Of a DNA stretch of 64,000 nucleotides, positions 1 through 64,000 are shown piece after piece (the stretch's first letter is position 1; every line of letters begins with the position of its first letter). This DNA is from Companilactobacillus heilongjiangensis (GTDB lineage: Bacteria > Bacillota > Bacilli > Lactobacillales > Lactobacillaceae), in the NCBI RefSeq assembly GCF_000831645.3, contig NZ_CP012559.1, forward strand, positions 682,001-746,000, read 5' to 3'. The position numbers were made by a program, and so were the translations under genes. The notes under the pieces are model-generated. The model was not told the origin of the DNA. It made no database searches and worked only from the letters and a program-made list of their open reading frames with translations.

Positions 1-596
1 CTCCTGATACTGTCACAGTTACTGGTGCCGCCTCTGAGATTGAAAAGATCAACAAGGTTATCGTTAAACCAATTTTGCCAAAAGGAATAAAATCGACATT
101 TGATCAAGAAGTTTTAGTGCAAGCACTCGATAAAAATGGTAAAACTGTAAATGTTACGTTGGATCCACAAACGGTTCACGTAAAAATTCCAATTACTATT
201 CAAAGCAAACAAGTAACAATCAACTTGAAACAGTCAGGAAATTCTAATAACTCGAATTTCACATTTGAATCTGATGTGAAAAGCATCAGAATTTTCGGAA
301 CGCAAGATCAAATGGATGCGATTGATAATTCAATTGATGTGCCAGTTGATGTAAGTGATGTTACCGGAAATACCAAGAAGTCAATTGATTTAGGCGATGC
401 TTTGGGCGGTAAAGTGGCCTTTACGGATCCTGATAGCATTAGTGTGACAATCAATACTGGTTCGTCGAGTTCATCATCGAACAACACTAATAGCAGCAAT
501 GGTACTAATACGTCAACTAATGACAGTAGTACTAATAATAATTCGAGTTCGTCAAATAACGACTCGACTGAAGATAATAATAATAGCGAAGAATAA
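1..596 (+). CDS. cdaR: CdaR (YbbR-domain) regulator of diadenylate cyclase, C-terminal part
   Basis: Partial gene: the frame is open from base 3 at the window edge to the TAA at 594-596. The visible part carries one complete and one partial YbbR-type beta domain (for example the stretch TVTGAASEIEKINKVIV and later SIRIFGTQDQMDAIDNSIDV), followed by a low-complexity Ser/Asn/Thr tail of about 45 residues. CdaR proteins are membrane-anchored extracytoplasmic partners of the c-di-AMP synthase CdaA, and cdaA-cdaR-glmM is a conserved Firmicutes operon. The next gene here is glmM, 20 bases downstream, which fits exactly. The N-terminal membrane anchor lies outside the window. The Ser/Asn-rich tail is probably an unstructured wall-spanning extension. 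Confidence 0.9.
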   Translation, partial: PDTVTVTGAASEIEKINKVIVKPILPKGIKSTFDQEVLVQALDKNGKTVNVTLDPQTVHVKIPITIQSKQVTINLKQSGNSNNSNFTFESDVKSIRIFGTQDQMDAIDNSIDVPVDVSDVTGNTKKSIDLGDALGGKVAFTDPDSISVTINTGSSSSSSNNTNSSNGTNTSTNDSSTNNNSSSSNNDSTEDNNNSEE

Positions 597-616
597 TACG
601 CTGGGGGTAAGTTTTC

Positions 617-1969
617 ATGACAAAATATTTTGGAACAGACGGAGTAAGAGGTATTGCAAATAAGGAGTTAAGTCCTGAACTAGCATTTAAGCTAGGCCGT
701 TTCGGGGGTTACGTTCTAACACAACATTCAGAAAATAATGACTCACGTCCACGTGTTCTAGTTGCCAGAGATACACGTATTTCTGGTCAAATGTTGCAAT
801 CAAGTTTAATCTCAGGACTATTGTCTGTAGGTATTGAAGTGCTAGATCTTGATGTAATTACAACTCCAGCCGTTGCTTATTTAATACGTGCCGTTTCAGC
901 TGATGCCGGAATTATGATTTCTGCATCACACAATCCTGCTGAAGATAACGGAATTAAGTTCTTTGGTTCAGATGGTTACAAATTGCCAGATGACGTTGAA
1001 GATGAAATTGAAGAATTATTGGATGCCAAAGAAGATACTTTGCCAAGACCATCTGCTGAAGGTTTAGGTAGCGTTTCAGACTATCCAGAAGGTGCTCAAA
1101 AGTATCTCCAATTCTTGAAACAAACATTGTCAGATGATCTAAGTGGTATGAAGATTGTTTTGGATACAGCCAATGGTTCAACAAGTCGTTTAGCAAGCAC
1201 ATTGTTTGCTGACTTGGGCGTTGACTTCGAAATCATGGCCTCACATCCAGATGGAATCAACATCAACAAAAACGTTGGTTCAACACATCCAGAAGAATTA
1301 GCAAGACGTGTTAAAGAATCAGATGCCGTTGCTGGATTAGCTTTTGATGGTGATGGAGACCGTTGTATCGCCGTTGATGCTGATGGTAATATTGTTGATG
1401 GTGACAAGATTATGTTCATCCTCGGTAAGTATTTGCACGATGGTGGCCGTTTAAAGAAAGACACAATCGTAACAACAGTTATGAGTAACCTCGGTTTGTA
1501 CAAAGCTATCGAAGCTAATGGCATGAAGTCAGTTCAAACAGCCGTTGGTGACCGTCACGTTGTTGAAGAGATCCGTGCCAACAATTACAACATCGGTGGA
1601 GAACAATCAGGACACGTTGTCTTGTATGAGTACATGAATACAGGAGACGGAATGTTAACAGGAATCCACTTGTTGCACGTCATGAAAGAAACAGGCAAGA
1701 CCCTAGCAGAATTAGGTGCACCTGTTAAGATTTATCCACAAAAGCTAGTTAACGTTCCCGTAGCAGACAAAAACTCATGGGATCAACACCAACCAATCCT
1801 TGATTCAATCAAAGCAGTTGAAGATGAAATGGATGGCGATGGCCGTGTGTTAGTACGTCCTAGTGGTACACAAGCATTGTTGAGAGTTATGTGTGAAGCA
1901 CCTACAGAAGAAAAAGTTAATGAATATTGTGATCAGATTGTGGAAGTTGTTAAGAGTGAATTAAATTAG
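617..1969 (+). CDS. glmM: Phosphoglucosamine mutase GlmM
   Basis: Converts glucosamine-6-phosphate to glucosamine-1-phosphate, the cytoplasmic step towards UDP-GlcNAc for peptidoglycan. At 450 residues it has the usual family length. The N-terminal motif [10 protein letters not shown], the active-site loop ISASHNP (phospho-serine about residue 104), the metal loop DGDGDR (244-249), the sugar-binding GEQSGH and the C-terminal phosphate loop RPSGTQ are all present. The ATG follows GGGGGTAAG (RBS at about 602-609). It is last in the cdaA-cdaR-glmM operon. A family A repeat starts at the base after the stop codon and a terminator follows at 2293-2338. Call is secure. Confidence 0.98.
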
Positions 1970-2231
1970 AGAGTGGAGACAGGGCGGTCAGCTCCCGAGC
2001 ATTTTCGCGACTTTGTGAATTACACGCTGGTTTTGCGTGTGATTTACAAAGTTGTGAAAAGCGGAAGGAGTTGCCCTGTCGGAACTCGTTTTGGTGAGAG
2101 AGCGGAACAAGGGCGGTTAGCTCCTGAGCATTTTCGTAGTTTTGTGAATTACGCGCCGAACTTGCGTGTGATTTACAAAATTATGAAAAGCGGAGGGAGT
2201 TGCCCTTGTGTAGCTCGTTTTAGAGCCACTG
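1970..2231 (+). repeat. Family A intergenic element, tandem double copy, directly after glmM
   Basis: Two diverged units of about 115 bp (about 1978-2092 and 2103-2216) lie inside a short outer inverted repeat (AGTGG at 1972-1976 against CCACT near 2226-2230). Each unit has an outer stem (ACAGGGC with GCCCTGT in the first, CAAGGGC with GCCCTTG in the second), an inner palindrome around GTGAATTAC / GTGATTTAC, and the conserved tail AAAGCGGA. The outer stem bases differ between units but still pair. A third copy of this family follows adhE at 23017-23149, also starting with TAGAGAGTGGA at the stop codon. An open frame across the region is an artefact of the repeat. Confidence 0.8.
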
Positions 2232-2292
2232 CCTATATAAAAAAGGGCTTTTCAATACCCCCAATAAGCACAACTTCAAAAATAAGAAAATC

Positions 2293-2338
2293 AAAAATAG
2301 AGATTGAGGAAAAATAATCCTTCAATCTCTATTTTTTT
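2293..2338 (+). terminator. Intrinsic terminator of the cdaR-glmM transcript
   Basis: Inverted repeat AAATAGAGATTGAGGA / TCCTTCAATCTCTATTT with a short AAAAATAA loop, followed by a T run. It lies about 60 bases after the family A element, so that element would be in the 3' UTR of the glmM message. Confidence 0.9.
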
Positions 2339-2386
2339 GATCTTTTTTATCATCCACACATTAAATTCCCGATTAATTCAAAAAAA

Positions 2387-2561
2387 CTAGCCAGAGCCGA
2401 ACAGTGATGGAGCCCGCAGTAGGAGTAGAGTTAGAGCTTTAGCTCTTACTCTACTGACGTATTTTGAGATTCGTGCTTTTTGCGAAGCTCAACATCGAGG
2501 CGCGAGACCTTGGCTCGCACCGGTCTACTGCAGGCGGAATCACAGTTCGGTTCTGGCGGCC
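2387..2561 (+). repeat. Family B structured intergenic element, copy B1
   Basis: Starts at CTAGCCAGAG and ends at TTCTGGCGGC. The ends pair (GCCAGAgCCGAAC with GTTCGGtTCTGGC). Inside are a hairpin AGTAGAGT...ACTCTACT capped by TTAGAGCTTTAGCTCTTA, a hairpin around TTGAGATTCG...CGAAGCTCAA, and the core hairpin GCGAG-ACCTTGG-CTCGC followed by ACCGGTC. The same order of parts occurs in B2 (4653-4834, inverted), B3 (4971-5113), B4 (18111-18290) and B7 (61308-61486); B5 and B6 are reduced forms. It lies between the glmM terminator and the glmS promoter. Confidence 0.85.
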
Positions 2562-2580
2562 CGAAACAAATGGCCTATAC

Positions 2581-2746
2581 ATATATACCATATAGACAAT
2601 ATCGGTACATACCAACCGTACCAATTTTTGAAAATATTAAACTTTTCTTGACAAAAAACCATTTGATTAGTATTCTAGGCATTGTCGCAAGATGATAAAA
2701 CATAAGAAATGAACTATACCATTAAAAATAAAAGAACTATACCAAT
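2581..2746 (+). promoter_or_regulatory. glmS promoter and repeated TATACCA operator-like sites
   Basis: A strong sigma-A promoter is visible: TTGACA (2648-2653), a 17-base spacer, TATTCT (2671-2676). Downstream in the leader is a direct repeat GAACTATACCAWTA at 2711-2723 and 2734-2746, 23 bases apart. Upstream lie further similar half-sites (ATACCATATAGACA at 2585, CGGTACATACCAAC at 2603, CCGTACCAATT at 2615). These resemble TGGTATA/TATACCA operators of NagR/DasR-type GntR-HutC regulators of amino-sugar genes. I see no glmS ribozyme. Operator assignment is inference; the promoter is clear. Confidence 0.5.
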
Positions 2747-2767
2747 ACAAGAAAGGCATTGATTAAT

Positions 2768-4579
2768 ATGTGTGGAATTGTTGGAGTTATTGGAAATAAT
2801 AAAACTACTGATATTTTATTGAACGGATTAGAGAAGCTTGAGTATCGTGGCTATGATTCAGCCGGGATTTACGTTAACAACCAAGACGGCAAAGATTACT
2901 TGGTTAAAGAAGTTGGTAAGATTAGTAAATTGGAAAATGCTGTGACAGACGATGTTCAAGGCCTTGTCGGTATTGGACATACAAGATGGGCTACTCATGG
3001 AACACCAACCATCGAAAATGCTCACCCTCATTTTTCAGAAGATAACCGTTTCTACCTCGTACATAACGGTGTCCTAACAAACTTTGAAGAACTCAAAACT
3101 AAATACTTGTCAGATGTTAACTTTAGCAGTCAAACCGATACTGAAGTTGCTGTTCAATTAGTTGATCACTTTGCAAAAGAAGGACTTGATGGTGAGGCTG
3201 CTTTTAGAAAAGCACTTAGCTTGATTGAAGGTTCATACGCTTTTGCAATGGTCGACAAGGAACAACCTGACCGTATCTTCGTTGCTAAAAATAAGAGTCC
3301 ACTATTGATTGGCTTGGGCGATGGCTTCAATGTTATCTGTTCCGATGCTATGGCTATGCTTGATCAAACTCATCAATTTGTTGAAATTCAAGATGGTGAA
3401 GTTGTTATCCTTAAAAAAGGTTCTGTTGAAATCAGTAAGCTTGATGGTACTCCAGTTAAGAGAGATTCTTACACAGTTGATCTTGATGCTAGCGATATCT
3501 CTAAGGGTACTTATGAACACTACATGCTCAAGGAAATTGACGAACAACCAAATGTTATGAGAAAGATTTCTCAAAATTATCTCAATGATGATGGCAGTAT
3601 GAACATTGAACCTGCTTTGTTGGAAGAAATGAAGAAAGCTGACCGTTTGTACATTGTCGCCGCTGGAACTAGTTATCACGCCGGTTTAGTTGGTCAAAAT
3701 ATTTTTGAACAAGTTGCTGATGTGCCAGTTGATGTTGAGCTTGGTAGTGAATTCGGTTATCACATGCCTAAGTTATCTAAGCACCCATTCTTCATTTTCC
3801 TATCACAAAGTGGTGAAACTGCCGATAGTCGTCAAGTGCTTGTTAAAGTTAACGAATTGAAGTTACCAAGTTTGACGATGACTAACGTGCCAAATTCAAC
3901 ACTTTCACGTGAAGCAACATTTACAATGGAATTGCTTGCTGGACCTGAAATTGCGGTTGCCTCAACTAAAGCTTATACAGCTCAGATCGCCGTTGAAGCA
4001 GTTTTGGCAAAAGCATTGGGAATGGCTAAAGGACTTGATGATGCTAAGAAATTCGACGTTAAGAAGCAATTAGCTTTAGCAGCTAACGGTATTCAAACAA
4101 TCGTTGATGAAAAAGAAACAATCAAGAAATTGACAGCTGACTTCCTAACAGATCAAAAAGACGCTTTCTACATTGGCCGTGGTATTGATTATGCCTTATC
4201 ACTTGAAGCCGCTTTGAAGTTGAAAGAAATTTCATACATTCACGCTGAAGGATTCGCTGCTGGTGAGTTGAAGCACGGAACAATCGCCTTGATCGAACAA
4301 AATACTCCAGTTATTGCCTATGTCAATGATGGTGTTGGTGCCAGTCATACACGCGGTAATATCCAAGAAGTTAAAGCTCGTGGAGCTCATGTGCTTGTAA
4401 TTGCCAGTCAAAAATACGCTGAAGCTGGGGATCAAATTATTATCCCTGAAATTGACGAATTAATTTCACCAATTATCAGTGTTGTACCTGCTCAACTCAT
4501 TGCTTACTATGCAAGTTTGGCTCGTGGCAATGATGTCGACAAACCTCGTAATCTTGCCAAAAGTGTTACGGTAGAGTAG
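2768..4579 (+). CDS. glmS: Glutamine-fructose-6-phosphate aminotransferase GlmS
   Basis: Makes glucosamine-6-phosphate from fructose-6-phosphate and glutamine, feeding GlmM. The start is set at ATG 2768 rather than the upstream TTG at 2759, because the N-terminal cysteine nucleophile must follow the initiator Met (MCGIVGVIG) and AGAAAGG at 2750-2756 is well spaced for it. The glutaminase domain (about 1-220) shows the family motifs YRGYDSAG, GHTRWATHG and HPH. Two SIS isomerase domains follow, with SQSGETADSRQ and the C-terminal KPRNLAKSVTVE. Length 603 residues is normal. It is monocistronic, with its own promoter and a terminator at 4605-4634. Confidence 0.98.
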   Translation: MCGIVGVIGNNKTTDILLNGLEKLEYRGYDSAGIYVNNQDGKDYLVKEVGKISKLENAVTDDVQGLVGIGHTRWATHGTPTIENAHPHFSEDNRFYLVHNGVLTNFEELKTKYLSDVNFSSQTDTEVAVQLVDHFAKEGLDGEAAFRKALSLIEGSYAFAMVDKEQPDRIFVAKNKSPLLIGLGDGFNVICSDAMAMLDQTHQFVEIQDGEVVILKKGSVEISKLDGTPVKRDSYTVDLDASDISKGTYEHYMLKEIDEQPNVMRKISQNYLNDDGSMNIEPALLEEMKKADRLYIVAAGTSYHAGLVGQNIFEQVADVPVDVELGSEFGYHMPKLSKHPFFIFLSQSGETADSRQVLVKVNELKLPSLTMTNVPNSTLSREATFTMELLAGPEIAVASTKAYTAQIAVEAVLAKALGMAKGLDDAKKFDVKKQLALAANGIQTIVDEKETIKKLTADFLTDQKDAFYIGRGIDYALSLEAALKLKEISYIHAEGFAAGELKHGTIALIEQNTPVIAYVNDGVGASHTRGNIQEVKARGAHVLVIASQKYAEAGDQIIIPEIDELISPIISVVPAQLIAYYASLARGNDVDKPRNLAKSVTVE

Positions 4580-4604
4580 TCTAATTTAATAGAAAATGTT
4601 AATG

Positions 4605-4634
4605 ATAGCTTCCAATATGGAGGCTATTTTTTTG
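4605..4634 (+). terminator. Intrinsic terminator of glmS
   Basis: Stem ATAGCTTCC / GGAGGCTAT with an AATAT loop, followed by seven T residues. Confidence 0.92.
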
Positions 4635-4652
4635 TTTTGGGTTTGGGGGAAC

Positions 4653-4834
4653 TGCCGCCTGTGGGTGCCATACGATGTAGCCTGCTATGAGGACCGACTT
4701 GAGCCAAGGTCTCAAGTCTCGCTTTGAAGCCTTGCCATAGGTTCGGCAAGTCTCCAAAGTCGCCCTGTGGTGTAAGAGCTAAAGCTCTAACGCCACCTCC
4801 ATAGCTGTCTACATCGATGGCACCCACAGGCTAG
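4653..4834 (-). repeat. Family B structured intergenic element, copy B2 (inverted)
   Basis: Read on the minus strand it begins CTAGCCTGTGGGTGCCAT and ends ATGGCACCCACAGGCGGC, a long paired outer stem of its own sequence. Inside, in family order, are GGTGGCGTTAGAGCTTTAGC / TCTTACACCAC, the GACTTGCCG...CGGCAAGTC-type region around 4735-4755, and the core ACTTGAG-ACCTTGG-CTCAAGT followed by CGGTCC. The core stem differs from B1 (GCGAG/CTCGC) yet keeps pairing. It is the only copy in the minus orientation relative to the neighbouring genes. Confidence 0.85.
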
Positions 4835-4888
4835 ATTGTTTTTGGATTGGATATGTTATCTCGCTTATTTGCATATTTAATTCAAAAC

Positions 4889-4928
4889 CAAAAAACAAAC
4901 AGACCTTTATCATAGGTTGATAGAGGTC
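4889..4928 (-). terminator. Possible minus-strand terminator between two B elements
   Basis: Inverted repeat GACCTTTATCA / TGATAGAGGTC. On the minus strand it is followed by TTTGTTTTTTGG, so it could end transcription running leftward. No minus-strand gene is nearby, so its use is unclear. The remaining bases of 4835-4970 are AT-rich with no other feature seen. Confidence 0.4.
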
Positions 4929-4970
4929 AATAATGTAGAATATTTAGTTGTATTAATTTTGAGAGATAAA

Positions 4971-5113
4971 CTAGTCGGAAGAAATGAGAGTTTCACCCGC
5001 TGTGGGTGTGGCGTTATGGCTTCAGCCATTACACCACCGGGCGTGTTTGAAGACCGCACTTTGGCTCGAGCCGGTCCGCATAGCAGGTGAAAACTCTCAT
5101 TTCTGGAGACGGC
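4971..5113 (+). repeat. Family B structured intergenic element, copy B3
   Basis: CTAGTCGGA...GGAGACGGC ends, outer stem AAGAAATGAGAGTT with AACTCTCATTTCT, then GGTGTGGCG-TTATGGCTTCAGCCATTA-CACCACC as the second hairpin and the GACCGCACTTTGGCTCG / AGCCGGTCC core. It lacks the third hairpin present in B1, B2, B4 and B7. Its right end is 21 bases before the ATG of the permease gene, so it either holds that gene's promoter or lies in its 5' UTR. Confidence 0.85.
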
Positions 5114-5134
5114 AAACAATAGATTGGTGGTTTT

Positions 5135-6730
5135 ATGAGGGATAAAAAGTTAAATCTGTTCTCAACTGTGATGTTTGGCCTTAGTGCCATTATTGGTTCA
5201 GGATGGATGTTTGGTTCCAGTCAGGCTGCTAAGATTGCTGGTCCAGCTGCAATTGTGGCTTGGATTTTAGGGGCGATTTTGGTAGCGATGATTGCGATGG
5301 TTTACGTTGAAATTGGAACGATGTTTCCTGAAGATGGGGCGATGAGTCGCTTTACAATGTATACTCATGGTTCACTGTTAGGACACATTTTTTCATGGGC
5401 CAATTGGCTTTCACTGTTGGCAATTTTACCGATTGAGGCGGTGGCATCCACACAGTACATGAGTACTTGGCCTTGGAAATGGGCACAGTGGACGCATGGT
5501 TTTATGAAAAATGGTCAGTTGTCTTTCAGCGGTATTCTTATGGCAACGGTTTTAATCTTAGTTTTTACGTTGATAAATTATTGGTCAGTTACGATTATGG
5601 CCAAATTTAATAATTTCATTTCAGTTTTCAAAATTGCGGTACCAATTATTACAATGATTTTGTTAGTTTCAGCCCATTTTGATTTAAATAATATGGGGAC
5701 AACGATTCATCAGTTTATGCCGAATGGAACGTCATCAATTTTCGTAGCCATTGGTAGTGCAGGAATTATTTATTCGTACGTGGCTTTTCAAACGGTAATT
5801 AATTTAGGTAATGATATTATCAAACCGGCGGTTAATATTCGCCGCGGAATTATTTATTCGTTGTTAATAAGTGCTCTGATTTATATTACTTTACAAATTG
5901 TCTTCATTGGAGCTTTGCCAAAATCGATCGTCAGCAGTGGTTGGTCACAGATTAGTTTCAACTCACCATTTGCGGATCTGGCAATTCTCTTAAATGTGTA
6001 TTGGTTATCAACTTTGATTTACTTCACAGCGTTTATTTCACCAATTGGAAGTGGGATAGCTTTTTCAGCTTCAGCAAGTAAATCATTGTCTTCAATGCCT
6101 AAGAATAAACATTTACCTAAAATTTTGAGTAACACGAATAATAATTACAGCACGCCAAGAATTGCCTTAATGGTCGATTTCTTGGTCAGTGTGATTTTGA
6201 TTTTGTTGTTTAAAAATTGGGCATTATTGTCACGAGTTGTTGCAGCGTCAACGTTGATTTCGTTATTGTCGGGTCCAGTCGTTGCTGGTAGTTTGCGTAA
6301 AATGGGACCAAATTTCAAACGTCCAACGAAGATTCGAGGGATGAGATTATTGGCTCCATTGGTTTTCGATTTAATTAGTTTGGCAATTTACTGGTCAATG
6401 TTTCCAACGACTGTCGAAGTTATCGTGATTATTATTGTGGGGTTGCCCATTTACTTTGTTTACGATTTTCGTCGTGGATTTAAAGAGTTCAAACAGAAGT
6501 TTTATGCAAGTCTTTGGCTGATTGTTCATTTGGTTGGTCTATCAGTTATTTCGTGGATTGGTAGCAGTCATTTTGGTGGGATCAATACGATTCAATATCC
6601 TTGGGATTTTCTCGTGATTATGATATTTTCAACCGTAATTTATTATTGGGCAATTAATTCCTCCTATCATTCGGGCTATTTTGACGATGCCAAGAGACTT
6701 AATTCAACCGTGAATTGGGATGAAAAATAA
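5135..6730 (+). CDS. APC-superfamily amino-acid permease
   Basis: An integral membrane protein of 531 residues, predicted by eye to have about 12-14 membrane helices. The N-terminal region FGLSAIIGSGWMFGSSQAA carries the APC signature (the GSG break in helix 1), and AGPAAIVAWILG and PEDGAMSRF follow as in amino-acid:proton symporters of the YbxG/AspT-like permease group. The substrate cannot be told from sequence. The ATG at 5135 is preceded by GGTGG at 5126-5130. The stop codon overlaps the next start by one base, so it is co-transcribed with the VanZ-like gene. A family B element lies immediately upstream. Confidence 0.9.
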   Translation: MRDKKLNLFSTVMFGLSAIIGSGWMFGSSQAAKIAGPAAIVAWILGAILVAMIAMVYVEIGTMFPEDGAMSRFTMYTHGSLLGHIFSWANWLSLLAILPIEAVASTQYMSTWPWKWAQWTHGFMKNGQLSFSGILMATVLILVFTLINYWSVTIMAKFNNFISVFKIAVPIITMILLVSAHFDLNNMGTTIHQFMPNGTSSIFVAIGSAGIIYSYVAFQTVINLGNDIIKPAVNIRRGIIYSLLISALIYITLQIVFIGALPKSIVSSGWSQISFNSPFADLAILLNVYWLSTLIYFTAFISPIGSGIAFSASASKSLSSMPKNKHLPKILSNTNNNYSTPRIALMVDFLVSVILILLFKNWALLSRVVAASTLISLLSGPVVAGSLRKMGPNFKRPTKIRGMRLLAPLVFDLISLAIYWSMFPTTVEVIVIIIVGLPIYFVYDFRRGFKEFKQKFYASLWLIVHLVGLSVISWIGSSHFGGINTIQYPWDFLVIMIFSTVIYYWAINSSYHSGYFDDAKRLNSTVNWDEK

Positions 6731-7248
6731 TGGATAAGTTAAAGAAAAATGAAAAGTGGTTCTGGGGTGGCGTAGTTTTGATTGAACTGATTTTGTTTTA
6801 CAGTTCGTCTATGACTTACAAACAACAAACTTCAGTACCATTTCTAGAAAAATATGTGCATGGCAAACCGCTTAAGAGTAGCTTGAGTCAGATTCATTTT
6901 AATTATGGTGGTAAGGAACAGTCGATTGCGAATGATGGCTATTATCACTTTGTGGAGTTTTTTATTCGTAAAGGAGCTCATTTTGGTACGTATTTAATTT
7001 TGGCGGTATTTCTTTGTTTAGCACTTTATACGTATTTCAAAAAAAATCATTTTTTAAATGTATTTGTTCCATGGTTAATGACAACTGGTCTAGCAGCTTT
7101 CGATGAATTTCATCAAGGATTGACTGGTGGACGGACACCTTCAGTGACAGATGTCATACTGGATAGTGCTGGAGCGCTTACAGGTGCCTTGATTGTGGTG
7201 ATTATTACGTATTTTGTCATAAGACATAAAAATGTGAAAAAAGTTTGA
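6730..7248 (+). CDS. VanZ-family membrane protein
   Basis: 172 residues. After an N-terminal helix, the VanZ-type core shows KGAHFGTYLILAVFL and the motif DEFHQGLTGGRTPSVTDVIL (D-E-x-x-Q and the R/S-x-x-D-V-xx-D signature), followed by a last helix. VanZ-like proteins are small membrane proteins, some linked to lipoglycopeptide tolerance; most have no known function, and resistance should not be assumed. The ATG overlaps the permease stop (ATAATGG), implying translational coupling. A terminator follows at 7296-7322. Confidence 0.88.
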   Translation: MDKLKKNEKWFWGGVVLIELILFYSSSMTYKQQTSVPFLEKYVHGKPLKSSLSQIHFNYGGKEQSIANDGYYHFVEFFIRKGAHFGTYLILAVFLCLALYTYFKKNHFLNVFVPWLMTTGLAAFDEFHQGLTGGRTPSVTDVILDSAGALTGALIVVIITYFVIRHKNVKKV

Positions 7249-7295
7249 ATTTGTTATTGAAAAATGAGTCATTTTTTTAAAAATCTGCTTGTCAA

Positions 7296-7322
7296 AGTCG
7301 ACCTAAATGGTCGGCTTTTTTG
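7296..7322 (+). terminator. Intrinsic terminator of the permease-VanZ operon
   Basis: Stem AGTCGACC / GGTCGGCT with a TAAAT loop, then a T run. The rest of the 7249-7471 gap holds an AT-rich stretch with TATAGTATAC (a possible -10) and a GAGATG / CATCTC inverted repeat in the leader of the next gene. Confidence 0.88.
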
Positions 7323-7471
7323 CTATATTGTTTAGTCATTCTTTTTTATGAGCCTGCCGCATAGACACCATGTGCTAAATATTTAAAAAATAATAAGAAA
7401 TGTTATAGTATACGGTTGAGATGTTTAGACAGGTTCGGAGAAATTTCATCTCAATAGGACGGTTTATTATT

Positions 7472-10400
7472 ATGGCAAATAAGAAGATCATGTTAAACAA
7501 GAAGCAGTTATTGATTGCTGCGGGCGCAGCCATGACTTTAGGACTGGGAACCACGTTCAGCCATGAGGCCGTTATTCATGCGGCTACTACTACCGATGAT
7601 ACTAGTTCTGTTCCAACACCTTCTGAAAGCTCAAATACAAGTGTGAAGGATGCTACGACAACTGATAGTGGCAGTTCATCAACAACTTCAAATACAACAA
7701 ATGAAAATAAAGAATCCGATACACCAAGTACTCCAACACCAACTGATGTTAGTGGAGGAGATAATGGCAGTTCAACTGGGACAACAAGTTCTGATGTAGC
7801 ACCATCCACAGTGTCATCTGCAATTTCAGGTGAAACAAATGAGCCTGCAACTTTAAAAACACCAGTGACTACAGATTCAAAAGTGGCTCCAGCGACTTCA
7901 ATAGGTACAGCTGTAACTGCGGGCACGGCTGCATCTTCAACTATCCCTGCAACACAATCGGGTTCTACAGCGGTTGTTGAAAGTACATCAATTGAAAAAG
8001 AATCCACGGATCCGGCTACAGCAGCTGTTACTAGTTCAACTACGACACCGTCAACGACCACACCGACTACCCCAGCACCAACAGGTTTAACACCAGTAGA
8101 TACTGCGGCTAATACAATTACATCAGATGCTGATCATACAGATGCAAATGACTTTACCTGGAGTACCAACGATGATACTGGTGAAGCTTCTTTGACTGGT
8201 ACAACTAGTCAGTTGACTGATTCGTCAGTAAATATTCCTACTCAAATTACAGTTACGAATAATAGTTCCAAGGATAGTAAGCAATACAACGTTACGAGCA
8301 TTGGTAATGATGCCTTTGCCAGCAATCAAACGATAACCAGTGTTAAAGTCAACAGCGGGGTTACAAGTATTGGCAATAACGCATTTATTTATTCAACTTT
8401 GAAAAATATTGATTTGACGGATGACACTACCCTAAAAAGTATTGGTGATTTAGCATTTTGGGGTAATCAAATTCCAACAATTGATTTGCCTGACTCCGTT
8501 CAAACTATCGGTAACGAGGCGTTTACTTATAATAGTGCGGTGACTTCAATAACACTGCCAGCCAATTTACAGACGATTGGTGATCAGGCCTTTGCCGCAA
8601 ATACTAGTTTACAAAATATTGATTTTTCAAAAGACACAGCTTTGACAAGTATTGGAGAATCAGCTTTTTCTGGAGATTCTGAAAATAATAAAATTGATTT
8701 AAGCAATAATAATAATTTGATATCTATTGGCAACCAAGCGTTTGTTTATAACAGTAGAAGTACTGAAGTTAAGTTGCCTGATAGCTTGCAGACGATTGGT
8801 GATCAAGCCTTTCTTTCAAATTTAGGCCTCCAAAATATCAGTTTTGGACCTAATTTAATATCAATTGGCAATCAGGCTTTCACTTATGATGGTGATTTGA
8901 CGAGTGCTGATTTTTCTAATGCCAACAAATTGAGTAGTATCGGCAATGGAGCCTTTGAATTCGCCAATCTGACTGGAACTTTGACGTTGCCAAGCAGCTT
9001 GGTTACAATCGGTAATCAAGCATTTAGTGGCAATCACATTGGAACATTGAATTTGAATGAAGGATTGCAGTCAATTGGAGAATCAGCTTTTTCTTACAAT
9101 GATCTGAATAATGACTTAACTATTCCAAGCACGATTAAAAATATCGGTAATGAATCGTTTATTGGTAATCAGTTGACGAGTGTTTCCACCACAGCCTCAG
9201 ACTTTTCACTAGGTGAGAATGCTTTTTCATATAATCGAATTACCCAAGTCAATGCTCCAAACGTTAAAATTGGAACGACTGCTTACAATATAAACAGTGC
9301 AACTAATCAGTTTGCGGCTATTTTCACTGATTCTGCACACAATAATATTTCCGATTACTTTAATCTTGATATTGGTGGTCTTACTGAGAATGCCTTAGGC
9401 ATTACTGAATTATCCAATGGTGTAACGTATAAGAATGGTATTTTCGATATTCCAACAGGTGTGGGTAGTTTTACATTTAGTTGGATTCTGTCACCAGATT
9501 CAGAAGCTGATAAAGGTTACAGTGGTGTTTACGATGTAGTTTTGGATGATCCTAATATTAAAGCAATTAATTCTAGCATTCCTGCAGGTACTAACTGGGA
9601 ACCTGTGGATAATTTTGTCAGTGCATCCACAACATCCGGAAAAGATATACCATTTTCAGAAATTGACGTAAGTGTAACAAATCCTGCTGGAGATGACGTT
9701 AAGACAATAGATACGACAGTGGCAGGTAATTATACAGTCACTTATAGTTATGATAAGACCTTTAAAAGTACGGTCAATGTCGAGGTATATAAGCGTACGG
9801 GAACATTTGATTTAGATGGTACGGGTTCTAAAACTTATAATGGTCAAAATCAATCTTTTGATAATAGTGATTATCAAGTTGTTCTATCGAACGGGACAAA
9901 CTATCAAATTCAAAATGGTGATTTGGAGTTGAATCAAACAGCTAAGAATGCTGGAAACTATACGGTTACTTTGACGCAACAGGGAATTAATAACATTGAG
10001 AATTATGGACAGAATAGTTTATATGATTTAACGATGGGGACGGATACAGCTTCATTTGATATTAATAAAGCTCCGGTTACCATTACAAGTAATGACGCTA
10101 CTAAAGTTGCTGGAACCGATGATCCTAGTTTTACAGCAAAAGTCGATGGATTAGAAAATATTACTGATGGCGATCAGTTAGTTTATAGTATTAGCAGACC
10201 TGATGGTCAAACGGTTGGCAGCTATGATTTATCGGTTGTTGCTAATGCCACTGACAATCCTAATTACGATATTACAACTTTGAATACTGGTAAATTAACA
10301 ATCACAGCTGCTGCTAAAACTATCAATGGTAGCGACTATACAATGCACGTAGGTGATCCAACGCCAACTGCTAATGATTTTAAAGCCACTTCAACAGATG

Positions 10401-11068
10401 AAAATGCTCAATCTCAGACAGTTAATGTCGACCTTACACAGGCCAATCTGAATGCTGCTGGTACATATAATGTTGTTTTGAGTACTGCGGACGGACAATC
10501 AAAGAATGTTAATTTGATAGTTCTTGCAAAAGATACTACCGGACCAGTTGATCCAACGGACCCCACAGATCCAACAGATCCAACGGACCCAACAGATCCA
10601 ACAGATCCAACAGATCCAACAGACCCAACAGATCCAACGGACCCAACAGATCCAACGGACCCAACGGACCCAACAGATCCAACGGACCCAACGGACCCAA
10701 CAGATCCAACGGACCCCACAGACCCAACGGATCCAACAGACCCAACAGACCCAACAGACCCAACAGATCCAACAGATCCCACAGACCCAACGGACCCAAT
10801 AGATCCCAAAGATCCATCAGTTCCAAACACTGAATCCAAAGGTAGCGGTGAATATATTGTTTCGGGAAATGTCTATTATGTTCCTGGTCCAAAAGGAAAG
10901 AGCAATGGTACTTTAATTGCTACCAATTATCGTCCAACTTATCAAAAATCCAATGTCGCAACGTTCCCTCAAACCGGAAATAACAGCGGAATTGGAATGC
11001 AAATTTTGGGTGTTTTGATTGGTATTTTGACATTTGGTGTAATCGATATCAAAAAAGTACATCATTAA
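7472..11068 (+). CDS. Large secreted surface protein: BspA-type leucine-rich repeats, MBG-like domains, Asp-Pro-Thr wall spacer, FPQTG sorting signal
   Basis: About 1198 residues from ATG 7472, chosen over the in-frame ATG at 7421 because AGGACGG (7456-7462) is well placed and the signal peptide then starts normally (MANKKIMLNKKQ, hydrophobic core, cleavage after HAA). Order: signal peptide; about 170 residues of Ser/Thr-rich linker; a run of LRR_5/BspA-type repeats (recurring TIGNQAF, SIGESAF, TLPSSL); an Ig-like region; two MBG-type domains (TYNGQNQSF, ITSNDATKVAG); 27 uninterrupted DPT triplets; then FPQTG, a hydrophobic helix and KK, a sortase-A type anchor with Phe in place of Leu. Likely role is adhesion to host or matrix polymers, by analogy to BspA proteins. 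Confidence 0.9.
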   Translation: MANKKIMLNKKQLLIAAGAAMTLGLGTTFSHEAVIHAATTTDDTSSVPTPSESSNTSVKDATTTDSGSSSTTSNTTNENKESDTPSTPTPTDVSGGDNGSSTGTTSSDVAPSTVSSAISGETNEPATLKTPVTTDSKVAPATSIGTAVTAGTAASSTIPATQSGSTAVVESTSIEKESTDPATAAVTSSTTTPSTTTPTTPAPTGLTPVDTAANTITSDADHTDANDFTWSTNDDTGEASLTGTTSQLTDSSVNIPTQITVTNNSSKDSKQYNVTSIGNDAFASNQTITSVKVNSGVTSIGNNAFIYSTLKNIDLTDDTTLKSIGDLAFWGNQIPTIDLPDSVQTIGNEAFTYNSAVTSITLPANLQTIGDQAFAANTSLQNIDFSKDTALTSIGESAFSGDSENNKIDLSNNNNLISIGNQAFVYNSRSTEVKLPDSLQTIGDQAFLSNLGLQNISFGPNLISIGNQAFTYDGDLTSADFSNANKLSSIGNGAFEFANLTGTLTLPSSLVTIGNQAFSGNHIGTLNLNEGLQSIGESAFSYNDLNNDLTIPSTIKNIGNESFIGNQLTSVSTTASDFSLGENAFSYNRITQVNAPNVKIGTTAYNINSATNQFAAIFTDSAHNNISDYFNLDIGGLTENALGITELSNGVTYKNGIFDIPTGVGSFTFSWILSPDSEADKGYSGVYDVVLDDPNIKAINSSIPAGTNWEPVDNFVSASTTSGKDIPFSEIDVSVTNPAGDDVKTIDTTVAGNYTVTYSYDKTFKSTVNVEVYKRTGTFDLDGTGSKTYNGQNQSFDNSDYQVVLSNGTNYQIQNGDLELNQTAKNAGNYTVTLTQQGINNIENYGQNSLYDLTMGTDTASFDINKAPVTITSNDATKVAGTDDPSFTAKVDGLENITDGDQLVYSISRPDGQTVGSYDLSVVANATDNPNYDITTLNTGKLTITAAAKTINGSDYTMHVGDPTPTANDFKATSTDENAQSQTVNVDLTQANLNAAGTYNVVLSTADGQSKNVNLIVLAKDTTGPVDPTDPTDPTDPTDPTDPTDPTDPTDPTDPTDPTDPTDPTDPTDPTDPTDPTDPTDPTDPTDPTDPTDPTDPTDPTDPTDPTDPIDPKDPSVPNTESKGSGEYIVSGNVYYVPGPKGKSNGTLIATNYRPTYQKSNVATFPQTGNNSGIGMQILGVLIGILTFGVIDIKKVHH
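10550..10792 (+). repeat. 27-unit Asp-Pro-Thr coding microsatellite (9-bp unit)
   Basis: 243 bases made of 27 units GAY-CCM-ACR, followed by single DPI, DPK and DPS variants. Asp codons alternate GAT/GAC and Thr codons ACA/ACG, so the DNA repeat is imperfect and longer blocks are duplicated. Unit number is likely to vary by slippage or recombination, changing the length of the wall-spanning stalk. The long antisense and alternative-frame open stretches here are by-products of the repeat. Confidence 0.95.
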
Positions 11069-11180
11069 TAAAAATATCTGTTAATTTCCATGGTTATTTA
11101 TGTCGCAAATATTGTAATAACGCGTTTACTTTGATAAAATAATATGCGGTTTATAATAATCATGAAAGAAGGAAACAGAA

Positions 11181-11915
11181 ATGTCAGGACATTCAAAATG
11201 GCATAACATCCAAGGTAGAAAAAGTGCCCAAGATGCCAAGCGTGGTAAAATCTTCCAAAAGTTGTCTCGTGAGTTATTTATGGCAGCTAAGGCGGGTGGC
11301 TCCGATCCTAACGATAATGCTGCCCTTCGTTTGATAGTAGATAAAGCTCGTGCAGCCAATATGCCAAAGGACAACATTAAACGTGCCTTAGACAAGGCTG
11401 ATGGCGGTAGTGATGAACATTATGATGAAGTTACATACGAAGGCTACGCTCCAGGTGGAGTTGCAGTTCTAGTAGAAGCTTTGACAGATAACAAAAACAG
11501 AACTGCTTCTGCCGTACGTGTTGCATTTACCCGTAACGGAGGAAGCATGGGCTCAAGTGGCTCAGTTGCTTACATGTTTGACCGTAAAGGTTATATCGTT
11601 CTTGACCGTACAAAGAACTCTCAAGATGAAGATACTGTTTTAATGGATATCATGGATCTTGGCGCTGATGATCTTCAAACATCAGATGACGCTTATGAAA
11701 TCTATACTGAAGCTAAAGAATTCGCTGCTGTTCGTGACGGATTAATTGAAAAGGGTTATGAACTTGCCGACTCAGAGTTGACAATGATCCCTCAAAATAC
11801 AACTCCAGTGCCAGAAGATAAACAAGAACAATTCGAACACATGATCGACCAATTGGAAGATGATGAAGATGTTTCTGAAGTTTATACTGCTGCTGCAGAT
11901 GACGATGAAGAATAA
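11181..11915 (+). CDS. yebC: YebC/PmpR-family protein (TACO1-like)
   Basis: 244 residues, the family length. It begins [20 protein letters not shown], the universal N-terminus of this family, with the central [10 protein letters not shown] and [14 protein letters not shown] motifs and an acidic C-terminal tail. Members have been described as DNA-binding regulators and, more recently, as factors that help ribosomes through proline-rich stretches. The neighbouring surface protein with 27 DPT triplets would be an obvious proline-rich client, but that link is only suggested by proximity. RBS GAAGGAAAC precedes the ATG. A terminator follows at 11927-11961. Confidence 0.95.
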
Positions 11916-11926
11916 TTTTAAAAAAT

Positions 11927-11961
11927 AAAGACTACTGACTTTTGTCGGTAGCCTTTTTTTT
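11927..11961 (+). terminator. Intrinsic terminator of yebC
   Basis: Stem GACTACTGAC / GTCGGTAGCC around TTTT, then eight T residues. It ends only about 30 bases before comGA, with no obvious promoter in between. Confidence 0.88.
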
Positions 11962-11992
11962 GCGTAATTTTTTAGAGAAGGGAGGTTGAGAT

Positions 11993-12961
11993 ATGACTGC
12001 TGAAACGATGGTTAGTAATTTGTTAACTGAAGCATGTACGAATAAAATCTCGGATATTTACTTTTTTCCACGCGATGGATTTTATCATTTGGAAGCTCGA
12101 AATTCACTGCAGAGCTATACCGTGGCTGATTTAACGATTGAGGAGACAATGGCTATTATGAATTATTTGAAATTTAACTCTGGTTTGGATGTTTCGGAAA
12201 GGCGGCGGGCGCAGAAAGGTGCGTTCAATTTTGTTTATCAAAACCGCAATATTTTCATCCGTATATCTTCGGTCGGAGATTTCAAAAATCGTGAGTCGAT
12301 GGTTGTCCGCTTGATTTATCCACCAGAATTGAATTCACAAATTGACGAGGGGATTATTGAAGAACTGATGCCAATTTCCAAACGTAAAGGCATGATGATT
12401 TTTGCAGGTCCAATGGGTTCGGGAAAGACGTCATTAATGTATGCGTTGGGGCGGCAATTGAGCTGGAATAAGAAAGTTATGTGTATTGAGGATCCAATTG
12501 AAATTGCAGAGGATAATTTTCTACAATTACAGGTCAATACTGAGGCGGGGATGACTTATGAGGAGTTGATTAAGACCAGCTTACGGCACCGCCCTGAGGT
12601 TTTAATCATTGGAGAAATCCGTGATAGTCAAACAGCCAAACAAGCTGTACAGGCGGCCATTTGTGGCTATACAGTCATGACAACGATTCATGGCAAGTCT
12701 AAGTATTCAGTTATCCAACGTTTGCGACAATTTGGAGTGAACGATACCGAAATTCTCAACGCCGTAAATTATATTTCTTATCAAAGACTAGTTCCGACGG
12801 AATATGATTTAAAATTATTCCTCGATATTATGGAGAATGACGAGATTAGAGCTTTTATCAAACAAGATATTACTGATGATAATTGGAAACAACTGTTAAA
12901 AAATTCATATAATATGGGTCAAATAAATGAAGATACTTACCAAGAATTTATTTTCGGATAA
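11993..12961 (+). CDS. comGA: Competence pseudopilus assembly ATPase ComGA
   Basis: 322-residue PilB/GspE-type secretion ATPase that powers assembly of the DNA-uptake pseudopilus at the inner face of the membrane. Walker A is GPMGSGKTS (139-147), the Asp box is IEDPIEI, Walker B is LIIGEIRD (about 204-211) and the His box is TTIHGKS. It lacks the long N-terminal domain and zinc finger of PilB, as normal for ComGA. RBS GGGAGGTTGAG precedes the ATG. It is the first gene of a seven-gene comG operon and overlaps comGB by 35 bases. Confidence 0.95.
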   Translation: MTAETMVSNLLTEACTNKISDIYFFPRDGFYHLEARNSLQSYTVADLTIEETMAIMNYLKFNSGLDVSERRRAQKGAFNFVYQNRNIFIRISSVGDFKNRESMVVRLIYPPELNSQIDEGIIEELMPISKRKGMMIFAGPMGSGKTSLMYALGRQLSWNKKVMCIEDPIEIAEDNFLQLQVNTEAGMTYEELIKTSLRHRPEVLIIGEIRDSQTAKQAVQAAICGYTVMTTIHGKSKYSVIQRLRQFGVNDTEILNAVNYISYQRLVPTEYDLKLFLDIMENDEIRAFIKQDITDDNWKQLLKNSYNMGQINEDTYQEFIFG

Positions 12962-13940
12962 GAAGATCAAAACTAGTCAACAAGCCGAGTATTTATTAAT
13001 TATTAGCAAGTTGTTGAAGAATGGATTTTCACTAAGTCAGTCAATTAATTGTTTACGCTTACTTGATGATCGTCAAAAAATATTTGAAAAGATTAATCAG
13101 GATTTGCAAAGTGGTCAGATGATTTCACAATCACTCAGACATTTACAGTTACCGACGGTGATTTTTAATCAACTGGTGATTGCCCAAGAGCACGGAAATA
13201 TTGCACTATCTCTGGAACAAACAGGTCAACTATTGAAAAATCAGGCCAGGCAGAAAAGTAAATTGAAGGAATTGCTGGCTTATCCATGTTTCATTTTGGC
13301 CTTTCTTTTTACGATGTTGATAGGGATGAAAATTTATATCATTCCACAGTTGGAAATTGCCGATGGTGGTAAGAATATTGATTTATTTTTACAATTACTA
13401 CTTGTTTCGATTGTGATTATCTTAGTAAGCGGACTTATTTTTACATGGAAAATACGTAAGAAACACGAATATCAAAGGGCATTAATCCTTGTGAAATTAC
13501 CGGCAATAGGTCAGATATATTTGAACTTTTTCCAGTTTTTAATTTTGCAAGGATTGGGAATGCAGTTGGGTAGCGGAATGAATTTATTTGATATTTGTGA
13601 ATCTAACAACCGCTTTCAAAAAGGTTCAATCCAAGTATATTTAGCAGATAAATTTGTCAAAAATCTGACAGTAGGTAAAAGTATGTTGGAATTGATCGAT
13701 GACGAACCACTATTGCCAAAACAATTGCGAGTGCTTTTGGAAGCTGGCGAGAGTGGTTCACAATTAGCCGACGACTTATTGCTGATGTCAGAATTAAAAT
13801 TTGAGGAAACACAAAGAGGGTTGAAGAAACTGTTGAATTTGGTTCAACCAATACTGTTCGGAATCATTGCGCTAGTAGTGGTGGTGACCTATTTAATGGT
13901 TTTAATGCCAATATATGTAATGATGAAAGGGATGTCGTAA
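12927..13940 (+). CDS. comGB: Competence pseudopilus membrane platform protein ComGB
   Basis: 337 residues, T2SF/PilC-like. It contains two cytoplasmic helical F-domains and three membrane helices (about 113-140, 158-178 and 313-333). SQSINCLR and GNIALSLEQTGQLLK in the N-domain and the Gly-rich LLEAGESGSQLADDL in the C-domain are family-typical. The ATG lies inside the end of comGA, giving a 35-base overlap and probable translational coupling. It would be the inner-membrane platform for ComGA and the pilins. The stop codon is followed directly by the comGC start. Confidence 0.92.
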   Translation: MKILTKNLFSDKKIKTSQQAEYLLIISKLLKNGFSLSQSINCLRLLDDRQKIFEKINQDLQSGQMISQSLRHLQLPTVIFNQLVIAQEHGNIALSLEQTGQLLKNQARQKSKLKELLAYPCFILAFLFTMLIGMKIYIIPQLEIADGGKNIDLFLQLLLVSIVIILVSGLIFTWKIRKKHEYQRALILVKLPAIGQIYLNFFQFLILQGLGMQLGSGMNLFDICESNNRFQKGSIQVYLADKFVKNLTVGKSMLELIDDEPLLPKQLRVLLEAGESGSQLADDLLLMSELKFEETQRGLKKLLNLVQPILFGIIALVVVVTYLMVLMPIYVMMKGMS

Positions 13941-14308
13941 TGAAGAAAATTCGTAAAGGTTTTACACTAATTGAAATGGTGATTGTACTGTTTATTATCT
14001 CGTTGTTGTTGTTGATTATGATTCCGAATTTGGTTCAACAAAAGGATCATGCGGATAAGCAGTCAACTGAAGCTTTTAAAACAACTTTAGTTACACAAGC
14101 GGGACTATATTTGGAAAATAATCCTGCTAAGACTGAAGAAAAAGTCACTATTGGGGATTTAAGAGATGGAAAATATATCACGGCTTCTCAAGCTAAAAAA
14201 GCAGAAAAACTACAAATAGGCGTGAATGATAATATTTTGGATAAGATTAAGGATGATACAACGATTAATAAGAATGAAAAGCCAGATCCAGCTAAACCAG
14301 AAAAATGA
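13940..14308 (+). CDS. comGC: Major competence pseudopilin ComGC
   Basis: 122 residues. The prepilin signal KKIRKGFTLIEMVIVL shows the G|FTLIE cleavage site and the glutamate at +5, followed by the hydrophobic assembly helix. The rest is a small hydrophilic domain with a Lys/Pro-rich end. As the major pseudopilin it polymerises into the fibre that pulls transforming DNA through the wall. The ATG overlaps the comGB stop (TAATG). The prepilin peptidase comC is not in this window. Confidence 0.93.
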   Translation: MKKIRKGFTLIEMVIVLFIISLLLLIMIPNLVQQKDHADKQSTEAFKTTLVTQAGLYLENNPAKTEEKVTIGDLRDGKYITASQAKKAEKLQIGVNDNILDKIKDDTTINKNEKPDPAKPEK

Positions 14309-14754
14309 TTCAAAGAATTAGAGCAGGTTTCACCCTTTTGGAAACAGTAATCGGATTGGGAATCTTTTGTTTGTTAACAACTATTTCACTGCATAACGTC
14401 AAAGATTATCAAGCAAAATTGGAAGAAAAACAGGCATTAGAATGGTTTAAAGATACTTTTAAAGGTGTTTATAATCGAGCATACCTGACACATCAAGGTA
14501 GCAAAATGATTATCGAAAATAAAAATACTATTGTTTTTGATATAACGCAAAACGGTGAGAATGGTGACAAGGTGGTAAGAAGAAAACTACCTTCAACAAT
14601 GACTGTTTTTGATAACTCCTCAGGTCAACATATGATTTATGGTACGGGGAAAAGCTCTGCTGCTAGGATAACTTTTAGTTCGAGTCTGACTCACAAGAAA
14701 TATATTTATAAGATTCAGATGGGATGGGGCGAGATTATTGAAGAAAAAACATGA
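14305..14754 (+). CDS. comGD: Minor competence pseudopilin ComGD
   Basis: 149 residues with the type IV prepilin motif AGFTLLETVIGLGI near the N-terminus (cleavage G|F, Glu at +5) and a single hydrophobic helix. The ATG overlaps the comGC stop by 4 bases (AATGA). Position four in the operon and size agree with ComGD, which forms part of the initiating tip complex of minor pseudopilins. Assignment rests on order and motif, since minor pilins diverge quickly. Confidence 0.88.
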   Translation: MIQRIRAGFTLLETVIGLGIFCLLTTISLHNVKDYQAKLEEKQALEWFKDTFKGVYNRAYLTHQGSKMIIENKNTIVFDITQNGENGDKVVRRKLPSTMTVFDNSSGQHMIYGTGKSSAARITFSSSLTHKKYIYKIQMGWGEIIEEKT

Positions 14755-15019
14755 AGGATTTATTCTGCTAGAGTCTTTGACTGGATTTGCCATTTCATTG
14801 ATGATTATTTTGACTTTAAGTTATTGTGTAAATGAACAATTCAAGTTATTGAGTCACTGGGAAGAGCAAGTTAATGCAGATAAAATAATCTTGATGCATC
14901 TAAAAAGTAAACAAATACCAAATTTATTGATTATAAAAGGCAAAGAGTATTCTTTTACAAATACCTCAAATTCCTACCAAGTGGAAGTAAATAAAAATGT
15001 GTATCAAATTAAAAAGTAA
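14738..15019 (+). CDS. comGE: Minor competence pseudopilin ComGE-like
   Basis: 93 residues. The N-terminus KKKHEGFILLESLTGFAI is a prepilin signal (G|FILLE with Glu at +5) followed by one hydrophobic helix. Start codon: the frame opens at TTG 14738 inside comGD, 16 bases before its stop; no better start is available. Length and place in the operon match ComGE. Sequence similarity to characterised ComGE cannot be judged by eye. Confidence 0.82.
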   Translation: MKKKHEGFILLESLTGFAISLMIILTLSYCVNEQFKLLSHWEEQVNADKIILMHLKSKQIPNLLIIKGKEYSFTNTSNSYQVEVNKNVYQIKK

Positions 15020-15443
15020 GCATTCAGGATTTGTTTTGTACGAGGCTGTAGTTTCGCTAATGATAACGATTATGACGTTAGGAATACTGCAACAGTCGCT
15101 TCAGATTTTACATAATGTTCAAAAAACAACATTTCGAGACCAACTACGCTGGCATATTACCCAAGAAAAGCTACAAGAATTACTAGGAAAAAGTAAAATT
15201 ACAGGCGCTTTTGGAAATAGACTTTTTTATAAAGATGAGAATGATAAAACAAAAGCAATTAAAATGTTGGGTAATTATGGCCGAGCAATATTGGCAATCG
15301 AAAACGCTGATAATCGAGGATATGAGCCGATGATGACAAATTTAAATGATATAAACATTGAAAAAAAAGATAAATTGGTTATCATTACAACAGAGAATAA
15401 AGCCGGTCAAACTTCACAGATGTGTCTGATCAATGATCCGTAA
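14997..15443 (+). CDS. comGF: Minor competence pseudopilin ComGF
   Basis: 148 residues. The prepilin-like N-terminus is KHSGFVLYEAVVSLMI (G|FVLYE), then a domain with RDQLRWHITQEKLQELL that resembles the ComGF family (Pfam ComGF). It overlaps comGE by 23 bases and comGG by 11 bases. It would be a minor tip pilin of the DNA-uptake pseudopilus. Confidence 0.85.
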   Translation: MCIKLKSKHSGFVLYEAVVSLMITIMTLGILQQSLQILHNVQKTTFRDQLRWHITQEKLQELLGKSKITGAFGNRLFYKDENDKTKAIKMLGNYGRAILAIENADNRGYEPMMTNLNDINIEKKDKLVIITTENKAGQTSQMCLINDP

Positions 15444-15651
15444 AATACTTTTCGACAATCAAAAACATAGCGGAACTGTACTGTTAAATAGTATATTAGT
15501 ACTTGCGGTTTCAATTATGGTTGTCGGTTATAGCACGTCGTATTTAAGCAATCAGATCAACGATTACCGGCAGTTAGACAAGATTTACCGACAACAAATT
15601 AAAGATGAAATTCATAATAAACCTAAAGAAAAATCCTTAAGTAATTTGTGA
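15433..15651 (+). CDS. comGG: Competence protein ComGG-like (short)
   Basis: 72 residues. The N-terminal KHSGTVLLNSILVLAVSIM has the hydrophobic helix of a pilin-like protein but lacks the conserved Glu at +5 (Asn instead), as in other ComGG proteins. The C-terminal part is a short charged helix, so the protein is shorter than Bacillus ComGG (about 120). It is the last gene of the overlapping comG series. Assignment is by position. Confidence 0.75.
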   Translation: MIRKILFDNQKHSGTVLLNSILVLAVSIMVVGYSTSYLSNQINDYRQLDKIYRQQIKDEIHNKPKEKSLSNL

Positions 15652-15710
15652 ATCCTTGAATTAAATCAGTTCCAACGTTAAAATTTTATTATTAAGCAAA
15701 GAGGTTAACT

Positions 15711-16724
15711 ATGTCCGAAAAAGATATGCAGTCGTATTTTGATAAGCTAAATGAAGCCAATACATTATTGGGAAAGTCCTTGAAAGTTGGCAACGTCGAT
15801 GCACTTGCTGAAACATTGACTAATATTTCCGACAATAAAGTTTATGTGGAAAATGATGTTCCAGATAAAGATACTGTCGCTAAATTAGAGGCTATTTACA
15901 AAGATTTGAAAGATTTAAATCTTACGCCTTCACAGTTAAAGCAAGCCATCACTGTTGCAATTATTAAAGCTCAAAAGGATGATAAAACTGAAGTCAACAA
16001 GTTGATGACTCCGGATGCAATTGGTTTGATTGCTAGTCTCATTGCTTATGAGGTACTAAATGTTCAAAATAAGACGAGTGTCAACGTAGTTGATCCAACT
16101 GTTGGAACTGGTAACTTATTGATTGAGTTTATTGAACAATTGAACATGACAGATAAGTTCAAAATCAATGCTGCGGCACTTGATAATGACGATACTTTGG
16201 TTGCTTTGGCAAAGTCTTTCAGTGAAGTGATGAACCTTAATTTGGATGCTTATCATCAAGATAGCATTGCCGAGTGGGACATTACTGATATTGATATGGC
16301 TGTTGCTGATTTGCCAGTTGGTTATTATCCAGTTGACGAGAATGCATTGAAGTTCAAGACGAAAGCCGATAAGGGCCATTCTTATGCTCATCATTTATTG
16401 ATTGAACAAACGATGAAAAATTTAAATGATGGTGGAATCGGTATATTCATTGTGCCTTCACAAATTTTCCAAACAGATCAAGCTAAGAAATTATCCGAAT
16501 GGATGGTTTCAAGTGTTTATTTACAAGCTGTTCTTGATTTACCTGCTACATTATTTGCTTCAAAAGAAGCTCAAAAAGCAATCGTTGTTTTACAAAAACA
16601 CGGTGGTAATGCTAAGCAAGTAGGAAATGTTTTGATGGGCACAATACCAGATACCAATAATCCAAAGTTGTTTGAAGGGTTTAAGGACCAGTTGCAAGAC
16701 TGGGCGAAAAATTTTAAAGGTTAG
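15711..16724 (+). CDS. Class I SAM-dependent methyltransferase (YtxK-like) of the comG-ackA locus
   Basis: 337 residues. An N-terminal helical region is followed by a Rossmann methyltransferase core with SAM motif I VDPTVGTGNL (about 127-136) and a motif IV position reading ADLPVGYYP instead of the NPPY/F of N6-adenine DNA methylases. The degenerate motif IV means it may not modify DNA bases; the target is unknown. This gene is regularly found between comG and ackA in lactobacilli and bacilli. ATG 15711 follows AAAGAGG. It lies 10 bases before ackA and probably forms an operon with it. Confidence 0.85.
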   Translation: MSEKDMQSYFDKLNEANTLLGKSLKVGNVDALAETLTNISDNKVYVENDVPDKDTVAKLEAIYKDLKDLNLTPSQLKQAITVAIIKAQKDDKTEVNKLMTPDAIGLIASLIAYEVLNVQNKTSVNVVDPTVGTGNLLIEFIEQLNMTDKFKINAAALDNDDTLVALAKSFSEVMNLNLDAYHQDSIAEWDITDIDMAVADLPVGYYPVDENALKFKTKADKGHSYAHHLLIEQTMKNLNDGGIGIFIVPSQIFQTDQAKKLSEWMVSSVYLQAVLDLPATLFASKEAQKAIVVLQKHGGNAKQVGNVLMGTIPDTNNPKLFEGFKDQLQDWAKNFKG

Positions 16725-16734
16725 GTGAGATTAA

Positions 16735-17931
16735 ATGTCTAAAATCATGGCCGTTAATTCTGGTAGCTCTACACTGAAGTGGAAACTATACACAGTACCC
16801 GATGAAAAAGTTGTTGCTAAAGGGATGGTTGATCGTTTAGGTCTATCTGACTCTGTTTTTGAAGTTGAGTTCGATGGCAAAAAAATCAGTGAGATGGGTG
16901 ATATTCCTGATCACACAACCGCTGTTAACAAAATGCTCGATAAATTGATCGACCTTAAAATCATCAATAGTTATGATGAAATTACAGGAGTTGGTCATCG
17001 AGTAGTTGCTGGTGGTAGTATTTTTAAAGATTCCGCTGTTGTAACACCACGTGTCGTTCAACAAATTAAGAATCTTTCTGAATTTGCACCTTTGCACAAC
17101 CCTGGTCAAGCTGACGGTATCGAAGCGTTCGAAAAAATCCTTCCTGATGTGCCACAAGTAGCTGTTTTTGACACATCGTTCCATCAGACAATGGATCCAG
17201 TCAATTATTTGTATAGTATTCCTTACGAATATTATGAAAAATATGGTGTTCGTAAATTTGGAGCTCACGGAACAAGTCACAGATATGTCTCCCAAGCTGC
17301 CGCCGATTACTTGCACAAACCACTAAACGACTTGAAGATTATTTCATGTCACTTGGGTAGTGGTGCCTCAATCGATGCAATTGAAGATGGAAAATCCGTT
17401 GATACATCAATGGGATTCACACCTTTAGCTGGTATCACAATGAGCACACGTTCTGGTGATATCGATCCATCACTAGTAGCTTATTTGATGCAAAAATTAA
17501 AGATTACTGATCCAACTGAAATGGTTAAAATCCTGAATACTAAGTCAGGTCTATTAGGAATTTCTGGAGTCTCACCTGACATGCGTGATTTATTAGCAAC
17601 CAGAGATGAAAATGACCGCTCCGACTTGGCAATTAGAATTTATATCAACCGAATCGTTAAATACATTGGTTCGTACATTGCTTTATTAAGTGGCGTCGAC
17701 GTATTGATTTTCACAGCCGGAACCGGAGCAAAGAATGCCGAAATCCGTGCTGCAATTGCCAATAGTTTTAACTATATGGGTGTAAAAATCGATAAAGAAG
17801 CTAACGAAAAGGCTAATGGAACAGCAATTATCAGTAGTAAAGATTCAACCGTTAAAGTTATAGTTGTACCAACGGATGAAGAATTGATGATTGTTAGAGA
17901 TGTTGTCAGATTAACAAAATACAGTGACTAA
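16735..17931 (+). CDS. ackA: Acetate kinase
   Basis: 398 residues, the family size. It interconverts acetyl phosphate + ADP and acetate + ATP in central fermentation. Motifs: N-terminal NSGSSTLKWKL, the FDTSFHQTM segment, RKFGAHGTSHRYV, HLGSGASIDAI, TPLAGITMSTRSGDIDPS and FTAGTGAKNAEIR, all diagnostic. The start ATG is preceded by TTAGGTGAG. It has a strong terminator at 18004-18050. Confidence 0.98.
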   Translation: MSKIMAVNSGSSTLKWKLYTVPDEKVVAKGMVDRLGLSDSVFEVEFDGKKISEMGDIPDHTTAVNKMLDKLIDLKIINSYDEITGVGHRVVAGGSIFKDSAVVTPRVVQQIKNLSEFAPLHNPGQADGIEAFEKILPDVPQVAVFDTSFHQTMDPVNYLYSIPYEYYEKYGVRKFGAHGTSHRYVSQAAADYLHKPLNDLKIISCHLGSGASIDAIEDGKSVDTSMGFTPLAGITMSTRSGDIDPSLVAYLMQKLKITDPTEMVKILNTKSGLLGISGVSPDMRDLLATRDENDRSDLAIRIYINRIVKYIGSYIALLSGVDVLIFTAGTGAKNAEIRAAIANSFNYMGVKIDKEANEKANGTAIISSKDSTVKVIVVPTDEELMIVRDVVRLTKYSD

Positions 17932-18003
17932 TTAGCTTGAAACGAAAGAAACCAATTGTCTCAAGAAAGTTTTCTAAAAATCACCGTCATAAATAATTAA
18001 AAA

Positions 18004-18050
18004 AAATATCGCAAAGTAATCAAAAAATGATTACCTGCGATATTTTTTTG
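18004..18050 (+). terminator. Intrinsic terminator of ackA
   Basis: Long stem AAATATCGCAaAGTAATCA with TGATTACCTGCGATATTT and a T run of seven. Confidence 0.93.
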
Positions 18051-18110
18051 CTTTAAGGAAATAGATTTGTAATTAGTAGGTTTAACAACCAATAATCAGT
18101 AAAATCAAAT

Positions 18111-18290
18111 TAGTCGGAAGGGATGAGAATATTTACCCGCTATGGGTGTGGCGTTAGAGCTTCAGCTCTTACACCACCGGGCGTATTTGGAGACTTGCGA
18201 TTTTTCAAGGCTTCAAATCGAGGTTCGAGACCGTACTGTGGCTCGGACCGGTCCGCATAGCAGGTGAATATTCTCATCCCTGTAGACGGC
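18111..18290 (+). repeat. Family B structured intergenic element, copy B4
   Basis: Ends TAGTC-GGA and GTA-GACGGC. The outer stem AGGGATGAGAATA / TATTCTCATCCCT is a perfect 13-bp match but unlike the stems of other copies. The second hairpin is GGTGTGGCG-TTAGAGCTTCAGCTCTTA-CACCACC, the third is around CTTGCGATTTTTCAAGG / CTTCAAATCGAGG, and the core reads CGAGACCGTACTGTGGCTCG then GACCGGTCCGCATAGCAGG. It lies between the ackA terminator and the oleate hydratase promoter. Confidence 0.87.
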
Positions 18291-18366
18291 CCCAAAAAAG
18301 AAACAAATCATCATTTTTGTATCATAAACTAGACTGGAAATGTTTGATATATCGGCAATGAAAGCC

Positions 18367-18394
18367 TTTACTTTTTATTTGGAACTGCTATATT
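18367..18394 (+). promoter_or_regulatory. Likely sigma-A promoter of the oleate hydratase gene
   Basis: TTTACT (18367-18372), a 16-base spacer ending in TGC, TATATT (18389-18394). It lies 48 bases before the chosen start codon, and this position argues against the longer upstream start at 18340. Confidence 0.6.
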
Positions 18395-18441
18395 TAAGTT
18401 GTATAGATGAAATAGGAAGATTTGAATGGAGGTCAGTTATT

Positions 18442-20118
18442 ATGACAAGAAAAGCCTACATGATTGGTACCGGTATTGGGAATTTAGCTGCTGGTATTTA
18501 TTTAATTCGTGACGGTGGTTTCAATGGTGATCAGATCACTATGATGGGTCTAGAAACACACGGTGCCAATGATGGTGCCCCAGTTAAAGACTACGAGGAT
18601 GAATATAGTAACCAAGCTTTGACTAACAACAAGGGATTCCTAGCTAAGGGTGGCCGTATGTTGAACGAAGAAACATATGAAAACCTTTGGGACTTATTAC
18701 GTTCAGTTCCATCTTTGGATCACCCCGGTCAAACTGTTACTGATGATATTTTGAACTTTGACCACGCACATCCAACTCACGATGTTGGTCGTTTGATGGA
18801 TGATGATGGCCCTCGTAACAAGCCTAATAAAGATAATTACAGACATATGCAATTTACTAACAAGGAACGTTACTTGTTAAGCAAGTTGATGTTAACTCCT
18901 GAAAAGGATGAAGAGACTTTAAACAATACAAGTATTGCTGAATGGTTTGCAAGTACACCACATTTCTTCACAACTAATTTCTGGTACATGTGGCAAACAA
19001 CTTTCGCATTCAAACGTGCTAGTTCTGCAATGGAATTACGTCGTTACATGAACCGTATGATTCTTGAATTCAGTCGTATCAATACTTTGGAAGGTGTTAC
19101 AAGAACTCCTTATAACCAATACGAAAGTATTATCATTCCAATGCGCAAATATTTGGAAGACCGTGGCGTAACCTTTATCAATAACCGTAAAGTTACTGAT
19201 TTGGAATTCAAGGACACACCACTTCAAGACGATATTATCGTTACAGGTATGAAGTATGAAGAAGTCGACAATGACAACAAGGAAGGTCACATCGACATTG
19301 CTGAAAACGACTTAGTCTTTGATACTAATGGTTCAATTACTGACAGTTCATCAATCGGTGATTACGACACACCTGTTAAAGAAAATATGGAGTATGCACC
19401 AAGTGCTATGCTTTGGAAGAAAGCCGCCGAGAAGTTCTACTCACTAGGTAATCCTGATAAATTCTTTAATGATCGTACTCAAAGTGAGTGGATGAGTTTT
19501 ACAGTTACAACTAACAACCACTACTTGGTTAATGAAATTGCTCGTATCACACAACAAGAACCAGGTAATGCTTTGAACACATGGATTCACAGTACACCTT
19601 TGATGTCTATCGTTGTTCACCATCAACCACACTTTAAGACACAAAAGCCTAATGAATCAGTCTTCTGGGGTTACTTCATGTATCCAAGAAGAAATGGTGA
19701 TTATGTTCAAAAGCCAGTTATCGAAATGACAGGTAAGGAAATGTTGGAAGAATTCCTTGGTCAATTGGCATCAGTTGATCCAAGCAAAGACAATATTGCT
19801 AACCACAAACAAGAAATTATGGACAGTATTGTTAACGTAATTCCTACACACATGCCATATGCTAGTGCTTTGTTCAATCAAAGAGCTGTCGGAGATCGTC
19901 CTGACGTTGTGCCAGAACACAGTAAGAACTTGGCATTCATCAGTCAATTCTGTGAACAACCATTCGATATGGTCTTTACAGAACAATATTCATTCCGTGC
20001 TGCTCAACGTGCTGTTTACACATTGCTCAACATTCCATTATCAGAAATGACACCAATGCACCACTACGAAAAGGATCCAAAGGTAATGGCTCGTGCAACA
20101 AAGACCATGTTCAGATAA
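18442..20118 (+). CDS. ohyA: FAD-dependent oleate hydratase (MCRA family)
   Basis: 558 residues from ATG 18442, which has GGAGG at 18428-18432; the frame stays open upstream to ATG 18340, but that part lacks homology features and would overlap the promoter. The N-terminal FAD-binding motif is MIGTGIGNLAAGIYLI. Further family features include NNKGFLAKGGRMLNEE, the region WYMWQTTFAF and the C-terminal FTEQYSFRAAQRAVY. The family adds water to the cis-9 double bond of oleic and linoleic acids to give 10-hydroxy acids, thought to detoxify free fatty acids at the membrane. It is monocistronic, with a terminator at 20135-20167. Confidence 0.95.
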   Translation: MTRKAYMIGTGIGNLAAGIYLIRDGGFNGDQITMMGLETHGANDGAPVKDYEDEYSNQALTNNKGFLAKGGRMLNEETYENLWDLLRSVPSLDHPGQTVTDDILNFDHAHPTHDVGRLMDDDGPRNKPNKDNYRHMQFTNKERYLLSKLMLTPEKDEETLNNTSIAEWFASTPHFFTTNFWYMWQTTFAFKRASSAMELRRYMNRMILEFSRINTLEGVTRTPYNQYESIIIPMRKYLEDRGVTFINNRKVTDLEFKDTPLQDDIIVTGMKYEEVDNDNKEGHIDIAENDLVFDTNGSITDSSSIGDYDTPVKENMEYAPSAMLWKKAAEKFYSLGNPDKFFNDRTQSEWMSFTVTTNNHYLVNEIARITQQEPGNALNTWIHSTPLMSIVVHHQPHFKTQKPNESVFWGYFMYPRRNGDYVQKPVIEMTGKEMLEEFLGQLASVDPSKDNIANHKQEIMDSIVNVIPTHMPYASALFNQRAVGDRPDVVPEHSKNLAFISQFCEQPFDMVFTEQYSFRAAQRAVYTLLNIPLSEMTPMHHYEKDPKVMARATKTMFR

Positions 20119-20134
20119 AAAATAATTCACAAAC

Positions 20135-20167
20135 TGGAGCTGAAAATCAATTCAGCTTCTTTTTTTG
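20135..20167 (+). terminator. Intrinsic terminator of the oleate hydratase gene
   Basis: Stem GGAGCTGAA / TTCAGCTTC, loop AATCAA, followed by seven T residues. Flanking AATTCACAAA and TTTGTGAATT also pair, extending the hairpin. Confidence 0.9.
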
Positions 20168-20195
20168 TGAATTAGAAAGGCCGATTCAGCCCACT

Positions 20196-20289
20196 TTGTG
20201 AAGAAATATTCACAATTGGATTGCATATTTTTTTGATGTGAAATTTTTGAAGATACCAATTTTCTACCTCTACGTGTTGATATATCAAC
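20196..20289 (+). promoter_or_regulatory. Rex-like site and a 14-bp palindrome upstream of adhE
   Basis: At 20196-20215 is TTGTGAA-gaaata-TTCACAA. The half-sites match the Rex operator exactly, but the spacer is 6 bases rather than the usual 4. At 20276-20289 lies the perfect palindrome GTTGATATATCAAC. Rex is the NADH-sensing repressor that commonly controls adhE in Firmicutes, so a redox operator here is expected; the odd spacing lowers confidence. Weak -35/-10 candidates (TTGAAC, TAAGAT) occur around 20328-20355. Confidence 0.45.
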
Positions 20290-20405
20290 GTGAATACGTT
20301 TACATCAATTAATTGGAATAAAATGCTTGAACAAAAGATACACAGTGATAAGATAAAACGTGAATTAGTTAACAAATATAGCTTTTAAATCTTGGAGGTA
20401 ATCAG

Positions 20406-23015
20406 ATGTTGAAAGGTTCTAAAGATACAAAGGTTGAAGAAAAAGAAGATGTAAAACCTGTTATTGATGCGATGGTTGCTAAAGCTCAAAAGGCTTTGGA
20501 AATCATGGACGGATTTACACAAGAACAAGTTGATCACATTGTTCACCAAATGGCTATCGCTGGTTTGAATGCCAGTTTTGATTTGGCTAAACTTGCTTAC
20601 GAAGAAACTGGTCGTGGTTTAGTTGAAGATAAAGTTATCAAGAATATGTTCGCTACCGAAGAAATTTGGCACTCAATCAAACGTGATAAGACTGTTGGTA
20701 TCATTGAGAATGACAAAGAACATCGTTTAATCAAAGTTGCTGAACCACTTGGCGTTTTAGCTGGTGTTACACCTGTTACTAACCCAACTTCAACAGCTAT
20801 GTTTAAATCATTGATTGCCTTGAAGACACGTAACCCAATTATCTTTGGTTTCCATCCTCAAGCTCAAAAGTGTTCAGTTGCCGCAGCTAAAGTTATGTTA
20901 AAGGCCGCTGTTGAAGCTGGTGCTCCTGAAGGTGTTATCCAATGGGTTGAAAAACCAAGTATCGAAGCTACTTCATACTTGATGAATAACGACGGCGTTG
21001 CTAGTGTCTTGGCTACTGGTGGTCCTGGTATGGTTAAAGCAGCTTACTCAACTGGTAAACCTGCTTTAGGTGTTGGTCCTGGTAATGGTCCTGCATATAT
21101 CGAAAAGACTGCTAATATCAAACGTGCTGTTAACGATATTATGATTTCAAAGACTTTCGATAATGGTATGGTTTGTGCCGCTGAAAACAGTGCCATCGTT
21201 GATGCTGACATTTATACAGAAGTTAAATCATTATTAGAAAAGAACAAAGTATTCTTTATTAAGAAAGCTGATTACAAGAAATTAGCTGATGCAATGTTTA
21301 GACCAGAAGGCGGAGTTAAAGGTCCTATTGCCGGTCAATCAGCTCTAGCCATTGCTAAACTTGCTGGTATCAAAGTTCCTGATGATACAAAGGTTCTTGG
21401 TGTTGAGTTAAGCAAGGTTGGTCCAGACGAACCACTTTCAGCTGAAAAGCTTTCACCAGTTCTATCAGTTTACAAAGTTGCTGGTCACAAAGAAGGCTTT
21501 GAAAAGGCTGATGAATTATTGCACTTTGGTGGTCTTGGTCACACAGTTGGTATCCATACTATGGATGAAGATTTAGCTACTGAATTTGGTATCAAGATGA
21601 AAGCTAGTCGTGTACTAGTTAATACTCCTGCTGCTATCGGTGGTATTGGTAATCTTTACAACGAAATGATCCCATCATTGACCCTTGGTACTGGTTCATG
21701 GGGGAAGAATTCTATTTCTCATAACGTATCTTCATTTGATTTGCTTAATATTAAGACAATCGCTAAACGGAGAAATAATATGCAATGGATTAAACAACCA
21801 AGAGTTTACTATGAAAAGACATCAGTTCGTTACTTAGAGGACCTACAAGGTATGAAACGTGCCTTCATCGTCTGTGATCCAGTGATGGTTCAACTCGGTT
21901 ATGTAGATACAATTACTGATGAATTGAAGCGTAGTAAAGTTAACGTTGAATATTCAATGTTCTCTGACGTTGATAACATCGTTACAACTGATATTGTTCA
22001 ACGTGGTGTTACACAAATGAATTTGTTCAAACCTGATACAATCATCGCCTTAGGTGGCGGTACAACAATGGAAACTGCTAAGGATATGTGGTTATTCTAC
22101 GAGCATCCAGATGTTGATCTATTCGGTGCAAAGCAAGGATTCATCGATATTAGAAAACGTGCATACAAGTTCCCTAAGCCTGAAAAAGCTCAATTTGTTG
22201 CTATTCCTACAACATTTGGTTCAGGCGACCAAGTTACACCATTTAGTTCAATCATCGATACAAAGACAGGTACAAAGTACCCAATCGCTGACTATGCATT
22301 GACCCCTGATGTTGCTATCATTGATTCACAATTTGTTGAAACAATGCCAAAAGACATCATGGCTGAATCTGGTATGGATGTATTGACTAATGCCGTTGAA
22401 TCATATGTTGCCAACATGGCATCAGATTACACAAGACCATCAGCACTTCAAGCTATCAAGTTAGTCTTTGATAACTTAGAGAAAGCTGTTGCCGGTGACA
22501 AAGACGCTCAGGAAGAAATGCACAACGCCTCAACATTAGCAGGACTTTCATACGGAAATGCCTTTGCTGGTGTAGCACACTCAATCACAGATGTTTTGAC
22601 AAACGTTTATGGAATCAGACATGGTCTAGCATCAATCGTAGCCTTACCACAAGTTATTAACTATAACTTTGAACAACCTACAAAGATGACAACATGGCCT
22701 GCATATGAAAGCTTCAGAGCTGATTCAGATTACGCATCAATTGCCAGTTACATTGGTTTGAGCGGTAAAGATGAAAGAGCTTTGAAAGATGCCTTAGTTA
22801 AGAAGATTGTTGATTTAGCACATGCTGTTGGTATCAAGTTAAGTCTTAAAGACAACTACATCGATAAGAAAGACTTCGATAGCAAGTTAGATGACTTAGC
22901 AGCTGCAACATTTGGAGATCAATTCTCATTCACTAACCCTAAGGAACCATTAATCTCAGAATTGAAACAAGTACTTGAGAATACTTACGTCGGAAAAGGA
23001 ATCGAAAGCAAGTAA
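20406..23015 (+). CDS. adhE: Bifunctional acetaldehyde-CoA/alcohol dehydrogenase AdhE
   Basis: 869 residues, normal for this fusion. The N-terminal aldehyde dehydrogenase part (about 1-440) reduces acetyl-CoA to acetaldehyde; its catalytic Cys is in NGMVCAAENS (residue 257). The C-terminal iron-dependent alcohol dehydrogenase part shows GGGTTMETAKDMW and the metal-binding His region FAGVAHSITD...GIRHG. It regenerates NAD+ during fermentation and assembles into spirosome filaments in other species. RBS GGAGG (20395-20399). A family A repeat follows at once after the stop. Confidence 0.98.
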   Translation: MLKGSKDTKVEEKEDVKPVIDAMVAKAQKALEIMDGFTQEQVDHIVHQMAIAGLNASFDLAKLAYEETGRGLVEDKVIKNMFATEEIWHSIKRDKTVGIIENDKEHRLIKVAEPLGVLAGVTPVTNPTSTAMFKSLIALKTRNPIIFGFHPQAQKCSVAAAKVMLKAAVEAGAPEGVIQWVEKPSIEATSYLMNNDGVASVLATGGPGMVKAAYSTGKPALGVGPGNGPAYIEKTANIKRAVNDIMISKTFDNGMVCAAENSAIVDADIYTEVKSLLEKNKVFFIKKADYKKLADAMFRPEGGVKGPIAGQSALAIAKLAGIKVPDDTKVLGVELSKVGPDEPLSAEKLSPVLSVYKVAGHKEGFEKADELLHFGGLGHTVGIHTMDEDLATEFGIKMKASRVLVNTPAAIGGIGNLYNEMIPSLTLGTGSWGKNSISHNVSSFDLLNIKTIAKRRNNMQWIKQPRVYYEKTSVRYLEDLQGMKRAFIVCDPVMVQLGYVDTITDELKRSKVNVEYSMFSDVDNIVTTDIVQRGVTQMNLFKPDTIIALGGGTTMETAKDMWLFYEHPDVDLFGAKQGFIDIRKRAYKFPKPEKAQFVAIPTTFGSGDQVTPFSSIIDTKTGTKYPIADYALTPDVAIIDSQFVETMPKDIMAESGMDVLTNAVESYVANMASDYTRPSALQAIKLVFDNLEKAVAGDKDAQEEMHNASTLAGLSYGNAFAGVAHSITDVLTNVYGIRHGLASIVALPQVINYNFEQPTKMTTWPAYESFRADSDYASIASYIGLSGKDERALKDALVKKIVDLAHAVGIKLSLKDNYIDKKDFDSKLDDLAAATFGDQFSFTNPKEPLISELKQVLENTYVGKGIESK

Positions 23016-23016
23016 T

Positions 23017-23149
23017 AGAGAGTGGAGCAGGCCTGGGAATTTTCGAGCATTTGCGTAGCTTCACGAATTATCCGCGTACTTTGCGGATGATTTGGGAAGG
23101 TATGCAAAGCGGAAGAAATTGGCCTGCGGAACTCGTTTCAGATCCACTG
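23017..23149 (+). repeat. Family A intergenic element, single copy after adhE
   Basis: Begins TAGAGAGTGGA at the adhE stop and ends TTTCAGATCCACT; AGTGGA and TCCACT close the outer stem. GCAGGCC pairs with GGCCTGC, and ATCCGCG with CGGAT form the inner palindrome flanking TACTTTG. The conserved parts GAGCATTT-CG, GCAAAGCGGAAG and GGAACTCGTTT are shared with the double copy after glmM. It is followed by a terminator, so it would sit in the adhE 3' UTR. Confidence 0.8.
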
Positions 23150-23166
23150 AATATATAAATATAAAT

Positions 23167-23222
23167 AAGAGCTAATCCTGAATTTACCAAGTTAGGTAGA
23201 TTTGAGACTAGCTCTTTTTTTG
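23167..23222 (+). terminator. Intrinsic terminator of adhE
   Basis: Outer stem AAGAGCTA / TAGCTCTT with an imperfect inner helix (AATCCTGAATTTACC with GGTAGATTTGAGACT) and a T run of eight. Confidence 0.85.
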
Positions 23223-23293
23223 TACATTATGTAAAAATGGGAATCTTTCCAAGGTCCAATTAAGTTTTACAGAATATAATTCTGATAAAGAAT

Positions 23294-23713
23294 TTGCGTA
23301 AAGAATTTACTTATGAAATCAGAAAAAAGATGAAAATTATGAAATGGTATAAATCTGTAAATTTTTGGATTGGAATGCTTTTCCTACTTTCAATTTCATT
23401 CACATATCCAGAAGGAATGACTAAATCAGATTTAGTGCAAAATTTATTTGATGTAGTTATGGCAGTTCTTTTCATGCTTAAGGCGCGTAAGGATATAACT
23501 GGAAAAAATCTATATAAGACGTTTAAATGGTATAAATCTTTAAATATGTTGATAGGGATAATTCTTATAATTCCAGGCTTGGACATGTTTTTCAATAAAT
23601 TTACTTTACTTGATTGGCTAGATTACCTGATTGATTTTGTTATCGGAAGTGTCTTTATATATTTGTGGTATCGAGAAATTAGAAATAATAGGGGGAAAAG
23701 AACCAATCCTTAG
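23294..23713 (+). CDS. Small membrane protein with internally duplicated two-helix unit
   Basis: Up to 139 residues from TTG 23294; an ATG at 23330 (MKIMKWYKS) is an equally reasonable start, and neither has a strong RBS. Two copies of one unit are visible: MKWYKSVNFWIGMLFLLS and FKWYKSLNMLIGIILIIP each open a helix, followed by a second helix ending in FMLKARKD and YLWYREIR. So four membrane helices built from a tandem duplication. I do not recognise the family. It stands alone between the adhE terminator and the broken MFS gene. Confidence 0.6.
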   Translation: MRKEFTYEIRKKMKIMKWYKSVNFWIGMLFLLSISFTYPEGMTKSDLVQNLFDVVMAVLFMLKARKDITGKNLYKTFKWYKSLNMLIGIILIIPGLDMFFNKFTLLDWLDYLIDFVIGSVFIYLWYREIRNNRGKRTNP

Positions 23714-23871
23714 TTTTCAGGAACCTTAATTCAAAACATGAGTCTAAAATGTAAATAAACATTTACCAATTTTTTCATATTTTCGTATACCAATATACCA
23801 ATCAAAAGCACAACCCAACTAAGCTATACTGAAATTACTGGGGGAGAAAGCTCTGAAAAGGGGTTATCTAT

Positions 23872-25115
23872 TTGAGAATTAATAAAGAGCAGTGGAGTTG
23901 GATCTTTTATGACTGGGCTAATTCAGCGTATGGAATCATCGTGACGACAGCTGTTTTGCCGGTTTATTTTAAATCTATTGCTCAAACTCAGCATGTTTCA
24001 GCGGCTGGTTCAACAGCCATTTGGGGTTATGCCAACAGTTTTAGCACGTTATTAGTGTCCTTATTAGCACCATTTTTGGGTGCCATGGCAGACTATCCAA
24101 ATTTCAAAAAGAAAATGTTAAATATTTTTTGCTGGTTAGGAATCGTCATGACTTTCGGTCTGGCGTTAGTACCAGCAGATCAATGGCAGTGGCTATTAAT
24201 TGTTTATGTTTTTTCAGCCATCGGTTATTCAGCTAGTAATTTGTATTACGACAGCTTTTTGATAGATGTTGCCGAGGATAAAGATATGAACAGGATTTCC
24301 ACACACGGGTATGCATATGGCTATCTCGGGGAGTAATAGCGTTCATGTTCTTTTTAATCCTGCAATTGACCAGTGGTTTCGGAAAATTAGATGGTACAGG
24401 AATTGCTAAGTGGAGTTTTGTAATTGCGGCAGTTTGGTGGATTGTCTTCTATATCCCACTACAAAAAAATGTTCATCAGAAATTTTCAGTTGCCAGTAAT
24501 TCAGCGCCGTTGGCAGATAGCTTTAAACGTGTTATTCAAACGCTCCATCATATTAAACAGTATAAGAAGGTAGCCTGGTTCTTGGTTGCATATTTCTTCT
24601 ATATTGATGGCGTAGATACCATTTTTACGATGGCTACAGCAATCGGGATGGACATTGGTATCAAAACTAATGAGCTGATGATTGTCATGTTAGTCGTGCA
24701 ATTAGTGGCCTTTCCGTTTTCGATTTTCTTCGGCTGGTTGGCTGATAAAACTTCGACACGTAAGGGTATTTTGCTAGGAATCAGCGTGTACTTTATCATT
24801 TGTTTGTATGCTTTGAATCTCAAGACCAGTCGAGACTTTTGGATTCTGGCATTATTAGTTGGGACGAGTCAGGGTGGTTTGCAGGCATTGAGTCGTTCGT
24901 ACTTTGGAAAGATTATTCCGAAAGATTCAGGTAGTGAATTTTACGGATTTTATAATATTTTAGGTAAATTTTCAGCAGTCATGGGACCATTTATCGTAGC
25001 TATTGTGACGCAAATGACTGGAAAATCAACCATTGGGGCAGCCTCAATTAGTGTGTTGTTCTTGATTGGTCTGGTTGTTTTTGCACTTTTACCGAAGATT
25101 ACAGCTAAAGAGTAA
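23872..25115 (+). pseudogene. MFS transporter of the UMF1/Atg22-like family, split by a one-base frameshift
   Basis: Two adjacent frames join into one protein of about 414 residues. The first (TTG start 23872, RBS AAAAGGGG) runs WSWIFYDWANSAYG...STHGYAYGYLGE and stops at 24334-24336. The second continues in the next frame as GVIAFMFFLILQLTSG to 25115. YDWANSAYG and the GY-x-GYLGG turn are typical of UMF1 permeases. One G is missing from the GGGG run at 24328-24331; restoring it repairs the frame and gives YLGGVIAF. It is either a real recent inactivation or a homopolymer sequencing error. Substrate unknown. Confidence 0.85.
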
Positions 25116-25120
25116 AAAAA

Positions 25121-25148
25121 AATCGTCGATTAATTCGACGATTTTTTT
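25121..25148. terminator. Bidirectional terminator between the MFS pseudogene and the glycan operon
   Basis: AAATCGTCGAA-type stem (AAATCGTCG / CGACGATTT, loop ATTAATT) with a T run on the plus side and a matching A run on the left, so it can serve both converging transcripts. Confidence 0.9.
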
Positions 25149-25161
25149 ATTTTGGATAAGA

Positions 25162-27021
25162 TTAGTTAACTTTTTTACTAGATGAAATTAATGTTAAGTG
25201 ATTTTTATGAACTTTATAAAATCCAGTACGAACTTTTTGATGATAAAACTTCTTCATACCTTTGGTAAATTTTTTATCATACTTTGGTACGGCAACATAT
25301 TCATATTGCTGCAAGTTCTTACGAAAGGCTTTTTCTTTGGGACTGAAGACTGCTTGACCAGTGGCATTGTTGGTGAAGAAATAATAATTTGCTAAATAAC
25401 CTGCATAATACGTAGTAACTTCCACTTTTTGTGGATCAACAATAAGTATTTTTTTGTCATTGAGTTTAGTCCAAGGCTGAGCAACTTTGGTAATCATTAC
25501 AGGTAACGTTCGGCGATTATAGTTATTGGTAAAATTCGTACCATTGATTTCTGAATACATCATAATAACTGAAAAGAACATAACTAAAAATGTTGCCAGT
25601 TGATAACCATTTTTTGTCCAAATGGATTGAAAATTCCGTGGTCCACGTTCAGTTAAATTCTGTTCATAAAATGTCTCATCAATAACTCTGACGAGAACAA
25701 TCGCACCAATAAATAGATTTAAGACTACTGTGGTGGACATATACCGTTCAAAACCATCAAGTGTGATTGCTTCGTCGAATGGCATTGAAAGGACGTACAT
25801 TCCCAATAAACTGAAGTAATAAAGAATGGAAATTAAATCGAGTACGCCCAGAAGTTTTAGTAAATCGTTGGGGTGATGACAGGCATATTTAATAATTGCC
25901 CAAGCGCCAATTAATAAGATATTTAAAACTAGAAATCCTTGAGTAGACAATGATCCTAGGTTGAAAATTTGCTTGAGAAATTGCTGTCCAATGCCAATAA
26001 AACCATGCATACCATCATGTGATAATTGGTGAGAATAAGCTTGAGCACTGATTTCATGTTTCGAAGTTGTGAAAGTTGTTTTGACGTGAATTTCCCACCA
26101 GATAAATGGTAAAGCGCCAACTAACAGCGTTCCTAGCCAAGCTCGAGCAATTTTCAAAGTTCGTTTGAACCAAGTATCGGCGTTAATTCTTTGAATGAGC
26201 ATGTATAAGTAATAAGCCGCGATGATTACTACAAAGAAAGCTGCTGAGTTTTTAACTAACAATAATGTTCCACTGAATAAAGCCACATGTGCCATTTGTA
26301 GTTTGGGCTGTTGTTGGTAGATAAATATTCCAACTAATGCGGCCATGGTTAGGATAGCTAGGACGTAATCCACTAGTAAATTATTTAGACGGATATTAAT
26401 GTTGAATACGTATGAGATGGAAATTGCTAAACACAATAGCATCGAATTTAGTCCACGAGTACGATCTCTCAAAGTAGCGAAAATGGCATAACTAGCTGCC
26501 CAAATTAGAGCAAACTGTGCCACAAGCATTGTTCCAGAATTGAAACCCACGAAATTTACAAATTGAGCGATGAATAAGGCCGTTGCCGGTGGGTATGAGG
26601 TGAAAGAAATAATCGTATCACTAGGTCTTGGCAAATGTCCGGTGTACGTCATGAATTTCACAATGGTGGCCCAATGTGAAAAGTTATCATAATGAATCAG
26701 AGGACTCCTGAGTAAGACCAATGCCATTACGAAACCTAAGAAAATCATCCAAGCATCGAATAGGTGGATGCCCTCGTAGTGGAAAGAAACTTTTCCAAAG
26801 TAGCCTAGTGTTAAACGTGTTATCAGTAAAATGACGCCAAGACTAGTAACTGCCCAAATGCCAAATTTTAACAATCCCAGCATTGCAAAAATGTACAGAA
26901 GTATGATTTGAACTAATATGCCAGTTATCCACGTTAGATAGGGACTGACATGAATCCAGCGCATGGCACTGCTGTAGCCGATAACGGCTAATGAAAAGAA
27001 AATAAGACCAATGAATGCCAA
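25162..27021 (-). CDS. Polytopic membrane protein, GT-C-like glycosyltransferase candidate (paralogue 2)
   Basis: 619 residues, TTG start at 27021 with GGAGG seven bases upstream. There are about 11-12 hydrophobic helices and a C-terminal soluble domain of about 130 residues. The conserved block YDNFSHWATIVKFMTYTGHL and the phrase SYPPATALFIAQFV recur in the adjacent 613-residue protein, so the two arose by tandem duplication. An acidic residue in the first outer loop, many helices and an extracytoplasmic tail are GT-C features (polyprenyl-phosphate sugar users). The neighbouring GT2-GtrA fusion could supply such a donor. Family is inferred, not certain. Confidence 0.65.
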   Translation of the reverse strand: MAFIGLIFFSLAVIGYSSAMRWIHVSPYLTWITGILVQIILLYIFAMLGLLKFGIWAVTSLGVILLITRLTLGYFGKVSFHYEGIHLFDAWMIFLGFVMALVLLRSPLIHYDNFSHWATIVKFMTYTGHLPRPSDTIISFTSYPPATALFIAQFVNFVGFNSGTMLVAQFALIWAASYAIFATLRDRTRGLNSMLLCLAISISYVFNINIRLNNLLVDYVLAILTMAALVGIFIYQQQPKLQMAHVALFSGTLLLVKNSAAFFVVIIAAYYLYMLIQRINADTWFKRTLKIARAWLGTLLVGALPFIWWEIHVKTTFTTSKHEISAQAYSHQLSHDGMHGFIGIGQQFLKQIFNLGSLSTQGFLVLNILLIGAWAIIKYACHHPNDLLKLLGVLDLISILYYFSLLGMYVLSMPFDEAITLDGFERYMSTTVVLNLFIGAIVLVRVIDETFYEQNLTERGPRNFQSIWTKNGYQLATFLVMFFSVIMMYSEINGTNFTNNYNRRTLPVMITKVAQPWTKLNDKKILIVDPQKVEVTTYYAGYLANYYFFTNNATGQAVFSPKEKAFRKNLQQYEYVAVPKYDKKFTKGMKKFYHQKVRTGFYKVHKNHLTLISSSKKVN

Positions 27022-27038
27022 AGTGATACCTCCGTTAT

Positions 27039-28880
27039 TTAATGAATCCGTTTTAATCCGTGATTGGTGATTTTAAAGAATCCAGTAACCACGTGTTGAT
27101 GATAAACTTTTTGCGTTAGAACAGTGAATGTTCTGTGAGTTTCAGGGATTGCCACATAATCATAGTTTTCAACTGCTTTTTTAAAAGCTTCTGGTGTCAT
27201 CATGAAGTTCTCTTGTCCGACCGCCTTGTCAGTGAAGAAGTAATAACGGCCGACATATCCCGCATAGTAATCGTCAACGTCGACTTTCTCGGGATCGACA
27301 ATAAGAACCTTTTTGTGATTAAGGTGAGTCCAAGGTTTAGCAATTCGACTCATCTGTAGTGGCAACATATTGTGGTTCATTCTGTTTGTAAAATTAGTTC
27401 CGGTGATTTCAGAGTACATCATGGTTATGGCAAAGAAACCGACAACCAAAGTGGTGATTTGATAGATATTCTTTGATGATGCGCTCTTAAATGATTGGGT
27501 GCTTCTCTTTTGAAAGTTCTGTTCAAATTGCAGCCGATCCAGTACTCGAACAAGGGCAATGGACCCAATGAGTAAGTTGGCAATTACCATACTAGCCATA
27601 TATCTTTCAAATCCATCAAGAACAATAGCTTCAGCGTATGGCATTGAGAGAATGTACATACCGAATAAACTTCCATAATAGGCAATAAATACGATGTCCA
27701 AAAGTATAGTCATTCCAAAGAGATCATTTTTTTGATGTTTTAGAAGTCGTGCATACACCCATGTTCCAATCAGAACGACATTGATTAATATAATTCCTTT
27801 AGTAGACAATGAATTTAAACTCAAAATTTGATTGATGAATTTGTGAGCAATTTTTAGTAGTTCCTGATGATTTTCACCATTTAATTGTTTGGAATAGGCT
27901 TGTGCACTGATTTGGTGTTTGGAGATAGGAAAAGTTGTTTTTACGTGATGCTCCCACCAAAGAAATGGCAAGAGACCGATGCCAATGGAAGTTGCCAGTT
28001 TTATGGGGATGGTAATTAGTTTTGTATACCAATGACCTTTTGAGTTAGTTAATAGGATGTAGAAAAAGTACACGCCAATCATTACAACGTAGAATGTGGC
28101 AGAGTTTTTCACTAACATTAGTGCACCGATAAAAATTGCTGTATGAACACAAAGCAATAAGGGACGTTGACGATAGACAAAGATTCCGATCAATGCGGCG
28201 ACCATAATAATAGGTAGAACATAATCGACTAAGAGATTATTTAGTCTAATAGCAACGTTAAAGACAAATGAGATTGCCAAGGTGAAGCAGAGTGCAAAAC
28301 TAGTTAAAGCTCGGGAACGGTCCCGAAGGCCAGCAAAGATAGAATAACCGGCTGCCCAGATTAAGAGAAATTGGGCTACTAGCATAGTTCCGTCACTAAA
28401 TCCGGTCCAGTGGACAAATTGGGTAATGAATAAGGCTGTAGCAGGTGGATATGAGGTAAAGGAAATTAATTTATCAGCTGCCCCAGGCAAATGGCCGGTA
28501 AATGTCATGAACTTTACCATAACAGCCCAATGTGAAAAATTGTCATAGTGAACTAGTGGACTTTTGAGTAATGTTTGGCACATAGCGGCACCTAAACCAA
28601 GCATCCACAAGTCAAAAAGATGAATACCTTCAAATTTCAACTGACCTTTGTGCCAGAAACTCAAGCCAAACCAGATTACCAACAAAGCAATTCCGAAGTA
28701 AGTGACTATTTTAATCCCCAAGTTGAGGAGACCAGTCATAGCGAAGACGTATAAAATTAAAATTTGTACCAGCATGGAAGTGATCCACGCCAAGTAAGGA
28801 CTAACGCCGAAACGCCGCAGGGTTCCGTTATATCCCGATAGTCCCAATATATATATAAGAAAACCAATCCAAGCGTTCAT
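27039..28880 (-). CDS. Polytopic membrane protein, GT-C-like glycosyltransferase candidate (paralogue 1)
   Basis: 613 residues, ATG at 28880 with GGGGAG upstream. It has the same architecture as the next gene: about 11-12 helices, YDNFSHWAVMVKFMTFTGHL, SYPPATALFITQFV and a C-terminal domain with WTHLNHKKVLIVDPEKV matching WTKLNDKKILIVDPQKV in its partner. It lies 14 bases after the PilZ glycosyltransferase and 17 bases before its paralogue, so all are one transcript. Two diverged copies suggest two different acceptors or two successive sugars, which is inference. Confidence 0.65.
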   Translation of the reverse strand: MNAWIGFLIYILGLSGYNGTLRRFGVSPYLAWITSMLVQILILYVFAMTGLLNLGIKIVTYFGIALLVIWFGLSFWHKGQLKFEGIHLFDLWMLGLGAAMCQTLLKSPLVHYDNFSHWAVMVKFMTFTGHLPGAADKLISFTSYPPATALFITQFVHWTGFSDGTMLVAQFLLIWAAGYSIFAGLRDRSRALTSFALCFTLAISFVFNVAIRLNNLLVDYVLPIIMVAALIGIFVYRQRPLLLCVHTAIFIGALMLVKNSATFYVVMIGVYFFYILLTNSKGHWYTKLITIPIKLATSIGIGLLPFLWWEHHVKTTFPISKHQISAQAYSKQLNGENHQELLKIAHKFINQILSLNSLSTKGIILINVVLIGTWVYARLLKHQKNDLFGMTILLDIVFIAYYGSLFGMYILSMPYAEAIVLDGFERYMASMVIANLLIGSIALVRVLDRLQFEQNFQKRSTQSFKSASSKNIYQITTLVVGFFAITMMYSEITGTNFTNRMNHNMLPLQMSRIAKPWTHLNHKKVLIVDPEKVDVDDYYAGYVGRYYFFTDKAVGQENFMMTPEAFKKAVENYDYVAIPETHRTFTVLTQKVYHQHVVTGFFKITNHGLKRIH

Positions 28881-28894
28881 TATAGTTACTCCCC

Positions 28895-30880
28895 TTAAAA
28901 GCGATTAAAGTAATGACTTAATTTACGTTCATAGGTTCTAACACGCACAATTAAGTTCATATAAAGTTCGTCAAATGGTGTTACCCAAGTATCTTGAACA
29001 CTTGGTAGCGTTTTGTTGGCACCGTCGTAAACCAGTTGTAGATAGTGATTCTGGCTTTCACCAGCTTTCACCTTAACTTGTGTACTGTAGATGGTGGTTT
29101 TATCACGATGGCTGATTCGAACGACTTTGCCAGATAACTGAACGTTGTAATCCTGGTGCTTTACCGTTAAGTTCACAACGTCATTTTCTTTAATGTCACT
29201 ATCAGCTCCGTCAGTGGTAGCGAAGGCAACGCCACCTTCAGAAATATCTTCAGTTTTCATTGGATGCCATTTACCATCATTGCCCTGAACTTTGCCAGGT
29301 ACTCGCCGAATAAACCGTTCATTTTTGCGATAAACGGGACGTCCCATTGAAATAAATAGACACATGCTGAGATTGATAAAATGCATTAATAGCCAGAAAG
29401 TAATAACACTACCAACCAAAATTTCTGAGCCATATTTACCATAATTGAATTTGATAATTGCGACTAATGTGATAGTCCAAAGAATCAAATATGGAAGAAT
29501 ATAGAGTTTGTCTTTCAGTGAATAAGTGACATTTTTGGAAGTGACTTTGAATTTTTTAGCCTTAATTCCGATTGATTCAAGCAGCACGGGAATAAACAAA
29601 TAGGGGGCAAAGAATGTTTCTTGAACTTCACCCCAACGTTCATTCCGAATTTTGGCAGCGTCACCCATACCTGACGTATCGCCCATAACATAGTGCAAGA
29701 GAAAGTAACCGGGAGCCCAAATAACCATTAAGATCCAGAAGTTAGCATTAACAACTTGGATTTTGAAGAGTGCATATAGAATTGGTGCAATCATATAAAT
29801 CATTCGTCTGAAGAAAGCCCACCAATAGAAGTAGGCATTAATTAAAATGATTCGATTTATCATTGATAAGTGTGGATTAGTGAAGATATGTAAATTACGG
29901 CAACTTTGCATAACACCACGTGCCCATCTAGTCCGTTGTTTGATAACACCCTTCATATCAATTGGGGTGATACCACTAGACTGTGGGACCTTGGTAGCCA
30001 GACTGACGTAACCGGCCATATTTAGTTCAGTTCCTAGTTCGAAATCTTCAGTGATTGTATCAGTGGGAAAATCGCCAACCTCGTCAACAGCACTGCGTAA
30101 GAATACTGCATTGGATCCGGTGAACAGAGCTCGTTTATTACCACCATTGAGGACATTAATATCTCGTGAGAAAAAGTCTTGTTCGTTAGGGATGATTTTT
30201 TCTGAGAATAAATTAAATTGAAAAATATCGGCGTTATAGAAACTTTGTGGCGTTTGAACGAAACCCAAAGGATCAGTGTGGTCAGGATCATCTTTCAATT
30301 GCTGAAAGTTTTCGGTAAAAAACGGAACAGTATTGCGTAAGAATCCGGAAAATGGAATCATATCGGTATCAAAAATTGCAAATAATGGGGAATGCATTTT
30401 GGCCAAAGTATGGTTGATGTTTCCAGATTTAGCTTGCTTATTGTCTTCCATACCGGAATATCCAATGTGATACTTCTTAGCTAACGCCATTACCTCTGGA
30501 CGATTACCATCATCGGCAATAACGATATGAACCTTGCTTTTATCGGGATAGTCGATGTATGTTGCTGCATTGACAGTTTTACGTAGCAGTTCGACTTCCT
30601 CATTGTGAGTAACGATAATGATATCGACATCAGGCAATGGTTGAGTTTTACTGTAATCGGGAATCTTTAAATTCCATTTTGTTTTAGTTGAAAGCATTCG
30701 GAAGAAAATAAGAATGAATCCGGTGGCATTGGATAAAATTTCACTTAATACTAATAGCAACGCAAAAATTAATGTAAAAATATTAGAATGCCAAGGAATT
30801 GTAAAAAATACTCGCCATAGCAAATAAATTACTGAGAGAAGAATTGCCAAAAAATATAATAAACGGCGACTGTTAGACAT
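28895..30880 (-). CDS. Cellulose-synthase-like family 2 glycosyltransferase with C-terminal PilZ domain
   Basis: 661 residues. Two N-terminal helices; a GT2 catalytic domain with DDG (123-125), DTD (171-173), TED (277-279) and QRTRW (315-319), i.e. the full D,D,D,QxxRW set of processive synthases; four or more further helices; then a PilZ-type domain (about 514-615) with R-x-x-x-R around residues 518-526 and DISEGG (545-550), the c-di-GMP-binding pattern. This is the BcsA layout. It would make and export a polysaccharide under c-di-GMP control, by analogy. No bcsB-like or diguanylate cyclase gene is in the window, and the product is unlikely to be plain cellulose. Overlaps the upstream gene by 8 bases. 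Confidence 0.88.
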   Translation of the reverse strand: MSNSRRLLYFLAILLSVIYLLWRVFFTIPWHSNIFTLIFALLLVLSEILSNATGFILIFFRMLSTKTKWNLKIPDYSKTQPLPDVDIIIVTHNEEVELLRKTVNAATYIDYPDKSKVHIVIADDGNRPEVMALAKKYHIGYSGMEDNKQAKSGNINHTLAKMHSPLFAIFDTDMIPFSGFLRNTVPFFTENFQQLKDDPDHTDPLGFVQTPQSFYNADIFQFNLFSEKIIPNEQDFFSRDINVLNGGNKRALFTGSNAVFLRSAVDEVGDFPTDTITEDFELGTELNMAGYVSLATKVPQSSGITPIDMKGVIKQRTRWARGVMQSCRNLHIFTNPHLSMINRIILINAYFYWWAFFRRMIYMIAPILYALFKIQVVNANFWILMVIWAPGYFLLHYVMGDTSGMGDAAKIRNERWGEVQETFFAPYLFIPVLLESIGIKAKKFKVTSKNVTYSLKDKLYILPYLILWTITLVAIIKFNYGKYGSEILVGSVITFWLLMHFINLSMCLFISMGRPVYRKNERFIRRVPGKVQGNDGKWHPMKTEDISEGGVAFATTDGADSDIKENDVVNLTVKHQDYNVQLSGKVVRISHRDKTTIYSTQVKVKAGESQNHYLQLVYDGANKTLPSVQDTWVTPFDELYMNLIVRVRTYERKLSHYFNRF

Positions 30881-31952
30881 GTTGTGGACCTTCTTTAAAG
30901 ATGAAATTGCTCTGAATACGATAGCTGATCATAAAGAGAATGAAATCAACAATCATTTTGGCAATTGTCGGCATAATCGGGCCACTTGTAACAGGCAAAA
31001 GGTCTGTTAGCAAATCAGTGAAGTATCCTGAGGCAAACATCTGTGCAACAAAAAGAAGGGCATACTTGATCAAGGTTTGATGTCCAGCACGATTGAAGAC
31101 CACTTGATGATTAATTGCATAATTGGCAATAGAGGATAGGACTCGAGAGGTTATTGTTGCAATCAGAATACTGTTTAAACTATGATTTCGCAGGAAAAAG
31201 AGGACAAGATAAAATAGACTAATATCGATTAGAAAAGATATTAGCCCGCTGGCAGCAAATTTTAGAAAACGTGAATAAATTGCGATTGAATCACGAATTA
31301 CTCTAAAGTGAGATGAGGAATTGCCGTCTAAATAAATTGTAGGAATAGGTTGTTCAACAACCTGGATGTCATATTTTTTTGCCTGTAGCAACATATCAAA
31401 CTCGAATTCGAAACGATTACCCGGAAAATCAATTAGAGTTGCAGTGTAATCGATAGGAATAACCCGTAGACCAGTTTGGGTGTCTGAAATATTTTGGTGT
31501 GTTAATAAGCGTACTAATCCACTAGTTAAAAGATTTCCAAATTGGCTTCGAAATGGGATGTTATTCGTGAAATGCCGAACCCCAATTACTAAGCGACGCG
31601 GATTTAAAGAAAACTTATCCAGACAACTTTGTAATGCGGATACGGTGTGTTGCCCATCGGAATCCATTGTTGCTACACCATCTAAGTCAGATAGGTGTTC
31701 TTGAACATAAGAAAAGGCAGTTTTTAAAGCTGCTCCTTTACCTCGATTAGTGGGATGGTGCAGTATGACTAATTCAGGGTAACTTTGGTTTAACTTTGTA
31801 AAAATATCTTGATGATGAACGTCACTACCATCATCCACAATGATAGTTTGTTTGACGATGTTATTTAAGGACACAGTTTCAGTGATGTTTTTGATTAATT
31901 CGATTAATTTTTCGTCCGGATTGAGTGCCGGAATTATGATGTCAATTTTCAA
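30873..31952 (-). CDS. GT2 polyprenyl-phosphate sugar transferase fused to a GtrA flippase domain
   Basis: 359 residues, TTG start at 31952 behind a GGGGGG RBS. The N-terminal half (1 to about 225) is a DPM1-like GT2: IPALNPDEKL, VDDGSD (40-44), NRGKGAALKTAF and DSDGQ (97-101). The C-terminal part (about 230-355) has four helices and the GtrA signature FAASGLISFLIDISLFYLVL. Such fusions charge undecaprenyl phosphate with a sugar and move it across the membrane for GT-C enzymes. It is first in the four-gene minus-strand operon, where two GT-C-like proteins could be its users. Confidence 0.88.
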   Translation of the reverse strand: MKIDIIIPALNPDEKLIELIKNITETVSLNNIVKQTIIVDDGSDVHHQDIFTKLNQSYPELVILHHPTNRGKGAALKTAFSYVQEHLSDLDGVATMDSDGQHTVSALQSCLDKFSLNPRRLVIGVRHFTNNIPFRSQFGNLLTSGLVRLLTHQNISDTQTGLRVIPIDYTATLIDFPGNRFEFEFDMLLQAKKYDIQVVEQPIPTIYLDGNSSSHFRVIRDSIAIYSRFLKFAASGLISFLIDISLFYLVLFFLRNHSLNSILIATITSRVLSSIANYAINHQVVFNRAGHQTLIKYALLFVAQMFASGYFTDLLTDLLPVTSGPIMPTIAKMIVDFILFMISYRIQSNFIFKEGPQHV

Positions 31953-32199
31953 AATAATATTCCCCCCAAATAACTTTAGAGATACTGGTAGGTACTGTAA
32001 AAGTTAATAAAAAACTGCTCATAAATTATAAAGAATATATATGATTCTTGATTAAATATAATTAGTTTTGTATAAAATTATTTTGTTCTTATATGACCTT
32101 ATTATAGTTCATAGGACGACTAAGTTCGATACACTAATTAGTTTTTTTATATTGAAAAATAACAAAGATTGTATCGGTATTTTTAATACATATGATAAG
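31953..32199 (-). promoter_or_regulatory. Upstream region of the glycan operon
   Basis: No gene seen. On the minus strand a good -10 (TATAAT, 32030-32025) lies about 75 bases before the start codon; the -35 at the right distance is poor. AT-rich throughout. A regulated or activator-dependent promoter would fit the weak -35, but that is a guess. Confidence 0.35.
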
Positions 32200-32255
32200 A
32201 AACAAAAATAGCCCCAATGTGATCAATCTTTACGATTCTCACATTGGAGCTATTA
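32200..32255 (-). terminator. Intrinsic terminator of the GDPD gene
   Basis: Minus-strand stem AATAGCTCCAATGTGA / TCACATTGGGGCTATT followed by TTTGTTTC. Confidence 0.88.
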
Positions 32256-32324
32256 ATTTGTTAATAATTTAATTATTTTATTTTTTAAGTAATAATTTGG
32301 GTGACCAAGGATTGGATTTAATCA

Positions 32325-33188
32325 TTATTTCCAACGATTAATCAATTTCGATGTTTCCTTGGTATTGTTTGTGAAGACACTGTCCAATTTCAAAGTGTTT
32401 AAGGCAGTGTAATTATCATTATATGTGTTGAGAATCCAGCCATTAGTTTTGAAACCATTTTTATGAGCTAGTTTAACTAACTTAGGAGTCCATTGATCCA
32501 ATCTGATTGAAATAAACTTGATGTAACGTGGGGCATTTTCAATCTGTTCGCTGTATTGGCGCTCAGTTACGGAGTCTAGTAGCCAGAGTGTAGGGACACT
32601 TTTCAAAGCTTTGTGGACTGCCTCGATACCGGGTAAGCTTTCATCTTGCATGATGATATTATTGGCCATCTTATGACGTTTTATTTCTTTAATGAGAGCT
32701 TTTTCGGTGTCGGTATTGTCGCCAGCATTCTTTTTAGTTTCTATAATATAGTGAACTTTTTTACCATAACGTTTGAAAACATCTTTTAATTGATGAATTC
32801 TTTCACCATTATGTAGTTTAACTTTATTAATTTTACTTGAAGTAGATGTTGAAATAGTTACGTTGTGACCGGTCGACTTTTTGAGATTGTCATCGTGAGA
32901 AACGTACAATTTATTATCCTTGCTTAACCAAACATCTTGTTCGATATATTGAGTCCCATCTTTAATAGCTTGATTGTAGCCGCTAAATGAATGATCCGGA
33001 TTGTTATAAGGGCTGCCTCGATGTGAAAAAATTATCGGTGAGTCTGGTGCCGCGTGGTTGACGCTTTGTGTTATGGAAGTAAGATTTTTAGCCTTGGGAG
33101 CGGCAGCTGCCAGAGCAGTAGTAGCTACCAGTGGCATTGTCAAAACTGTCAAAAGCAATAGAATTGATGCAATTTTTATTTTCTTCAT
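32325..33188 (-). CDS. Secreted glycerophosphodiester phosphodiesterase (GDPD family)
   Basis: 287 residues; signal peptide at 1-28 (KKIKIAS, hydrophobic core, ALAAA). The GDPD TIM-barrel shows HRGSP (H56, R57), YIEQDVWLS (E83, D85), VSHDDNL (H98) and, later, YIIETKK. The usual PEN after HRG reads PDH here. These enzymes hydrolyse glycerophosphodiesters to glycerol-3-phosphate plus alcohol; a secreted form could act on lipoteichoic acid or lipid debris in the wall. ATG with GAGGGGAA upstream. Monocistronic. Confidence 0.9.
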   Translation of the reverse strand: MKKIKIASILLLLTVLTMPLVATTALAAAAPKAKNLTSITQSVNHAAPDSPIIFSHRGSPYNNPDHSFSGYNQAIKDGTQYIEQDVWLSKDNKLYVSHDDNLKKSTGHNVTISTSTSSKINKVKLHNGERIHQLKDVFKRYGKKVHYIIETKKNAGDNTDTEKALIKEIKRHKMANNIIMQDESLPGIEAVHKALKSVPTLWLLDSVTERQYSEQIENAPRYIKFISIRLDQWTPKLVKLAHKNGFKTNGWILNTYNDNYTALNTLKLDSVFTNNTKETSKLINRWK

Positions 33189-33226
33189 TTTTTCCCCTCG
33201 GAATCAATATTATCTTATTTTACCCA

Positions 33227-33261
33227 TAAAAAAAGTGTTACCGCAAGCTAATGGGTAACAC
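33227..33261 (-). terminator. Intrinsic terminator after the 105-residue hypothetical gene
   Basis: Minus-strand hairpin GTGTTACC / GGTAACAC with loop CATTAGCTTGC, followed by seven T residues. It sits between the 33269 gene and the GDPD promoter region. Confidence 0.88.
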
Positions 33262-33268
33262 AAATTAT

Positions 33269-33586
33269 TTAATGAAACTTGAATGGACGATAGTTCTTAT
33301 TTTCGTGATGACCTAATGCAATTTTCTTTGGTTTTTTACTGCAACAAGCTTCATCATTTTTATCGGTAGCCATGGGTTCTAAAACCAATCGTTTAGTTTT
33401 TTCACGTTCAATTTTTAGCTTCTTACTTAGTTGGCGATTTCTCCAAAAGTCATGGATACAAATAGCAACGGGAATGGTTGTTAGAGCGATTGTAGCAGGA
33501 ATCAACCAAGGATTTTCTTGAACCATTTTCATTTGGAATTCGTTATATTCTTTCATTTCAGCGTGCAATTCTTCAGGTGTCAACAT
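33269..33586 (-). CDS. Hypothetical single-helix membrane protein
   Basis: 105 residues. A charged N-terminal helix (MLTPEELHAEMKEYNEF), one membrane helix (about 31-49, WLIPATIALTTIPVAICI), a basic stretch and a His/Lys-rich tail containing CCSKK. I do not recognise the family. ATG preceded by GGGATATTATG with GGATGGGATA upstream (weak RBS). It has its own terminator downstream and no evident partner. Confidence 0.6.
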   Translation of the reverse strand: MLTPEELHAEMKEYNEFQMKMVQENPWLIPATIALTTIPVAICIHDFWRNRQLSKKLKIEREKTKRLVLEPMATDKNDEACCSKKPKKIALGHHENKNYRPFKFH

Positions 33587-33677
33587 AATATCCCATCCTT
33601 TTAACTTTGATGACTAAAGCATAAGCCAAAATGTAACCGATGTCATCAATTAACCTTCAAAATTTGTTAGAATTAAA

Positions 33678-33998
33678 TTAACTGCCTGAGGTGAATTTGA
33701 TACCAATGATGCTGATTAATAATAAAGCAACGAATCCCCAAGTCAGTGGAGATAATTTATCACCAAAGAGAAATACCCCCGCGATGATGGAACCAACAGC
33801 TCCGACACCAGTCCAAATTGGGTAAGCTAAACTCATTGGCATTTTCTTAACAGCTAAGGCCAACAAGCCCATGCTTAAAGCGAGACCAACGATTGTCATA
33901 ATTGTGTAGTTGAGTTTGGTGAAGCCATGACTGAGTTTCATAGTGGTAGCCCAAACAACTTCAAATAGTCCAGCAGTAATTAAATAGATCCAATTCAT
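33678..33998 (-). CDS. SMR-family exporter, Gdx/SugE type (probable guanidinium exporter)
   Basis: 106 residues from ATG 33998, which has GGAGG eight bases upstream; an in-frame ATG 36 bases earlier would fall in the terminator of the leader and is rejected. Four helices, the essential Glu13 in GLFEVVWA, and WTGVGAVGSIIAGVFLFGD, the pattern of the guanidinium exporter (Gdx) branch rather than of promiscuous EmrE-like pumps. It works as an antiparallel dimer exchanging protons. The leader at 34012-34094 contains a terminator, suggesting ligand-controlled attenuation. Confidence 0.88.
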   Translation of the reverse strand: MNWIYLITAGLFEVVWATTMKLSHGFTKLNYTIMTIVGLALSMGLLALAVKKMPMSLAYPIWTGVGAVGSIIAGVFLFGDKLSPLTWGFVALLLISIIGIKFTSGS

Positions 33999-34011
33999 AA
34001 TATTTTCCTCC

Positions 34012-34094
34012 AAAAAAATAAGTATTCCCATCAATTCCTTCTTTGGCCTAACGGAATTGACGAGAATACTTTTGTAAGTGACACCCGGCGGTGT
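34012..34094 (-). promoter_or_regulatory. Leader RNA with terminator and possible kissing loops upstream of the Gdx/SugE gene (riboswitch candidate)
   Basis: On the minus strand, hairpin 1 is ACACC-GCCG-GGTGT (34094-34081). Eight bases later comes a 19-bp stem AAGTATTCTCGTCAATTCC paired with GGAATTGATGGGAATACTT (34071-34020), loop GTTAGGCCAAAGAA, then A-TTTTTTT, and the RBS directly after. The hairpin 1 loop (GCC) can pair with GGC in the terminator loop. A terminator immediately before the RBS is the layout of a transcriptional riboswitch. Guanidine riboswitches precede this exporter family widely; a two-hairpin, loop-loop design recalls the guanidine-IV (mepA) class, but I cannot confirm the consensus. 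Confidence 0.6.
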
Positions 34095-34141
34095 TTAATG
34101 ATTTCAGATTATTTTAGCAAAGATATAGAGGTGTGGCAACC

Positions 34142-34564
34142 ATGATTAGGAAAATGCGTCCAACTGAAGTAGATGTAGTTGGCGACATATGGCTCAATGG
34201 AAATTTAGAAGCACATGATTTTATTGATAAAGATTATTGGATAAATCATTTAGATGAAGTTAAAGAACAATTCAAGCAAGCAGATATTTATGTGTATGAT
34301 AGCCAAGGTATTCAGGGGTTTGCTGGCTTAACGGATAATTATATTGCGGGAATTTTTGTTAAGAAGGAAGCTCGTAATCAGGGTGTTGGGAAACAGTTGT
34401 TGGATTATCTCAAGCAACGTTATGACAAATTGACTCTAGATGTTTATGCTAAAAATAAAAGTGCTTTTAAATTTTATCAAAATAACGATTTTCGTATTTC
34501 TGTAGAAAGTATTGATGAAGATAGTAACGAGAAAGATTATCAAATGGTTTGGAGCAAGGGGTGA
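34142..34564 (+). CDS. GNAT-family N-acetyltransferase (YiaC/PhnO-like)
   Basis: 140 residues from ATG 34142, preceded by GAGGTG (34128-34133); the GTG at 34133 lies inside that RBS. The GNAT fold is clear: IRKMRPTEVDVV at the start, LTDNYIAGIFVKKEARNQGV leading into the acetyl-CoA pyrophosphate loop RNQGVGKQL, and the C-terminal KSAFKFYQNNDF. Substrate unknown. It overlaps nothing and ends 4 bases before the DUF3923 gene, so the two are probably co-transcribed, divergently from the SMR gene. Confidence 0.85.
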   Translation: MIRKMRPTEVDVVGDIWLNGNLEAHDFIDKDYWINHLDEVKEQFKQADIYVYDSQGIQGFAGLTDNYIAGIFVKKEARNQGVGKQLLDYLKQRYDKLTLDVYAKNKSAFKFYQNNDFRISVESIDEDSNEKDYQMVWSKG

Positions 34565-34568
34565 GTGT

Positions 34569-34775
34569 ATGAAAGTTTGGCACGGAATTAATTTGATGTG
34601 GTTCGTTTTGTTTGCGATGGGTGCAATTTTTATTTTGATGAGAAAAGTTGATGGTGCAGGGGCTGTGCAGACGCCTAAGGTTAAAACATTGTCATTGTTA
34701 GTTTTGGGTGCTTTCTATATTTTCATCTGGCTGTGTCAGTTGATTACATTGAGATTTATAAGGAGACATAAATAA
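34569..34775 (+). CDS. DUF3923-like small membrane protein
   Basis: 68 residues from ATG 34569, with GGGGTGAG upstream. Two membrane helices (about 5-22 and 38-58) separated by RKVDGAGAVQTPKVK; the phrase KVDGAGxVQTP is, from memory, the hallmark of DUF3923. No function is known for the family. It follows the GNAT gene by 4 bases and ends in a strong terminator. Confidence 0.7.
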   Translation: MKVWHGINLMWFVLFAMGAIFILMRKVDGAGAVQTPKVKTLSLLVLGAFYIFIWLCQLITLRFIRRHK

Positions 34776-34812
34776 AAGGCTAGAAAACGATTAAGTTTTC
34801 TAGCCTTTTTAA
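34775..34812. terminator. Bidirectional terminator between converging genes
   Basis: AAAAGGCTAGAAAAC / GTTTTCTAGCCTTTTT with loop GATTAA. It has U-rich ends on both strands and serves the GNAT-DUF3923 pair and the minus-strand MFS gene. Confidence 0.9.
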
Positions 34813-34868
34813 TAGCTGAGAATTTATATATTTTAAATAAATAGTCTACTGATACCCAGAAACGGTAA

Positions 34869-36050
34869 CTACTCAGCTTGAACAAGTGGATGCTTTCTAA
34901 CAATAAATGTTAACAAGTATGATAACGCTAAAATAACTGTAACAACCAAGTATGGATAATGTGTATTCCAATCCATCAATGCCCCTGACATCAATGGTCC
35001 GATAACATTACCGACACTAGTTAGTGACATATTCATTCCGTTGATCAAACCCTGGTTGGATCTGCTTGATTTAGTCAACAACGTTGTAATTGCTGGTCTC
35101 AACAAGTCAAATGACGAGAAGATGACCAACGTTGCAACGATAACTTCAATGTGTGAATGTGCTTGGGTAATCCAGAATACACAGATGGCACTTAGCAAGA
35201 ATGCAATACTGATTAAACGCATTTCACCAATCTTACTAATGATCCAGTTGAACGCTGCCACTTGTAAGATTAACGAAATAATTCCGTTTAATGTCAAAAC
35301 TAAGGCGATGGTACTCAAGCCAAAATTGAAGACTTGGTTAACGTAAATACTATAAATACTTTCGAATCCTTGCAGTCCGAAGGATGATACCAAAATCATT
35401 CCGAAAAGCATGACCATTGGTAATGTCAAAATTGAACGAATCGTTCCTTTTTCAGCAGCTTTCTTTTCAGCTTCTGCTTCCTCGAGTTCGATAACTTCTT
35501 TGTTTTCCTTCAAGAAGATCTGCGTGAAGATGGCACTGGTGATACTGAGGACACCAGCAACCCAGAATGGCGTCTTATAACTGATACCAGCTAGAATACC
35601 ACCAAGTCCTGGTCCCAAGATTAATCCACCACTAAAGGCGGCAGATAGCCAGCCAATAACTTTAGCACGATCTTTTAAAGTTGTTAGATCTGATCCTAAG
35701 GCCATCGAAGTAGGAATAACCATGGCATCTGATAATCCACCGATGATACGGGAGATATTAAAGATTGGTAAAGTCGTTGCCACGGCGAAGATGAATTCGG
35801 AGATCATGTACGTGAAAAGTCCGAAAACAATAACCGGTTTACGACCAATTTTATCGGACATCTTACCAACAATTGGCGATGCGACAAATTGTGCAAAGGC
35901 GAAGAGTGAAGTCATGACACCCATCTGTGAAGTGGTGAAATGATATTCATTCTTGATGAATGGTGTGACCGGAATAACCAAGCCAATTCCCAAACAGATT
36001 AAAAAGTTACTAAATACTAGAATATAAATCGATTTTTTATTTTTCCCCAT
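34869..36050 (-). CDS. MFS drug/proton antiporter (DHA1 family)
   Basis: 393 residues, 12 helices. Motif A in loop 2-3 reads GKMSDKIGRKPV; motif C in helix 5 reads SGGLILGPGLGG, the antiporter motif of 12-helix multidrug exporters such as Bmr/NorA/TetA. The central loop is charged (KENKEVIELEEAEAEKKAAEK). Substrates are unknown. ATG with GGAGAGGGG upstream. The message starts with a two-state leader RNA (36080-36165), so expression is probably controlled by transcription attenuation. Confidence 0.88.
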   Translation of the reverse strand: MGKNKKSIYILVFSNFLICLGIGLVIPVTPFIKNEYHFTTSQMGVMTSLFAFAQFVASPIVGKMSDKIGRKPVIVFGLFTYMISEFIFAVATTLPIFNISRIIGGLSDAMVIPTSMALGSDLTTLKDRAKVIGWLSAAFSGGLILGPGLGGILAGISYKTPFWVAGVLSITSAIFTQIFLKENKEVIELEEAEAEKKAAEKGTIRSILTLPMVMLFGMILVSSFGLQGFESIYSIYVNQVFNFGLSTIALVLTLNGIISLILQVAAFNWIISKIGEMRLISIAFLLSAICVFWITQAHSHIEVIVATLVIFSSFDLLRPAITTLLTKSSRSNQGLINGMNMSLTSVGNVIGPLMSGALMDWNTHYPYLVVTVILALSYLLTFIVRKHPLVQAE

Positions 36051-36079
36051 ATATTCCCCTCTCCGTAAATTTATTTTTT

Positions 36080-36165
36080 CAGTTCAAAAAAACTACCATC
36101 TGCCGATAGTAGTTGATTATAAGAAAACCGATACCCTAAGTTGCCTTAGATATCGGTTTGAACTG
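36080..36165 (-). promoter_or_regulatory. Two-state terminator/antiterminator leader upstream of the MFS exporter gene
   Basis: Minus strand, 5' to 3': CAGTTCAAA (36165-36157), then hairpin P1 with stem AAACCGATA / TATCGGTTT and inner CTAAG-GCAA-CTTAG (36159-36125), then terminator P2 AACTACTATC-GGCA-GATGGTAGTT plus seven T (36114-36086), ending TTTGAACTG (36088-36080). The P1 5' strand CCGATA can pair either with TATCGG in P1 or with TATCGG inside P2 (36108-36103); the second choice also lines up CAGTTCAAA with TTTGAACTG and destroys the terminator. A promoter (TTAGAC, TATTAT) lies just upstream at about 36216-36187. No leader peptide was found. Confidence 0.75.
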
Positions 36166-36358
36166 GAAATCTCACATTACTGCTAATAATACTATCCATT
36201 TATATCATTGTCTAATAATTAACCTAAATTTTTTTATTAAAAATATATAACTGAACTGACTTTTGGCATACAAATAATTTAAAAGCTTCTATATTAATGG
36301 ACATTTTGTATTTTAGTGGCTATCATGGATACATGGCTAATTGAAGGAGGTCATATTT

Positions 36359-36997
36359 TTGGATTTTAGGAGCGGGTTAAATAGTGATAAACCCCAGATA
36401 ATAAATTTACTAGCAGATTCATTTAAAGAATACATAACTACTAAGAACATGTTCCAACAAGAATTTCGTTCAAGTGCTAAATTCGACAAGTTAATTAGAA
36501 AGTACTTTGCGCTGGAAGTTAATGTATTTATGAAAAAAGGTTTGGTTTATGTTGGAGCTGACGGAAAGGGAACGCCTAGAGCTGTTGCTCTAATTGAATT
36601 TAATCAAGGAAGACAGATCAGTTTTTGGGACTATCTATCAATGGATGGTTTGAAGATATTGCCTGAAATCCTAAAGAGTGGATTCAATGGTTTCAATGCA
36701 TTCGATATCTTTAAGTTCGAAGATCTTTTCGATAAAGTTAAGGGTAAGAAGAAATGTGTCGTTGAATATCTAGCGGTCGATAAATCCTTGCGTGGTCAAG
36801 GTATCGGAAGCAAGATGTTGAATAATCACATTAGTCCTTACGTTAAAAGAATTGGTTATCGAAATATTATTTTGGAAACTAATACTAAAAAGAATGTTAC
36901 GTTTTATAAAAAGAATAATTTCTCAGTGCGCTCAGTTAAGAAAGTTAATTTGAGTCATGGGGATGTAAAAGATTGGGTCTTGTCTAAGGCCATTTAA
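36359..36997 (+). CDS. GNAT-family N-acetyltransferase
   Basis: 212 residues from TTG 36359, selected because GGAGG (36345-36349) is nine bases upstream; the earlier TTG at 36341 is part of that RBS region. The acetyl-CoA loop is VDKSLRGQGIGSKML, preceded by a CVVEYLAV strand and followed by NVTFYKKNNF. Residues 1-130 contain an aromatic-rich insert (FWDYLSMDGLKILPEILKSG) seen in a subset of lactic-acid-bacteria GNATs. The substrate is unknown. It ends with a terminator. Confidence 0.82.
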   Translation: MDFRSGLNSDKPQIINLLADSFKEYITTKNMFQQEFRSSAKFDKLIRKYFALEVNVFMKKGLVYVGADGKGTPRAVALIEFNQGRQISFWDYLSMDGLKILPEILKSGFNGFNAFDIFKFEDLFDKVKGKKKCVVEYLAVDKSLRGQGIGSKMLNNHISPYVKRIGYRNIILETNTKKNVTFYKKNNFSVRSVKKVNLSHGDVKDWVLSKAI

Positions 36998-37029
36998 ATA
37001 CGACACCTGCGGGTGGCGTATTTTTTTAT
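36997..37029 (+). terminator. Intrinsic terminator of the 36359 GNAT gene
   Basis: AAATACGaCACC-TGC-GGGTGGCGTATTT followed by a T run. Confidence 0.9.
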
Positions 37030-37032
37030 AGA

Positions 37033-37073
37033 AAAACAAAAAGGGTCGTCCACCTGTGTGAACGACTCTTTTC
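37033..37073 (-). terminator. Terminator facing the WxL-like gene
   Basis: Minus-strand stem AAAAGAGTCGTTCAC / GTGGACGACCCTTTTT around ACAG, then TGTTTTTC. It is about 100 bases past the stop codon of the minus-strand gene. Confidence 0.8.
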
Positions 37074-37169
37074 TTAATAAAAACAACTGATTCTACCGTT
37101 TATTAGGATATCAGATTGTAATAGTAGTGAATCTTTTATTAAGGAAACTTAATTTTTCTTATGTTTTTT

Positions 37170-39623
37170 TTAAACAGATTCAGTTAATCCCCAAGTTAAA
37201 GTTCCGTTGTAAGCTCCTGGTAACGTATTTGCAGATAACCTAATTTGCCAATCACCTGCACCGACGTAACTAGTTAAATTGACGGCACTGTCGTAATTAG
37301 TGAAGTTTGAACTTTGAATAGTCGTACCTGTGGGAGTTAAGGCCTTCCATGTACCGGGATCTGAGTCCTTGTCAGTTCTTTGTCTGATAAAGAGTAGGCC
37401 TGAGGTATTAGCAGGTAGTGTTTGACCAGAACTAGTTTTCATTTGTGTTTCCGAATTATCGTTGTCGTAGGAAACCGTGACATTATAAGGATTATTGTCC
37501 GGGTGAGTAACGATTAGTTCACCAGTTGTGCTGACATTGTTCAAAGTTTTATCTTTGCCATACATGTTTGTTGAACCAAAGTTGATATTGGTTGGATAAC
37601 TAGTAATTGCATTGACGTTTTGAATATTTATGTCAGCACCAGTTGAAAATTGTTTAGGAAAACTTTGATTTCCGGTGGTGTTGACGTTGGTGATATAAGC
37701 TGTGTTGGTTATTTTTCCAGCGGTTGCAGCAGTGACTTTGGCACTGAATTCGATTTTTACACGTTGGCCTTTTCCAACATCATGAATAGTACCAGTGTTA
37801 ATGTGGGATTGAGAGTAGCCACCATTATCATCATCTCCAGGACCCCAAATTTTGATAGAATATGTGTCTAGTTCCAAACCGTCGGGCAAATCATCATCGA
37901 TTACAGCACCAGCTTGGAGTGTATCCTTACTAGCACTATTAACTGTGTAGAGAATTTGGTAATCAACGATGTCACCACTTTTAGCATTGACACTGGTTGT
38001 ATAATCAGTATCGCCATGTTTCTTGATTAATTTGGTAAAAGAATAGTTGTAAGCAGGTGGTTCAACTTTAATATCAACTGATGCGTGGAAAGTTTTCTGC
38101 GTAGTTTCATGGTTCCCGACATCTAGACCTGTGAAGTTAGCTTTGTTAGTGATAGTATTTTCACCTCCAGAACTTGATAGAGCAGCGTTAGTTATTTGAG
38201 CTTCAAAAGTTACTGTAGCGTATTGCTCATCAGTTAATGACAAGGCTGGTGGGATTGTGATGGTGTTAGTGGAAGAGTCATAATCACTTGGATCGAGAAT
38301 TTGCGTTGCACCATAATTGTCAATTAGTTTTAAAGTACTGGGATCAACGTGGAGTCCAGCAGGTAATTCATCGACCAATTTATCATATCGCCATTGTGCT
38401 CCATAACCATTGTTGATCATTTTTAAACTAAATTTTAATTTGTCACCGACTTTATTAGTACCGTCGGTTCTAGTTTCATTAGTGTATGTTTTCGTTGGAG
38501 TAGGAATTGAGTAAGGTTTAGCTGTGACACCGATAGTAGAACCGAAGTGAGCTGTTTCATCTGGAGCCAAAGTTGTAGAATTCCATTTTAGAATATATGC
38601 GGTATCAACAGCTCCAGTCAACTTTGTTCCTTGGGGATTATTATTAGTTTCAGCACCGGTACCGGTTACTTTTCCATTAGTTAATCCAGTGGCCCAATTG
38701 TCTGATCTTACTTGTCCATTATATGAATTAAAACCATCTGGTGTTTGATTAGTTACCATCAATCGAAAGTCTTTACCTGCATATGTATCACCGATATAAA
38801 GTCCTTTTTTGTCGCCTAAATCATAAACGGGGACCATATCATTACCACCATTACTGTCACCCAATTTGGTATCTTCACCAAACAAAGTGATAAATTCCGC
38901 AGGACTGGAGGCAGTATTTTTAACGTACATCTCCCGCTGAATAATTGCAGAATTAGTTGGTGATGGTCTTAAAAGTATTTCAATATCCATATCATAGGTT
39001 CCATTTTTATATCCACTATTATTGGATCTGGTGAAATGTCCAGTGATTTTGTATGCAGGATTACCATTTGAATCTGTTCCGTAGTAGTAAGCCTTATTAG
39101 CCAATCCGGTATTGCCGGTACCGTTTAAAGAGCCAGGATTTCCTAAAATTGAAAAGGCTGTTGAGGTTATTCCGTTTAAAGATGTTGCGGTACTAGGTGC
39201 AATCATAAAATTAGGTGATGTGGGAGAAACATTTTCCCTATTTGTTGATGAATTGGTGTAACCACCTTGGAAGACTGAACTAATATAATCTCCATTATTG
39301 TTCAAAAAAACATTCATTTTGGAATATTGGGAATTGATACCTGTTGAAATGGAATCACTTGCTACAGTGTAATCTCCTCCGGTAGTCACTTTACCGCTTG
39401 TATTTTGAGCCAGACCAAAGGCATAGCCTAATTCCAAATTTTTTCCATCAATAGGTAATTCACCGACTTTATTGTAGGCAGAGCTAGTCCAATTAGTAAT
39501 GCCGTCGTTAAATTCGTATGGACCAACAGCTGCTGCTGAAACAGTATTACTAAAGCAAATAAAGGCTAATGGTATGAAAAACAAACTAATTAAAAATAAT
39601 TTCAAATTATTTTTAATATTCAT
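37170..39623 (-). CDS. Secreted surface protein with DUF11-like repeats and a WxL-like C-terminus
   Basis: 817 residues with a signal peptide (KNNLKLFLIS to VSAAA). The N-terminal 360 residues are a galactose-binding or adhesin-like beta region. Then come two DUF11-type domains: VGDKLKFSLKMINNG with DELPAGLHVDPSTL, and SGDIVDYQILYTVNS with DDDLPDGLELDTYSI. The last about 170 residues resemble a WxL cell-wall domain, with DWQIRLSA (degenerate WxL motif) and the terminal YNGTLTWGLTESV matching the Y-x-x-x-LTW-x-L signature. There is no LPXTG. WxL domains bind peptidoglycan non-covalently. The usual DUF916 and small WxL partners are absent, so it is an orphan. ATG with TTGGAGGGA upstream. Confidence 0.75.
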   Translation of the reverse strand: MNIKNNLKLFLISLFFIPLAFICFSNTVSAAAVGPYEFNDGITNWTSSAYNKVGELPIDGKNLELGYAFGLAQNTSGKVTTGGDYTVASDSISTGINSQYSKMNVFLNNNGDYISSVFQGGYTNSSTNRENVSPTSPNFMIAPSTATSLNGITSTAFSILGNPGSLNGTGNTGLANKAYYYGTDSNGNPAYKITGHFTRSNNSGYKNGTYDMDIEILLRPSPTNSAIIQREMYVKNTASSPAEFITLFGEDTKLGDSNGGNDMVPVYDLGDKKGLYIGDTYAGKDFRLMVTNQTPDGFNSYNGQVRSDNWATGLTNGKVTGTGAETNNNPQGTKLTGAVDTAYILKWNSTTLAPDETAHFGSTIGVTAKPYSIPTPTKTYTNETRTDGTNKVGDKLKFSLKMINNGYGAQWRYDKLVDELPAGLHVDPSTLKLIDNYGATQILDPSDYDSSTNTITIPPALSLTDEQYATVTFEAQITNAALSSSGGENTITNKANFTGLDVGNHETTQKTFHASVDIKVEPPAYNYSFTKLIKKHGDTDYTTSVNAKSGDIVDYQILYTVNSASKDTLQAGAVIDDDLPDGLELDTYSIKIWGPGDDDNGGYSQSHINTGTIHDVGKGQRVKIEFSAKVTAATAGKITNTAYITNVNTTGNQSFPKQFSTGADINIQNVNAITSYPTNINFGSTNMYGKDKTLNNVSTTGELIVTHPDNNPYNVTVSYDNDNSETQMKTSSGQTLPANTSGLLFIRQRTDKDSDPGTWKALTPTGTTIQSSNFTNYDSAVNLTSYVGAGDWQIRLSANTLPGAYNGTLTWGLTESV

Positions 39624-39982
39624 AATTATTTCCCTCCAAGAGATAATATTTGATAATCATTTAGTCGGTTTATATAGATGATATTTAGTTATACTAATTC
39701 ACTTATCATGATATATTATATAGTCTTTTGAGTATTATTATGTTTCACTTTTCATAAAGAGTATTATAAAATGTTGACTTAGTTCAAAAAATGGGAGTAA
39801 TAGTTTCTCGATTATTGACTTTTTTGTCATTTAATAAGGATAGAAGACTAATTTTCAGAAAATTGCTTTAAATGTGTTCTAGCTCGCTATATTCATAAAT
39901 AAGGAAAATTAAATAATGAAATAGAGACTATGTTAAACTTTAAGCAATGTTTCAATAATCAGATATTGGAAGGTATATAAAT
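39624..39982. other. Divergent intergenic region between the WxL-like gene and the 39983 gene
   Basis: AT-rich, no gene seen. Minus-strand -10-like sequences (TATAAT around 39770 and TATATAAT around 39715) could serve the WxL-like gene. On the plus strand only weak promoter matches (TAGAGA / TATGTTAAAC near 39922-39938) precede the 39983 gene. Nothing else stands out. Confidence 0.4.
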
Positions 39983-40750
39983 ATGACAACGGAGATCACC
40001 GGTAATTTTTCAGATAATAAAATAACACTACAATTAAATGATTTAGGAATAATTAATTATTATTTCACTAAACCAAAAGAAATTGATGAGGAATCAATCT
40101 TCATCATTATGAAGGACCAATTAGTAATTGGTATGAGTTACGGCAGCCTTGACGATTTGGACGATACGGAGAATTTTATCGAGCTGATTGTCCCAGAAAA
40201 TATTATTCCGGCTGACTTTTTCTATTTCTTAACTTTGGAGATGGAACAAGCTGGTTATGAAATTAATGTTGGCTATCAAATGACTATTTCACCTGAGTCA
40301 ACCAAGGTATATGACAAATATTGGGAAACAATTATGCCATTGTTGAAAGCATTTGGGCTTCAAATCGTTAAGCCAAAGAAAGTCGCCGCTAAGCCTCGTC
40401 ATAAATTTTCTGCTTCCTTGGCTGATGTGCCATTTTCGATTGATTATATGGGCAGTCAGGCAACTGTTTATTGGATCAAGCGCAATGAATTCGTTGTTAA
40501 AGCTGGAGCTAACTTAGTTTCTGAAGCTCCGTTGACAAAAGCTGGCGTAATTGGATTTGCGGGTAAATTTGGCTTACGTTTGCGTGATGAACATGCCGAT
40601 GCAATTAAAGATAATGTTTTGACAGCCGATGTTAAATTACGAAGCGTCAATGAAGTCGGAACCTTCCTATACTTTGCTGGAACCAACAGTTGGCTACAAT
40701 TGAAGTCACCTGAAGGCAAGACGTTAAATGAATTGACTGTGGTTAAGTAA
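39983..40750 (+). CDS. Hypothetical protein with DUF4357-like C-terminus
   Basis: 255 residues, cytoplasmic, ATG with TGGAAGG upstream. The N-terminal 130 residues are acidic and unrecognised. The C-terminal about 100 residues (ATVYWIKRNEFVVKAGANL, then IKDNVLT, then LKSPEGKTLNEL) follow the pattern of DUF4357: a short beta strand with FVV-x-AG, a charged helix and a final block equivalent to S-P-S-x-A. DUF4357 often accompanies nuclease or restriction-like domains, but none is visible here. It appears monocistronic. The domain call is tentative. Confidence 0.6.
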   Translation: MTTEITGNFSDNKITLQLNDLGIINYYFTKPKEIDEESIFIIMKDQLVIGMSYGSLDDLDDTENFIELIVPENIIPADFFYFLTLEMEQAGYEINVGYQMTISPESTKVYDKYWETIMPLLKAFGLQIVKPKKVAAKPRHKFSASLADVPFSIDYMGSQATVYWIKRNEFVVKAGANLVSEAPLTKAGVIGFAGKFGLRLRDEHADAIKDNVLTADVKLRSVNEVGTFLYFAGTNSWLQLKSPEGKTLNELTVVK

Positions 40751-40758
40751 AGTCTGTA

Positions 40759-40829
40759 TTGACAAGGCCTTTTAGAATGATAGGATTTTCATAAGTTGAT
40801 CGTCAGTTTAGTGCTGGCGGTCTTTTTTT
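40759..40829 (+). promoter_or_regulatory. Promoter followed at once by a terminator hairpin, before an MFS gene
   Basis: TTGACA (40759-40764), 16-base spacer, TAGGAT (40781-40786), then hairpin GATCGTCAG-TTTAGTG-CTGGCGGTC with seven T (40798-40829), and the RBS AGGAGG directly after. The hairpin may end transcription from the 39983 gene. But it also lies between the only good promoter and the MFS start, so it could attenuate that gene. Confidence 0.6.
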
Positions 40830-40842
40830 AGGAGGCTCGGGG

Positions 40843-42009
40843 ATGAAGAAAGTAACTGCACAAGCTCTGATAATTGGGGCTTTTTTAGAATCAGTCGGTG
40901 CCAGTTTTATTTGGCCTATCAATACGATTTTTATTCACGATTATTTACATAAATCGTTGGCTGTGGCTGGAACTGTTTTATTCTTCAATTCAATACTGAC
41001 ATTTTTGGGAAATTATGCTGGTGGAAAATTATTTGATAAAATTGGCGGTCATAAAACAGTTATGATTAGCACTATGATAGGAATGCTGGCCTTAGTTGGC
41101 TTGATTTTTAATCATGGTTGGCCGGCGTATCCAATTCTTTTACCGATATTAGGGTTTGGTGTCGGCAGTGCATTTACGGTTATCAATTCCTTTGGAGCCC
41201 AGATTGATGAGGTTGATAAGTATAAATTATTTAATGCCATTTATGTTGGAACTAATCTGGGGAATGCGATTGGTACGGCGCTAGGTGGTTATATTGCGGG
41301 TATTCAAATGACATTGGTTTTCATCGCTAACTTCATTTTTCTCAGTTTGTTCTTTCTATTGGCAGTCTTTTGGTATGGCAATCGAACTGTTGTGACTAAG
41401 CAAGCGCAAAAGAATGTGGGAAAGATTAAGTCAAAATTAAAACCAGGGACTGCCTTAATAGCTATTTTCCTGGGTACGACTTGGGTGGCATATGCGCAGT
41501 GGAGCAGCAATATTTCGGCACACTTGACTAAACTGGGCATTCCAGTCAGTAAGTACAGCCTTTTGTGGACGATTAATGCCATCGTAATTGTCGTGTTTCT
41601 TCCATTAATAAATCATTTGGCTGAAAATAAAGATTGGTTTAAGAAAATTCAGATACCATTGGGTGTTGTTTTTTTCATAATTGCCTTTGGATCATTGATT
41701 GGTGCAACAAAATATCTGTCATTCGCAATTGGGATGGTGGTGCTGACGTTGGGTGAAATGCTTGTTTATCCAGGGATTCCAGCATTGGTCAGTGAATCGA
41801 CTCCTAATTCTGAGGCCGGACGTTACCAAAGCATCATCAGTATGGCAGCCACTTTTGCGCGGGCGATTGGGCCATTGCTTGGTGGGATGTTGATCATGCG
41901 TAGTTCTTACGATGTGATGTATTTAGCCGCAATTGCCGTCTTGATTGTTTCGATATTTATTTTCAAACGTGGTCGTAAAGAATTGGCTCGCGGTATTACA
42001 GCTGAATAA
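40843..42009 (+). CDS. MFS transporter
   Basis: 388 residues, 12 helices, ATG with AGGAGG (40831-40836). Loop 2-3 reads GKLFDKIGGHKTV (motif A), and helix 5 has GNAIGTALGGYIAG. The C-terminal half has PALVSESTPNSEAGRYQS, as in the YttB/YfkF-type group of Firmicutes MFS proteins. It may export drugs or small metabolites; substrate unknown. It is preceded by a promoter-terminator arrangement and ends in its own terminator. Confidence 0.85.
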   Translation: MKKVTAQALIIGAFLESVGASFIWPINTIFIHDYLHKSLAVAGTVLFFNSILTFLGNYAGGKLFDKIGGHKTVMISTMIGMLALVGLIFNHGWPAYPILLPILGFGVGSAFTVINSFGAQIDEVDKYKLFNAIYVGTNLGNAIGTALGGYIAGIQMTLVFIANFIFLSLFFLLAVFWYGNRTVVTKQAQKNVGKIKSKLKPGTALIAIFLGTTWVAYAQWSSNISAHLTKLGIPVSKYSLLWTINAIVIVVFLPLINHLAENKDWFKKIQIPLGVVFFIIAFGSLIGATKYLSFAIGMVVLTLGEMLVYPGIPALVSESTPNSEAGRYQSIISMAATFARAIGPLLGGMLIMRSSYDVMYLAAIAVLIVSIFIFKRGRKELARGITAE

Positions 42010-42013
42010 TTAA

Positions 42014-42064
42014 AAAAATCCGTCATATTGGGAATGAGTTTCCTAAATGTGACGGATTTTTTTG
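42014..42064 (+). terminator. Intrinsic terminator of the 40843 MFS gene
   Basis: AAAATCCGTCA...TGACGGATTTT outer stem with an inner GGGAAT / TTTCCT helix, then a T run. Confidence 0.9.
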
Positions 42065-42159
42065 GCATAACAATAAATTATGATTATTTATCTATTATAT
42101 GTATTAGACATAGAATTGCTATGCGGTTATTGTAGATATAATCATTAAGCGAGGAGTGA

Positions 42160-42640
42160 ATGGCTGGTTATATGAAAAAATATCGAGTGATTTTTACCTT
42201 ATTATTAACATCTTTATTGGTAGTACTGGGATTTACTTTCCATAATAATGAGCAAGTTGTTTTGGCTAAGGGTACAAAAATAGATATTCAAGTCGGTGAA
42301 AAATATCTTAAGGGATACTTGAATAATAGTTCGGCTGCTACATCCTTGAAGAAAAAATTACCTCTGACAACTGTGTTTGTTAGAGGTGGAGCTGGATTAG
42401 ATGAGAATACAGCTGATCTGAACTTTAAACTGAGTAACTAAGAAGATGCCTAAAGGTGCCAGTGCCAAAAAAGGTAATATTGGTTATTGGTCACCAGACA
42501 AAAGGTTGGTATTTTACTGGGGGAAAGCTGATTACTATGAGGAAATTCATATTATCGGTCATTTCAAATCTAAGGATGATTTAAAAGTTATCAAAAATAT
42601 GAAAGACAACCAAAAAGTAATTATTAAACTACATAAATAA
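42160..42640 (+). pseudogene. Secreted cyclophilin-like-domain protein, interrupted by a one-base insertion
   Basis: The first frame (ATG 42160, RBS GAGGAG) encodes a signal-anchor (KKYRVIFTLLLTSLLVVLGF) and the start of a cyclophilin_like domain: DIQVGEKYLKGYLNN, LKKKLPLTTVF. It stops at TAA 42439-42441. The next frame continues KMPKGASAKKGNIGYW, DKRLVFYWGK to 42640. Removing one T at about 42439 rejoins them as KLSNKKMPKGAS, which restores the domain (about 159 residues). Either a natural frameshift or a sequencing error. Members of this fold are of unknown function, sometimes with flavodoxin-type proteins. Confidence 0.75.
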
Positions 42641-42740
42641 AAAGAGGATTTTAAGCTGGATCTAAGATATTTGTTGAAATATTTTCTATGACTCTTAGAA
42701 TGGAATCAATAGAATTCAGATTCATGCTAAGGGGAAAAAC

Positions 42741-43235
42741 ATGGGAAATAATAAGCAGTCTTTTAAGTGGGTTATTTTTCTGATTATTATTGTGGTAATT
42801 GCTGTCGGTGGATTTTTATTAGTTGGTAATAATAAATCTTCATCAAAGGATAATAATGTTAAAACTTCTCAGGTAAGGAAGAAACCTCGAAATACTGTCC
42901 CCAAAAAGAAAACTGTCAAAAAGGCTGTGGATAAACGGACTCCAGCTGAAGAAGAACGTTATATAGAAGGTGTTGGGCAGGCTTTTGGTCAAGAGGATTC
43001 CCAGTCAATTCAGAAATACGTCGGTAGTATTTATCAGTCGGCTTTTGTTGATGGATTAGGGATGACTTATACTTGGAAGACTTCTGACGCTAAATATATC
43101 AGGGTTGATAATACTGATAATGGTATTACGATAGTTTATTTGTATGATGATACTGCTGAAAATCATCTGGGGAAGTTGCTTTATCAAGGGGAAACTATTA
43201 AGCAGATTGCACCTCGGGATGGGTATAATCAGTAA
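42741..43235 (+). CDS. Hypothetical membrane-anchored extracytoplasmic protein
   Basis: 164 residues. One N-terminal membrane helix (about 10-28, WVIFLIIIVVIAVGGFLLV), a very basic Lys/Arg/Pro linker (RKKPRNTVPKKKTVKKAV), then a small domain of about 90 residues (YIEGVGQAFGQ, TYTWKTSDAKYIRVD, LLYQGETIKQI). The domain has a beta-rich pattern reminiscent of lactobacillar small secreted proteins, but I do not recognise it. ATG with AAGGGGAAA upstream. No operon partner. Confidence 0.65.
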   Translation: MGNNKQSFKWVIFLIIIVVIAVGGFLLVGNNKSSSKDNNVKTSQVRKKPRNTVPKKKTVKKAVDKRTPAEEERYIEGVGQAFGQEDSQSIQKYVGSIYQSAFVDGLGMTYTWKTSDAKYIRVDNTDNGITIVYLYDDTAENHLGKLLYQGETIKQIAPRDGYNQ

Positions 43236-43290
43236 GTTTTATTATGTGAAAGGTTATTTTAAAATATGAAGAAGAAAACGAATTGGATTT

Positions 43291-43326
43291 TTAGCACTCA
43301 ACAATAAAATTGAGTGCTATTTCTGT
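43291..43326 (+). terminator. Weak terminator after the 42741 gene
   Basis: Stem TAGCACTCAA / TTGAGTGCTA with loop CAATAAAA; the T tail is poor (TTTCTG). Confidence 0.55.
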
Positions 43327-43383
43327 ATTAAAAAGATTAAAATTAGATAATGCTTAATTTGATATTGCTCTTAATCAAATATA

Positions 43384-43470
43384 AGCAAGCATTAAAGCCA
43401 AATAAACTTTTTATTTTAGAATTTAATTATTGAACCAATTTTTGTAAAATGCTATTATTTGAACACAATA
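43384..43470 (+). promoter_or_regulatory. Promoter repeat, copy 1 (in front of the GNAT toxin-like module)
   Basis: TTGAAC (43430-43435), 17-base spacer, TATTAT (43453-43458). The whole 87-base block, including AATAAACTTTTTATTTT upstream and TTTGTAAAATGCTATTATTT, recurs at 44794-44880 with roughly 85% identity by eye. The spacer and the upstream AT tract are as conserved as the boxes, so a shared regulator is possible. Confidence 0.75.
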
Positions 43471-43557
43471 ATAGAAAGAATAGAATCTGCATTGTTCAAA
43501 TAACGTTGTGACTATCTTTCAAATGTGTTTTTTGAATAGAGAAAGGGGAAAAGTATT

Positions 43558-43719
43558 ATGACAACTGTGTCAATTGGGACAAAGGTTGTGGTTAATAATG
43601 AATCTGAAAGAAAAAGAATAGACGATGTTATTAATAAATCATATACCCCAAAAGAAAAAGAAGAACGCCTAAAGAAGATTAAGAGTCACATGAAATCTAA
43701 TTATAGGATTATAAATTAA
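43558..43719 (+). CDS. 53-residue protein, candidate antitoxin of the GNAT module
   Basis: ATG 43558 preceded by GAAAGGGGAAAAG, a strong RBS. The protein begins TTVSIGTKVVVNNESERKRI, a short strand then a helix as in ribbon-helix-helix or similar DNA-binding antitoxins, and continues with a very charged helix (PKEKEERLKKIKSHMKS). The next gene starts four bases after the stop and encodes a TacT-like acetyltransferase. Small size, order and spacing match type II toxin-antitoxin operons, but the sequence is not a standard DUF1778 antitoxin as far as I can see. Confidence 0.6.
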   Translation: MTTVSIGTKVVVNNESERKRIDDVINKSYTPKEKEERLKKIKSHMKSNYRIIN

Positions 43720-43722
43720 AAA

Positions 43723-44277
43723 TTGAATAATAATGAGTTAAAAGCCATAAGATTGAATACATCATTTTACAATACAGAATCATTAAAATCATTTGACTGT
43801 GGTGATGGCAGAATAAATGATTATTTTGTGAATGAAGCTATCGGATTAGATCAAGAGAACATTTTTGCTACTACGATATATGTTGATAACAGTGATAATA
43901 TTGTTGGCTTTTATTCAACCTCAGCTTCACTCTTACTCATTGATAATAGGGACGATGGGTTTGAGAAGTCTATTACTAGGGAGACAATGACCGAATATAG
44001 TGCAATAAAGATTCAGTATTTTGCGGTTGATGAACAATATCAAAATAACGGTGTTGGCATGTCTCTGATGCAAAATATGATTGAACGGTTAATTTTGGCA
44101 GACATGAAATATAATATTGGATTTAAAGTTTTATATCTGGAAGCTTTAACTAATGCTATGGATTTTTATGAGTATTGTGGATTTAATTTTTTAAAATCAT
44201 GGGAATCAGAACAGAATTTAAAAAGTGCAATTATGGTTATGAATTATGAAGAAATGTGTGATAGCGTAGATATTTGA
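43723..44277 (+). CDS. GNAT acetyltransferase resembling TacT/AtaT-type toxins
   Basis: 184 residues; TTG 43723 is the only sensible start. The N-terminal SFDCGDGRINDYFVNEA followed by ATTIYVD and VGFYSTSASLL follows the pattern of tRNA-acetylating GNAT toxins (F-x-C-G-x-x-x-L-x-x-[YF]). The acetyl-CoA loop is VDEQYQNNGVGMSLM, and MDFYEYCGFNF holds the catalytic-type tyrosine region. Such toxins block translation by acetylating aminoacyl-tRNA. The partner small gene is four bases upstream. Whether it is an active toxin is not shown. Confidence 0.7.
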   Translation: MNNNELKAIRLNTSFYNTESLKSFDCGDGRINDYFVNEAIGLDQENIFATTIYVDNSDNIVGFYSTSASLLLIDNRDDGFEKSITRETMTEYSAIKIQYFAVDEQYQNNGVGMSLMQNMIERLILADMKYNIGFKVLYLEALTNAMDFYEYCGFNFLKSWESEQNLKSAIMVMNYEEMCDSVDI

Positions 44278-44310
44278 AGATGTGCAGATATTATGCACAT
44301 CTTTTTTTTA
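44278..44310 (+). terminator. Intrinsic terminator of the GNAT toxin-like operon
   Basis: AGATGTGCA / TGCACATCT stem with loop GATATTA and a T run of eight. Confidence 0.9.
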
Positions 44311-44530
44311 TTAATTATTAAGTGATTATATATATTTGGGGTTTATTGATGGTAAAGGAGGAGTAGCAAGCGATTTAAACGTAAAAATTTTTCTCTAAAT
44401 TTTAATTGGTTTTAAGGATGTATAAAGATATGGGAGGATTGATCATGATTAATTAGATTTAACTAAGTGTGCTTTTAGATGATTTGTATTTAAATTAGAA
44501 AAAAATTTAGTTTTAGGAATTATAAAAATA

Positions 44531-44716
44531 ATGGATAAATTATTACCAGAATTAACTTGGATCAAGACTAAGGATGAGAAGATGGGAACTATTGTCTGCG
44601 TCCAAAATAAGGAGACAAACTATTTGGTCGAGTATGTCCCACATTCTCAGGATCCTAATGATGATGTAGAATTTGTTGTAAGAAAAGAAGATATAGTTGA
44701 ATATGAATTACCCTGA
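44531..44716 (+). CDS. Small hypothetical protein
   Basis: 61 residues: LPELTWIKTKDEKMGTIVCV, then EFVVRKEDIVEYELP. It looks like a small beta-barrel (KOW/SH3-like) fold: G-T-I-V strand, N-Y-L-V-E-Y strand, final DIVEYE strand. No strong RBS (AGGA 14 bases upstream). It is flanked by the two promoter repeats and ends in a terminator. I do not recognise it. Confidence 0.5.
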   Translation: MDKLLPELTWIKTKDEKMGTIVCVQNKETNYLVEYVPHSQDPNDDVEFVVRKEDIVEYELP

Positions 44717-44746
44717 CGTCTGGCAATAGTTGCTGGACGTTTTTTA
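44715..44746 (+). terminator. Intrinsic terminator after the 61-residue gene
   Basis: ACGTCTGGCAA / TTGCTGGACGT with loop TAG and six T residues. Confidence 0.88.
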
Positions 44747-44793
44747 ACACTGTCAATTTTGCAAGATTTATCAGTTAATACTAAGAAAATGTA

Positions 44794-44880
44794 GTCAAGC
44801 ATTTTAGATAAATAAACTTTTTATTTTGACGATTAATTATTGAACCAGTTTTTGTAAAATGCTATTATTTGTCCACAATC
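44794..44880 (+). promoter_or_regulatory. Promoter repeat, copy 2
   Basis: Near-copy of 43384-43470: TTGAAC (44840-44845), 17-base spacer, TATTAT (44863-44868). It lies 180 bases before the excisionase-like HTH gene, with no other gene between. The rest of 44881-45061 holds nothing I recognise. Confidence 0.7.
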
Positions 44881-45061
44881 TTAGATGAATTTTTAAGTGA
44901 ATCAGAGACGAAGTTGCTATGAAAATTAAATGCCTCTAAATTGAGTTCACATTTGATTAGAGCTATAGTAAGAATTTTGTGATTGAGTACTATATAAAGG
45001 GTGAGAAATCGATATCAAATTGTCACTCAATAGGTAAATATCAAAAGAGTAGGTGCTTACT

Positions 45062-45325
45062 ATGTCATTTGAAGTAATATTCTCAGATAAACAAAAAGAG
45101 GAACTTAGTTTACAAGTTTATTCAGTAGTGTCTGATGCCATTGAAAAAGCAAGATCAGATGCTGGGATGGACAAAATGTTTTTCAATAAGAAAGAAACTT
45201 GTGCGTATTTGGGAATAGCTAACAATACATTTGACAAATACTTTAGAGATTTAAAGCCGCATGATGTTAATGGATTTTCAATATACAGCAAAAAAGAAAT
45301 TGACGAGTTTGTTTTAAGCAAATAA
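45062..45325 (+). CDS. Excisionase/MerR-type helix-turn-helix DNA-binding protein
   Basis: 87 residues from ATG 45062 (AGTAGG eight bases upstream; an in-frame GTG at 45053 overlaps it). The C-terminal half FFNKKETCAYLGIANNTFDK and YSKKEIDEFVLSK is an HTH_17/Xis-like winged helix found in phage, plasmid and ICE genes. The N-terminal helix is acidic. It marks this AT-rich stretch as mobile-element-derived, although no integrase is present. Confidence 0.75.
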   Translation: MSFEVIFSDKQKEELSLQVYSVVSDAIEKARSDAGMDKMFFNKKETCAYLGIANNTFDKYFRDLKPHDVNGFSIYSKKEIDEFVLSK

Positions 45326-45572
45326 AAATTTAATTTATTATCATTAGCAAGTACTCTAAAACTAATCTTTTAAGGGGTGATGCAAATTAATAATGAAATC
45401 AGGTAATTCAAAAATAAAATTTTGCAGTAACCTAATAGTTGTTGCTAGGCTTGAAATGATATAATTTGCTTTAGATAATTTGAATAATGCGAAGCATACC
45501 AGATACTCAGTAAATTGGTTACATATGAGTGTTGCTATATCAAAATATAATAAAAATTCTAAGGAGGAAAAG

Positions 45573-45800
45573 ATGGACATTAAAAGAGATATTTTAAGAA
45601 AAAATAAATTTTTGAGTTCTTTGAGTACTGTCTTTACGGATTCTTTTAAAATTGTTCTTTCTCCCCAAAAATCAAATGTTGATAAATATTTAAACTTATC
45701 TACAAGTAAAGACATTGATAAGGTTAAATTAAGTAATGATTATTTAATGGTTGGCAATGACTTGAGGAAAGCAATGTTTGACTATGACGGTAAACACTAA
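45573..45800 (+). CDS. Small hypothetical protein preceding the DUF2335 gene
   Basis: 75 residues from ATG 45573, with AAGGAGG (45561-45567); upstream extension of the frame lacks an RBS. KRDILRKNKFLSSLSTVFTD and YLNLSTSKDIDKVK are the only notable stretches; no known domain is seen. Its end overlaps the start of the DUF2335 gene by 23 bases, so the two are translationally coupled. A TATAAT at about 45462-45467 may be its promoter. Confidence 0.65.
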   Translation: MDIKRDILRKNKFLSSLSTVFTDSFKIVLSPQKSNVDKYLNLSTSKDIDKVKLSNDYLMVGNDLRKAMFDYDGKH

Positions 45801-46305
45801 TGAATCTTTGCCCAATGATGATAGCCAAAATCAGGAATTAAAGACGACTGATGAGGCAAAAGCTAAAGAAGATTTAGATAATGTTTTAAAAAGAATCCCT
45901 AAAAAGGAAAGAAATGAAGTTAGAAGAATTATTACATCCTCGACTTTCTCTGGCCCTATACCTCATCCGGATATATTAAAGGGCTACGCTGAAGTTTATC
46001 CGGAAGCTCCAAAGCAGATAATTGAAAATTCTATAGAGGAATCAAAACATAGACGAAAGTTTGATGATAATGCACTTGAGGCCGCTGTTTCTGAAAATAG
46101 AATTCGATTATACTTGGCGACTTTAGTATGTTTGACGATGATCATTGGGGGAGTTACATTAATTCTCTGTGGTCATGAAGTAACCGGTGGAATTTTGACT
46201 GGATCAACTTTAGTAGGTGTGCTGAGTGCTTATCTTGCACCATTTAATAAGAATCGAAATTCTAACGATAACAATGAATCAGAAGAAAAAGAAATAGATA
46301 AATAA
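45778..46305 (+). CDS. DUF2335 membrane protein
   Basis: 175 residues from TTG 45778 (GAGGAAAG seven bases upstream) or ATG 45784. A hydrophilic N-terminus is followed by SGPIPHPDILKGYAEVYP and APKQIIENSIEESKHRRK, the DUF2335 signature (G-P-x-P-x-P-x-x-L-x-x-Y), then two membrane helices (about 109-127 and 134-151) and a charged tail. The family is widespread on mobile elements and has no firm function. Here it accompanies an Xis-like gene and a coupled small gene. Confidence 0.82.
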   Translation: MTMTVNTNESLPNDDSQNQELKTTDEAKAKEDLDNVLKRIPKKERNEVRRIITSSTFSGPIPHPDILKGYAEVYPEAPKQIIENSIEESKHRRKFDDNALEAAVSENRIRLYLATLVCLTMIIGGVTLILCGHEVTGGILTGSTLVGVLSAYLAPFNKNRNSNDNNESEEKEIDK

Positions 46306-46316
46306 TTAATTCAGAC

Positions 46317-46364
46317 CAAAAGAGATTCTCACTCTATTAATTTCGAATGAGAATCTCTTTTAAT
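46317..46364 (+). terminator. Intrinsic terminator of the DUF2335 operon
   Basis: AAAAGAGATTCTCA / TGAGAATCTCTTTT with a loop of about 17 bases; T-rich on the plus side and A-rich on the left. Confidence 0.85.
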
Positions 46365-46525
46365 TTGAAATGCATTTCTCCTGATTTGCTTCCAAACATA
46401 TTTTTATTTAATTAAATTGATTGCACTTTTGATTGACATATTCATGCAATCTTATCAGATGGTTTCAAACTTAAAAACCCCCGATTTAGAAATACTTAAT
46501 CGTTGATTAGGTTGAGAGATATATA

Positions 46526-46572
46526 AAAAGAAGTAAAACTTCACTTTTAAGTGTGGCTTTACTTCTTTTTGT
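46526..46572 (-). terminator. Intrinsic terminator of the XRE regulator gene
   Basis: Minus-strand AAAGAAGTAAAGCCACACTT / AAGTGAAGTTTTACTTCTTT hairpin followed by TTATATATC; T-rich. Confidence 0.82.
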
Positions 46573-46574
46573 TT

Positions 46575-46898
46575 CTATAAATTATTCATTGTTGATAATA
46601 GTTCCAAGATTTTTTCGGATAAAACTTCACGTTTGTCACGTGGAAGACTAGCTAAGAAGTCTAGCAATTCTAAATATTTTATTCCATTGTTAGCAGGTTC
46701 ATTGAAAATATCTGATAGTTTTAAATTCATTGCGGTTGAAATTCTTTCAAGCTTATTGATTGAGATGTTGTTATTAACACCACGTTCAAGTTGTGAAACT
46801 AAGCTCTCACTAACGTCGGCTTTTTCCGCTAATTGCTCAATGGTTAAGCCCAATGATTGTCTTTTGTCACGTATTATTTTACCGATTTCGTCGATCAT
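46575..46898 (-). CDS. XRE-family helix-turn-helix regulator
   Basis: 107 residues. HTH_3 domain at 1-60: IGKIIRDKRQSLGLTIEQLA, EKADVSESLVSQLERG, then NNISINKLERISTAMNL. The C-terminal helix (FLASLPRDKREVLSEKILEL) is probably for dimerisation. ATG with GAGGTG upstream. Divergent from the 47270 gene across a 370-base AT-rich spacer that it may control. Confidence 0.85.
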   Translation of the reverse strand: MIDEIGKIIRDKRQSLGLTIEQLAEKADVSESLVSQLERGVNNNISINKLERISTAMNLKLSDIFNEPANNGIKYLELLDFLASLPRDKREVLSEKILELLSTMNNL

Positions 46899-47269
46899 TC
46901 ATATACACCTCAAATCGTTCTTAATGCAACCTTAGTTGAGATGATGAATGATTTGAACAGAAGATAATACATATTTTGATGAATAAAAAGTAATATAATA
47001 CATTGAAATGCTTTTTAAAAAGCTTTATTTCAGACTAATAGTGGTCGAGTAAATTATATAATACATGTTTTATATAGCAATGTATGTATATTAGTTTCGT
47101 ATTCTATTTTTTTACCCATATTATGTAATATAATACGTATATAATCCTAATATAAGTAAAATAATACCAATTAACTTTGCTTCATTATTAATATCCGAAA
47201 TTGGGATATTTTAAAGAAACCACTTATATATTAAAGGAAACAATTTGTAAAGGAGAGGGGGGGTAGATA
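46899..47269. other. Divergent AT-rich intergenic region upstream of the zinc-ribbon gene
   Basis: No gene seen. The 12-mer GTAATATAATAC occurs twice (about 46990 and 47127), and TATATAATAC once more at about 47056, so TATAAT-like boxes are repeated. AAAGCTTTATTTC near 47020 pairs with GAAATGCTTTTT upstream. These could be operators for the XRE protein or simply AT-rich promoters. Confidence 0.35.
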
Positions 47270-47623
47270 ATGAGGTTTTGTCCAAATTGTGGTGCTAAAT
47301 GTAACGATGAAAGTATATTTTGTTCAACTTGTGGAAAGAAGCTTGAAAAAAGTGAAGATTACAATACTGAGCAACTTACTCAAGAGACAGTCGATAATAC
47401 TCAACAAGCGAGAATTAGATATGCAGGGGGACCATTAGGATATGTTAATCCCAAAATTTTTTGGCCAATTACAGGAATTTTATTTTTCTTTGTCTGTTTG
47501 TACGGTCGATCGAACTTTATTTTTGGGATAGCAATAGCACTGGTAAGAAAATTAGATAGTCCTAGAGAATGGATTTACGCCTGTATAACTTTGGTAATCG
47601 CTGGTATTTTAGCATATGTTTAG
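47270..47623 (+). CDS. Zinc-ribbon membrane protein
   Basis: 117 residues. N-terminal zinc ribbon RFCPNCGAKCNDESIFCSTCGKK (two C-x-x-C knuckles), an acidic Gln/Thr linker, then two membrane helices (about 66-85 and 98-116). ATG after GGAGAGGGGGGG. Such zinc_ribbon_2 proteins are common in lactobacilli and usually of unknown role. First of a plus-strand series (47270-50576) that ends with another zinc-ribbon protein. Confidence 0.8.
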   Translation: MRFCPNCGAKCNDESIFCSTCGKKLEKSEDYNTEQLTQETVDNTQQARIRYAGGPLGYVNPKIFWPITGILFFFVCLYGRSNFIFGIAIALVRKLDSPREWIYACITLVIAGILAYV

Positions 47624-47678
47624 CATGATAATTTTGAACAAATATGTTATTTTATAAAGCTTTTCATAGGGGGAAGAC

Positions 47679-48167
47679 ATGAAAAAATCAAATAAAACAC
47701 TTATAATTTTATTTTTCATAATATTGGCAGCTATAGGAATATATCAATATACCAACAGGATGCCTCAGGGGGTAACTGACAGAGATACTATTATGACTAA
47801 AGCATCAAATTCTATAGATACAGATTTGGGGTTAGATTTGAGTGCTAATGCTTATGATGTCTATAACGATCAAGATGAGTACAGAATTTTCCTTTATCGT
47901 AATAGCCGAACCAAGCGGTTTGTTTTTCCAGTCAAGGAAAAAAAGAGCGGGGATGTACATTATTGTTATTTAGTTGCCTATGAAGATACACGGGGTTATA
48001 CAAACAAAATGGCCGTAGATATTAATAATTCAAAATGGGCTAGATTTATTGATAAAAGGGTTGCAAGTATTGAAGGCAATAATCCCTCAGAAAAGGATTA
48101 TGAATATAGTTATTCATATTACTATGATAATTTTTCGAATTTGGATGACTATGATTATATCGGTTAA
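47679..48167 (+). CDS. Hypothetical secreted or membrane-anchored protein
   Basis: 162 residues. An N-terminal helix (TLIILFFIILAAIGIYQY), then an extracytoplasmic domain with EYRIFLYRNSRTKRFVFPV and VHYCYLVAYED, and a Tyr/Asp/Ser-rich tail (YEYSYSYYYDNFSNLDDYDY). ATG after AGGGGGAAGAC. No family recognised. Spaced 55 bases after the zinc-ribbon gene and 23 before the SLAP gene. Confidence 0.65.
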   Translation: MKKSNKTLIILFFIILAAIGIYQYTNRMPQGVTDRDTIMTKASNSIDTDLGLDLSANAYDVYNDQDEYRIFLYRNSRTKRFVFPVKEKKSGDVHYCYLVAYEDTRGYTNKMAVDINNSKWARFIDKRVASIEGNNPSEKDYEYSYSYYYDNFSNLDDYDYIG

Positions 48168-48190
48168 TAAAAAATGGGAGAGAAACAAGT

Positions 48191-48928
48191 ATGAAGAAAA
48201 CAAGTATTTTTTTAATTTCAGCAACAGCATTAATTTCAGGAGCTTTTTTATTTAATAACCAAACAGAGGTTTCAGCCAGTGGAATTGCAACTACACATGA
48301 TGACATTACCTTTTTGTACACTGATACTGGAGATATGGTTGCTGACCGTGCATTGGCGCCTAGATCACCATGGGCAGTTGGTAAAATAATTAATTTGAAT
48401 GATGAAACGTACTATCAGGTTGCCACAAATGAATATGTTAAATCTAGCGATGTTGATTATACTAATAAACCAGTGACTTCAGTTAAGAATCAAGTGAAAA
48501 ATGATGTGACTGTTTCGGCTCAAGGTCAATCAGCACCAGTCTATAGTGATGAAACTAATAATGTCCAACAAATGATCAATTATGGTGATGCGTATAAGGT
48601 TGGACGTATTGTGGAAAATGAATATGGACAATACTTTTATCAAGTATCTGGTCATGGTTGGGTAGTTGGCGACATGATGAATATTAAAGGGAATGCCAGA
48701 AACATTGAACATATTAATGGCTTCTTCCCTATGGCAAATGATACAAAACATGGAATCAACGCTGATGAAGAAGTAAATATCTTAATTGGATCAGGTGCAG
48801 ATGCAGACTTAGTTTATCAAATCCCTGATGAGGTACTTCAATATGTGGGAACAGTAGATAACTGGCTAGGTGGAGATACAGGTACAAATTATCGTCGTAT
48901 GTCAAAACTTTATCAACTTCAATATTAA
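48191..48928 (+). CDS. Secreted SLAP-domain (S-layer-like) protein
   Basis: 245 residues with a signal peptide (KKTSIFLISATALISGAFLF...VSAS). The repeated pattern LYTDTGDMVADRALAPRSPW then TYYQVATNEYVKSSDV, and YSDETNNVQQMINYGDAYKV then YFYQVSGHGWVVGDMM, matches the SLAP domain (Pfam S-layer protein A-like), which attaches proteins to the wall through teichoic or polysaccharide polymers. Two SLAP units are visible plus a C-terminal domain of about 75 residues of unknown type. RBS GGGAGAG. Confidence 0.82.
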   Translation: MKKTSIFLISATALISGAFLFNNQTEVSASGIATTHDDITFLYTDTGDMVADRALAPRSPWAVGKIINLNDETYYQVATNEYVKSSDVDYTNKPVTSVKNQVKNDVTVSAQGQSAPVYSDETNNVQQMINYGDAYKVGRIVENEYGQYFYQVSGHGWVVGDMMNIKGNARNIEHINGFFPMANDTKHGINADEEVNILIGSGADADLVYQIPDEVLQYVGTVDNWLGGDTGTNYRRMSKLYQLQY

Positions 48929-48950
48929 AAAGGAGGAAAGGTGATTTTTT

Positions 48951-49793
48951 ATGAAAAAATTTTTTTTGCCTTTAGTCTCAATATTATTAATTGGAGTCGT
49001 GTTAACTGGATGCAGTACAACGTCGAATCAATCTGCAAAAATAAACACCAAGAAGACAGAAGTAGCAAAAACGGCTACGTCATATTATCAAAGTTTAAAT
49101 AAAGCAGATAAAAAGAAGATTATTTTTAAATTTTCTCAAGACCAAGATGAAACTAGTGATAATTCAGCTGATCCAGTATATGCAATCTCACTAAAAATTA
49201 CGAATAATACTAAGAAAATAGTTAAATTTGATCAATCTAAATTTATTGTATTTGTTAGTGAAACAACTAAATTTCCGTCCACAAAAAGCGGAATCATTAC
49301 GTTAAAACCTGGTAAAAGTGTTTCTATAAACCAATTGATTGAAAAGGTTAGTGAACAAGCGTTAGTGGGAAATGATAGTTACTTTATTTATATGAATATG
49401 GATAATAAATTAGCTAAAACACTGACGGTGGTTCCCAAGGCAAGTGTTCAAAACAATACGGGTACTGATTCTTCAAACGATGTCCAACAATCACAAGATA
49501 ACTCAAGTGCTGGGACTAACGATTCAACTACGGGTGCACTAGACAATACTGATGATAGCCAGTCACAAGAGGATGGTTCTTCTACTGTAAATAATTCATT
49601 TGATAAAGGCGGTAATCCTCAAGTTAATCCTAATGTAACTGATGGTGGAATTTCTGATAGGATAGCTGCATGGCAGGAAGAGGCTAGACAAGAAGCTTTA
49701 AACCAAGGGATGTCTGATAGTGAAGCCAATGACTATTCATATAAAGTTGCTTGGCAGAAGGAAAATGCGTTCGAAGAAAGTTTGGATAATTAG
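48951..49793 (+). CDS. Lipoprotein with Ig-like domain and low-complexity linker
   Basis: 280 residues. Lipobox VLTGC (Cys21). A beta-sandwich region like DUF4352 follows (DPVYAISLKITNNTKKIVKF, then GIITLKPGKSVSINQLI), then a Ser/Asn/Asp/Gln linker and a C-terminal motif ISDRIAAWQEEARQEALNQG. RBS AGGAGGAAAGG. The stop at 49791-49793 is followed at once by a 41-codon open stretch in another frame (49793-49918), so the C-terminus may be truncated by a frameshift. Confidence 0.78.
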   Translation: MKKFFLPLVSILLIGVVLTGCSTTSNQSAKINTKKTEVAKTATSYYQSLNKADKKKIIFKFSQDQDETSDNSADPVYAISLKITNNTKKIVKFDQSKFIVFVSETTKFPSTKSGIITLKPGKSVSINQLIEKVSEQALVGNDSYFIYMNMDNKLAKTLTVVPKASVQNNTGTDSSNDVQQSQDNSSAGTNDSTTGALDNTDDSQSQEDGSSTVNNSFDKGGNPQVNPNVTDGGISDRIAAWQEEARQEALNQGMSDSEANDYSYKVAWQKENAFEESLDN

Positions 49794-49918
49794 ATTCAGA
49801 TATCAAATTATATGTTAAGAAATTGGATGCCAATAATTATGATAATAGTATTGCTAAGGAAAAAAACGGTTACTTAGTAGAAGAATACAATAGTTATTAC
49901 GAGTTGGATTACGATTAG
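49793..49918 (+). pseudogene. 41-codon coding-like fragment after the lipoprotein gene
   Basis: An open stretch without a start codon reads DSDIKLYVKKLDANNYDNSI, later GYLVEEYNSYYELDYD, then TAG. Composition is protein-like. It is offset by one base from the lipoprotein frame, so a single lost base near 49790 would fuse the two into a protein of about 321 residues. It could also be the remnant of a separate gene. Confidence 0.5.
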
Positions 49919-49985
49919 TTTAATCATTTATTGTAACAGTGACTTAAATTGATAGTTTAAAGAAATTTTAAAAGGGGTAGTAAAA

Positions 49986-50576
49986 ATGAAATTTTGTACA
50001 AATTGTGGGTTTAAAATGAATGATGATGTTGAGTTTTGCCCTAAGTGTGGAACGAAACAAGTAATACCTGATTTGAATAATAATGGATCAAATAGTAATT
50101 CTTCTAGTGAAACTCACCAAGTTGATAATCAAGGGTATGTTGATGAGCAATCCAACACTCAACAGGCGGGCCCCGGCATCAATAATAATTATCAGAGACG
50201 GAATGTACTTAATAGTAAGATAAAGATTGGGCAACCCAAACATCTCAATTTCATGGAAAGCGTTAGTTATATATTTTCTAATATGTTTGACTTTAGTTCA
50301 ACTGTTCAGGATAATCAGAAATCAATTTTTTGGTGGAATTATCTACTTATAACAATTGTGTCTGTGGTTTTAACTCCGACGGTACAATCAATAGGTTACA
50401 TTGAATATTTAGTTTTTAATTCAGGAATCATGCTGTTTACTGTTGCTTCTATTATGCGTAGATTAAACTACCTAGGAAAAAGCAAGGAGTTGGCCTGGCT
50501 AGCTCTTGTACCAGTTGCTGTCATATATCCTTTGATAATGATGTTCTTCAATAAAAAAGAGGATAGTGTTAGATAA
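49986..50576 (+). CDS. Zinc-ribbon plus DUF805-like membrane protein
   Basis: 196 residues. N-terminal zinc ribbon KFCTNCGFKMNDDVEFCPKC, an Asn/Ser/Gln-rich linker, then a membrane domain with LNFMESVSYIFSNMFDFSST and about four helices containing FWWNYLLITIV, TVASIMRRLNYLGKSKELAW and LMIMMFFNKK; W-N-Y and the R-R-L-x-x-x-G-x-S pattern are DUF805 features. ATG with AAAGGGGTAG upstream. Function unknown. Last gene before the ssrA terminator region. Confidence 0.78.
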   Translation: MKFCTNCGFKMNDDVEFCPKCGTKQVIPDLNNNGSNSNSSSETHQVDNQGYVDEQSNTQQAGPGINNNYQRRNVLNSKIKIGQPKHLNFMESVSYIFSNMFDFSSTVQDNQKSIFWWNYLLITIVSVVLTPTVQSIGYIEYLVFNSGIMLFTVASIMRRLNYLGKSKELAWLALVPVAVIYPLIMMFFNKKEDSVR

Positions 50577-50580
50577 CAAA

Positions 50581-50896
50581 AAATTGAATGCCTTTTGAAT
50601 GCAATCCATGTTAGATAATATGAAACTCGTAAAAGTAAAAGCCTATAATACTAGGACAGTAACCTGCTTTAATATTACAGACTTCTTTTGTATTATGGAG
50701 TTATCTCAATCAAATATATGCAAAGTTCATGATTTTTAGGAAAGTAAAGGAGCTATCAACCTATTTTGATAATAGATTGATAGCTCCCTTTTTGATTTTT
50801 ATTTGTCTAACTCGTGTAACCTGTTCCCACACTTTGAGTTTTTGTTGTTAAATTGAATGCCATTTTGAATGCCATTCAAGTGGAATAGTATGAAAC
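50581..50896 (+). repeat. Direct-repeat pair next to ssrA, with an intervening terminator
   Basis: About 46 bases are repeated: AAATTGAATGCCttttGAAT-GC...ATA-TATGAAACT at 50581-50626 and 50850-50896 (imperfect). Between them is hairpin GGAGCTATCAACCTATTttg / AATAGATTGATAGCTCC with a T run (50746-50794), which can end the 49986 transcript. On the minus strand the second copy is open and reads HLNGIQNGIQFNNK...HELDK before a stop, reminiscent of the ends of some phage integrases. It might be debris of an element once inserted beside ssrA. Confidence 0.45.
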
Positions 50897-50913
50897 TATA
50901 TGAATTTTGAGAA

Positions 50914-50962
50914 AACAAAAAACCAGCTGTATCAAGGCTTGTAGGCCTTAACACAACTGGCT
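50914..50962 (-). terminator. Intrinsic terminator of ssrA
   Basis: Minus-strand stem AGCCAGTTGTGTTAAGGC / GCCTTGATACAGCTGGTT then TTTTGTTTTC. Confidence 0.88.
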
Positions 50963-50975
50963 TAATTCTACAAAA

Positions 50976-51338
50976 TGGAGGTGAGGGGAATTGAACCCCT
51001 GTCCAAGCATAATGCTATGCAAGCATCTACACTCATAGTTGTATCATTTAATGTTTCGCCACTCTGAACGCCATACAACCAGGCTAACCACAGTGACTAT
51101 TCCGGTAATCTCTTTTTAACTATTCAGAATGCACGGTTAAACGTAGCCCAATTAATTTGAGACCCATTTCCAGCCCTTGGGCGAAACTAGAATGGATCAC
51201 GATTAGACTGTTTTTAGGCAGCTAATGCGTAAGAATTATTATTTTTTGCAGTTATAATAAACTGTGTGTTTTTAGAGGGACACGAAACCCTAAGTGCAGC
51301 TTGCACGCTACTACACATGTCGAATCCAGAACACCCCC
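50976..51338 (-). ncRNA. ssrA: Transfer-messenger RNA (tmRNA)
   Basis: The 5' end GGGGGTGTTCTGGATTCGAC (51338 leftward) and the 3' end GGGGTTCAATTCCCCTCACC-TCCA (to 50976) form the tRNA-like acceptor and T arms. The tag frame is at 51249-51214 and reads AKNNNSYALAA followed by TAA. Rescues stalled ribosomes and tags nascent chains for proteolysis. A promoter TTGCTA-17-TATTAT lies at 51385-51357. Confidence 0.97.
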
Positions 51339-51356
51339 ATGAATGTTCACCTTAAT

Positions 51357-51385
51357 ATAATAGCTAATTTTCCATAATATAGCAA
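51357..51385 (-). promoter_or_regulatory. ssrA promoter
   Basis: Minus strand TTGCTA, 17-base spacer, TATTAT; the -10 ends 18 bases before the mature 5' end, leaving a short precursor leader. Confidence 0.65.
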
Positions 51386-51480
51386 ATTGTATGACTTAAT
51401 TATTATAAAAATATTGATGCGTTAGAGGTGCTACTTGGCATAAAAATTGTTAAAATACTGGTGTGAACGGAGGTATGCAA

Positions 51481-52125
51481 ATGACAGATGAAAATAACAG
51501 CAAACCTTTCTACAAGAGAAATTGGTTCTGGATCACAATATTTTCAATCTTTATTATCGTGTCAGCCACAACATACATCGCAAATTTTTCTTTCTATAAA
51601 GACCAAGCTGATAAAGCAACCACTACTCAAAGCAAGAATCTGACTGAAAAGAAGATGGATTCTGATCCTTCATTAGTTGATAAATACAATTCTATTAAAA
51701 CTGGTAAAAAGGGTTTCAGTAAGGACAAAATCGTTGAATTACTGGGTCAACCAACCACTACTCAGCAATTAGATGTCAACAATCCAATTACAACTTTGAT
51801 TTGGAAGGGAACCGATAATCAGAATGTGACGATCCAAATTACATTTGAAAAAAATAAATCGACATCCAAATCGATTCAAGGTTTAGATATCGACCGTAAG
51901 AAAATGTTAACTTCCAAAGATTTGAACAAACTACAAGTCGGTGATAGCTATAAAAGAGTTATCAATACGCTGGGTGATCCGGATGATTATTCTGATACAA
52001 ATGGTATAAAAACTTTAACTTATGAATCAGATTTGTCAGAAATCGACCAGACATCTGATGCGATGATTAGAATTGAAATTTCCAACAATCAAATTATTAA
52101 TAAAGAACAGCAAAATTTGAAATAA
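51481..52125 (+). CDS. DUF3862/SmpA-like membrane-anchored protein
   Basis: 214 residues from ATG 51481, nine bases after CGGAGG; the GTG at 51463 and ATG 51475 are too close to or upstream of it. An N-terminal helix (NWFWITIFSIFIIVSATTYI) anchors two copies of a BamE/BLIP-like fold: KTGKKGFSKDKIVELLGQPT and KLQVGDSYKRVINTLGDPDD are the matching helix-G-x-P segments. This duplicated domain is known as DUF3862 and is common in lactobacilli. Function unknown. It ends in a terminator shared with yitT. Confidence 0.8.
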   Translation: MTDENNSKPFYKRNWFWITIFSIFIIVSATTYIANFSFYKDQADKATTTQSKNLTEKKMDSDPSLVDKYNSIKTGKKGFSKDKIVELLGQPTTTQQLDVNNPITTLIWKGTDNQNVTIQITFEKNKSTSKSIQGLDIDRKKMLTSKDLNKLQVGDSYKRVINTLGDPDDYSDTNGIKTLTYESDLSEIDQTSDAMIRIEISNNQIINKEQQNLK

Positions 52126-52182
52126 AAAAAAGGTGCATATGTCAAATACTCGAGTTTTCGATACTTTGATATGTGCGCCTTT
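52126..52182. terminator. Shared terminator of converging genes
   Basis: AAAGGTGCATATGTCAAA...TTTGATATGTGCGCCTTTT stem with CGAG loop region; usable in both directions. Confidence 0.85.
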
Positions 52183-52784
52183 TATTGTGCCAATCTTCTG
52201 GCATGTATGATTCCAAAACCTTTAATGGATAGGCTGGAAATTCCCACTGACATAACAGCTAGGAGGAATGAGAAGATATCAGTTAAAGCAATGTTGCCTA
52301 AGCAGACGATTGCATCAATAATGAATAAACTGATATATTTGTCGACTCCGAAGTTCTTATGGATGATCATTGGAGGAACCGTTGTCCCACCACTCGACAT
52401 GTTTAATGTATATAAAATTGCTAAACCAATTCCAAAAATAACACTTCCAACGATTATCGAAATGACACGACTGTTGGGAATCAAATTGTAAACCGGTGTG
52501 ATATATAACAACAATGGAAGCATGAAACTTCCTAGTGCTAATTTAATTGTTGTTTGACGATCTAAATGTAAGTAAGCCAGTACTAACATCACAATATTTA
52601 TGACAAGAACCGAGATGAATGTTGGGATTTTCCATCCTGCTTGCAACAAGATAGCGATTCCGGTAGCTCCACCGGCTGCTATGCTGTGCGGCTCGAAGAA
52701 CATATTTAGACTAAATGCGATAAGTTCCAAAGCGACTAACATTATTAGTAGTTTTGCGGACAATCTATTTTTCTTATTCTTCAT
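52182..52784 (-). CDS. YitT/YczE-family membrane protein
   Basis: 200 residues, five or six helices. The signature AFSLNMFFEPHSIAAGGATG (N-x-F-x-x-P-x-x-I-A-x-G-G-x-x-G) is diagnostic of the YitT/DUF161 group. GGTTVPPMIIHKNFGV follows in the second half. Family members lack the C-terminal DUF2179 domain in the short form, as here. Function not established. ATG at 52784, upstream sequence lacks a strong RBS. Converges with the DUF3862 gene. Confidence 0.85.
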   Translation of the reverse strand: MKNKKNRLSAKLLIMLVALELIAFSLNMFFEPHSIAAGGATGIAILLQAGWKIPTFISVLVINIVMLVLAYLHLDRQTTIKLALGSFMLPLLLYITPVYNLIPNSRVISIIVGSVIFGIGLAILYTLNMSSGGTTVPPMIIHKNFGVDKYISLFIIDAIVCLGNIALTDIFSFLLAVMSVGISSLSIKGFGIIHARRLAQ

Positions 52785-52989
52785 ATATATAACTATAACA
52801 TGAACATACCTTCATGACAATAAAAGTCTAAATTACTTTTAATATTAATATTTCAGTAACATTACTAAGATTACATAAAATCCTGAAAATGTAACTCTGA
52901 GGTTGTCGTCATGTAATATACGGCTGTTAGTATAGCACCATAGCAATTGAGAGAAATTAAATTTTAAACATTAAGGATGTAATTAATTT

Positions 52990-53652
52990 ATGAAAAAAGT
53001 TTTATCTATCGCTTTAGTAAGTGCCATGGCTTTAACAGGAATCTTAGCATCAACTAACACAGCACAAGCTGCCGTAACAAATGGAAATACAGTTACAGTT
53101 GAAAAAGGAGATTCTTATAAGAGTATCGCCGAAGCTAACGGAATTAGCATTTCTGCTCTAGAACAAGCTAACGGACGTGAAGTTGGCGGATTTGACTTAA
53201 TTTTCCCAGGCGAAACAATTACATTACCTGGCGTTACAACTACAAATACAGCAACTGACACATCTGCTGATACACAAGCTGCCACAACAACAGCTTTTAC
53301 AGATACTAGTGCAAATACACAAACACAACAAACAACTGACACAACTTCACAAGCTACAACACAATCAACAAGTACAACAGGTACATCACAAGGAACATTC
53401 AAGATTTCCTTCTATGATCCATCTGTTTTAGGTTCAAACATGGGTTACAGTGGTGTGGCAGCCAATCTTTCAGTATTTCCAAAGGGTACACAATTGAAGA
53501 TCACTTTATCTGACGGAACCGTATTATACAGAACCGTTAATGATACAGGAACATTTGCCAACTCTAATTCACAACAATTAGATGTTGCCATGCCTAGTTC
53601 ATCAATCCCTTCATATGGTGTAACTACAGCTTCAGTTGAAGTTTTATCATAA
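52990..53652 (+). CDS. Secreted LysM protein with RlpA/3D-like beta-barrel domain
   Basis: 220 residues. Signal peptide to about residue 28 (NTAQAA), LysM domain at about 33-80 (VTVEKGDSYKSIAEANGISI...FDLIFPGETITLP), a Thr/Ser/Gln linker of about 55 residues, and a C-terminal double-psi barrel (ISFYDPSVLGSNMGYSGVAA, TVLYRTVNDTGTFANSNSQQ, LDVAMPS) of the RlpA/3D type. The Asp in NDTG and in LDVAMP correspond to the catalytic positions of lytic transglycosylase-like 3D domains. It likely acts on peptidoglycan. Weak RBS (AAGGATG). Monocistronic with terminator 53685-53723. Confidence 0.85.
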   Translation: MKKVLSIALVSAMALTGILASTNTAQAAVTNGNTVTVEKGDSYKSIAEANGISISALEQANGREVGGFDLIFPGETITLPGVTTTNTATDTSADTQAATTTAFTDTSANTQTQQTTDTTSQATTQSTSTTGTSQGTFKISFYDPSVLGSNMGYSGVAANLSVFPKGTQLKITLSDGTVLYRTVNDTGTFANSNSQQLDVAMPSSSIPSYGVTTASVEVLS

Positions 53653-53684
53653 TTTAGAGTAAGATGTACGTGGAACAGACAATT

Positions 53685-53723
53685 GCAAAAAAAGGTTCTC
53701 TATTAATTTAGAGGACCTTTTTG
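53685..53723 (+). terminator. Intrinsic terminator of the LysM gene
   Basis: AAAAAGGTTCTCT / AGAGGACCTTTTT with loop ATTAATTT. Confidence 0.88.
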
Positions 53724-53831
53724 TCGTTTTGGACTGTTTCCAGAAGATGTTACGAGTACAGGCACATCGGATTCTTCATAAACAGGTCTTCAGTTATTAG
53801 CTTAAAAGAAGTGTATTATTAATTAAGAACA

Positions 53832-53846
53832 AGTTAAGCGCTTACA
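53832..53846 (+). promoter_or_regulatory. Possible catabolite-responsive (cre-like) palindrome
   Basis: AGTTAAGCGCTTACA contains the palindrome TAAGCGCTTA with the central CG of cre sites. It is over 400 bases from gntR and no promoter was found beside it, so its use is doubtful. Confidence 0.3.
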
Positions 53847-53863
53847 AAAATAGTTCTACTATA

Positions 53864-54075
53864 CGCATGGTGCTAGTTGATAACCTATTACAAATATTTC
53901 ATAGTCTAAAATTGTTTGAATGCTTTCACATTCGACTAATAACGATTAATTAGTCGGAAGAGCTGGAAAATATTTGTGTACCATGGTTCGAGACCGTATT
54001 TTGGCTCGGGCCGTTCCGCACAGCTTGAGAATATTTCCCAGCGCTGGAGACGGCATACTTAACTAGCACCACGCG
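53864..54075 (+). mobile_element. MITE-like unit carrying a family B element
   Basis: Terminal inverted repeats of 15 bp with one mismatch: CGCATGGTGCTAGTT at 53864-53878 and AACTAGCACCACGCG at 54061-54075. Both are flanked by the direct repeat TTCTACTATA (53854-53863 and 54077-54086, the right one after one extra T), like a 10-bp target duplication. No coding capacity; the interior holds CGACTAAT / ATTAGTCG and the short B5 element. No transposase with such ends is in the window. Confidence 0.5.
53951..54054 (+). repeat. Family B structured intergenic element, copy B5 (reduced)
   Basis: TAGTC-GGA and GGA-GACGGC ends; outer stem AAGAGCTGGaAAATATT with AATATTTCCCAGCGCT. The second hairpin is missing and only the core GGTTCGAGACCGTATTTTGG / CTCGGGCC remains between the arms. 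It lies inside the MITE-like unit 53864-54075. Confidence 0.78.
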
Positions 54076-54208
54076 TTTCTACTATACAATATTTATGAAT
54101 CATGTCCTCAAATTCACATTATCATTATCTTTTTGGTATATATATCATTTGAAAAATGGGTTAATATTGATAATATGAATTAGTGTATAAGTATTTAAGG
54201 AATTACGC

Positions 54209-54249
54209 TATAATGTGAAAGACACCTAGAACATTGGTTATAACAAATT
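54209..54249 (+). promoter_or_regulatory. gntR -10 box and downstream GntR half-perfect operator
   Basis: TATAAT at 54209-54214; -35 is poor. ATTGGTTATAACAAAT at 54233-54248 matches, with two mismatches to symmetry, the palindrome in front of the PTS operon (55037-55060). Placed downstream of the -10, it would let the regulator repress its own gene. Confidence 0.55.
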
Positions 54250-54283
54250 CTAGACGTCAAAGGATGATGTCGGAGGGAATTTT

Positions 54284-54982
54284 ATGAAGGAAACACCCAA
54301 ATATGTGGTGGTAGCAAATCATTTACGACAACAAATCCTGGAAAAACAATATCAAATCAATGAACAACTACCTCAAGAAACTGCAATTGCCAGTTCTCTG
54401 AATGTCAGTAGAATCACCGTTAGGAAGGCATTGGACATCCTAGTAGAGGAAGGGTTGATATATAGAATCCAGGGCTCAGGGACTTTTGTCAAAGACAATC
54501 AAGCTAACACGGGCTTCAGTCATGGTAAAAAATCTTTAGAAATATTTGATTTCAATAAGTATCAAGTTGATCTATTAAAGTTTGGCGTTGATAAGCCCAC
54601 TGGTAGCGTTATGGGTCAGCTGAACATTAATAAATTTGATTTCACCTACGGAATAGAGCGTTTGATTAAGGATAAAGGCACTGTTATAGCGTTACAACGG
54701 ACGTTTATGCCGGTGAAAATTATCCAAGGAATGCAGATGGATTCTCTGAAAGGTTCCATTTATGATTTTGTAGATAAAGAATTGGATTTAAAAATTGATT
54801 CTGCGATAAGGACCATTTCAAGTGAAATATCTGATGATCAAGTTACTGAAAAACTTGGTCTGGATAAGCCAGAACCCTTGATAACAATGGAACAACGTTC
54901 ATTTTTAAGCAACGGACAAATCTTCGAATACTCTTATACTTATATACGAGCATCCAAGTTTTCAATCCATGAATCAATTTAA
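54284..54982 (+). CDS. GntR/HutC-family transcriptional regulator of the beta-glucoside operon
   Basis: 232 residues. N-terminal winged helix: YVVVANHLRQQILEKQYQIN, LPQETAIASSLNVSRITVRK, then LVEEGLIYRIQGSGTFV, the HutC-subfamily GntR pattern. The C-terminal UTRA domain (about 80-232), ending QRSFLSNGQIFEYSYTYIRA, binds the inducer, usually a phosphorylated sugar such as cellobiose-6-phosphate. RBS GTCGGAGGG. Followed by a terminator at 54981-55028 and then the operator and PTS genes. Same orientation as the operon it is likely to control. Confidence 0.88.
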   Translation: MKETPKYVVVANHLRQQILEKQYQINEQLPQETAIASSLNVSRITVRKALDILVEEGLIYRIQGSGTFVKDNQANTGFSHGKKSLEIFDFNKYQVDLLKFGVDKPTGSVMGQLNINKFDFTYGIERLIKDKGTVIALQRTFMPVKIIQGMQMDSLKGSIYDFVDKELDLKIDSAIRTISSEISDDQVTEKLGLDKPEPLITMEQRSFLSNGQIFEYSYTYIRASKFSIHESI

Positions 54983-55028
54983 GACAATGGAATTATCATT
55001 TAATTGATAATTTTATTGTCTTTTTTTA
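54981..55028 (+). terminator. Intrinsic terminator of the gntR gene
   Basis: AAGACAATggAATTATCA / TGATAATTttATTGTCTT with loop TTTAAT, then T run; its end touches the stop codon. Confidence 0.85.
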
Positions 55029-55036
55029 TTGTCTTC

Positions 55037-55098
55037 AATAATTTGTTATAACAAATTATTATTTTGTATTGACACAGAAATATAAATGAACTTATAAT
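55037..55098 (+). promoter_or_regulatory. Operator and promoter of the beta-glucoside PTS operon
   Basis: A perfect 24-bp palindrome at 55037-55060, each half being AATAATTTGTTA. Nine bases later a strong promoter: TTGACA (55069-55074), 18-base spacer, TATAAT (55093-55098). A related palindrome overlaps the gntR start region. The GntR protein just upstream is the obvious ligand. A site upstream of -35 can fit either activation or repression. Confidence 0.75.
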
Positions 55099-55131
55099 GT
55101 AACCGTTAACAAAAAGAAGGGGGTTTCATTT

Positions 55132-55440
55132 ATGAAACAATTAAAGATTGCTATTTTTTGTAGCGGTGGATTTTCCACAAGTCTTATCGGTGCCAAAATG
55201 CAAAAGGTATATGACGCAGAGGGTAAGGATGTAAAAGTTGATGCATACGACTTTGGTATGGTTGACGAAGTTGGCGATGATGCCGATGTTATTTTGTTAG
55301 CACCACAAATTGGTTGGGCCTTTGATCAAACCAAAAAGGGTCACCCAAATACAAAGGTCATTCTTCTAACAATGCAACAATTTGGTAGTATGGATGGTCA
55401 AGTTTTAGTTGATGTATTGAAAGAGAAGGGAATAGATTAA
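55132..55440 (+). CDS. PTS lactose/cellobiose-type EIIB component
   Basis: 102 residues. The phosphorylated Cys10 lies in the family loop AIFCSGGFSTSLI. YDFGMVDEVGDDADVILLAP and TMQQFGSMDGQVL are typical of CelA-type EIIB. It carries the phosphate from EIIA to the sugar during uptake. RBS GAAGGGGG. Stop is one base before the EIIC start. Confidence 0.95.
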   Translation: MKQLKIAIFCSGGFSTSLIGAKMQKVYDAEGKDVKVDAYDFGMVDEVGDDADVILLAPQIGWAFDQTKKGHPNTKVILLTMQQFGSMDGQVLVDVLKEKGID

Positions 55441-55441
55441 T

Positions 55442-56842
55442 ATGGCAAAGGGAAAAGGTTGGCAAAAGTTCCAGATGGAATTTACCAAAACCGCTGGTAA
55501 AATTGCTGCGAACAAATTGCTTCTAACATTACGTGATTCCTTCATCATTGTTGCCGCAACTTCAATGATTGCTGGATTCGCTATCATGATTCAAAATGTT
55601 TTCATCGATCCTACTAATGGACTTATCTTTGGTCAACAAGGATTGGGACTTGGTAAATTAATCAGCGGTTCTTGGAAAGCTTGGGCCGCATCAGGTTTAT
55701 TTAATGGATTAACAACGACTGGGAACTTAATTGGATTAGTTTCTAATGGTTCTCTAAATACTTTCGCTATTCTACTTGTAGTTATTTTTTCACACACATT
55801 TTCACGTAAGTACTTCCCAAAGAGTAAGGAACATATGACTTCAGTTCTTTATGCTTTAGGTGCATTCTTCATCTGTATGCCTTGGAAATTCCAATACACA
55901 CCAGATGGTTCTAAGAAAGCTATCGATGTTCTAAATTATATGGATACTACATTCTTTGGAACAAAAGGTGTTTTCGCCGCACTATTGATTTCAGGATTTT
56001 CAGTTTGGATTTACAACAAGGTTCTTGAAAAGAACTTTACTATCAAGATGCCAGATTCAGTTCCACCTGCAGTTGCTCGTAGTTTCGAGTCATTGATTCC
56101 CGGTGTTATTACAATGGGCGTCTTCATTATTCTTACAGGTATCAGTACAACATTAACTGGTGAAACAATGCCAGAACTATTACTAACAGCTTTGCAAAAG
56201 CCAGCTCTTGCTATTTCTGGTACAGGATTGTTTGCCTTTGTATCACAAACTACATGGAGTTTACTTCAATGGTTTGGTATTCACCCAACATCAATTTGGG
56301 GACCTATCTTCGGATTAACATGGAATATCAATGATACACAAAACATGTTAGGCCAAGCACATCACATTTACTCAACATTATTCATGAACTTTTCAACTGT
56401 TGCTGCTGGATCATGTTCAGTATCACCAGTTCTAGCATTGATGCTATTTTCAAAGAGACTTGCTGCCAAGAAAGTTTCAAAGATTGCTTTAATGCCAGCT
56501 ATCTTTAATATTTCAGAACCTGTTACATTCGGTCTACCTATTATCTTGAATCCTTTGTACTTCATTCCATGGCTAGTTGCACAACCATTGGCATTCTACA
56601 TTGGACTATTCTTTACAAAGATTGGCTTTATCGGACCTATTGTTAATAACGTTCCATGGACAGTACCAACATTGCTATCTGGACTATTGTACACAGGATC
56701 TATTAATGGATTGATTGTACAAGCAGTTATCGTTGCAATTACAACCGCAATCTATATTCCATTCATTAAGATGGATAACAGATTAAACCCTGATAATCCT
56801 GACAAAGAAATGGAAAACGCTGCTACAGCTGCAGAAGCATAA
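55442..56842 (+). CDS. PTS lactose/cellobiose-type EIIC permease
   Basis: 466 residues, about ten helices. KITLNKLLLTLRDSFIIVAA-like region at the N-terminus (AANKLLLTLRDSFIIVAATS), GIHPTSIWGPI and NISEPVTFGLPIILNPL, the sugar-binding and NEP-like turn of the Lac family. It is the membrane channel that imports and phosphorylates beta-glucosides such as cellobiose. The ATG is 2 bases after the EIIB stop. Substrate type is inferred from operon contents. Confidence 0.94.
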   Translation: MAKGKGWQKFQMEFTKTAGKIAANKLLLTLRDSFIIVAATSMIAGFAIMIQNVFIDPTNGLIFGQQGLGLGKLISGSWKAWAASGLFNGLTTTGNLIGLVSNGSLNTFAILLVVIFSHTFSRKYFPKSKEHMTSVLYALGAFFICMPWKFQYTPDGSKKAIDVLNYMDTTFFGTKGVFAALLISGFSVWIYNKVLEKNFTIKMPDSVPPAVARSFESLIPGVITMGVFIILTGISTTLTGETMPELLLTALQKPALAISGTGLFAFVSQTTWSLLQWFGIHPTSIWGPIFGLTWNINDTQNMLGQAHHIYSTLFMNFSTVAAGSCSVSPVLALMLFSKRLAAKKVSKIALMPAIFNISEPVTFGLPIILNPLYFIPWLVAQPLAFYIGLFFTKIGFIGPIVNNVPWTVPTLLSGLLYTGSINGLIVQAVIVAITTAIYIPFIKMDNRLNPDNPDKEMENAATAAEA

Positions 56843-56876
56843 TTTATTAAAAAAAACGGCAAAGGAGAAAAATATC

Positions 56877-57206
56877 TTGGATGAAAAACAATTAAAAAGA
56901 GCAATGGAGTTGATCTCAGTTGCCGGTACTGCAAAATCACAATGTGTTGAAGCTATGACTATCGCCGAAACTGGTGATATTGATGGTGCAAGAGAAAAGT
57001 TAAAAGTAGCACACAAGACTTTGCACGAAGCACATAATATTCAAACTAAATGGATGACCGATGAAATGAACGGTGAAAAAGTTGAGAAATCAATCATGTT
57101 GATTCACTCGCAAGACCACTTTATTTCAGCAGATATTATGATGACAGTAGCTGAAAAGGTTATCAATTTACACGAAGAACTAAATACTCTTAAGGCTAAG
57201 GAATGA
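56877..57206 (+). CDS. PTS lactose/cellobiose-type EIIA component
   Basis: 109 residues from TTG 56877, with AAAGGAG (56861-56867). A three-helix protein; the phospho-accepting His77 and metal-site Asp80 lie in LIHSQDH, as in LacF/CelC. SVAGTAKSQCVEAM and KVAHKTLHEAHNIQTKW are also typical. It completes a self-standing EIIB-EIIC-EIIA set. Five bases to the next gene. Confidence 0.94.
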   Translation: MDEKQLKRAMELISVAGTAKSQCVEAMTIAETGDIDGAREKLKVAHKTLHEAHNIQTKWMTDEMNGEKVEKSIMLIHSQDHFISADIMMTVAEKVINLHEELNTLKAKE

Positions 57207-57210
57207 TTTT

Positions 57211-58704
57211 ATGGCAACTGAAGTATTAGAGCTTGATCCACTATATTCAAATAATATGGTCATACCAGCTAATAAAGCCTTCAAAATCAGTGGGACTGCT
57301 GTCAGAGATACGGAAGTCTATGCAGAAATAGACAATCAAGTTTTGCGTACAACTTCTGATGTTGATGGTAATTGGTTGATTGAAGTTGCTCCAATCGAAA
57401 GTCAAGTTGAGACAACTTTGAAGGTCCAAAACTTAGATGAAGAAATAATTGTCAATAATATTAAAACTGGGCAAGTCATTCTTCTGACAGGTCAATCTAA
57501 TATTGAATATGAATTTCAAAATGATTGTGAATATCAGGATCAATTAAAGGATATTAATTTTAAAGATGCTTATTACTACAATGTTCCTAAACTTGAATAT
57601 CGTGATGAGAAGCAAACTTTGCCAGATGATTTACCAATTCCTGCTTGGAAGTTAGTCAAGGATACAACCGTTGGCAGTTTATCAGCAGTTGGTTACTGGA
57701 TGTTAAAGCGTTTCAAACAAATATATCCGGACCGAGTAATTGGGATTATCGACTGTTATAAAGGCGGTACTTCAGCGTCATCTTGGGTACCAGAGACTGT
57801 GTTGCAGAGTGATAAGGAATTAGTTGATACTTTTATCAAACCATTTCATGAAGCAATTGATGGCAAAACTGCTGATGATTTTAAACAAGAATTTGTTGCG
57901 TATAATGCCGCGGTGGCTGATCACAATACTAAATTGAGTGCCTTTACTAAAAAGTATCCCGAGGTTTCACTGAGTGATGCTAAGGATAAAGTGGGACACA
58001 CGCCATGGCCACCTCCAATGACACCAACGTCGTTCTTAAGACCCAATGGTTTGTATCACACGATGATTGAAAAGGTTAGAAATTATCCATTCAATAAAGT
58101 TGTCTGGTATCAAGGTGAAAATGATGCTCCAAATCCTGAGGTATATAAGAAATTATTGCGTGGATTGATTATTAGCTGGAGACAATTGTTTAAAAATACT
58201 TCGTTGCCATTTTATATTGTTCAACTTCCAGGATACTTTGATGAACCAAAGGATGCATGGCCAATGATTCGTCAGAGTCAGTTGGATGTATCTCAAACAA
58301 TTAATGATGTTCACTTAGTTTCAATTTCTGATACGGGCGATATGCACAATATTCACCCTGAATCAAAACGGATTGCCGGAACACGTCTGGGAGAGATTAT
58401 ATCAGGTATTCAATATAGCGATACGCCAACAGTTTATAAACAAGAAATCGTTAATAATGGGTTGCTACTATTTGTTAAAAATGCTTCGATGTTAAGCGCT
58501 AGAGGAAACGCTTATGTTTCAATCAGAAATAATCAGGAGTGGATCGAGCAAGAAGTATATACACAAGGCAATACAGTGATGATTCCAAATGCGGAACATG
58601 CAATTGAGATCAGATATGAGTATAAGAATTTTCCTAAATGTACGATATTTAATGAGTACGGGGCACCATTGTCACCGTTCGAAATGAAAGTAGGCAGAGG
58701 CTAG
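57211..58704 (+). CDS. Cytoplasmic SGNH carbohydrate acetyl-esterase (sialate O-acetylesterase-like)
   Basis: 497 residues, no signal peptide. After an N-terminal beta domain (about 1-85), the SGNH hydrolase core has block I LTGQSNIEYE (Ser96), block II DCYKGGTSASSW, block III VVWYQGENDA and block V DMHNIHPESK (His about 382). This is the SASA/DUF303 esterase pattern. With no secretion signal, it must act on sugars already imported, so the PTS probably takes up acetylated beta-glucosides. Coupled closely to EIIA (4 bases) and the ROK kinase (1 base). Confidence 0.85.
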   Translation: MATEVLELDPLYSNNMVIPANKAFKISGTAVRDTEVYAEIDNQVLRTTSDVDGNWLIEVAPIESQVETTLKVQNLDEEIIVNNIKTGQVILLTGQSNIEYEFQNDCEYQDQLKDINFKDAYYYNVPKLEYRDEKQTLPDDLPIPAWKLVKDTTVGSLSAVGYWMLKRFKQIYPDRVIGIIDCYKGGTSASSWVPETVLQSDKELVDTFIKPFHEAIDGKTADDFKQEFVAYNAAVADHNTKLSAFTKKYPEVSLSDAKDKVGHTPWPPPMTPTSFLRPNGLYHTMIEKVRNYPFNKVVWYQGENDAPNPEVYKKLLRGLIISWRQLFKNTSLPFYIVQLPGYFDEPKDAWPMIRQSQLDVSQTINDVHLVSISDTGDMHNIHPESKRIAGTRLGEIISGIQYSDTPTVYKQEIVNNGLLLFVKNASMLSARGNAYVSIRNNQEWIEQEVYTQGNTVMIPNAEHAIEIRYEYKNFPKCTIFNEYGAPLSPFEMKVGRG

Positions 58705-58705
58705 T

Positions 58706-59575
58706 ATGAAAAATTTAGGATTGATTGATATCGGTGGAACTTCTATCAAGTTTGCCGTATGGAAAGATAATGAATTAAAAAAATTAAAACCAGTACCAAC
58801 GCCTTCAACATTAGGAGAATTTTACAATGTTCTGACTGATCAAGTGGAAAAAATGAAGCAGTATCAAATTGTGGGTGTCGGAATTAGCTCACCTGGTGCT
58901 GTTAATAAGAAGACTGGTGTAATTGAGGGTGCGTCAGCGATTCCTTATATTCATAATTTCAAGATTCAACAAGCATTGGAAGAAAGGTTTGGATTGCCAG
59001 TAAGTATTGAAAATGATGCTAATTGTGCAGCTTTGGCTGAATTGGATTCCGGAGCTGGAAAAGATGTCGATAGTTTGGTCTTCTTAATTGTTGGAACCGG
59101 TGTGGGTGGTTCTGTGATTATTGATCATAAAATTTGGCATGGTGCCCATTTATTTGGTGGCGAGTTTGGATATATGCTATCGGACAACAAAAATACACTA
59201 AGTAATTTGGGAACTTCGGTAAATGTTGCTAATAGATATAATATAAATTCGAAACCTGTTTCAAATTATTCAGGCAAAGAAGTATTTGATTTAGCTAAAA
59301 AGGGTGATGAACGTGCTCAAAAAGAGGTACACACGATGTATTACGCTTTGGCTAAAAGCATTTACAATTTGCAATATAGTTTTGATCCCGAATTAGTTGT
59401 GCTTGGAGGAGCAGTTTCCAATAATCCTGACTTGATTCCAGCAGTTAACAAAGAGATTGAGAAAATTAGAAAAATAGTTGAAATTGCATCGATAAAACCT
59501 CAAGTTGTCGCTTGTCATTATACGGATGAAGCCAACTTGCGCGGTGCTTTGGTCGATTTCAATCAACAGAAATAA
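58706..59575 (+). CDS. ROK-family sugar kinase
   Basis: 289 residues. Phosphate motif LIDIGGTSIKFAVW, EN-D-A-N signature SIENDANCAALAE, and GTGVGGSVIID with a GAHLFGGEFGY helix. The zinc-binding Cys cluster of many ROK proteins is absent, as in BglK and glucokinase-like members. In this operon it could phosphorylate glucose or beta-glucoside released by the hydrolases. It starts a base after the esterase stop codon and ends before family B element B6. Confidence 0.88.
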   Translation: MKNLGLIDIGGTSIKFAVWKDNELKKLKPVPTPSTLGEFYNVLTDQVEKMKQYQIVGVGISSPGAVNKKTGVIEGASAIPYIHNFKIQQALEERFGLPVSIENDANCAALAELDSGAGKDVDSLVFLIVGTGVGGSVIIDHKIWHGAHLFGGEFGYMLSDNKNTLSNLGTSVNVANRYNINSKPVSNYSGKEVFDLAKKGDERAQKEVHTMYYALAKSIYNLQYSFDPELVVLGGAVSNNPDLIPAVNKEIEKIRKIVEIASIKPQVVACHYTDEANLRGALVDFNQQK

Positions 59576-59582
59576 GGGTTGA

Positions 59583-59663
59583 TCGTTTCCAGAAATGAGA
59601 ATGTTTACCTGCTATGCGGGCCGTTCCGAGCAGCAGATGAATACTCTCAGCTCTGGAAACGGC
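59583..59663 (+). repeat. Family B structured intergenic element, copy B6 (minimal)
   Basis: Outer stem CGTTTCCAGaAATGAGA / TCTCAGCTCTGGAAACG with a second segment TACCTGCTATGCGG / CCGAGCAGCAGATGA. The second and third hairpins and most of the core are missing; only GGGCCGTTCC remains in the loop. It is 81 bp, between the ROK kinase and the phospho-beta-glucosidase genes of one operon, so it must be transcribed. Confidence 0.7.
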
Positions 59664-59688
59664 ATACATAATAACTTCTAACAAAAAA

Positions 59689-59737
59689 TGGAAAGGATGG
59701 TTCAAGGGGCACCGCATGTCACTTGGGCCTTTCTTTG
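59689..59737 (+). terminator. Weak hairpin/terminator between ROK and glycosidase genes
   Basis: GGAAAGGatggttCAAG / CTTGggCCTTTCTTT around a 15-base loop containing CACCGCATG. The T tail is short, so it may be an attenuator or an RNA-processing site rather than a full stop. Confidence 0.45.
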
Positions 59738-59757
59738 TAATTAAGGAGATAAAATAA

Positions 59758-61149
59758 ATGCTTAAATTTCCAAAAGATTTCGCATGGGGTGCTGCAACGT
59801 CTGGCCCTCAATCTGAAGGTAACTTTCACAAGCCAAATCAAAATGTCTTTGATTATTGGTATGAAAAGGATCCAGATGCTTTCTATGATGGAGTAGGACC
59901 CGACACAGCTTCAAATTTTTATAATGATTATAAAAAGGATATTCCATTGATGGCCAAGGCTGGTATTCGTTCATTGCGTACTTCAATTCAATGGACTAGA
60001 TTGATGGCCGATGTTGATAAAGGAATTGTCGATGAAGACGGGGTAGAGTTTTACAACAATGTCATTGATTGCTTGTTGGATAATGGTATTGAACCTTATA
60101 TCAATTTATTCCATTTTGATTTACCTATTGATCTATATAAGAAATACGGTGGTTGGGAGTCAAAGCATGTAACTGATTTATTTGCCGATTACGCTGAAAA
60201 ATGTTTTGAGTTATTTGGCAGTAAAGTCAAGAACTGGTTTACATTCAATGAACCAAAGGTGATTTTGGATGGCGAGTATTTGTATCAATTCCATTATCCA
60301 TTGAAGGTTGATGGCCCCGCAGCTGTTCAAGTTGCTTATAATATCAATTTAGCTTCAGCCAAGGCAGTTGCTAGATTTAAGAAGTGGCGTAAGGAAAATA
60401 ATTCCGACGCTAAAATTGGAACTATTTTAAATTTGACACCTGCATATCCTGCAACCAATGATCCAGAGGATGTTGCTGCTGCAGAGTTTGCAACCCTTTG
60501 GGACGATAATATGTACTTGGATCCAGCCGTTAAAGGTCACTTCCCAGAAAAACTGGTTAAAATTTTGGACGATGCTAATGTTTTATTCGACAGCACTCCA
60601 GAAGAATTAAAGATAATTGCTGATAATACAATTGATGTTTTGGGAGTCAACTTCTATCATCCAGAACGTGTCATGCGTCCAAGCGTTTCACCAGATAGTT
60701 TGCAAGATTGGATGCCAGATATTTATTTCGACAATTACGAAATGCCAGGACGTGTTATGAATGTTGATAAGGGATGGGAAATTTATCCTAAAACACTTTA
60801 TGATATTGCCATCAATATTCGTGATAATTACGGCAATTTGCCATGGTTTGTATCTGAAAATGGTATGGGAGTATCACATGAGGAACGTTATTTGGATGAC
60901 AAAGGCGTTGTTCAAGATGATTACCGGATTAAATTTATCAAAGACCATTTGACTGAATTACATCGTGGTATCGAAGCCGGTTCTAACTGCCACGGCTTCT
61001 TTGTTTGGACAGGAATCGATTGTTGGTCATGGAAGAATGCTTATCGAAATCGCTATGGACTGATTAGAAATGATATTCATACGCAGACTAAGACGATTAA
61101 AAAGTCTGGCCAATGGTATGCCAAATTAAGTGAGAACAATGGGTTTTAG
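59758..61149 (+). CDS. Glycoside hydrolase family 1 6-phospho-beta-glucosidase
   Basis: 463 residues. Acid/base Glu165 in WFTFNEPK and nucleophile Glu367 in PWFVSENGMGV. WGAATSGPQSEG at the N-terminus and FVWTGIDCWSWKNAYRNRYG at the C-terminus are GH1 features; the C-terminal WKNAYRNRYGLI with Lys/Tyr fits phosphate binding. It splits phosphorylated beta-glucosides imported by the PTS into glucose-6-phosphate and aglycone or glucose. RBS AAGGAG. It is separated from the rest by a B6 element and hairpin but in the same orientation. Confidence 0.93.
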   Translation: MLKFPKDFAWGAATSGPQSEGNFHKPNQNVFDYWYEKDPDAFYDGVGPDTASNFYNDYKKDIPLMAKAGIRSLRTSIQWTRLMADVDKGIVDEDGVEFYNNVIDCLLDNGIEPYINLFHFDLPIDLYKKYGGWESKHVTDLFADYAEKCFELFGSKVKNWFTFNEPKVILDGEYLYQFHYPLKVDGPAAVQVAYNINLASAKAVARFKKWRKENNSDAKIGTILNLTPAYPATNDPEDVAAAEFATLWDDNMYLDPAVKGHFPEKLVKILDDANVLFDSTPEELKIIADNTIDVLGVNFYHPERVMRPSVSPDSLQDWMPDIYFDNYEMPGRVMNVDKGWEIYPKTLYDIAINIRDNYGNLPWFVSENGMGVSHEERYLDDKGVVQDDYRIKFIKDHLTELHRGIEAGSNCHGFFVWTGIDCWSWKNAYRNRYGLIRNDIHTQTKTIKKSGQWYAKLSENNGF

Positions 61150-61167
61150 GTATTTGTAGATCTGAAA

Positions 61168-61208
61168 AAGGGACTTCCTATAAAGTGTTACGTAGAAAGT
61201 CCTTTTTT
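61168..61208 (+). terminator. Intrinsic terminator after the glycosidase gene
   Basis: AAAGGGACTTcCTATAA / TACGTAGAAAGTCCTTTTTT imperfect stem, T run. Confidence 0.8.
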
Positions 61209-61307
61209 GAGTTGGTAAGAGTTTTAGAATTTATTCGATTATGATTAAATGACTTTGGACTGTTGATCTTGATATAAGAAATCAGGTGTAAATAAATTTA
61301 GATATTT

Positions 61308-61486
61308 TAGTCGGAGGTTGAGAGATAGTCCACTGGCAGTGACAGTGGTGTTAGGACGACGAAGTCGTTCTTACAGCACAGACGTATTTTGAGATTCGCG
61401 TACTTTGCGAAGCTCAAAATCGAGGCGAGAGACCTTGGCTCGAACCGGTCTCACAGCAAGCGGACTATCTCTCAACCGGAGACGGC
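61308..61486 (+). repeat. Family B structured intergenic element, copy B7
   Basis: TAGTC-GGA and GGA-GACGGC ends. Outer stem GGTTGAGAGATAGTCC / GGACTATCTCTCAACC, a perfect 16 bp unlike any other copy. Second hairpin GTGTTA-GGACGACGAAGTCGTTC-TTACAGCAC, third TTGAGATTCGCG / GCGAAGCTCAA, core CGAGACCTTGGCTCG. It lies between the glycosidase terminator and the metQ leader. Confidence 0.88.
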
Positions 61487-61712
61487 CCACATTAATAAAA
61501 TTCTAATTTAACTAATGTAAATCAGTAAATGAAAAAGGTATTTAAAAACTTTTTATTTCTAAAAATATATTGCTACAACGTTATAAAACGCGTAACGGCA
61601 AACTTAGTAAAACATTGAAATAACAGTATTTTTTTCAATATCATGTTATAAATGCTACTTGGCATATAAATTGAAAATTAGAAAACCAACTGAAAAAACT
61701 TATTTTTATTGA

Positions 61713-61741
61713 TTGACATTTCAAAAATTAGATTGTATTAT
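61713..61741 (+). promoter_or_regulatory. metQ promoter
   Basis: TTGACA (61713-61718), 17-base spacer, TATTAT (61736-61741), ending about 8 bases before the T-box leader begins. Confidence 0.85.
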
Positions 61742-61749
61742 CTAACCAA

Positions 61750-62048
61750 CGATTAACAAAAGATATTTATTAAACAATTTGATCGGGGGAAGTAATTCAA
61801 TCCCGTTTGTACAGAAAACCTCTGTTTGCTGAGATGAGGGCAACGACTTGAATGAAAATGACCCGTGATTGGTGCGCTGAATCTTCGGATAAAGATGCAA
61901 TGGTTGGTACCCTTTACAGTACACGCATATAGAGCTTTTGTATGTTGTAAAGGGGGTAAGTGTAAGCTTATTCCGAATTAGAATGGTACCGCGAGGAGTC
62001 GCTTCTAACATTGGACAGAGATGTTCAGTTTAGGAGCGGCTTTTTTTG
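61750..62048 (+). promoter_or_regulatory. T-box riboswitch, probably methionine-specific
   Basis: The T-box sequence AATGGTACCGCG is at 61982-61993. Stem I features are present (AGTAATTC loop region near 61791; ACTTGAATGAAAATGAC near 61848 contains an ATG specifier candidate). The terminator GAGTCGCTTCTAA / TTTAGGAGCGGC plus T run is at 61996-62048. The leader reads uncharged tRNA and lets transcription continue into metQN when methionine is short. The Met specifier is inferred from ATG and the downstream transporter. Confidence 0.92.
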
Positions 62049-62101
62049 TTTCTATAGATATTTTTTAGTCGATTAAGTATTAGTTAAGGTGGGAGAAAGA
62101 T

Positions 62102-62926
62102 ATGAGTAAATTTAAGAAATTTGGCAAGGTTATTTTATTAGCCTTCACAGCATTATTTATTTTTGTACTAGCTGGTTGTGGAAATCAAAGCAAAACACAA
62201 ACAGTTAAAGTTGGGATTAACCCTTCAGATGCACCGATTTGGAAAGTTGTTCAAAAGAATGTTAAGAGTGAAGGAATCGATTTGAAGATTGTTCAATTCA
62301 ACGATTACAACCAACCAAATACAGCCTTGGTTCAAGGAGAAGTTGATATCAACGCTTATCAACATACAGATTTCTTGAACGCTTGGAACAAAGCACACAA
62401 GTCAGACTTAGTTTCAATTGGTAAGACAGTTATCCAACCAATGGCTCTTTATTCACACAAGATCACTAAACTTAGCGACCTAAAGAATGGTGCTAAGATT
62501 GCCATTCCTAACGATGCTTCAAATGAAGCCCGTGCATTACAATTACTTGAATACAATGGTTTACTAAAGCTTGATGACAGCAAGACATTACCTTCAACAA
62601 AGGATATCAAGGAAAACAAACTAAACTTGAAGTTCACAACACTTGATGCCGCACAAACAGCCCGTTCACTAGATGACGTTGATGCCGCGGTTGTTAATGG
62701 TAACGTTGCTAACGATGCTAAATTGAACCCTAAGAAAGCTGTTGTAACAGAAAAGATCAACAAGAACTCAATTCCTTGGATCAACATTATCGTTGCTCAA
62801 AAGAAGAACAAGGATAACAAGACATACAAGAAAGTTGTTAAAGCTTTCCAAACAAAAGATGTTGAAAAAGAAATCAAGAAAGTTTACGGCGGAAACGAAA
62901 TTCCAGCATGGAACGCAAAACTTTAG
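62102..62926 (+). CDS. metQ: Methionine ABC transporter substrate-binding lipoprotein MetQ
   Basis: 274 residues. Lipobox VLAGC (Cys about 26) after a hydrophobic signal. The NlpA/MetQ fold shows VKVGINPSDAPIWKVVQ, NTALVQGEVDINAYQHTDFL, KIAIPNDASNEARALQLLEY and DAAVVNGN. RBS GGTGGGAG. Under T-box control; followed after 142 bases by metN, so probably one operon with the permease beyond the window. Confidence 0.95.
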   Translation: MSKFKKFGKVILLAFTALFIFVLAGCGNQSKTQTVKVGINPSDAPIWKVVQKNVKSEGIDLKIVQFNDYNQPNTALVQGEVDINAYQHTDFLNAWNKAHKSDLVSIGKTVIQPMALYSHKITKLSDLKNGAKIAIPNDASNEARALQLLEYNGLLKLDDSKTLPSTKDIKENKLNLKFTTLDAAQTARSLDDVDAAVVNGNVANDAKLNPKKAVVTEKINKNSIPWINIIVAQKKNKDNKTYKKVVKAFQTKDVEKEIKKVYGGNEIPAWNAKL

Positions 62927-63068
62927 TATTAATATAGGAAATAAAGTTTACTTTTTGCTCTAAATTGATATCTTGCGGAATGCTTTTTAGATATAGTTTA
63001 TAGAGGATATTAATCAGTTTCGGAGTGCCAGCAATTCGAAGATTTTAAGTTAAGGGAGTAATTATTAA

Positions 63069-64000
63069 ATGGCAGAACAAAATGGGATAATTCAGCTTAA
63101 GAATATTGACGTTACCTTTCAAAATGAAGGTAAGACGATTGAAGCCGTTAAAGATGTTTCAATTGATGTTAAGAAAGGCGATGTTTTCGGGGTAATTGGT
63201 TACTCTGGTGCTGGTAAAAGTACGTTGGTTCGTGTAATTAACTTGTTACAACAACCAACTGCGGGATCAGTTATTGTTAATAATCAAAATATGCTCGAAT
63301 TAAGTCAAAAAGATTTACGTAAAGCTCGTCGTAATATTGGGATGATTTTCCAGCATTTTAATTTAATGAATTCCTTGACCGTCTACGGAAACGTTGATTT
63401 TCCACTACGAGATTCTGGATTGAGCAAGGCAGAACGCAAGCAGAAAATCGACCGTTTGTTGGATATTGTTGGCCTATCTGATCGTGCTAACAACTATCCT
63501 TCACAACTATCTGGTGGGCAAAAACAACGTGTTGCGATTGCTCGTGCGCTTGCCAATGACCCTGAAATTCTAATTTCCGACGAAGCTACCAGTGCTTTGG
63601 ATCCAAAGACTACCACAGAAATTTTGGATCTACTTGGTCGCTTGAATAAAGAACTTGGAATTACAATTGTTATTATTACCCATGAAATGGACGCTATTAA
63701 GCAAATTTGTAATCGTGTTTCAGTCATGGAAAATGGTCGTTTGATTGAAGAGGGCGATTTGTTGTCAATCTTCGGTCAACCTAAAGAGCAATTGACCAAG
63801 GACTTTGTTAATACTTCAACTCATATCGGTTCAGTATTGGACGAGATCCGTGATAGTGGGATTGTTGATAAACTTTCGGGACGTTTGATCGAACTTAACT
63901 ACATCGGTGATTCTACCAATGAACCAATCGTCGTTGGGTTGTACAAACGTTTCGAAGTTGAAGCTAATATTCTCTTCAGTAATATCGAAAGATTGCAAGG
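63069..64000 (+). CDS. metN: Methionine ABC transporter ATP-binding protein MetN (partial)
   Basis: 310 codons visible and running off the window. Start ATG 63069 with AAGGGAGT upstream. Walker [10 protein letters not shown] (about 44-52), Q-loop [10 protein letters not shown], signature LSGGQKQR (about 147), Walker B ILISDEAT. The C-terminal NIL-type regulatory domain (about 265 on; [14 protein letters not shown]) is characteristic of MetN and binds methionine for feedback control. Drives methionine import with MetQ. Confidence 0.95.

What the first reader, a model, noticed from the sequence alone, without database searches (positions are those of the whole stretch)
2387..61486. Family B: a dispersed, covarying, multi-branched intergenic element (7 copies)
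Copies at 2387-2561, 4653-4834 (inverted), 4971-5113, 18111-18290, 53951-54054, 59583-59663 and 61308-61486 share ends (CTAG/TAGTC... and ...GACGGC), order of parts and a core (GAGACC-TTGGCTC-CCGGTC). Arms vary but stay paired: outer stems GGTTGAGAGATAGTCC, AGGGATGAGAATA, AAGAAATGAGAG each have their own complement; hairpin 2 caps read GGACGAC/GTCGTTC, TGGCT/AGCCA, GAGCT/AGCTC; core stems read GCGAG/CTCGC, TTGAG/CTCAA, CGAG/CTCG. That is covariation, so the fold, not the sequence, is kept. It could be a BOX/RUP-like repeat, a non-autonomous mobile element, or a structured RNA. I know of no named family with these ends.
Basis: partly seen in the sequence, partly recalled or inferred. Interest (0 to 1): 0.88.

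Follow-up and report, generated by a model that had tools for sequence, protein, structure and literature searches.

The report
Folded mobile repeats in Companilactobacillus
The seven intergenic copies belong to a very abundant family of small non-coding mobile DNA elements in food lactobacilli, all built around one folded module of about 185 bases whose shape is preserved best in the lineages that spread, which suggests that the folded strand itself takes part in how the element multiplies.

Summary
In detail: all seven copies are there, though c5 and c6 are damaged and c2+c3 form one inverted pair. The genome is a Companilactobacillus; 57 copies lie in 264 kb (about 600 per genome, extrapolated). 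Covariation supports the fold: 62 of 67 pairs change on both sides over 111 distinct sequences, 96% of cells paired. No Rfam family matches.

The elements are mobile. Of 30 insertions whose site could be mapped in a relative, 11 have a relative with at most 25 nt there. Subfamily E (C. huachuanensis) is a 321-bp MITE with the ends of an IS4-family IS. Subfamily D has other ends and 8-9-bp duplications; c5 is one, with a perfect 9-bp duplication. A has sharp ends but no inverted repeats or clear duplication. In another family of the order the module lies inside an ISL3 element.

Changes shared between copies avoid stems and favour G·T over A·C. Private changes avoid stems less (D) or not significantly (E, A). 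Inference: one folded strand (RNA or ssDNA) is a mobility determinant, its machinery unknown. Against it: three D copies lack two hairpins, and two-sided private changes are commoner than chance.

The parts
2387..2561 (+). c1: diverged (B-type) module upstream of a promoter-like sequence of glmS, with its own self-complementary outer stem
   Evidence: region without it in G015 (C. musae, 91 vs 614 nt) and G041 (26 vs 218 nt)
4633..5117 (.). interval holding c2 + spacer + c3 after the glmS terminator; 485 nt between anchors here versus 13 in G041 and 11 in G015 (but 172, 169 and 565 nt in G002, G006 and G010)
4653..4834 (-). c2: B-type module, left arm of the pair, 5' end facing inward
4835..4970 (.). 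spacer of the pair, no likeness to other spacers seen by eye
4971..5113 (+). c3: A-type module lacking hairpin 2, right arm of the pair
18111..18290 (+). c4: intact A-type module; 356 nt here versus 20 nt in G041 between anchors (199 in G010, 380 in G002, 87 in G015)
53863..54076 (+). c5 element: D-type MITE, ends ACGCATGGTGCTAGTT...AACTAGCACCACGCGT, with internally deleted module (53951-54054)
   Evidence: G010 lacks a 388-nt interval that includes the element and more
53854..53862 (.). left 9-bp target duplication TTCTACTAT of the c5 element
54077..54085 (.). right 9-bp target duplication TTCTACTAT of the c5 element
59583..59663 (.). c6: apparently a collapsed pair, outer end of a (-) module joined to outer end of a (+) module; near-palindromic
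   Evidence: 27 and 26 bits on the two strands
61308..61486 (+). c7: B-type module between a gene end and the T-box leader of a metQ-like gene

Best explanation
The copies are insertions of non-autonomous mobile elements that all contain one ~185-nt module: an outer stem with a GNA/GNA internal loop closing a junction that carries three hairpins (hairpin 1 with a U·U, hairpin 2 with an A·G mismatch, hairpin 3 with GAGACC/GGCTC). Shown: dispersal, empty sites, DNA-transposon ends and duplications for the D and E subfamilies, inverted pairs with 5' ends inward, and preservation of the fold on one strand that is stronger for variants shared between copies than for private ones (very clear in E, slight in D, not significant in A). 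Inferred: the module acts as a folded single strand (RNA transcript or exposed ssDNA) needed or helpful for amplification; DDE transposases (an IS4-family one for E) cut and join the terminal-repeat subfamilies. Inserted copies then mostly decay.
For: Empty sites: 11 of 30 mapped units (of 42) have a relative with at most 25 nt between anchors, e.g. 335 vs -1, 291 vs 2, 865-874 vs -4 and 4, 485 vs 11 and 13, 542 vs 10, 515-523 vs 7 and 16 nt. E-MITE: the 40 scored places (of 571 candidates) each cover at least 298 of 321 bases at 89-100%; 6-bp duplications within one mismatch at 10 of 27 end pairs, control 4.6%; same ends on IS with an NF049925 (IS4-family) transposase. D-MITE: 8-bp repeats within one mismatch at 8 of 15, control 4.8%; c5 perfect 9 bp. 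Fold. Substitutions outside/loop/stem: E 9.6/7.8/1.7%, D 12.2/8.7/2.8%. Shared changes in E: 21 of 3671 stem versus 280 of 3520 outside; private 41 versus 57 (p 0.07; shared-private difference p 2e-14). Distinct variants G·T:A·C shared 12:2, private 23:22.
Against: The shared-private contrast is slight in D (p 0.03-0.04) and not significant in A (p 0.11); in D private changes also avoid stems (37 of 4496 versus 52 of 2271 outside, p 1e-6). Two-sided variants seen only once are 32 pairing to 3 broken over A, D and E, far more than independent neutral changes give (expected 10.6, 1.8 and 0.5 two-sided cells in all against 102, 34 and 6 seen in A, D and E): so 'private' is not purely post-insertion, or arms correct each other. 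The distinct-variant strand test is small (14 shared events, interaction p 0.03). D copies lacking hairpins 1 and 2 with the same junction occur at three places, one with a perfect duplication, against 39 full ones. A-type copies show no inverted repeats and no general duplication (exact 9-mers in 3 of 83, about 0.9 expected). Extended inverted repeats beyond the module exceed the 95% control level in only 4 of 25 pairs (own mean 16.8 versus 14.8, p 0.017). Transcription was not tested.
Confidence: 0.64

Rival explanations
1. A cis-acting structured RNA (5' or 3' UTR regulator, terminator or insulator) selected at each site; the host keeps the fold.
For: Intergenic placement (0 of 57 copies inside an ORF of 150 aa or more), strong covariation on the module strand, occupied orthologous sites (23 of 38 mapped copies in G002, 13 of 17 in G010), and stem avoidance among private changes in D.
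Against: Private changes in E and A do not significantly avoid stems. c1 and c7 lie between a gene end and the next promoter-like sequence, so they need not be transcribed with it (by eye). Co-located copies in related species are often of unlike subtypes (mean similarity rank 0.68 and 0.51 where 0.5 is random). No conserved run of T follows the A-type module. Hundreds of copies beside unrelated genes.
Confidence: 0.15
2. Ordinary MITEs whose fold is a by-product of inverted repeats kept alike by arm-to-arm correction at palindromes, without a function of the fold.
For: Palindrome correction (recalled) can imitate compensatory change; two-sided variants seen once are 32 pairing to 3 broken, and A has 101 pairing to 1 broken two-sided cells.
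Against: Correction should copy many stem changes to the other arm, so stems should vary about as much as flanks; in E only 6 two-sided changes occur while outside positions differ at 9.6%. Specific mismatches survive: U·U in 95 and A·G in 96 of 116 rows. G·T excess on one strand among shared variants.
Confidence: 0.12
3. The module is a passive passenger of DDE transposons (IS4-like, D-type, ISL3) and its fold matters for something unrelated to movement, such as shielding the transposon from read-through.
For: It sits within three differently ended transposons, and D copies without two hairpins exist at three places.
Against: A-type modules are spread widely without shared transposon ends (83 copies, sharp boundaries).
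Confidence: 0.08

Closest known systems
[quoted passage not shown]
   Same: Small, non-coding, intergenic, high copy; D and E have terminal inverted repeats and target duplications; E shares ends with an IS.
   Different: A common 185-nt covarying fold recurs in elements with different ends and duplication lengths; A-type has no inverted repeats; selection seen on one strand's fold.
BOX / RUP / SPRITE repeats of Streptococcus pneumoniae (PMC3049150, nine passages seen)
   Same: Small interspersed structured repeats, modular, largely intergenic.
   Different: The fold here has three hairpins on a long outer stem and about 600 copies. The terms covari- and compensat- have 0 occurrences in that paper's main text. 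BOX, RUP and SPRITE sequences were not compared directly.
REP / REPIN sequences with RAYT transposases (recalled)
   Same: Inverted pairs of imperfect palindromes, hundreds of copies.
   Different: Units are 185 nt with a multibranch fold; Y1 transposase (PF01797) presence does not follow copy number.
ISL3-family insertion sequences
   Same: In genome G133 the module lies between the transposase stop and the right end of a 1785-bp ISL3 element, seen at three fetched places at 99.8% identity or more.
   Different: Of 30 ISL3 loci fetched in Companilactobacillus 2 had a module nearby and neither had it inside.
ERIC repeats
   Same: Very high copy structured intergenic repeat (711 copies in Photorhabdus luminescens, as cited in PMC10969869, passage seen).
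   Different: Not compared by sequence; other taxonomic range.

Membership tests
MITE | terminal inverted repeats | tested here: met
   E and D subfamilies only; A-type not met; pairs: 4 of 25 above the 95% control level
MITE | target-site duplication | tested here: met
   E 10 of 27 (8 exact), D 8 of 15 within one mismatch, controls under 5%; c5 perfect 9 bp; A-type not met, 3 of 83
MITE | too short to encode a transposase | tested here: met
   E 321 bp, D about 303 bp, module about 185 bp
MITE | autonomous IS with the same ends in the same genome | tested here: inconclusive
   for E, IS4-family elements with the same ends in G010 but with broken frames; none found for D (the one long candidate is two separate D elements) or A
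REP/RAYT or IS200/IS605-like | Y1 HUH transposase accompanying the repeats | tested here: not met
   PF01797 in 18 of 36 species; absent from high-copy G002, G006, G009, G016, present in G007, G040, G014, G037, G043 where the model found no copy
any Rfam family | match at gathering or E <= 5 | tested here: not met
   window: no match over any copy; 19 further loci at gathering level: one match (THF riboswitch), not over a module
ISL3 end structure | module inside ISL3 elements | tested here: inconclusive
   yes in G133; inside none of 30 ISL3 loci of the genus
structured non-coding RNA | transcript | not testable with these tools
   no expression data

The most novel reading that the evidence does not exclude
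The module is itself a replicator: a folded single-strand (RNA or ssDNA) satellite element without genes that multiplies to hundreds of copies as a bare 185-nt unit (A-type), inserts beside or into the ends of unrelated DNA transposons, and is carried by them; its fold is the substrate of a still unidentified machinery in Lactobacillales.
Probability: 0.25. Interest if true: 0.92.

Novelty: new variant of a known kind. Interest (0 to 1): 0.72.

Why it matters
Structured bacterial repeats (BOX, ERIC, REP and others) have long been known without agreement on whether their folds matter to the host or to the repeat itself (recalled). Here private and shared changes within young subfamilies can be separated, and in the clearest case (E) the answer points to the repeat: the fold is kept in the lineage that spreads and is hardly kept afterwards. 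That makes the role of a folded strand in the movement of gene-free elements testable. It also names a ready experimental system: one module carried by elements with different ends.

Tried and rejected
Y1/IS200-type mobilisation: no association with copy number. A general target duplication for A-type: 3 exact 9-mers in 83 copies; an earlier set of 29 gave 2. An autonomous IS with modules at both ends: the candidate L181 proved to be two separate modules round a host-like gene and an IS fragment. A D-type autonomous IS: L240 is two neighbouring D elements. Spacers as captured ancestral DNA: relatives with empty sites have -4 to 16 nt where four pairs stand and 53 nt at a fifth, so spacers came with, or after, insertion; other relatives have about 100 to over 1000 nt at many pair sites. 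Pair partners as products of one duplication: partners are less alike (0.638) than random pairings (0.688; 0.9996 of permutations at least as high, 13 pairs with both members scored). ISL3 as parent in this genus: no module inside any of 30 loci. Orientation to replication: 43 of 71 top copies run with the fork if the origin is at position 1, 50 or 51 of 71 if it is placed from GC skew; in the 264-kb stretch 34 of 57 copies and 140 of 185 ORFs are on the + strand, so no separate meaning was drawn. Gene-context classes from crude ORF calls (34 units) were judged too small to use. Plasmids: one partial match in Limosilactobacillus reuteri; phages: none. Literature: searches showed no description of this family in their listings (one search listed 15 of 1,733 papers; one search found none holding both terms); EFAR of Enterococcus faecalis was recalled as a possible analogue but one search found no paper on it.

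Counting choices: model matches on the opposite strand of the same palindromic place were dropped by hand before counting 57 (one search lists 138 matches in 26 sources). Site mapping: 30 of 42 units in the 264 kb could be mapped in at least one of five relatives (counted by hand). In the E test 27 of 30 fetched copies entered the alignment (length filter). In one search, 25 of 30 E loci had an end pair; one search counted 27 end pairs in the same 30 loci and 15 D end pairs in 30 loci. The A6 alignment (116 rows) contains at least one antisense row (L058) that was not removed. Structures for the substitution tests were predicted from each subfamily's own consensus, and A, D and E there are 30, 30 and 27 copies of larger families.
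Full report
What was checked. The seven copies are in the sequence at the stated coordinates. They share ends, order of parts and the core as described, except that c6 lacks the core and c5 lacks hairpins 1 and 2. The five copies folded alone are far more stable than shuffled sequence. No Rfam family matches them at gathering level or at E up to 5.

Where it comes from and how many. A permease gene of the window finds Companilactobacillus species in the named genome collection; contig lengths identify G010 as C. huachuanensis, G006 as C. nantensis, G015 as C. musae and G005 as C. kedongensis. The window's own genome (2,790,548 bp) is left out of that list; I recall C. heilongjiangensis as having this size, which was not tested. 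BLAST with c4 scored 40 close copies (85-100%) of 502 candidates in the own genome. A covariance model found 57 places in 264 kb around the window after opposite-strand shadows were dropped by hand, about 600 per genome by extrapolation. None of the 57 lies inside an ORF of 150 aa or more, while 22% of the stretch is outside such ORFs. In the genus 27 of 36 species have matches at E <= 1e-4, 71 being the per-genome scoring cap.

The fold. On 34 copies 98.5% of cells pair and 35 of 67 pairs change on both sides; no shuffle of 500 reaches either value, and sliding partners by 1-3 columns drops pairing to 35-44%. On 111 distinct rows from many species 96.0% pair and 62 of 67 pairs change on both sides (this alignment was fitted to the structure, which favours it). 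Distant subfamilies with little shared sequence fold alike by energy alone. Kept non-canonical sites: U·U in hairpin 1 (95 of 116 rows), A·G in hairpin 2 (96 of 116), and G and A at the flanks of the 3x3 loop (103 and 103 on one side, 103 and 104 on the other, of 116).

Pairs. Many copies come as inverted pairs with their 5' ends facing inward. In the 264-kb stretch the 16 neighbours closer than 500 bp are 15 (-)(+), 1 (+)(+) and none of the other two orders; in the G010 and G002 stretches the 4 and 6 neighbours closer than 600 bp are all (-)(+). Spacers, mostly 39-466 bp, look unrelated by eye, apart from a few that share the D-type extension (no formal test). Partners are less alike than random pairings, perhaps because like arms make unstable palindromes; c6 looks like such a collapse (inference).

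Mobility. Of 42 units in the 264 kb, 30 could be mapped in at least one of five relatives, and 11 of these have a relative with at most 25 nt between the anchors, for example 485 nt here against 13 and 11 nt in G041 and G015 for c2/c3, and 388 against -2 nt in G010 for c5, where the missing interval is longer than the element. At the other mapped sites relatives hold sequence of their own, often with a copy. In C. huachuanensis one subfamily, E, is a 321-bp element with ends ACTAAAGGTTGAAAG/CTTTCAACCTTTAGT; the 40 places scored (of 571 candidates) each cover at least 298 bases at 89-100%. Six-base duplications within one mismatch flank 10 of 27 end pairs, 8 of them exact, control 4.6% and 0.6% (one search shows lengths varying from 5 to 8). 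The same ends bound elements of 1054-1477 bp in G010 and G036; the broken transposase of two of them matches NF049925, an IS4-family model. A fragment of such a transposase is found in 4 of 36 genomes and not in G000. In the own genome another subfamily, D, of about 303 bp has ends ACGCATGGTGCTAGTT/AACTAGCACCACGCGT and 8-bp repeats within one mismatch at 8 of 15 end pairs, control 4.8%. Window copy c5 is a shortened D element at 53863-54076 between perfect copies of TTCTACTAT. The A-type has sharp boundaries (AAATTAGTC...GACGGC) over 83 copies, no conserved flank and no general duplication. In G133, a genome of another family of the order, the module sits between the transposase stop and the right end of a 1785-bp ISL3 element (NF033550, E 5.6e-90), but 30 ISL3 loci of Companilactobacillus have none inside.

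When selection acts. Within E, 27 copies differ from their consensus at 9.6% of positions outside the module, 7.8% in loops and 1.7% in stems; within D (30 copies) 12.2, 8.7 and 2.8%. Split by sharing, E has 280 of 3520 shared changes outside and 21 of 3671 in stems, but 57 and 41 private ones (p 0.07); the contrast has p 2e-14. In D the private changes avoid stems too (37 of 4496 against 52 of 2271 outside, odds 0.35, against 0.19 for shared ones; contrast p 0.03). In A the private changes do not (40 of 4242 in stems, 16 of 1374 in loops, p 0.44), but the contrast with shared ones is not significant (p 0.11). Counting each variant once over A, D and E, single changes from Watson-Crick pairs give G·T 12 and A·C 2 when shared, 23 and 22 when private (interaction p 0.03; per cell 56:7 and 18:19). 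So the module strand, as a single strand that tolerates G·U, appears to be what is selected, mainly before a copy settles. RNA and single-stranded DNA cannot be told apart here. Two results go against a simple form of this. Two-sided variants seen only once are 32 pairing to 3 broken, so the private class holds older lineages or arm correction. And three D copies share a deletion of hairpins 1 and 2, one of them c5 with intact duplications, so the whole fold is not strictly needed for D.

Unexplained. 23 of 38 mapped G000 copies have a copy at the same site in G002 and 13 of 17 in G010, in the same orientation at 17 of 23 and 8 of 13, yet the copies there rank little above random in similarity (mean 0.68 and 0.51). 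No chance level for site sharing was computed. Repeated insertion into the same spots, or replacement of one module by another, could do this.

Known kinds. This is a MITE-like, structured interspersed repeat of the general kind of BOX, RUP or ERIC (passages of PMC3049150 and PMC10969869). For D and E the defining MITE features were met; for A they were not. The listings of searches showed no paper describing this family; one of them listed only 15 of 1,733 papers.

Noticed in passing
window 1968-2221: Two ~125-bp tandem copies of another structured-looking repeat; a similar sequence stands at the orthologous c4 site of G002, so it may be a second dispersed family.
   Followed up: no
window 61770-62009: T-box leader before a metQ-like gene, 91.2 bits, just under the Rfam gathering score of 93.
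   Followed up: no
window 10473-10871: Array of 9-nt repeats inside the 1215-aa ORF 7421-11068.
   Followed up: no
L181 ~2079-2221: A module in C. kedongensis is interrupted by what looks like the 5' end of a group II intron (motif recognised from memory).
   Followed up: no
L033 1134-1421: A small ORF resembling an antitoxin (by reading only) lies between the two arms of a module pair.
   Followed up: no
L240 2616-2828, L140 9417-9531, window 53863-54076: Three D-type copies share the same internal deletion of hairpins 1 and 2, so a shortened form may have spread.
   Followed up: partly
L290, L291 (G087 and G180, next to a gatB-like gene by reading): Nearly identical module at the same place in two species of another family of the order: apparently an old insertion.
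   Followed up: no
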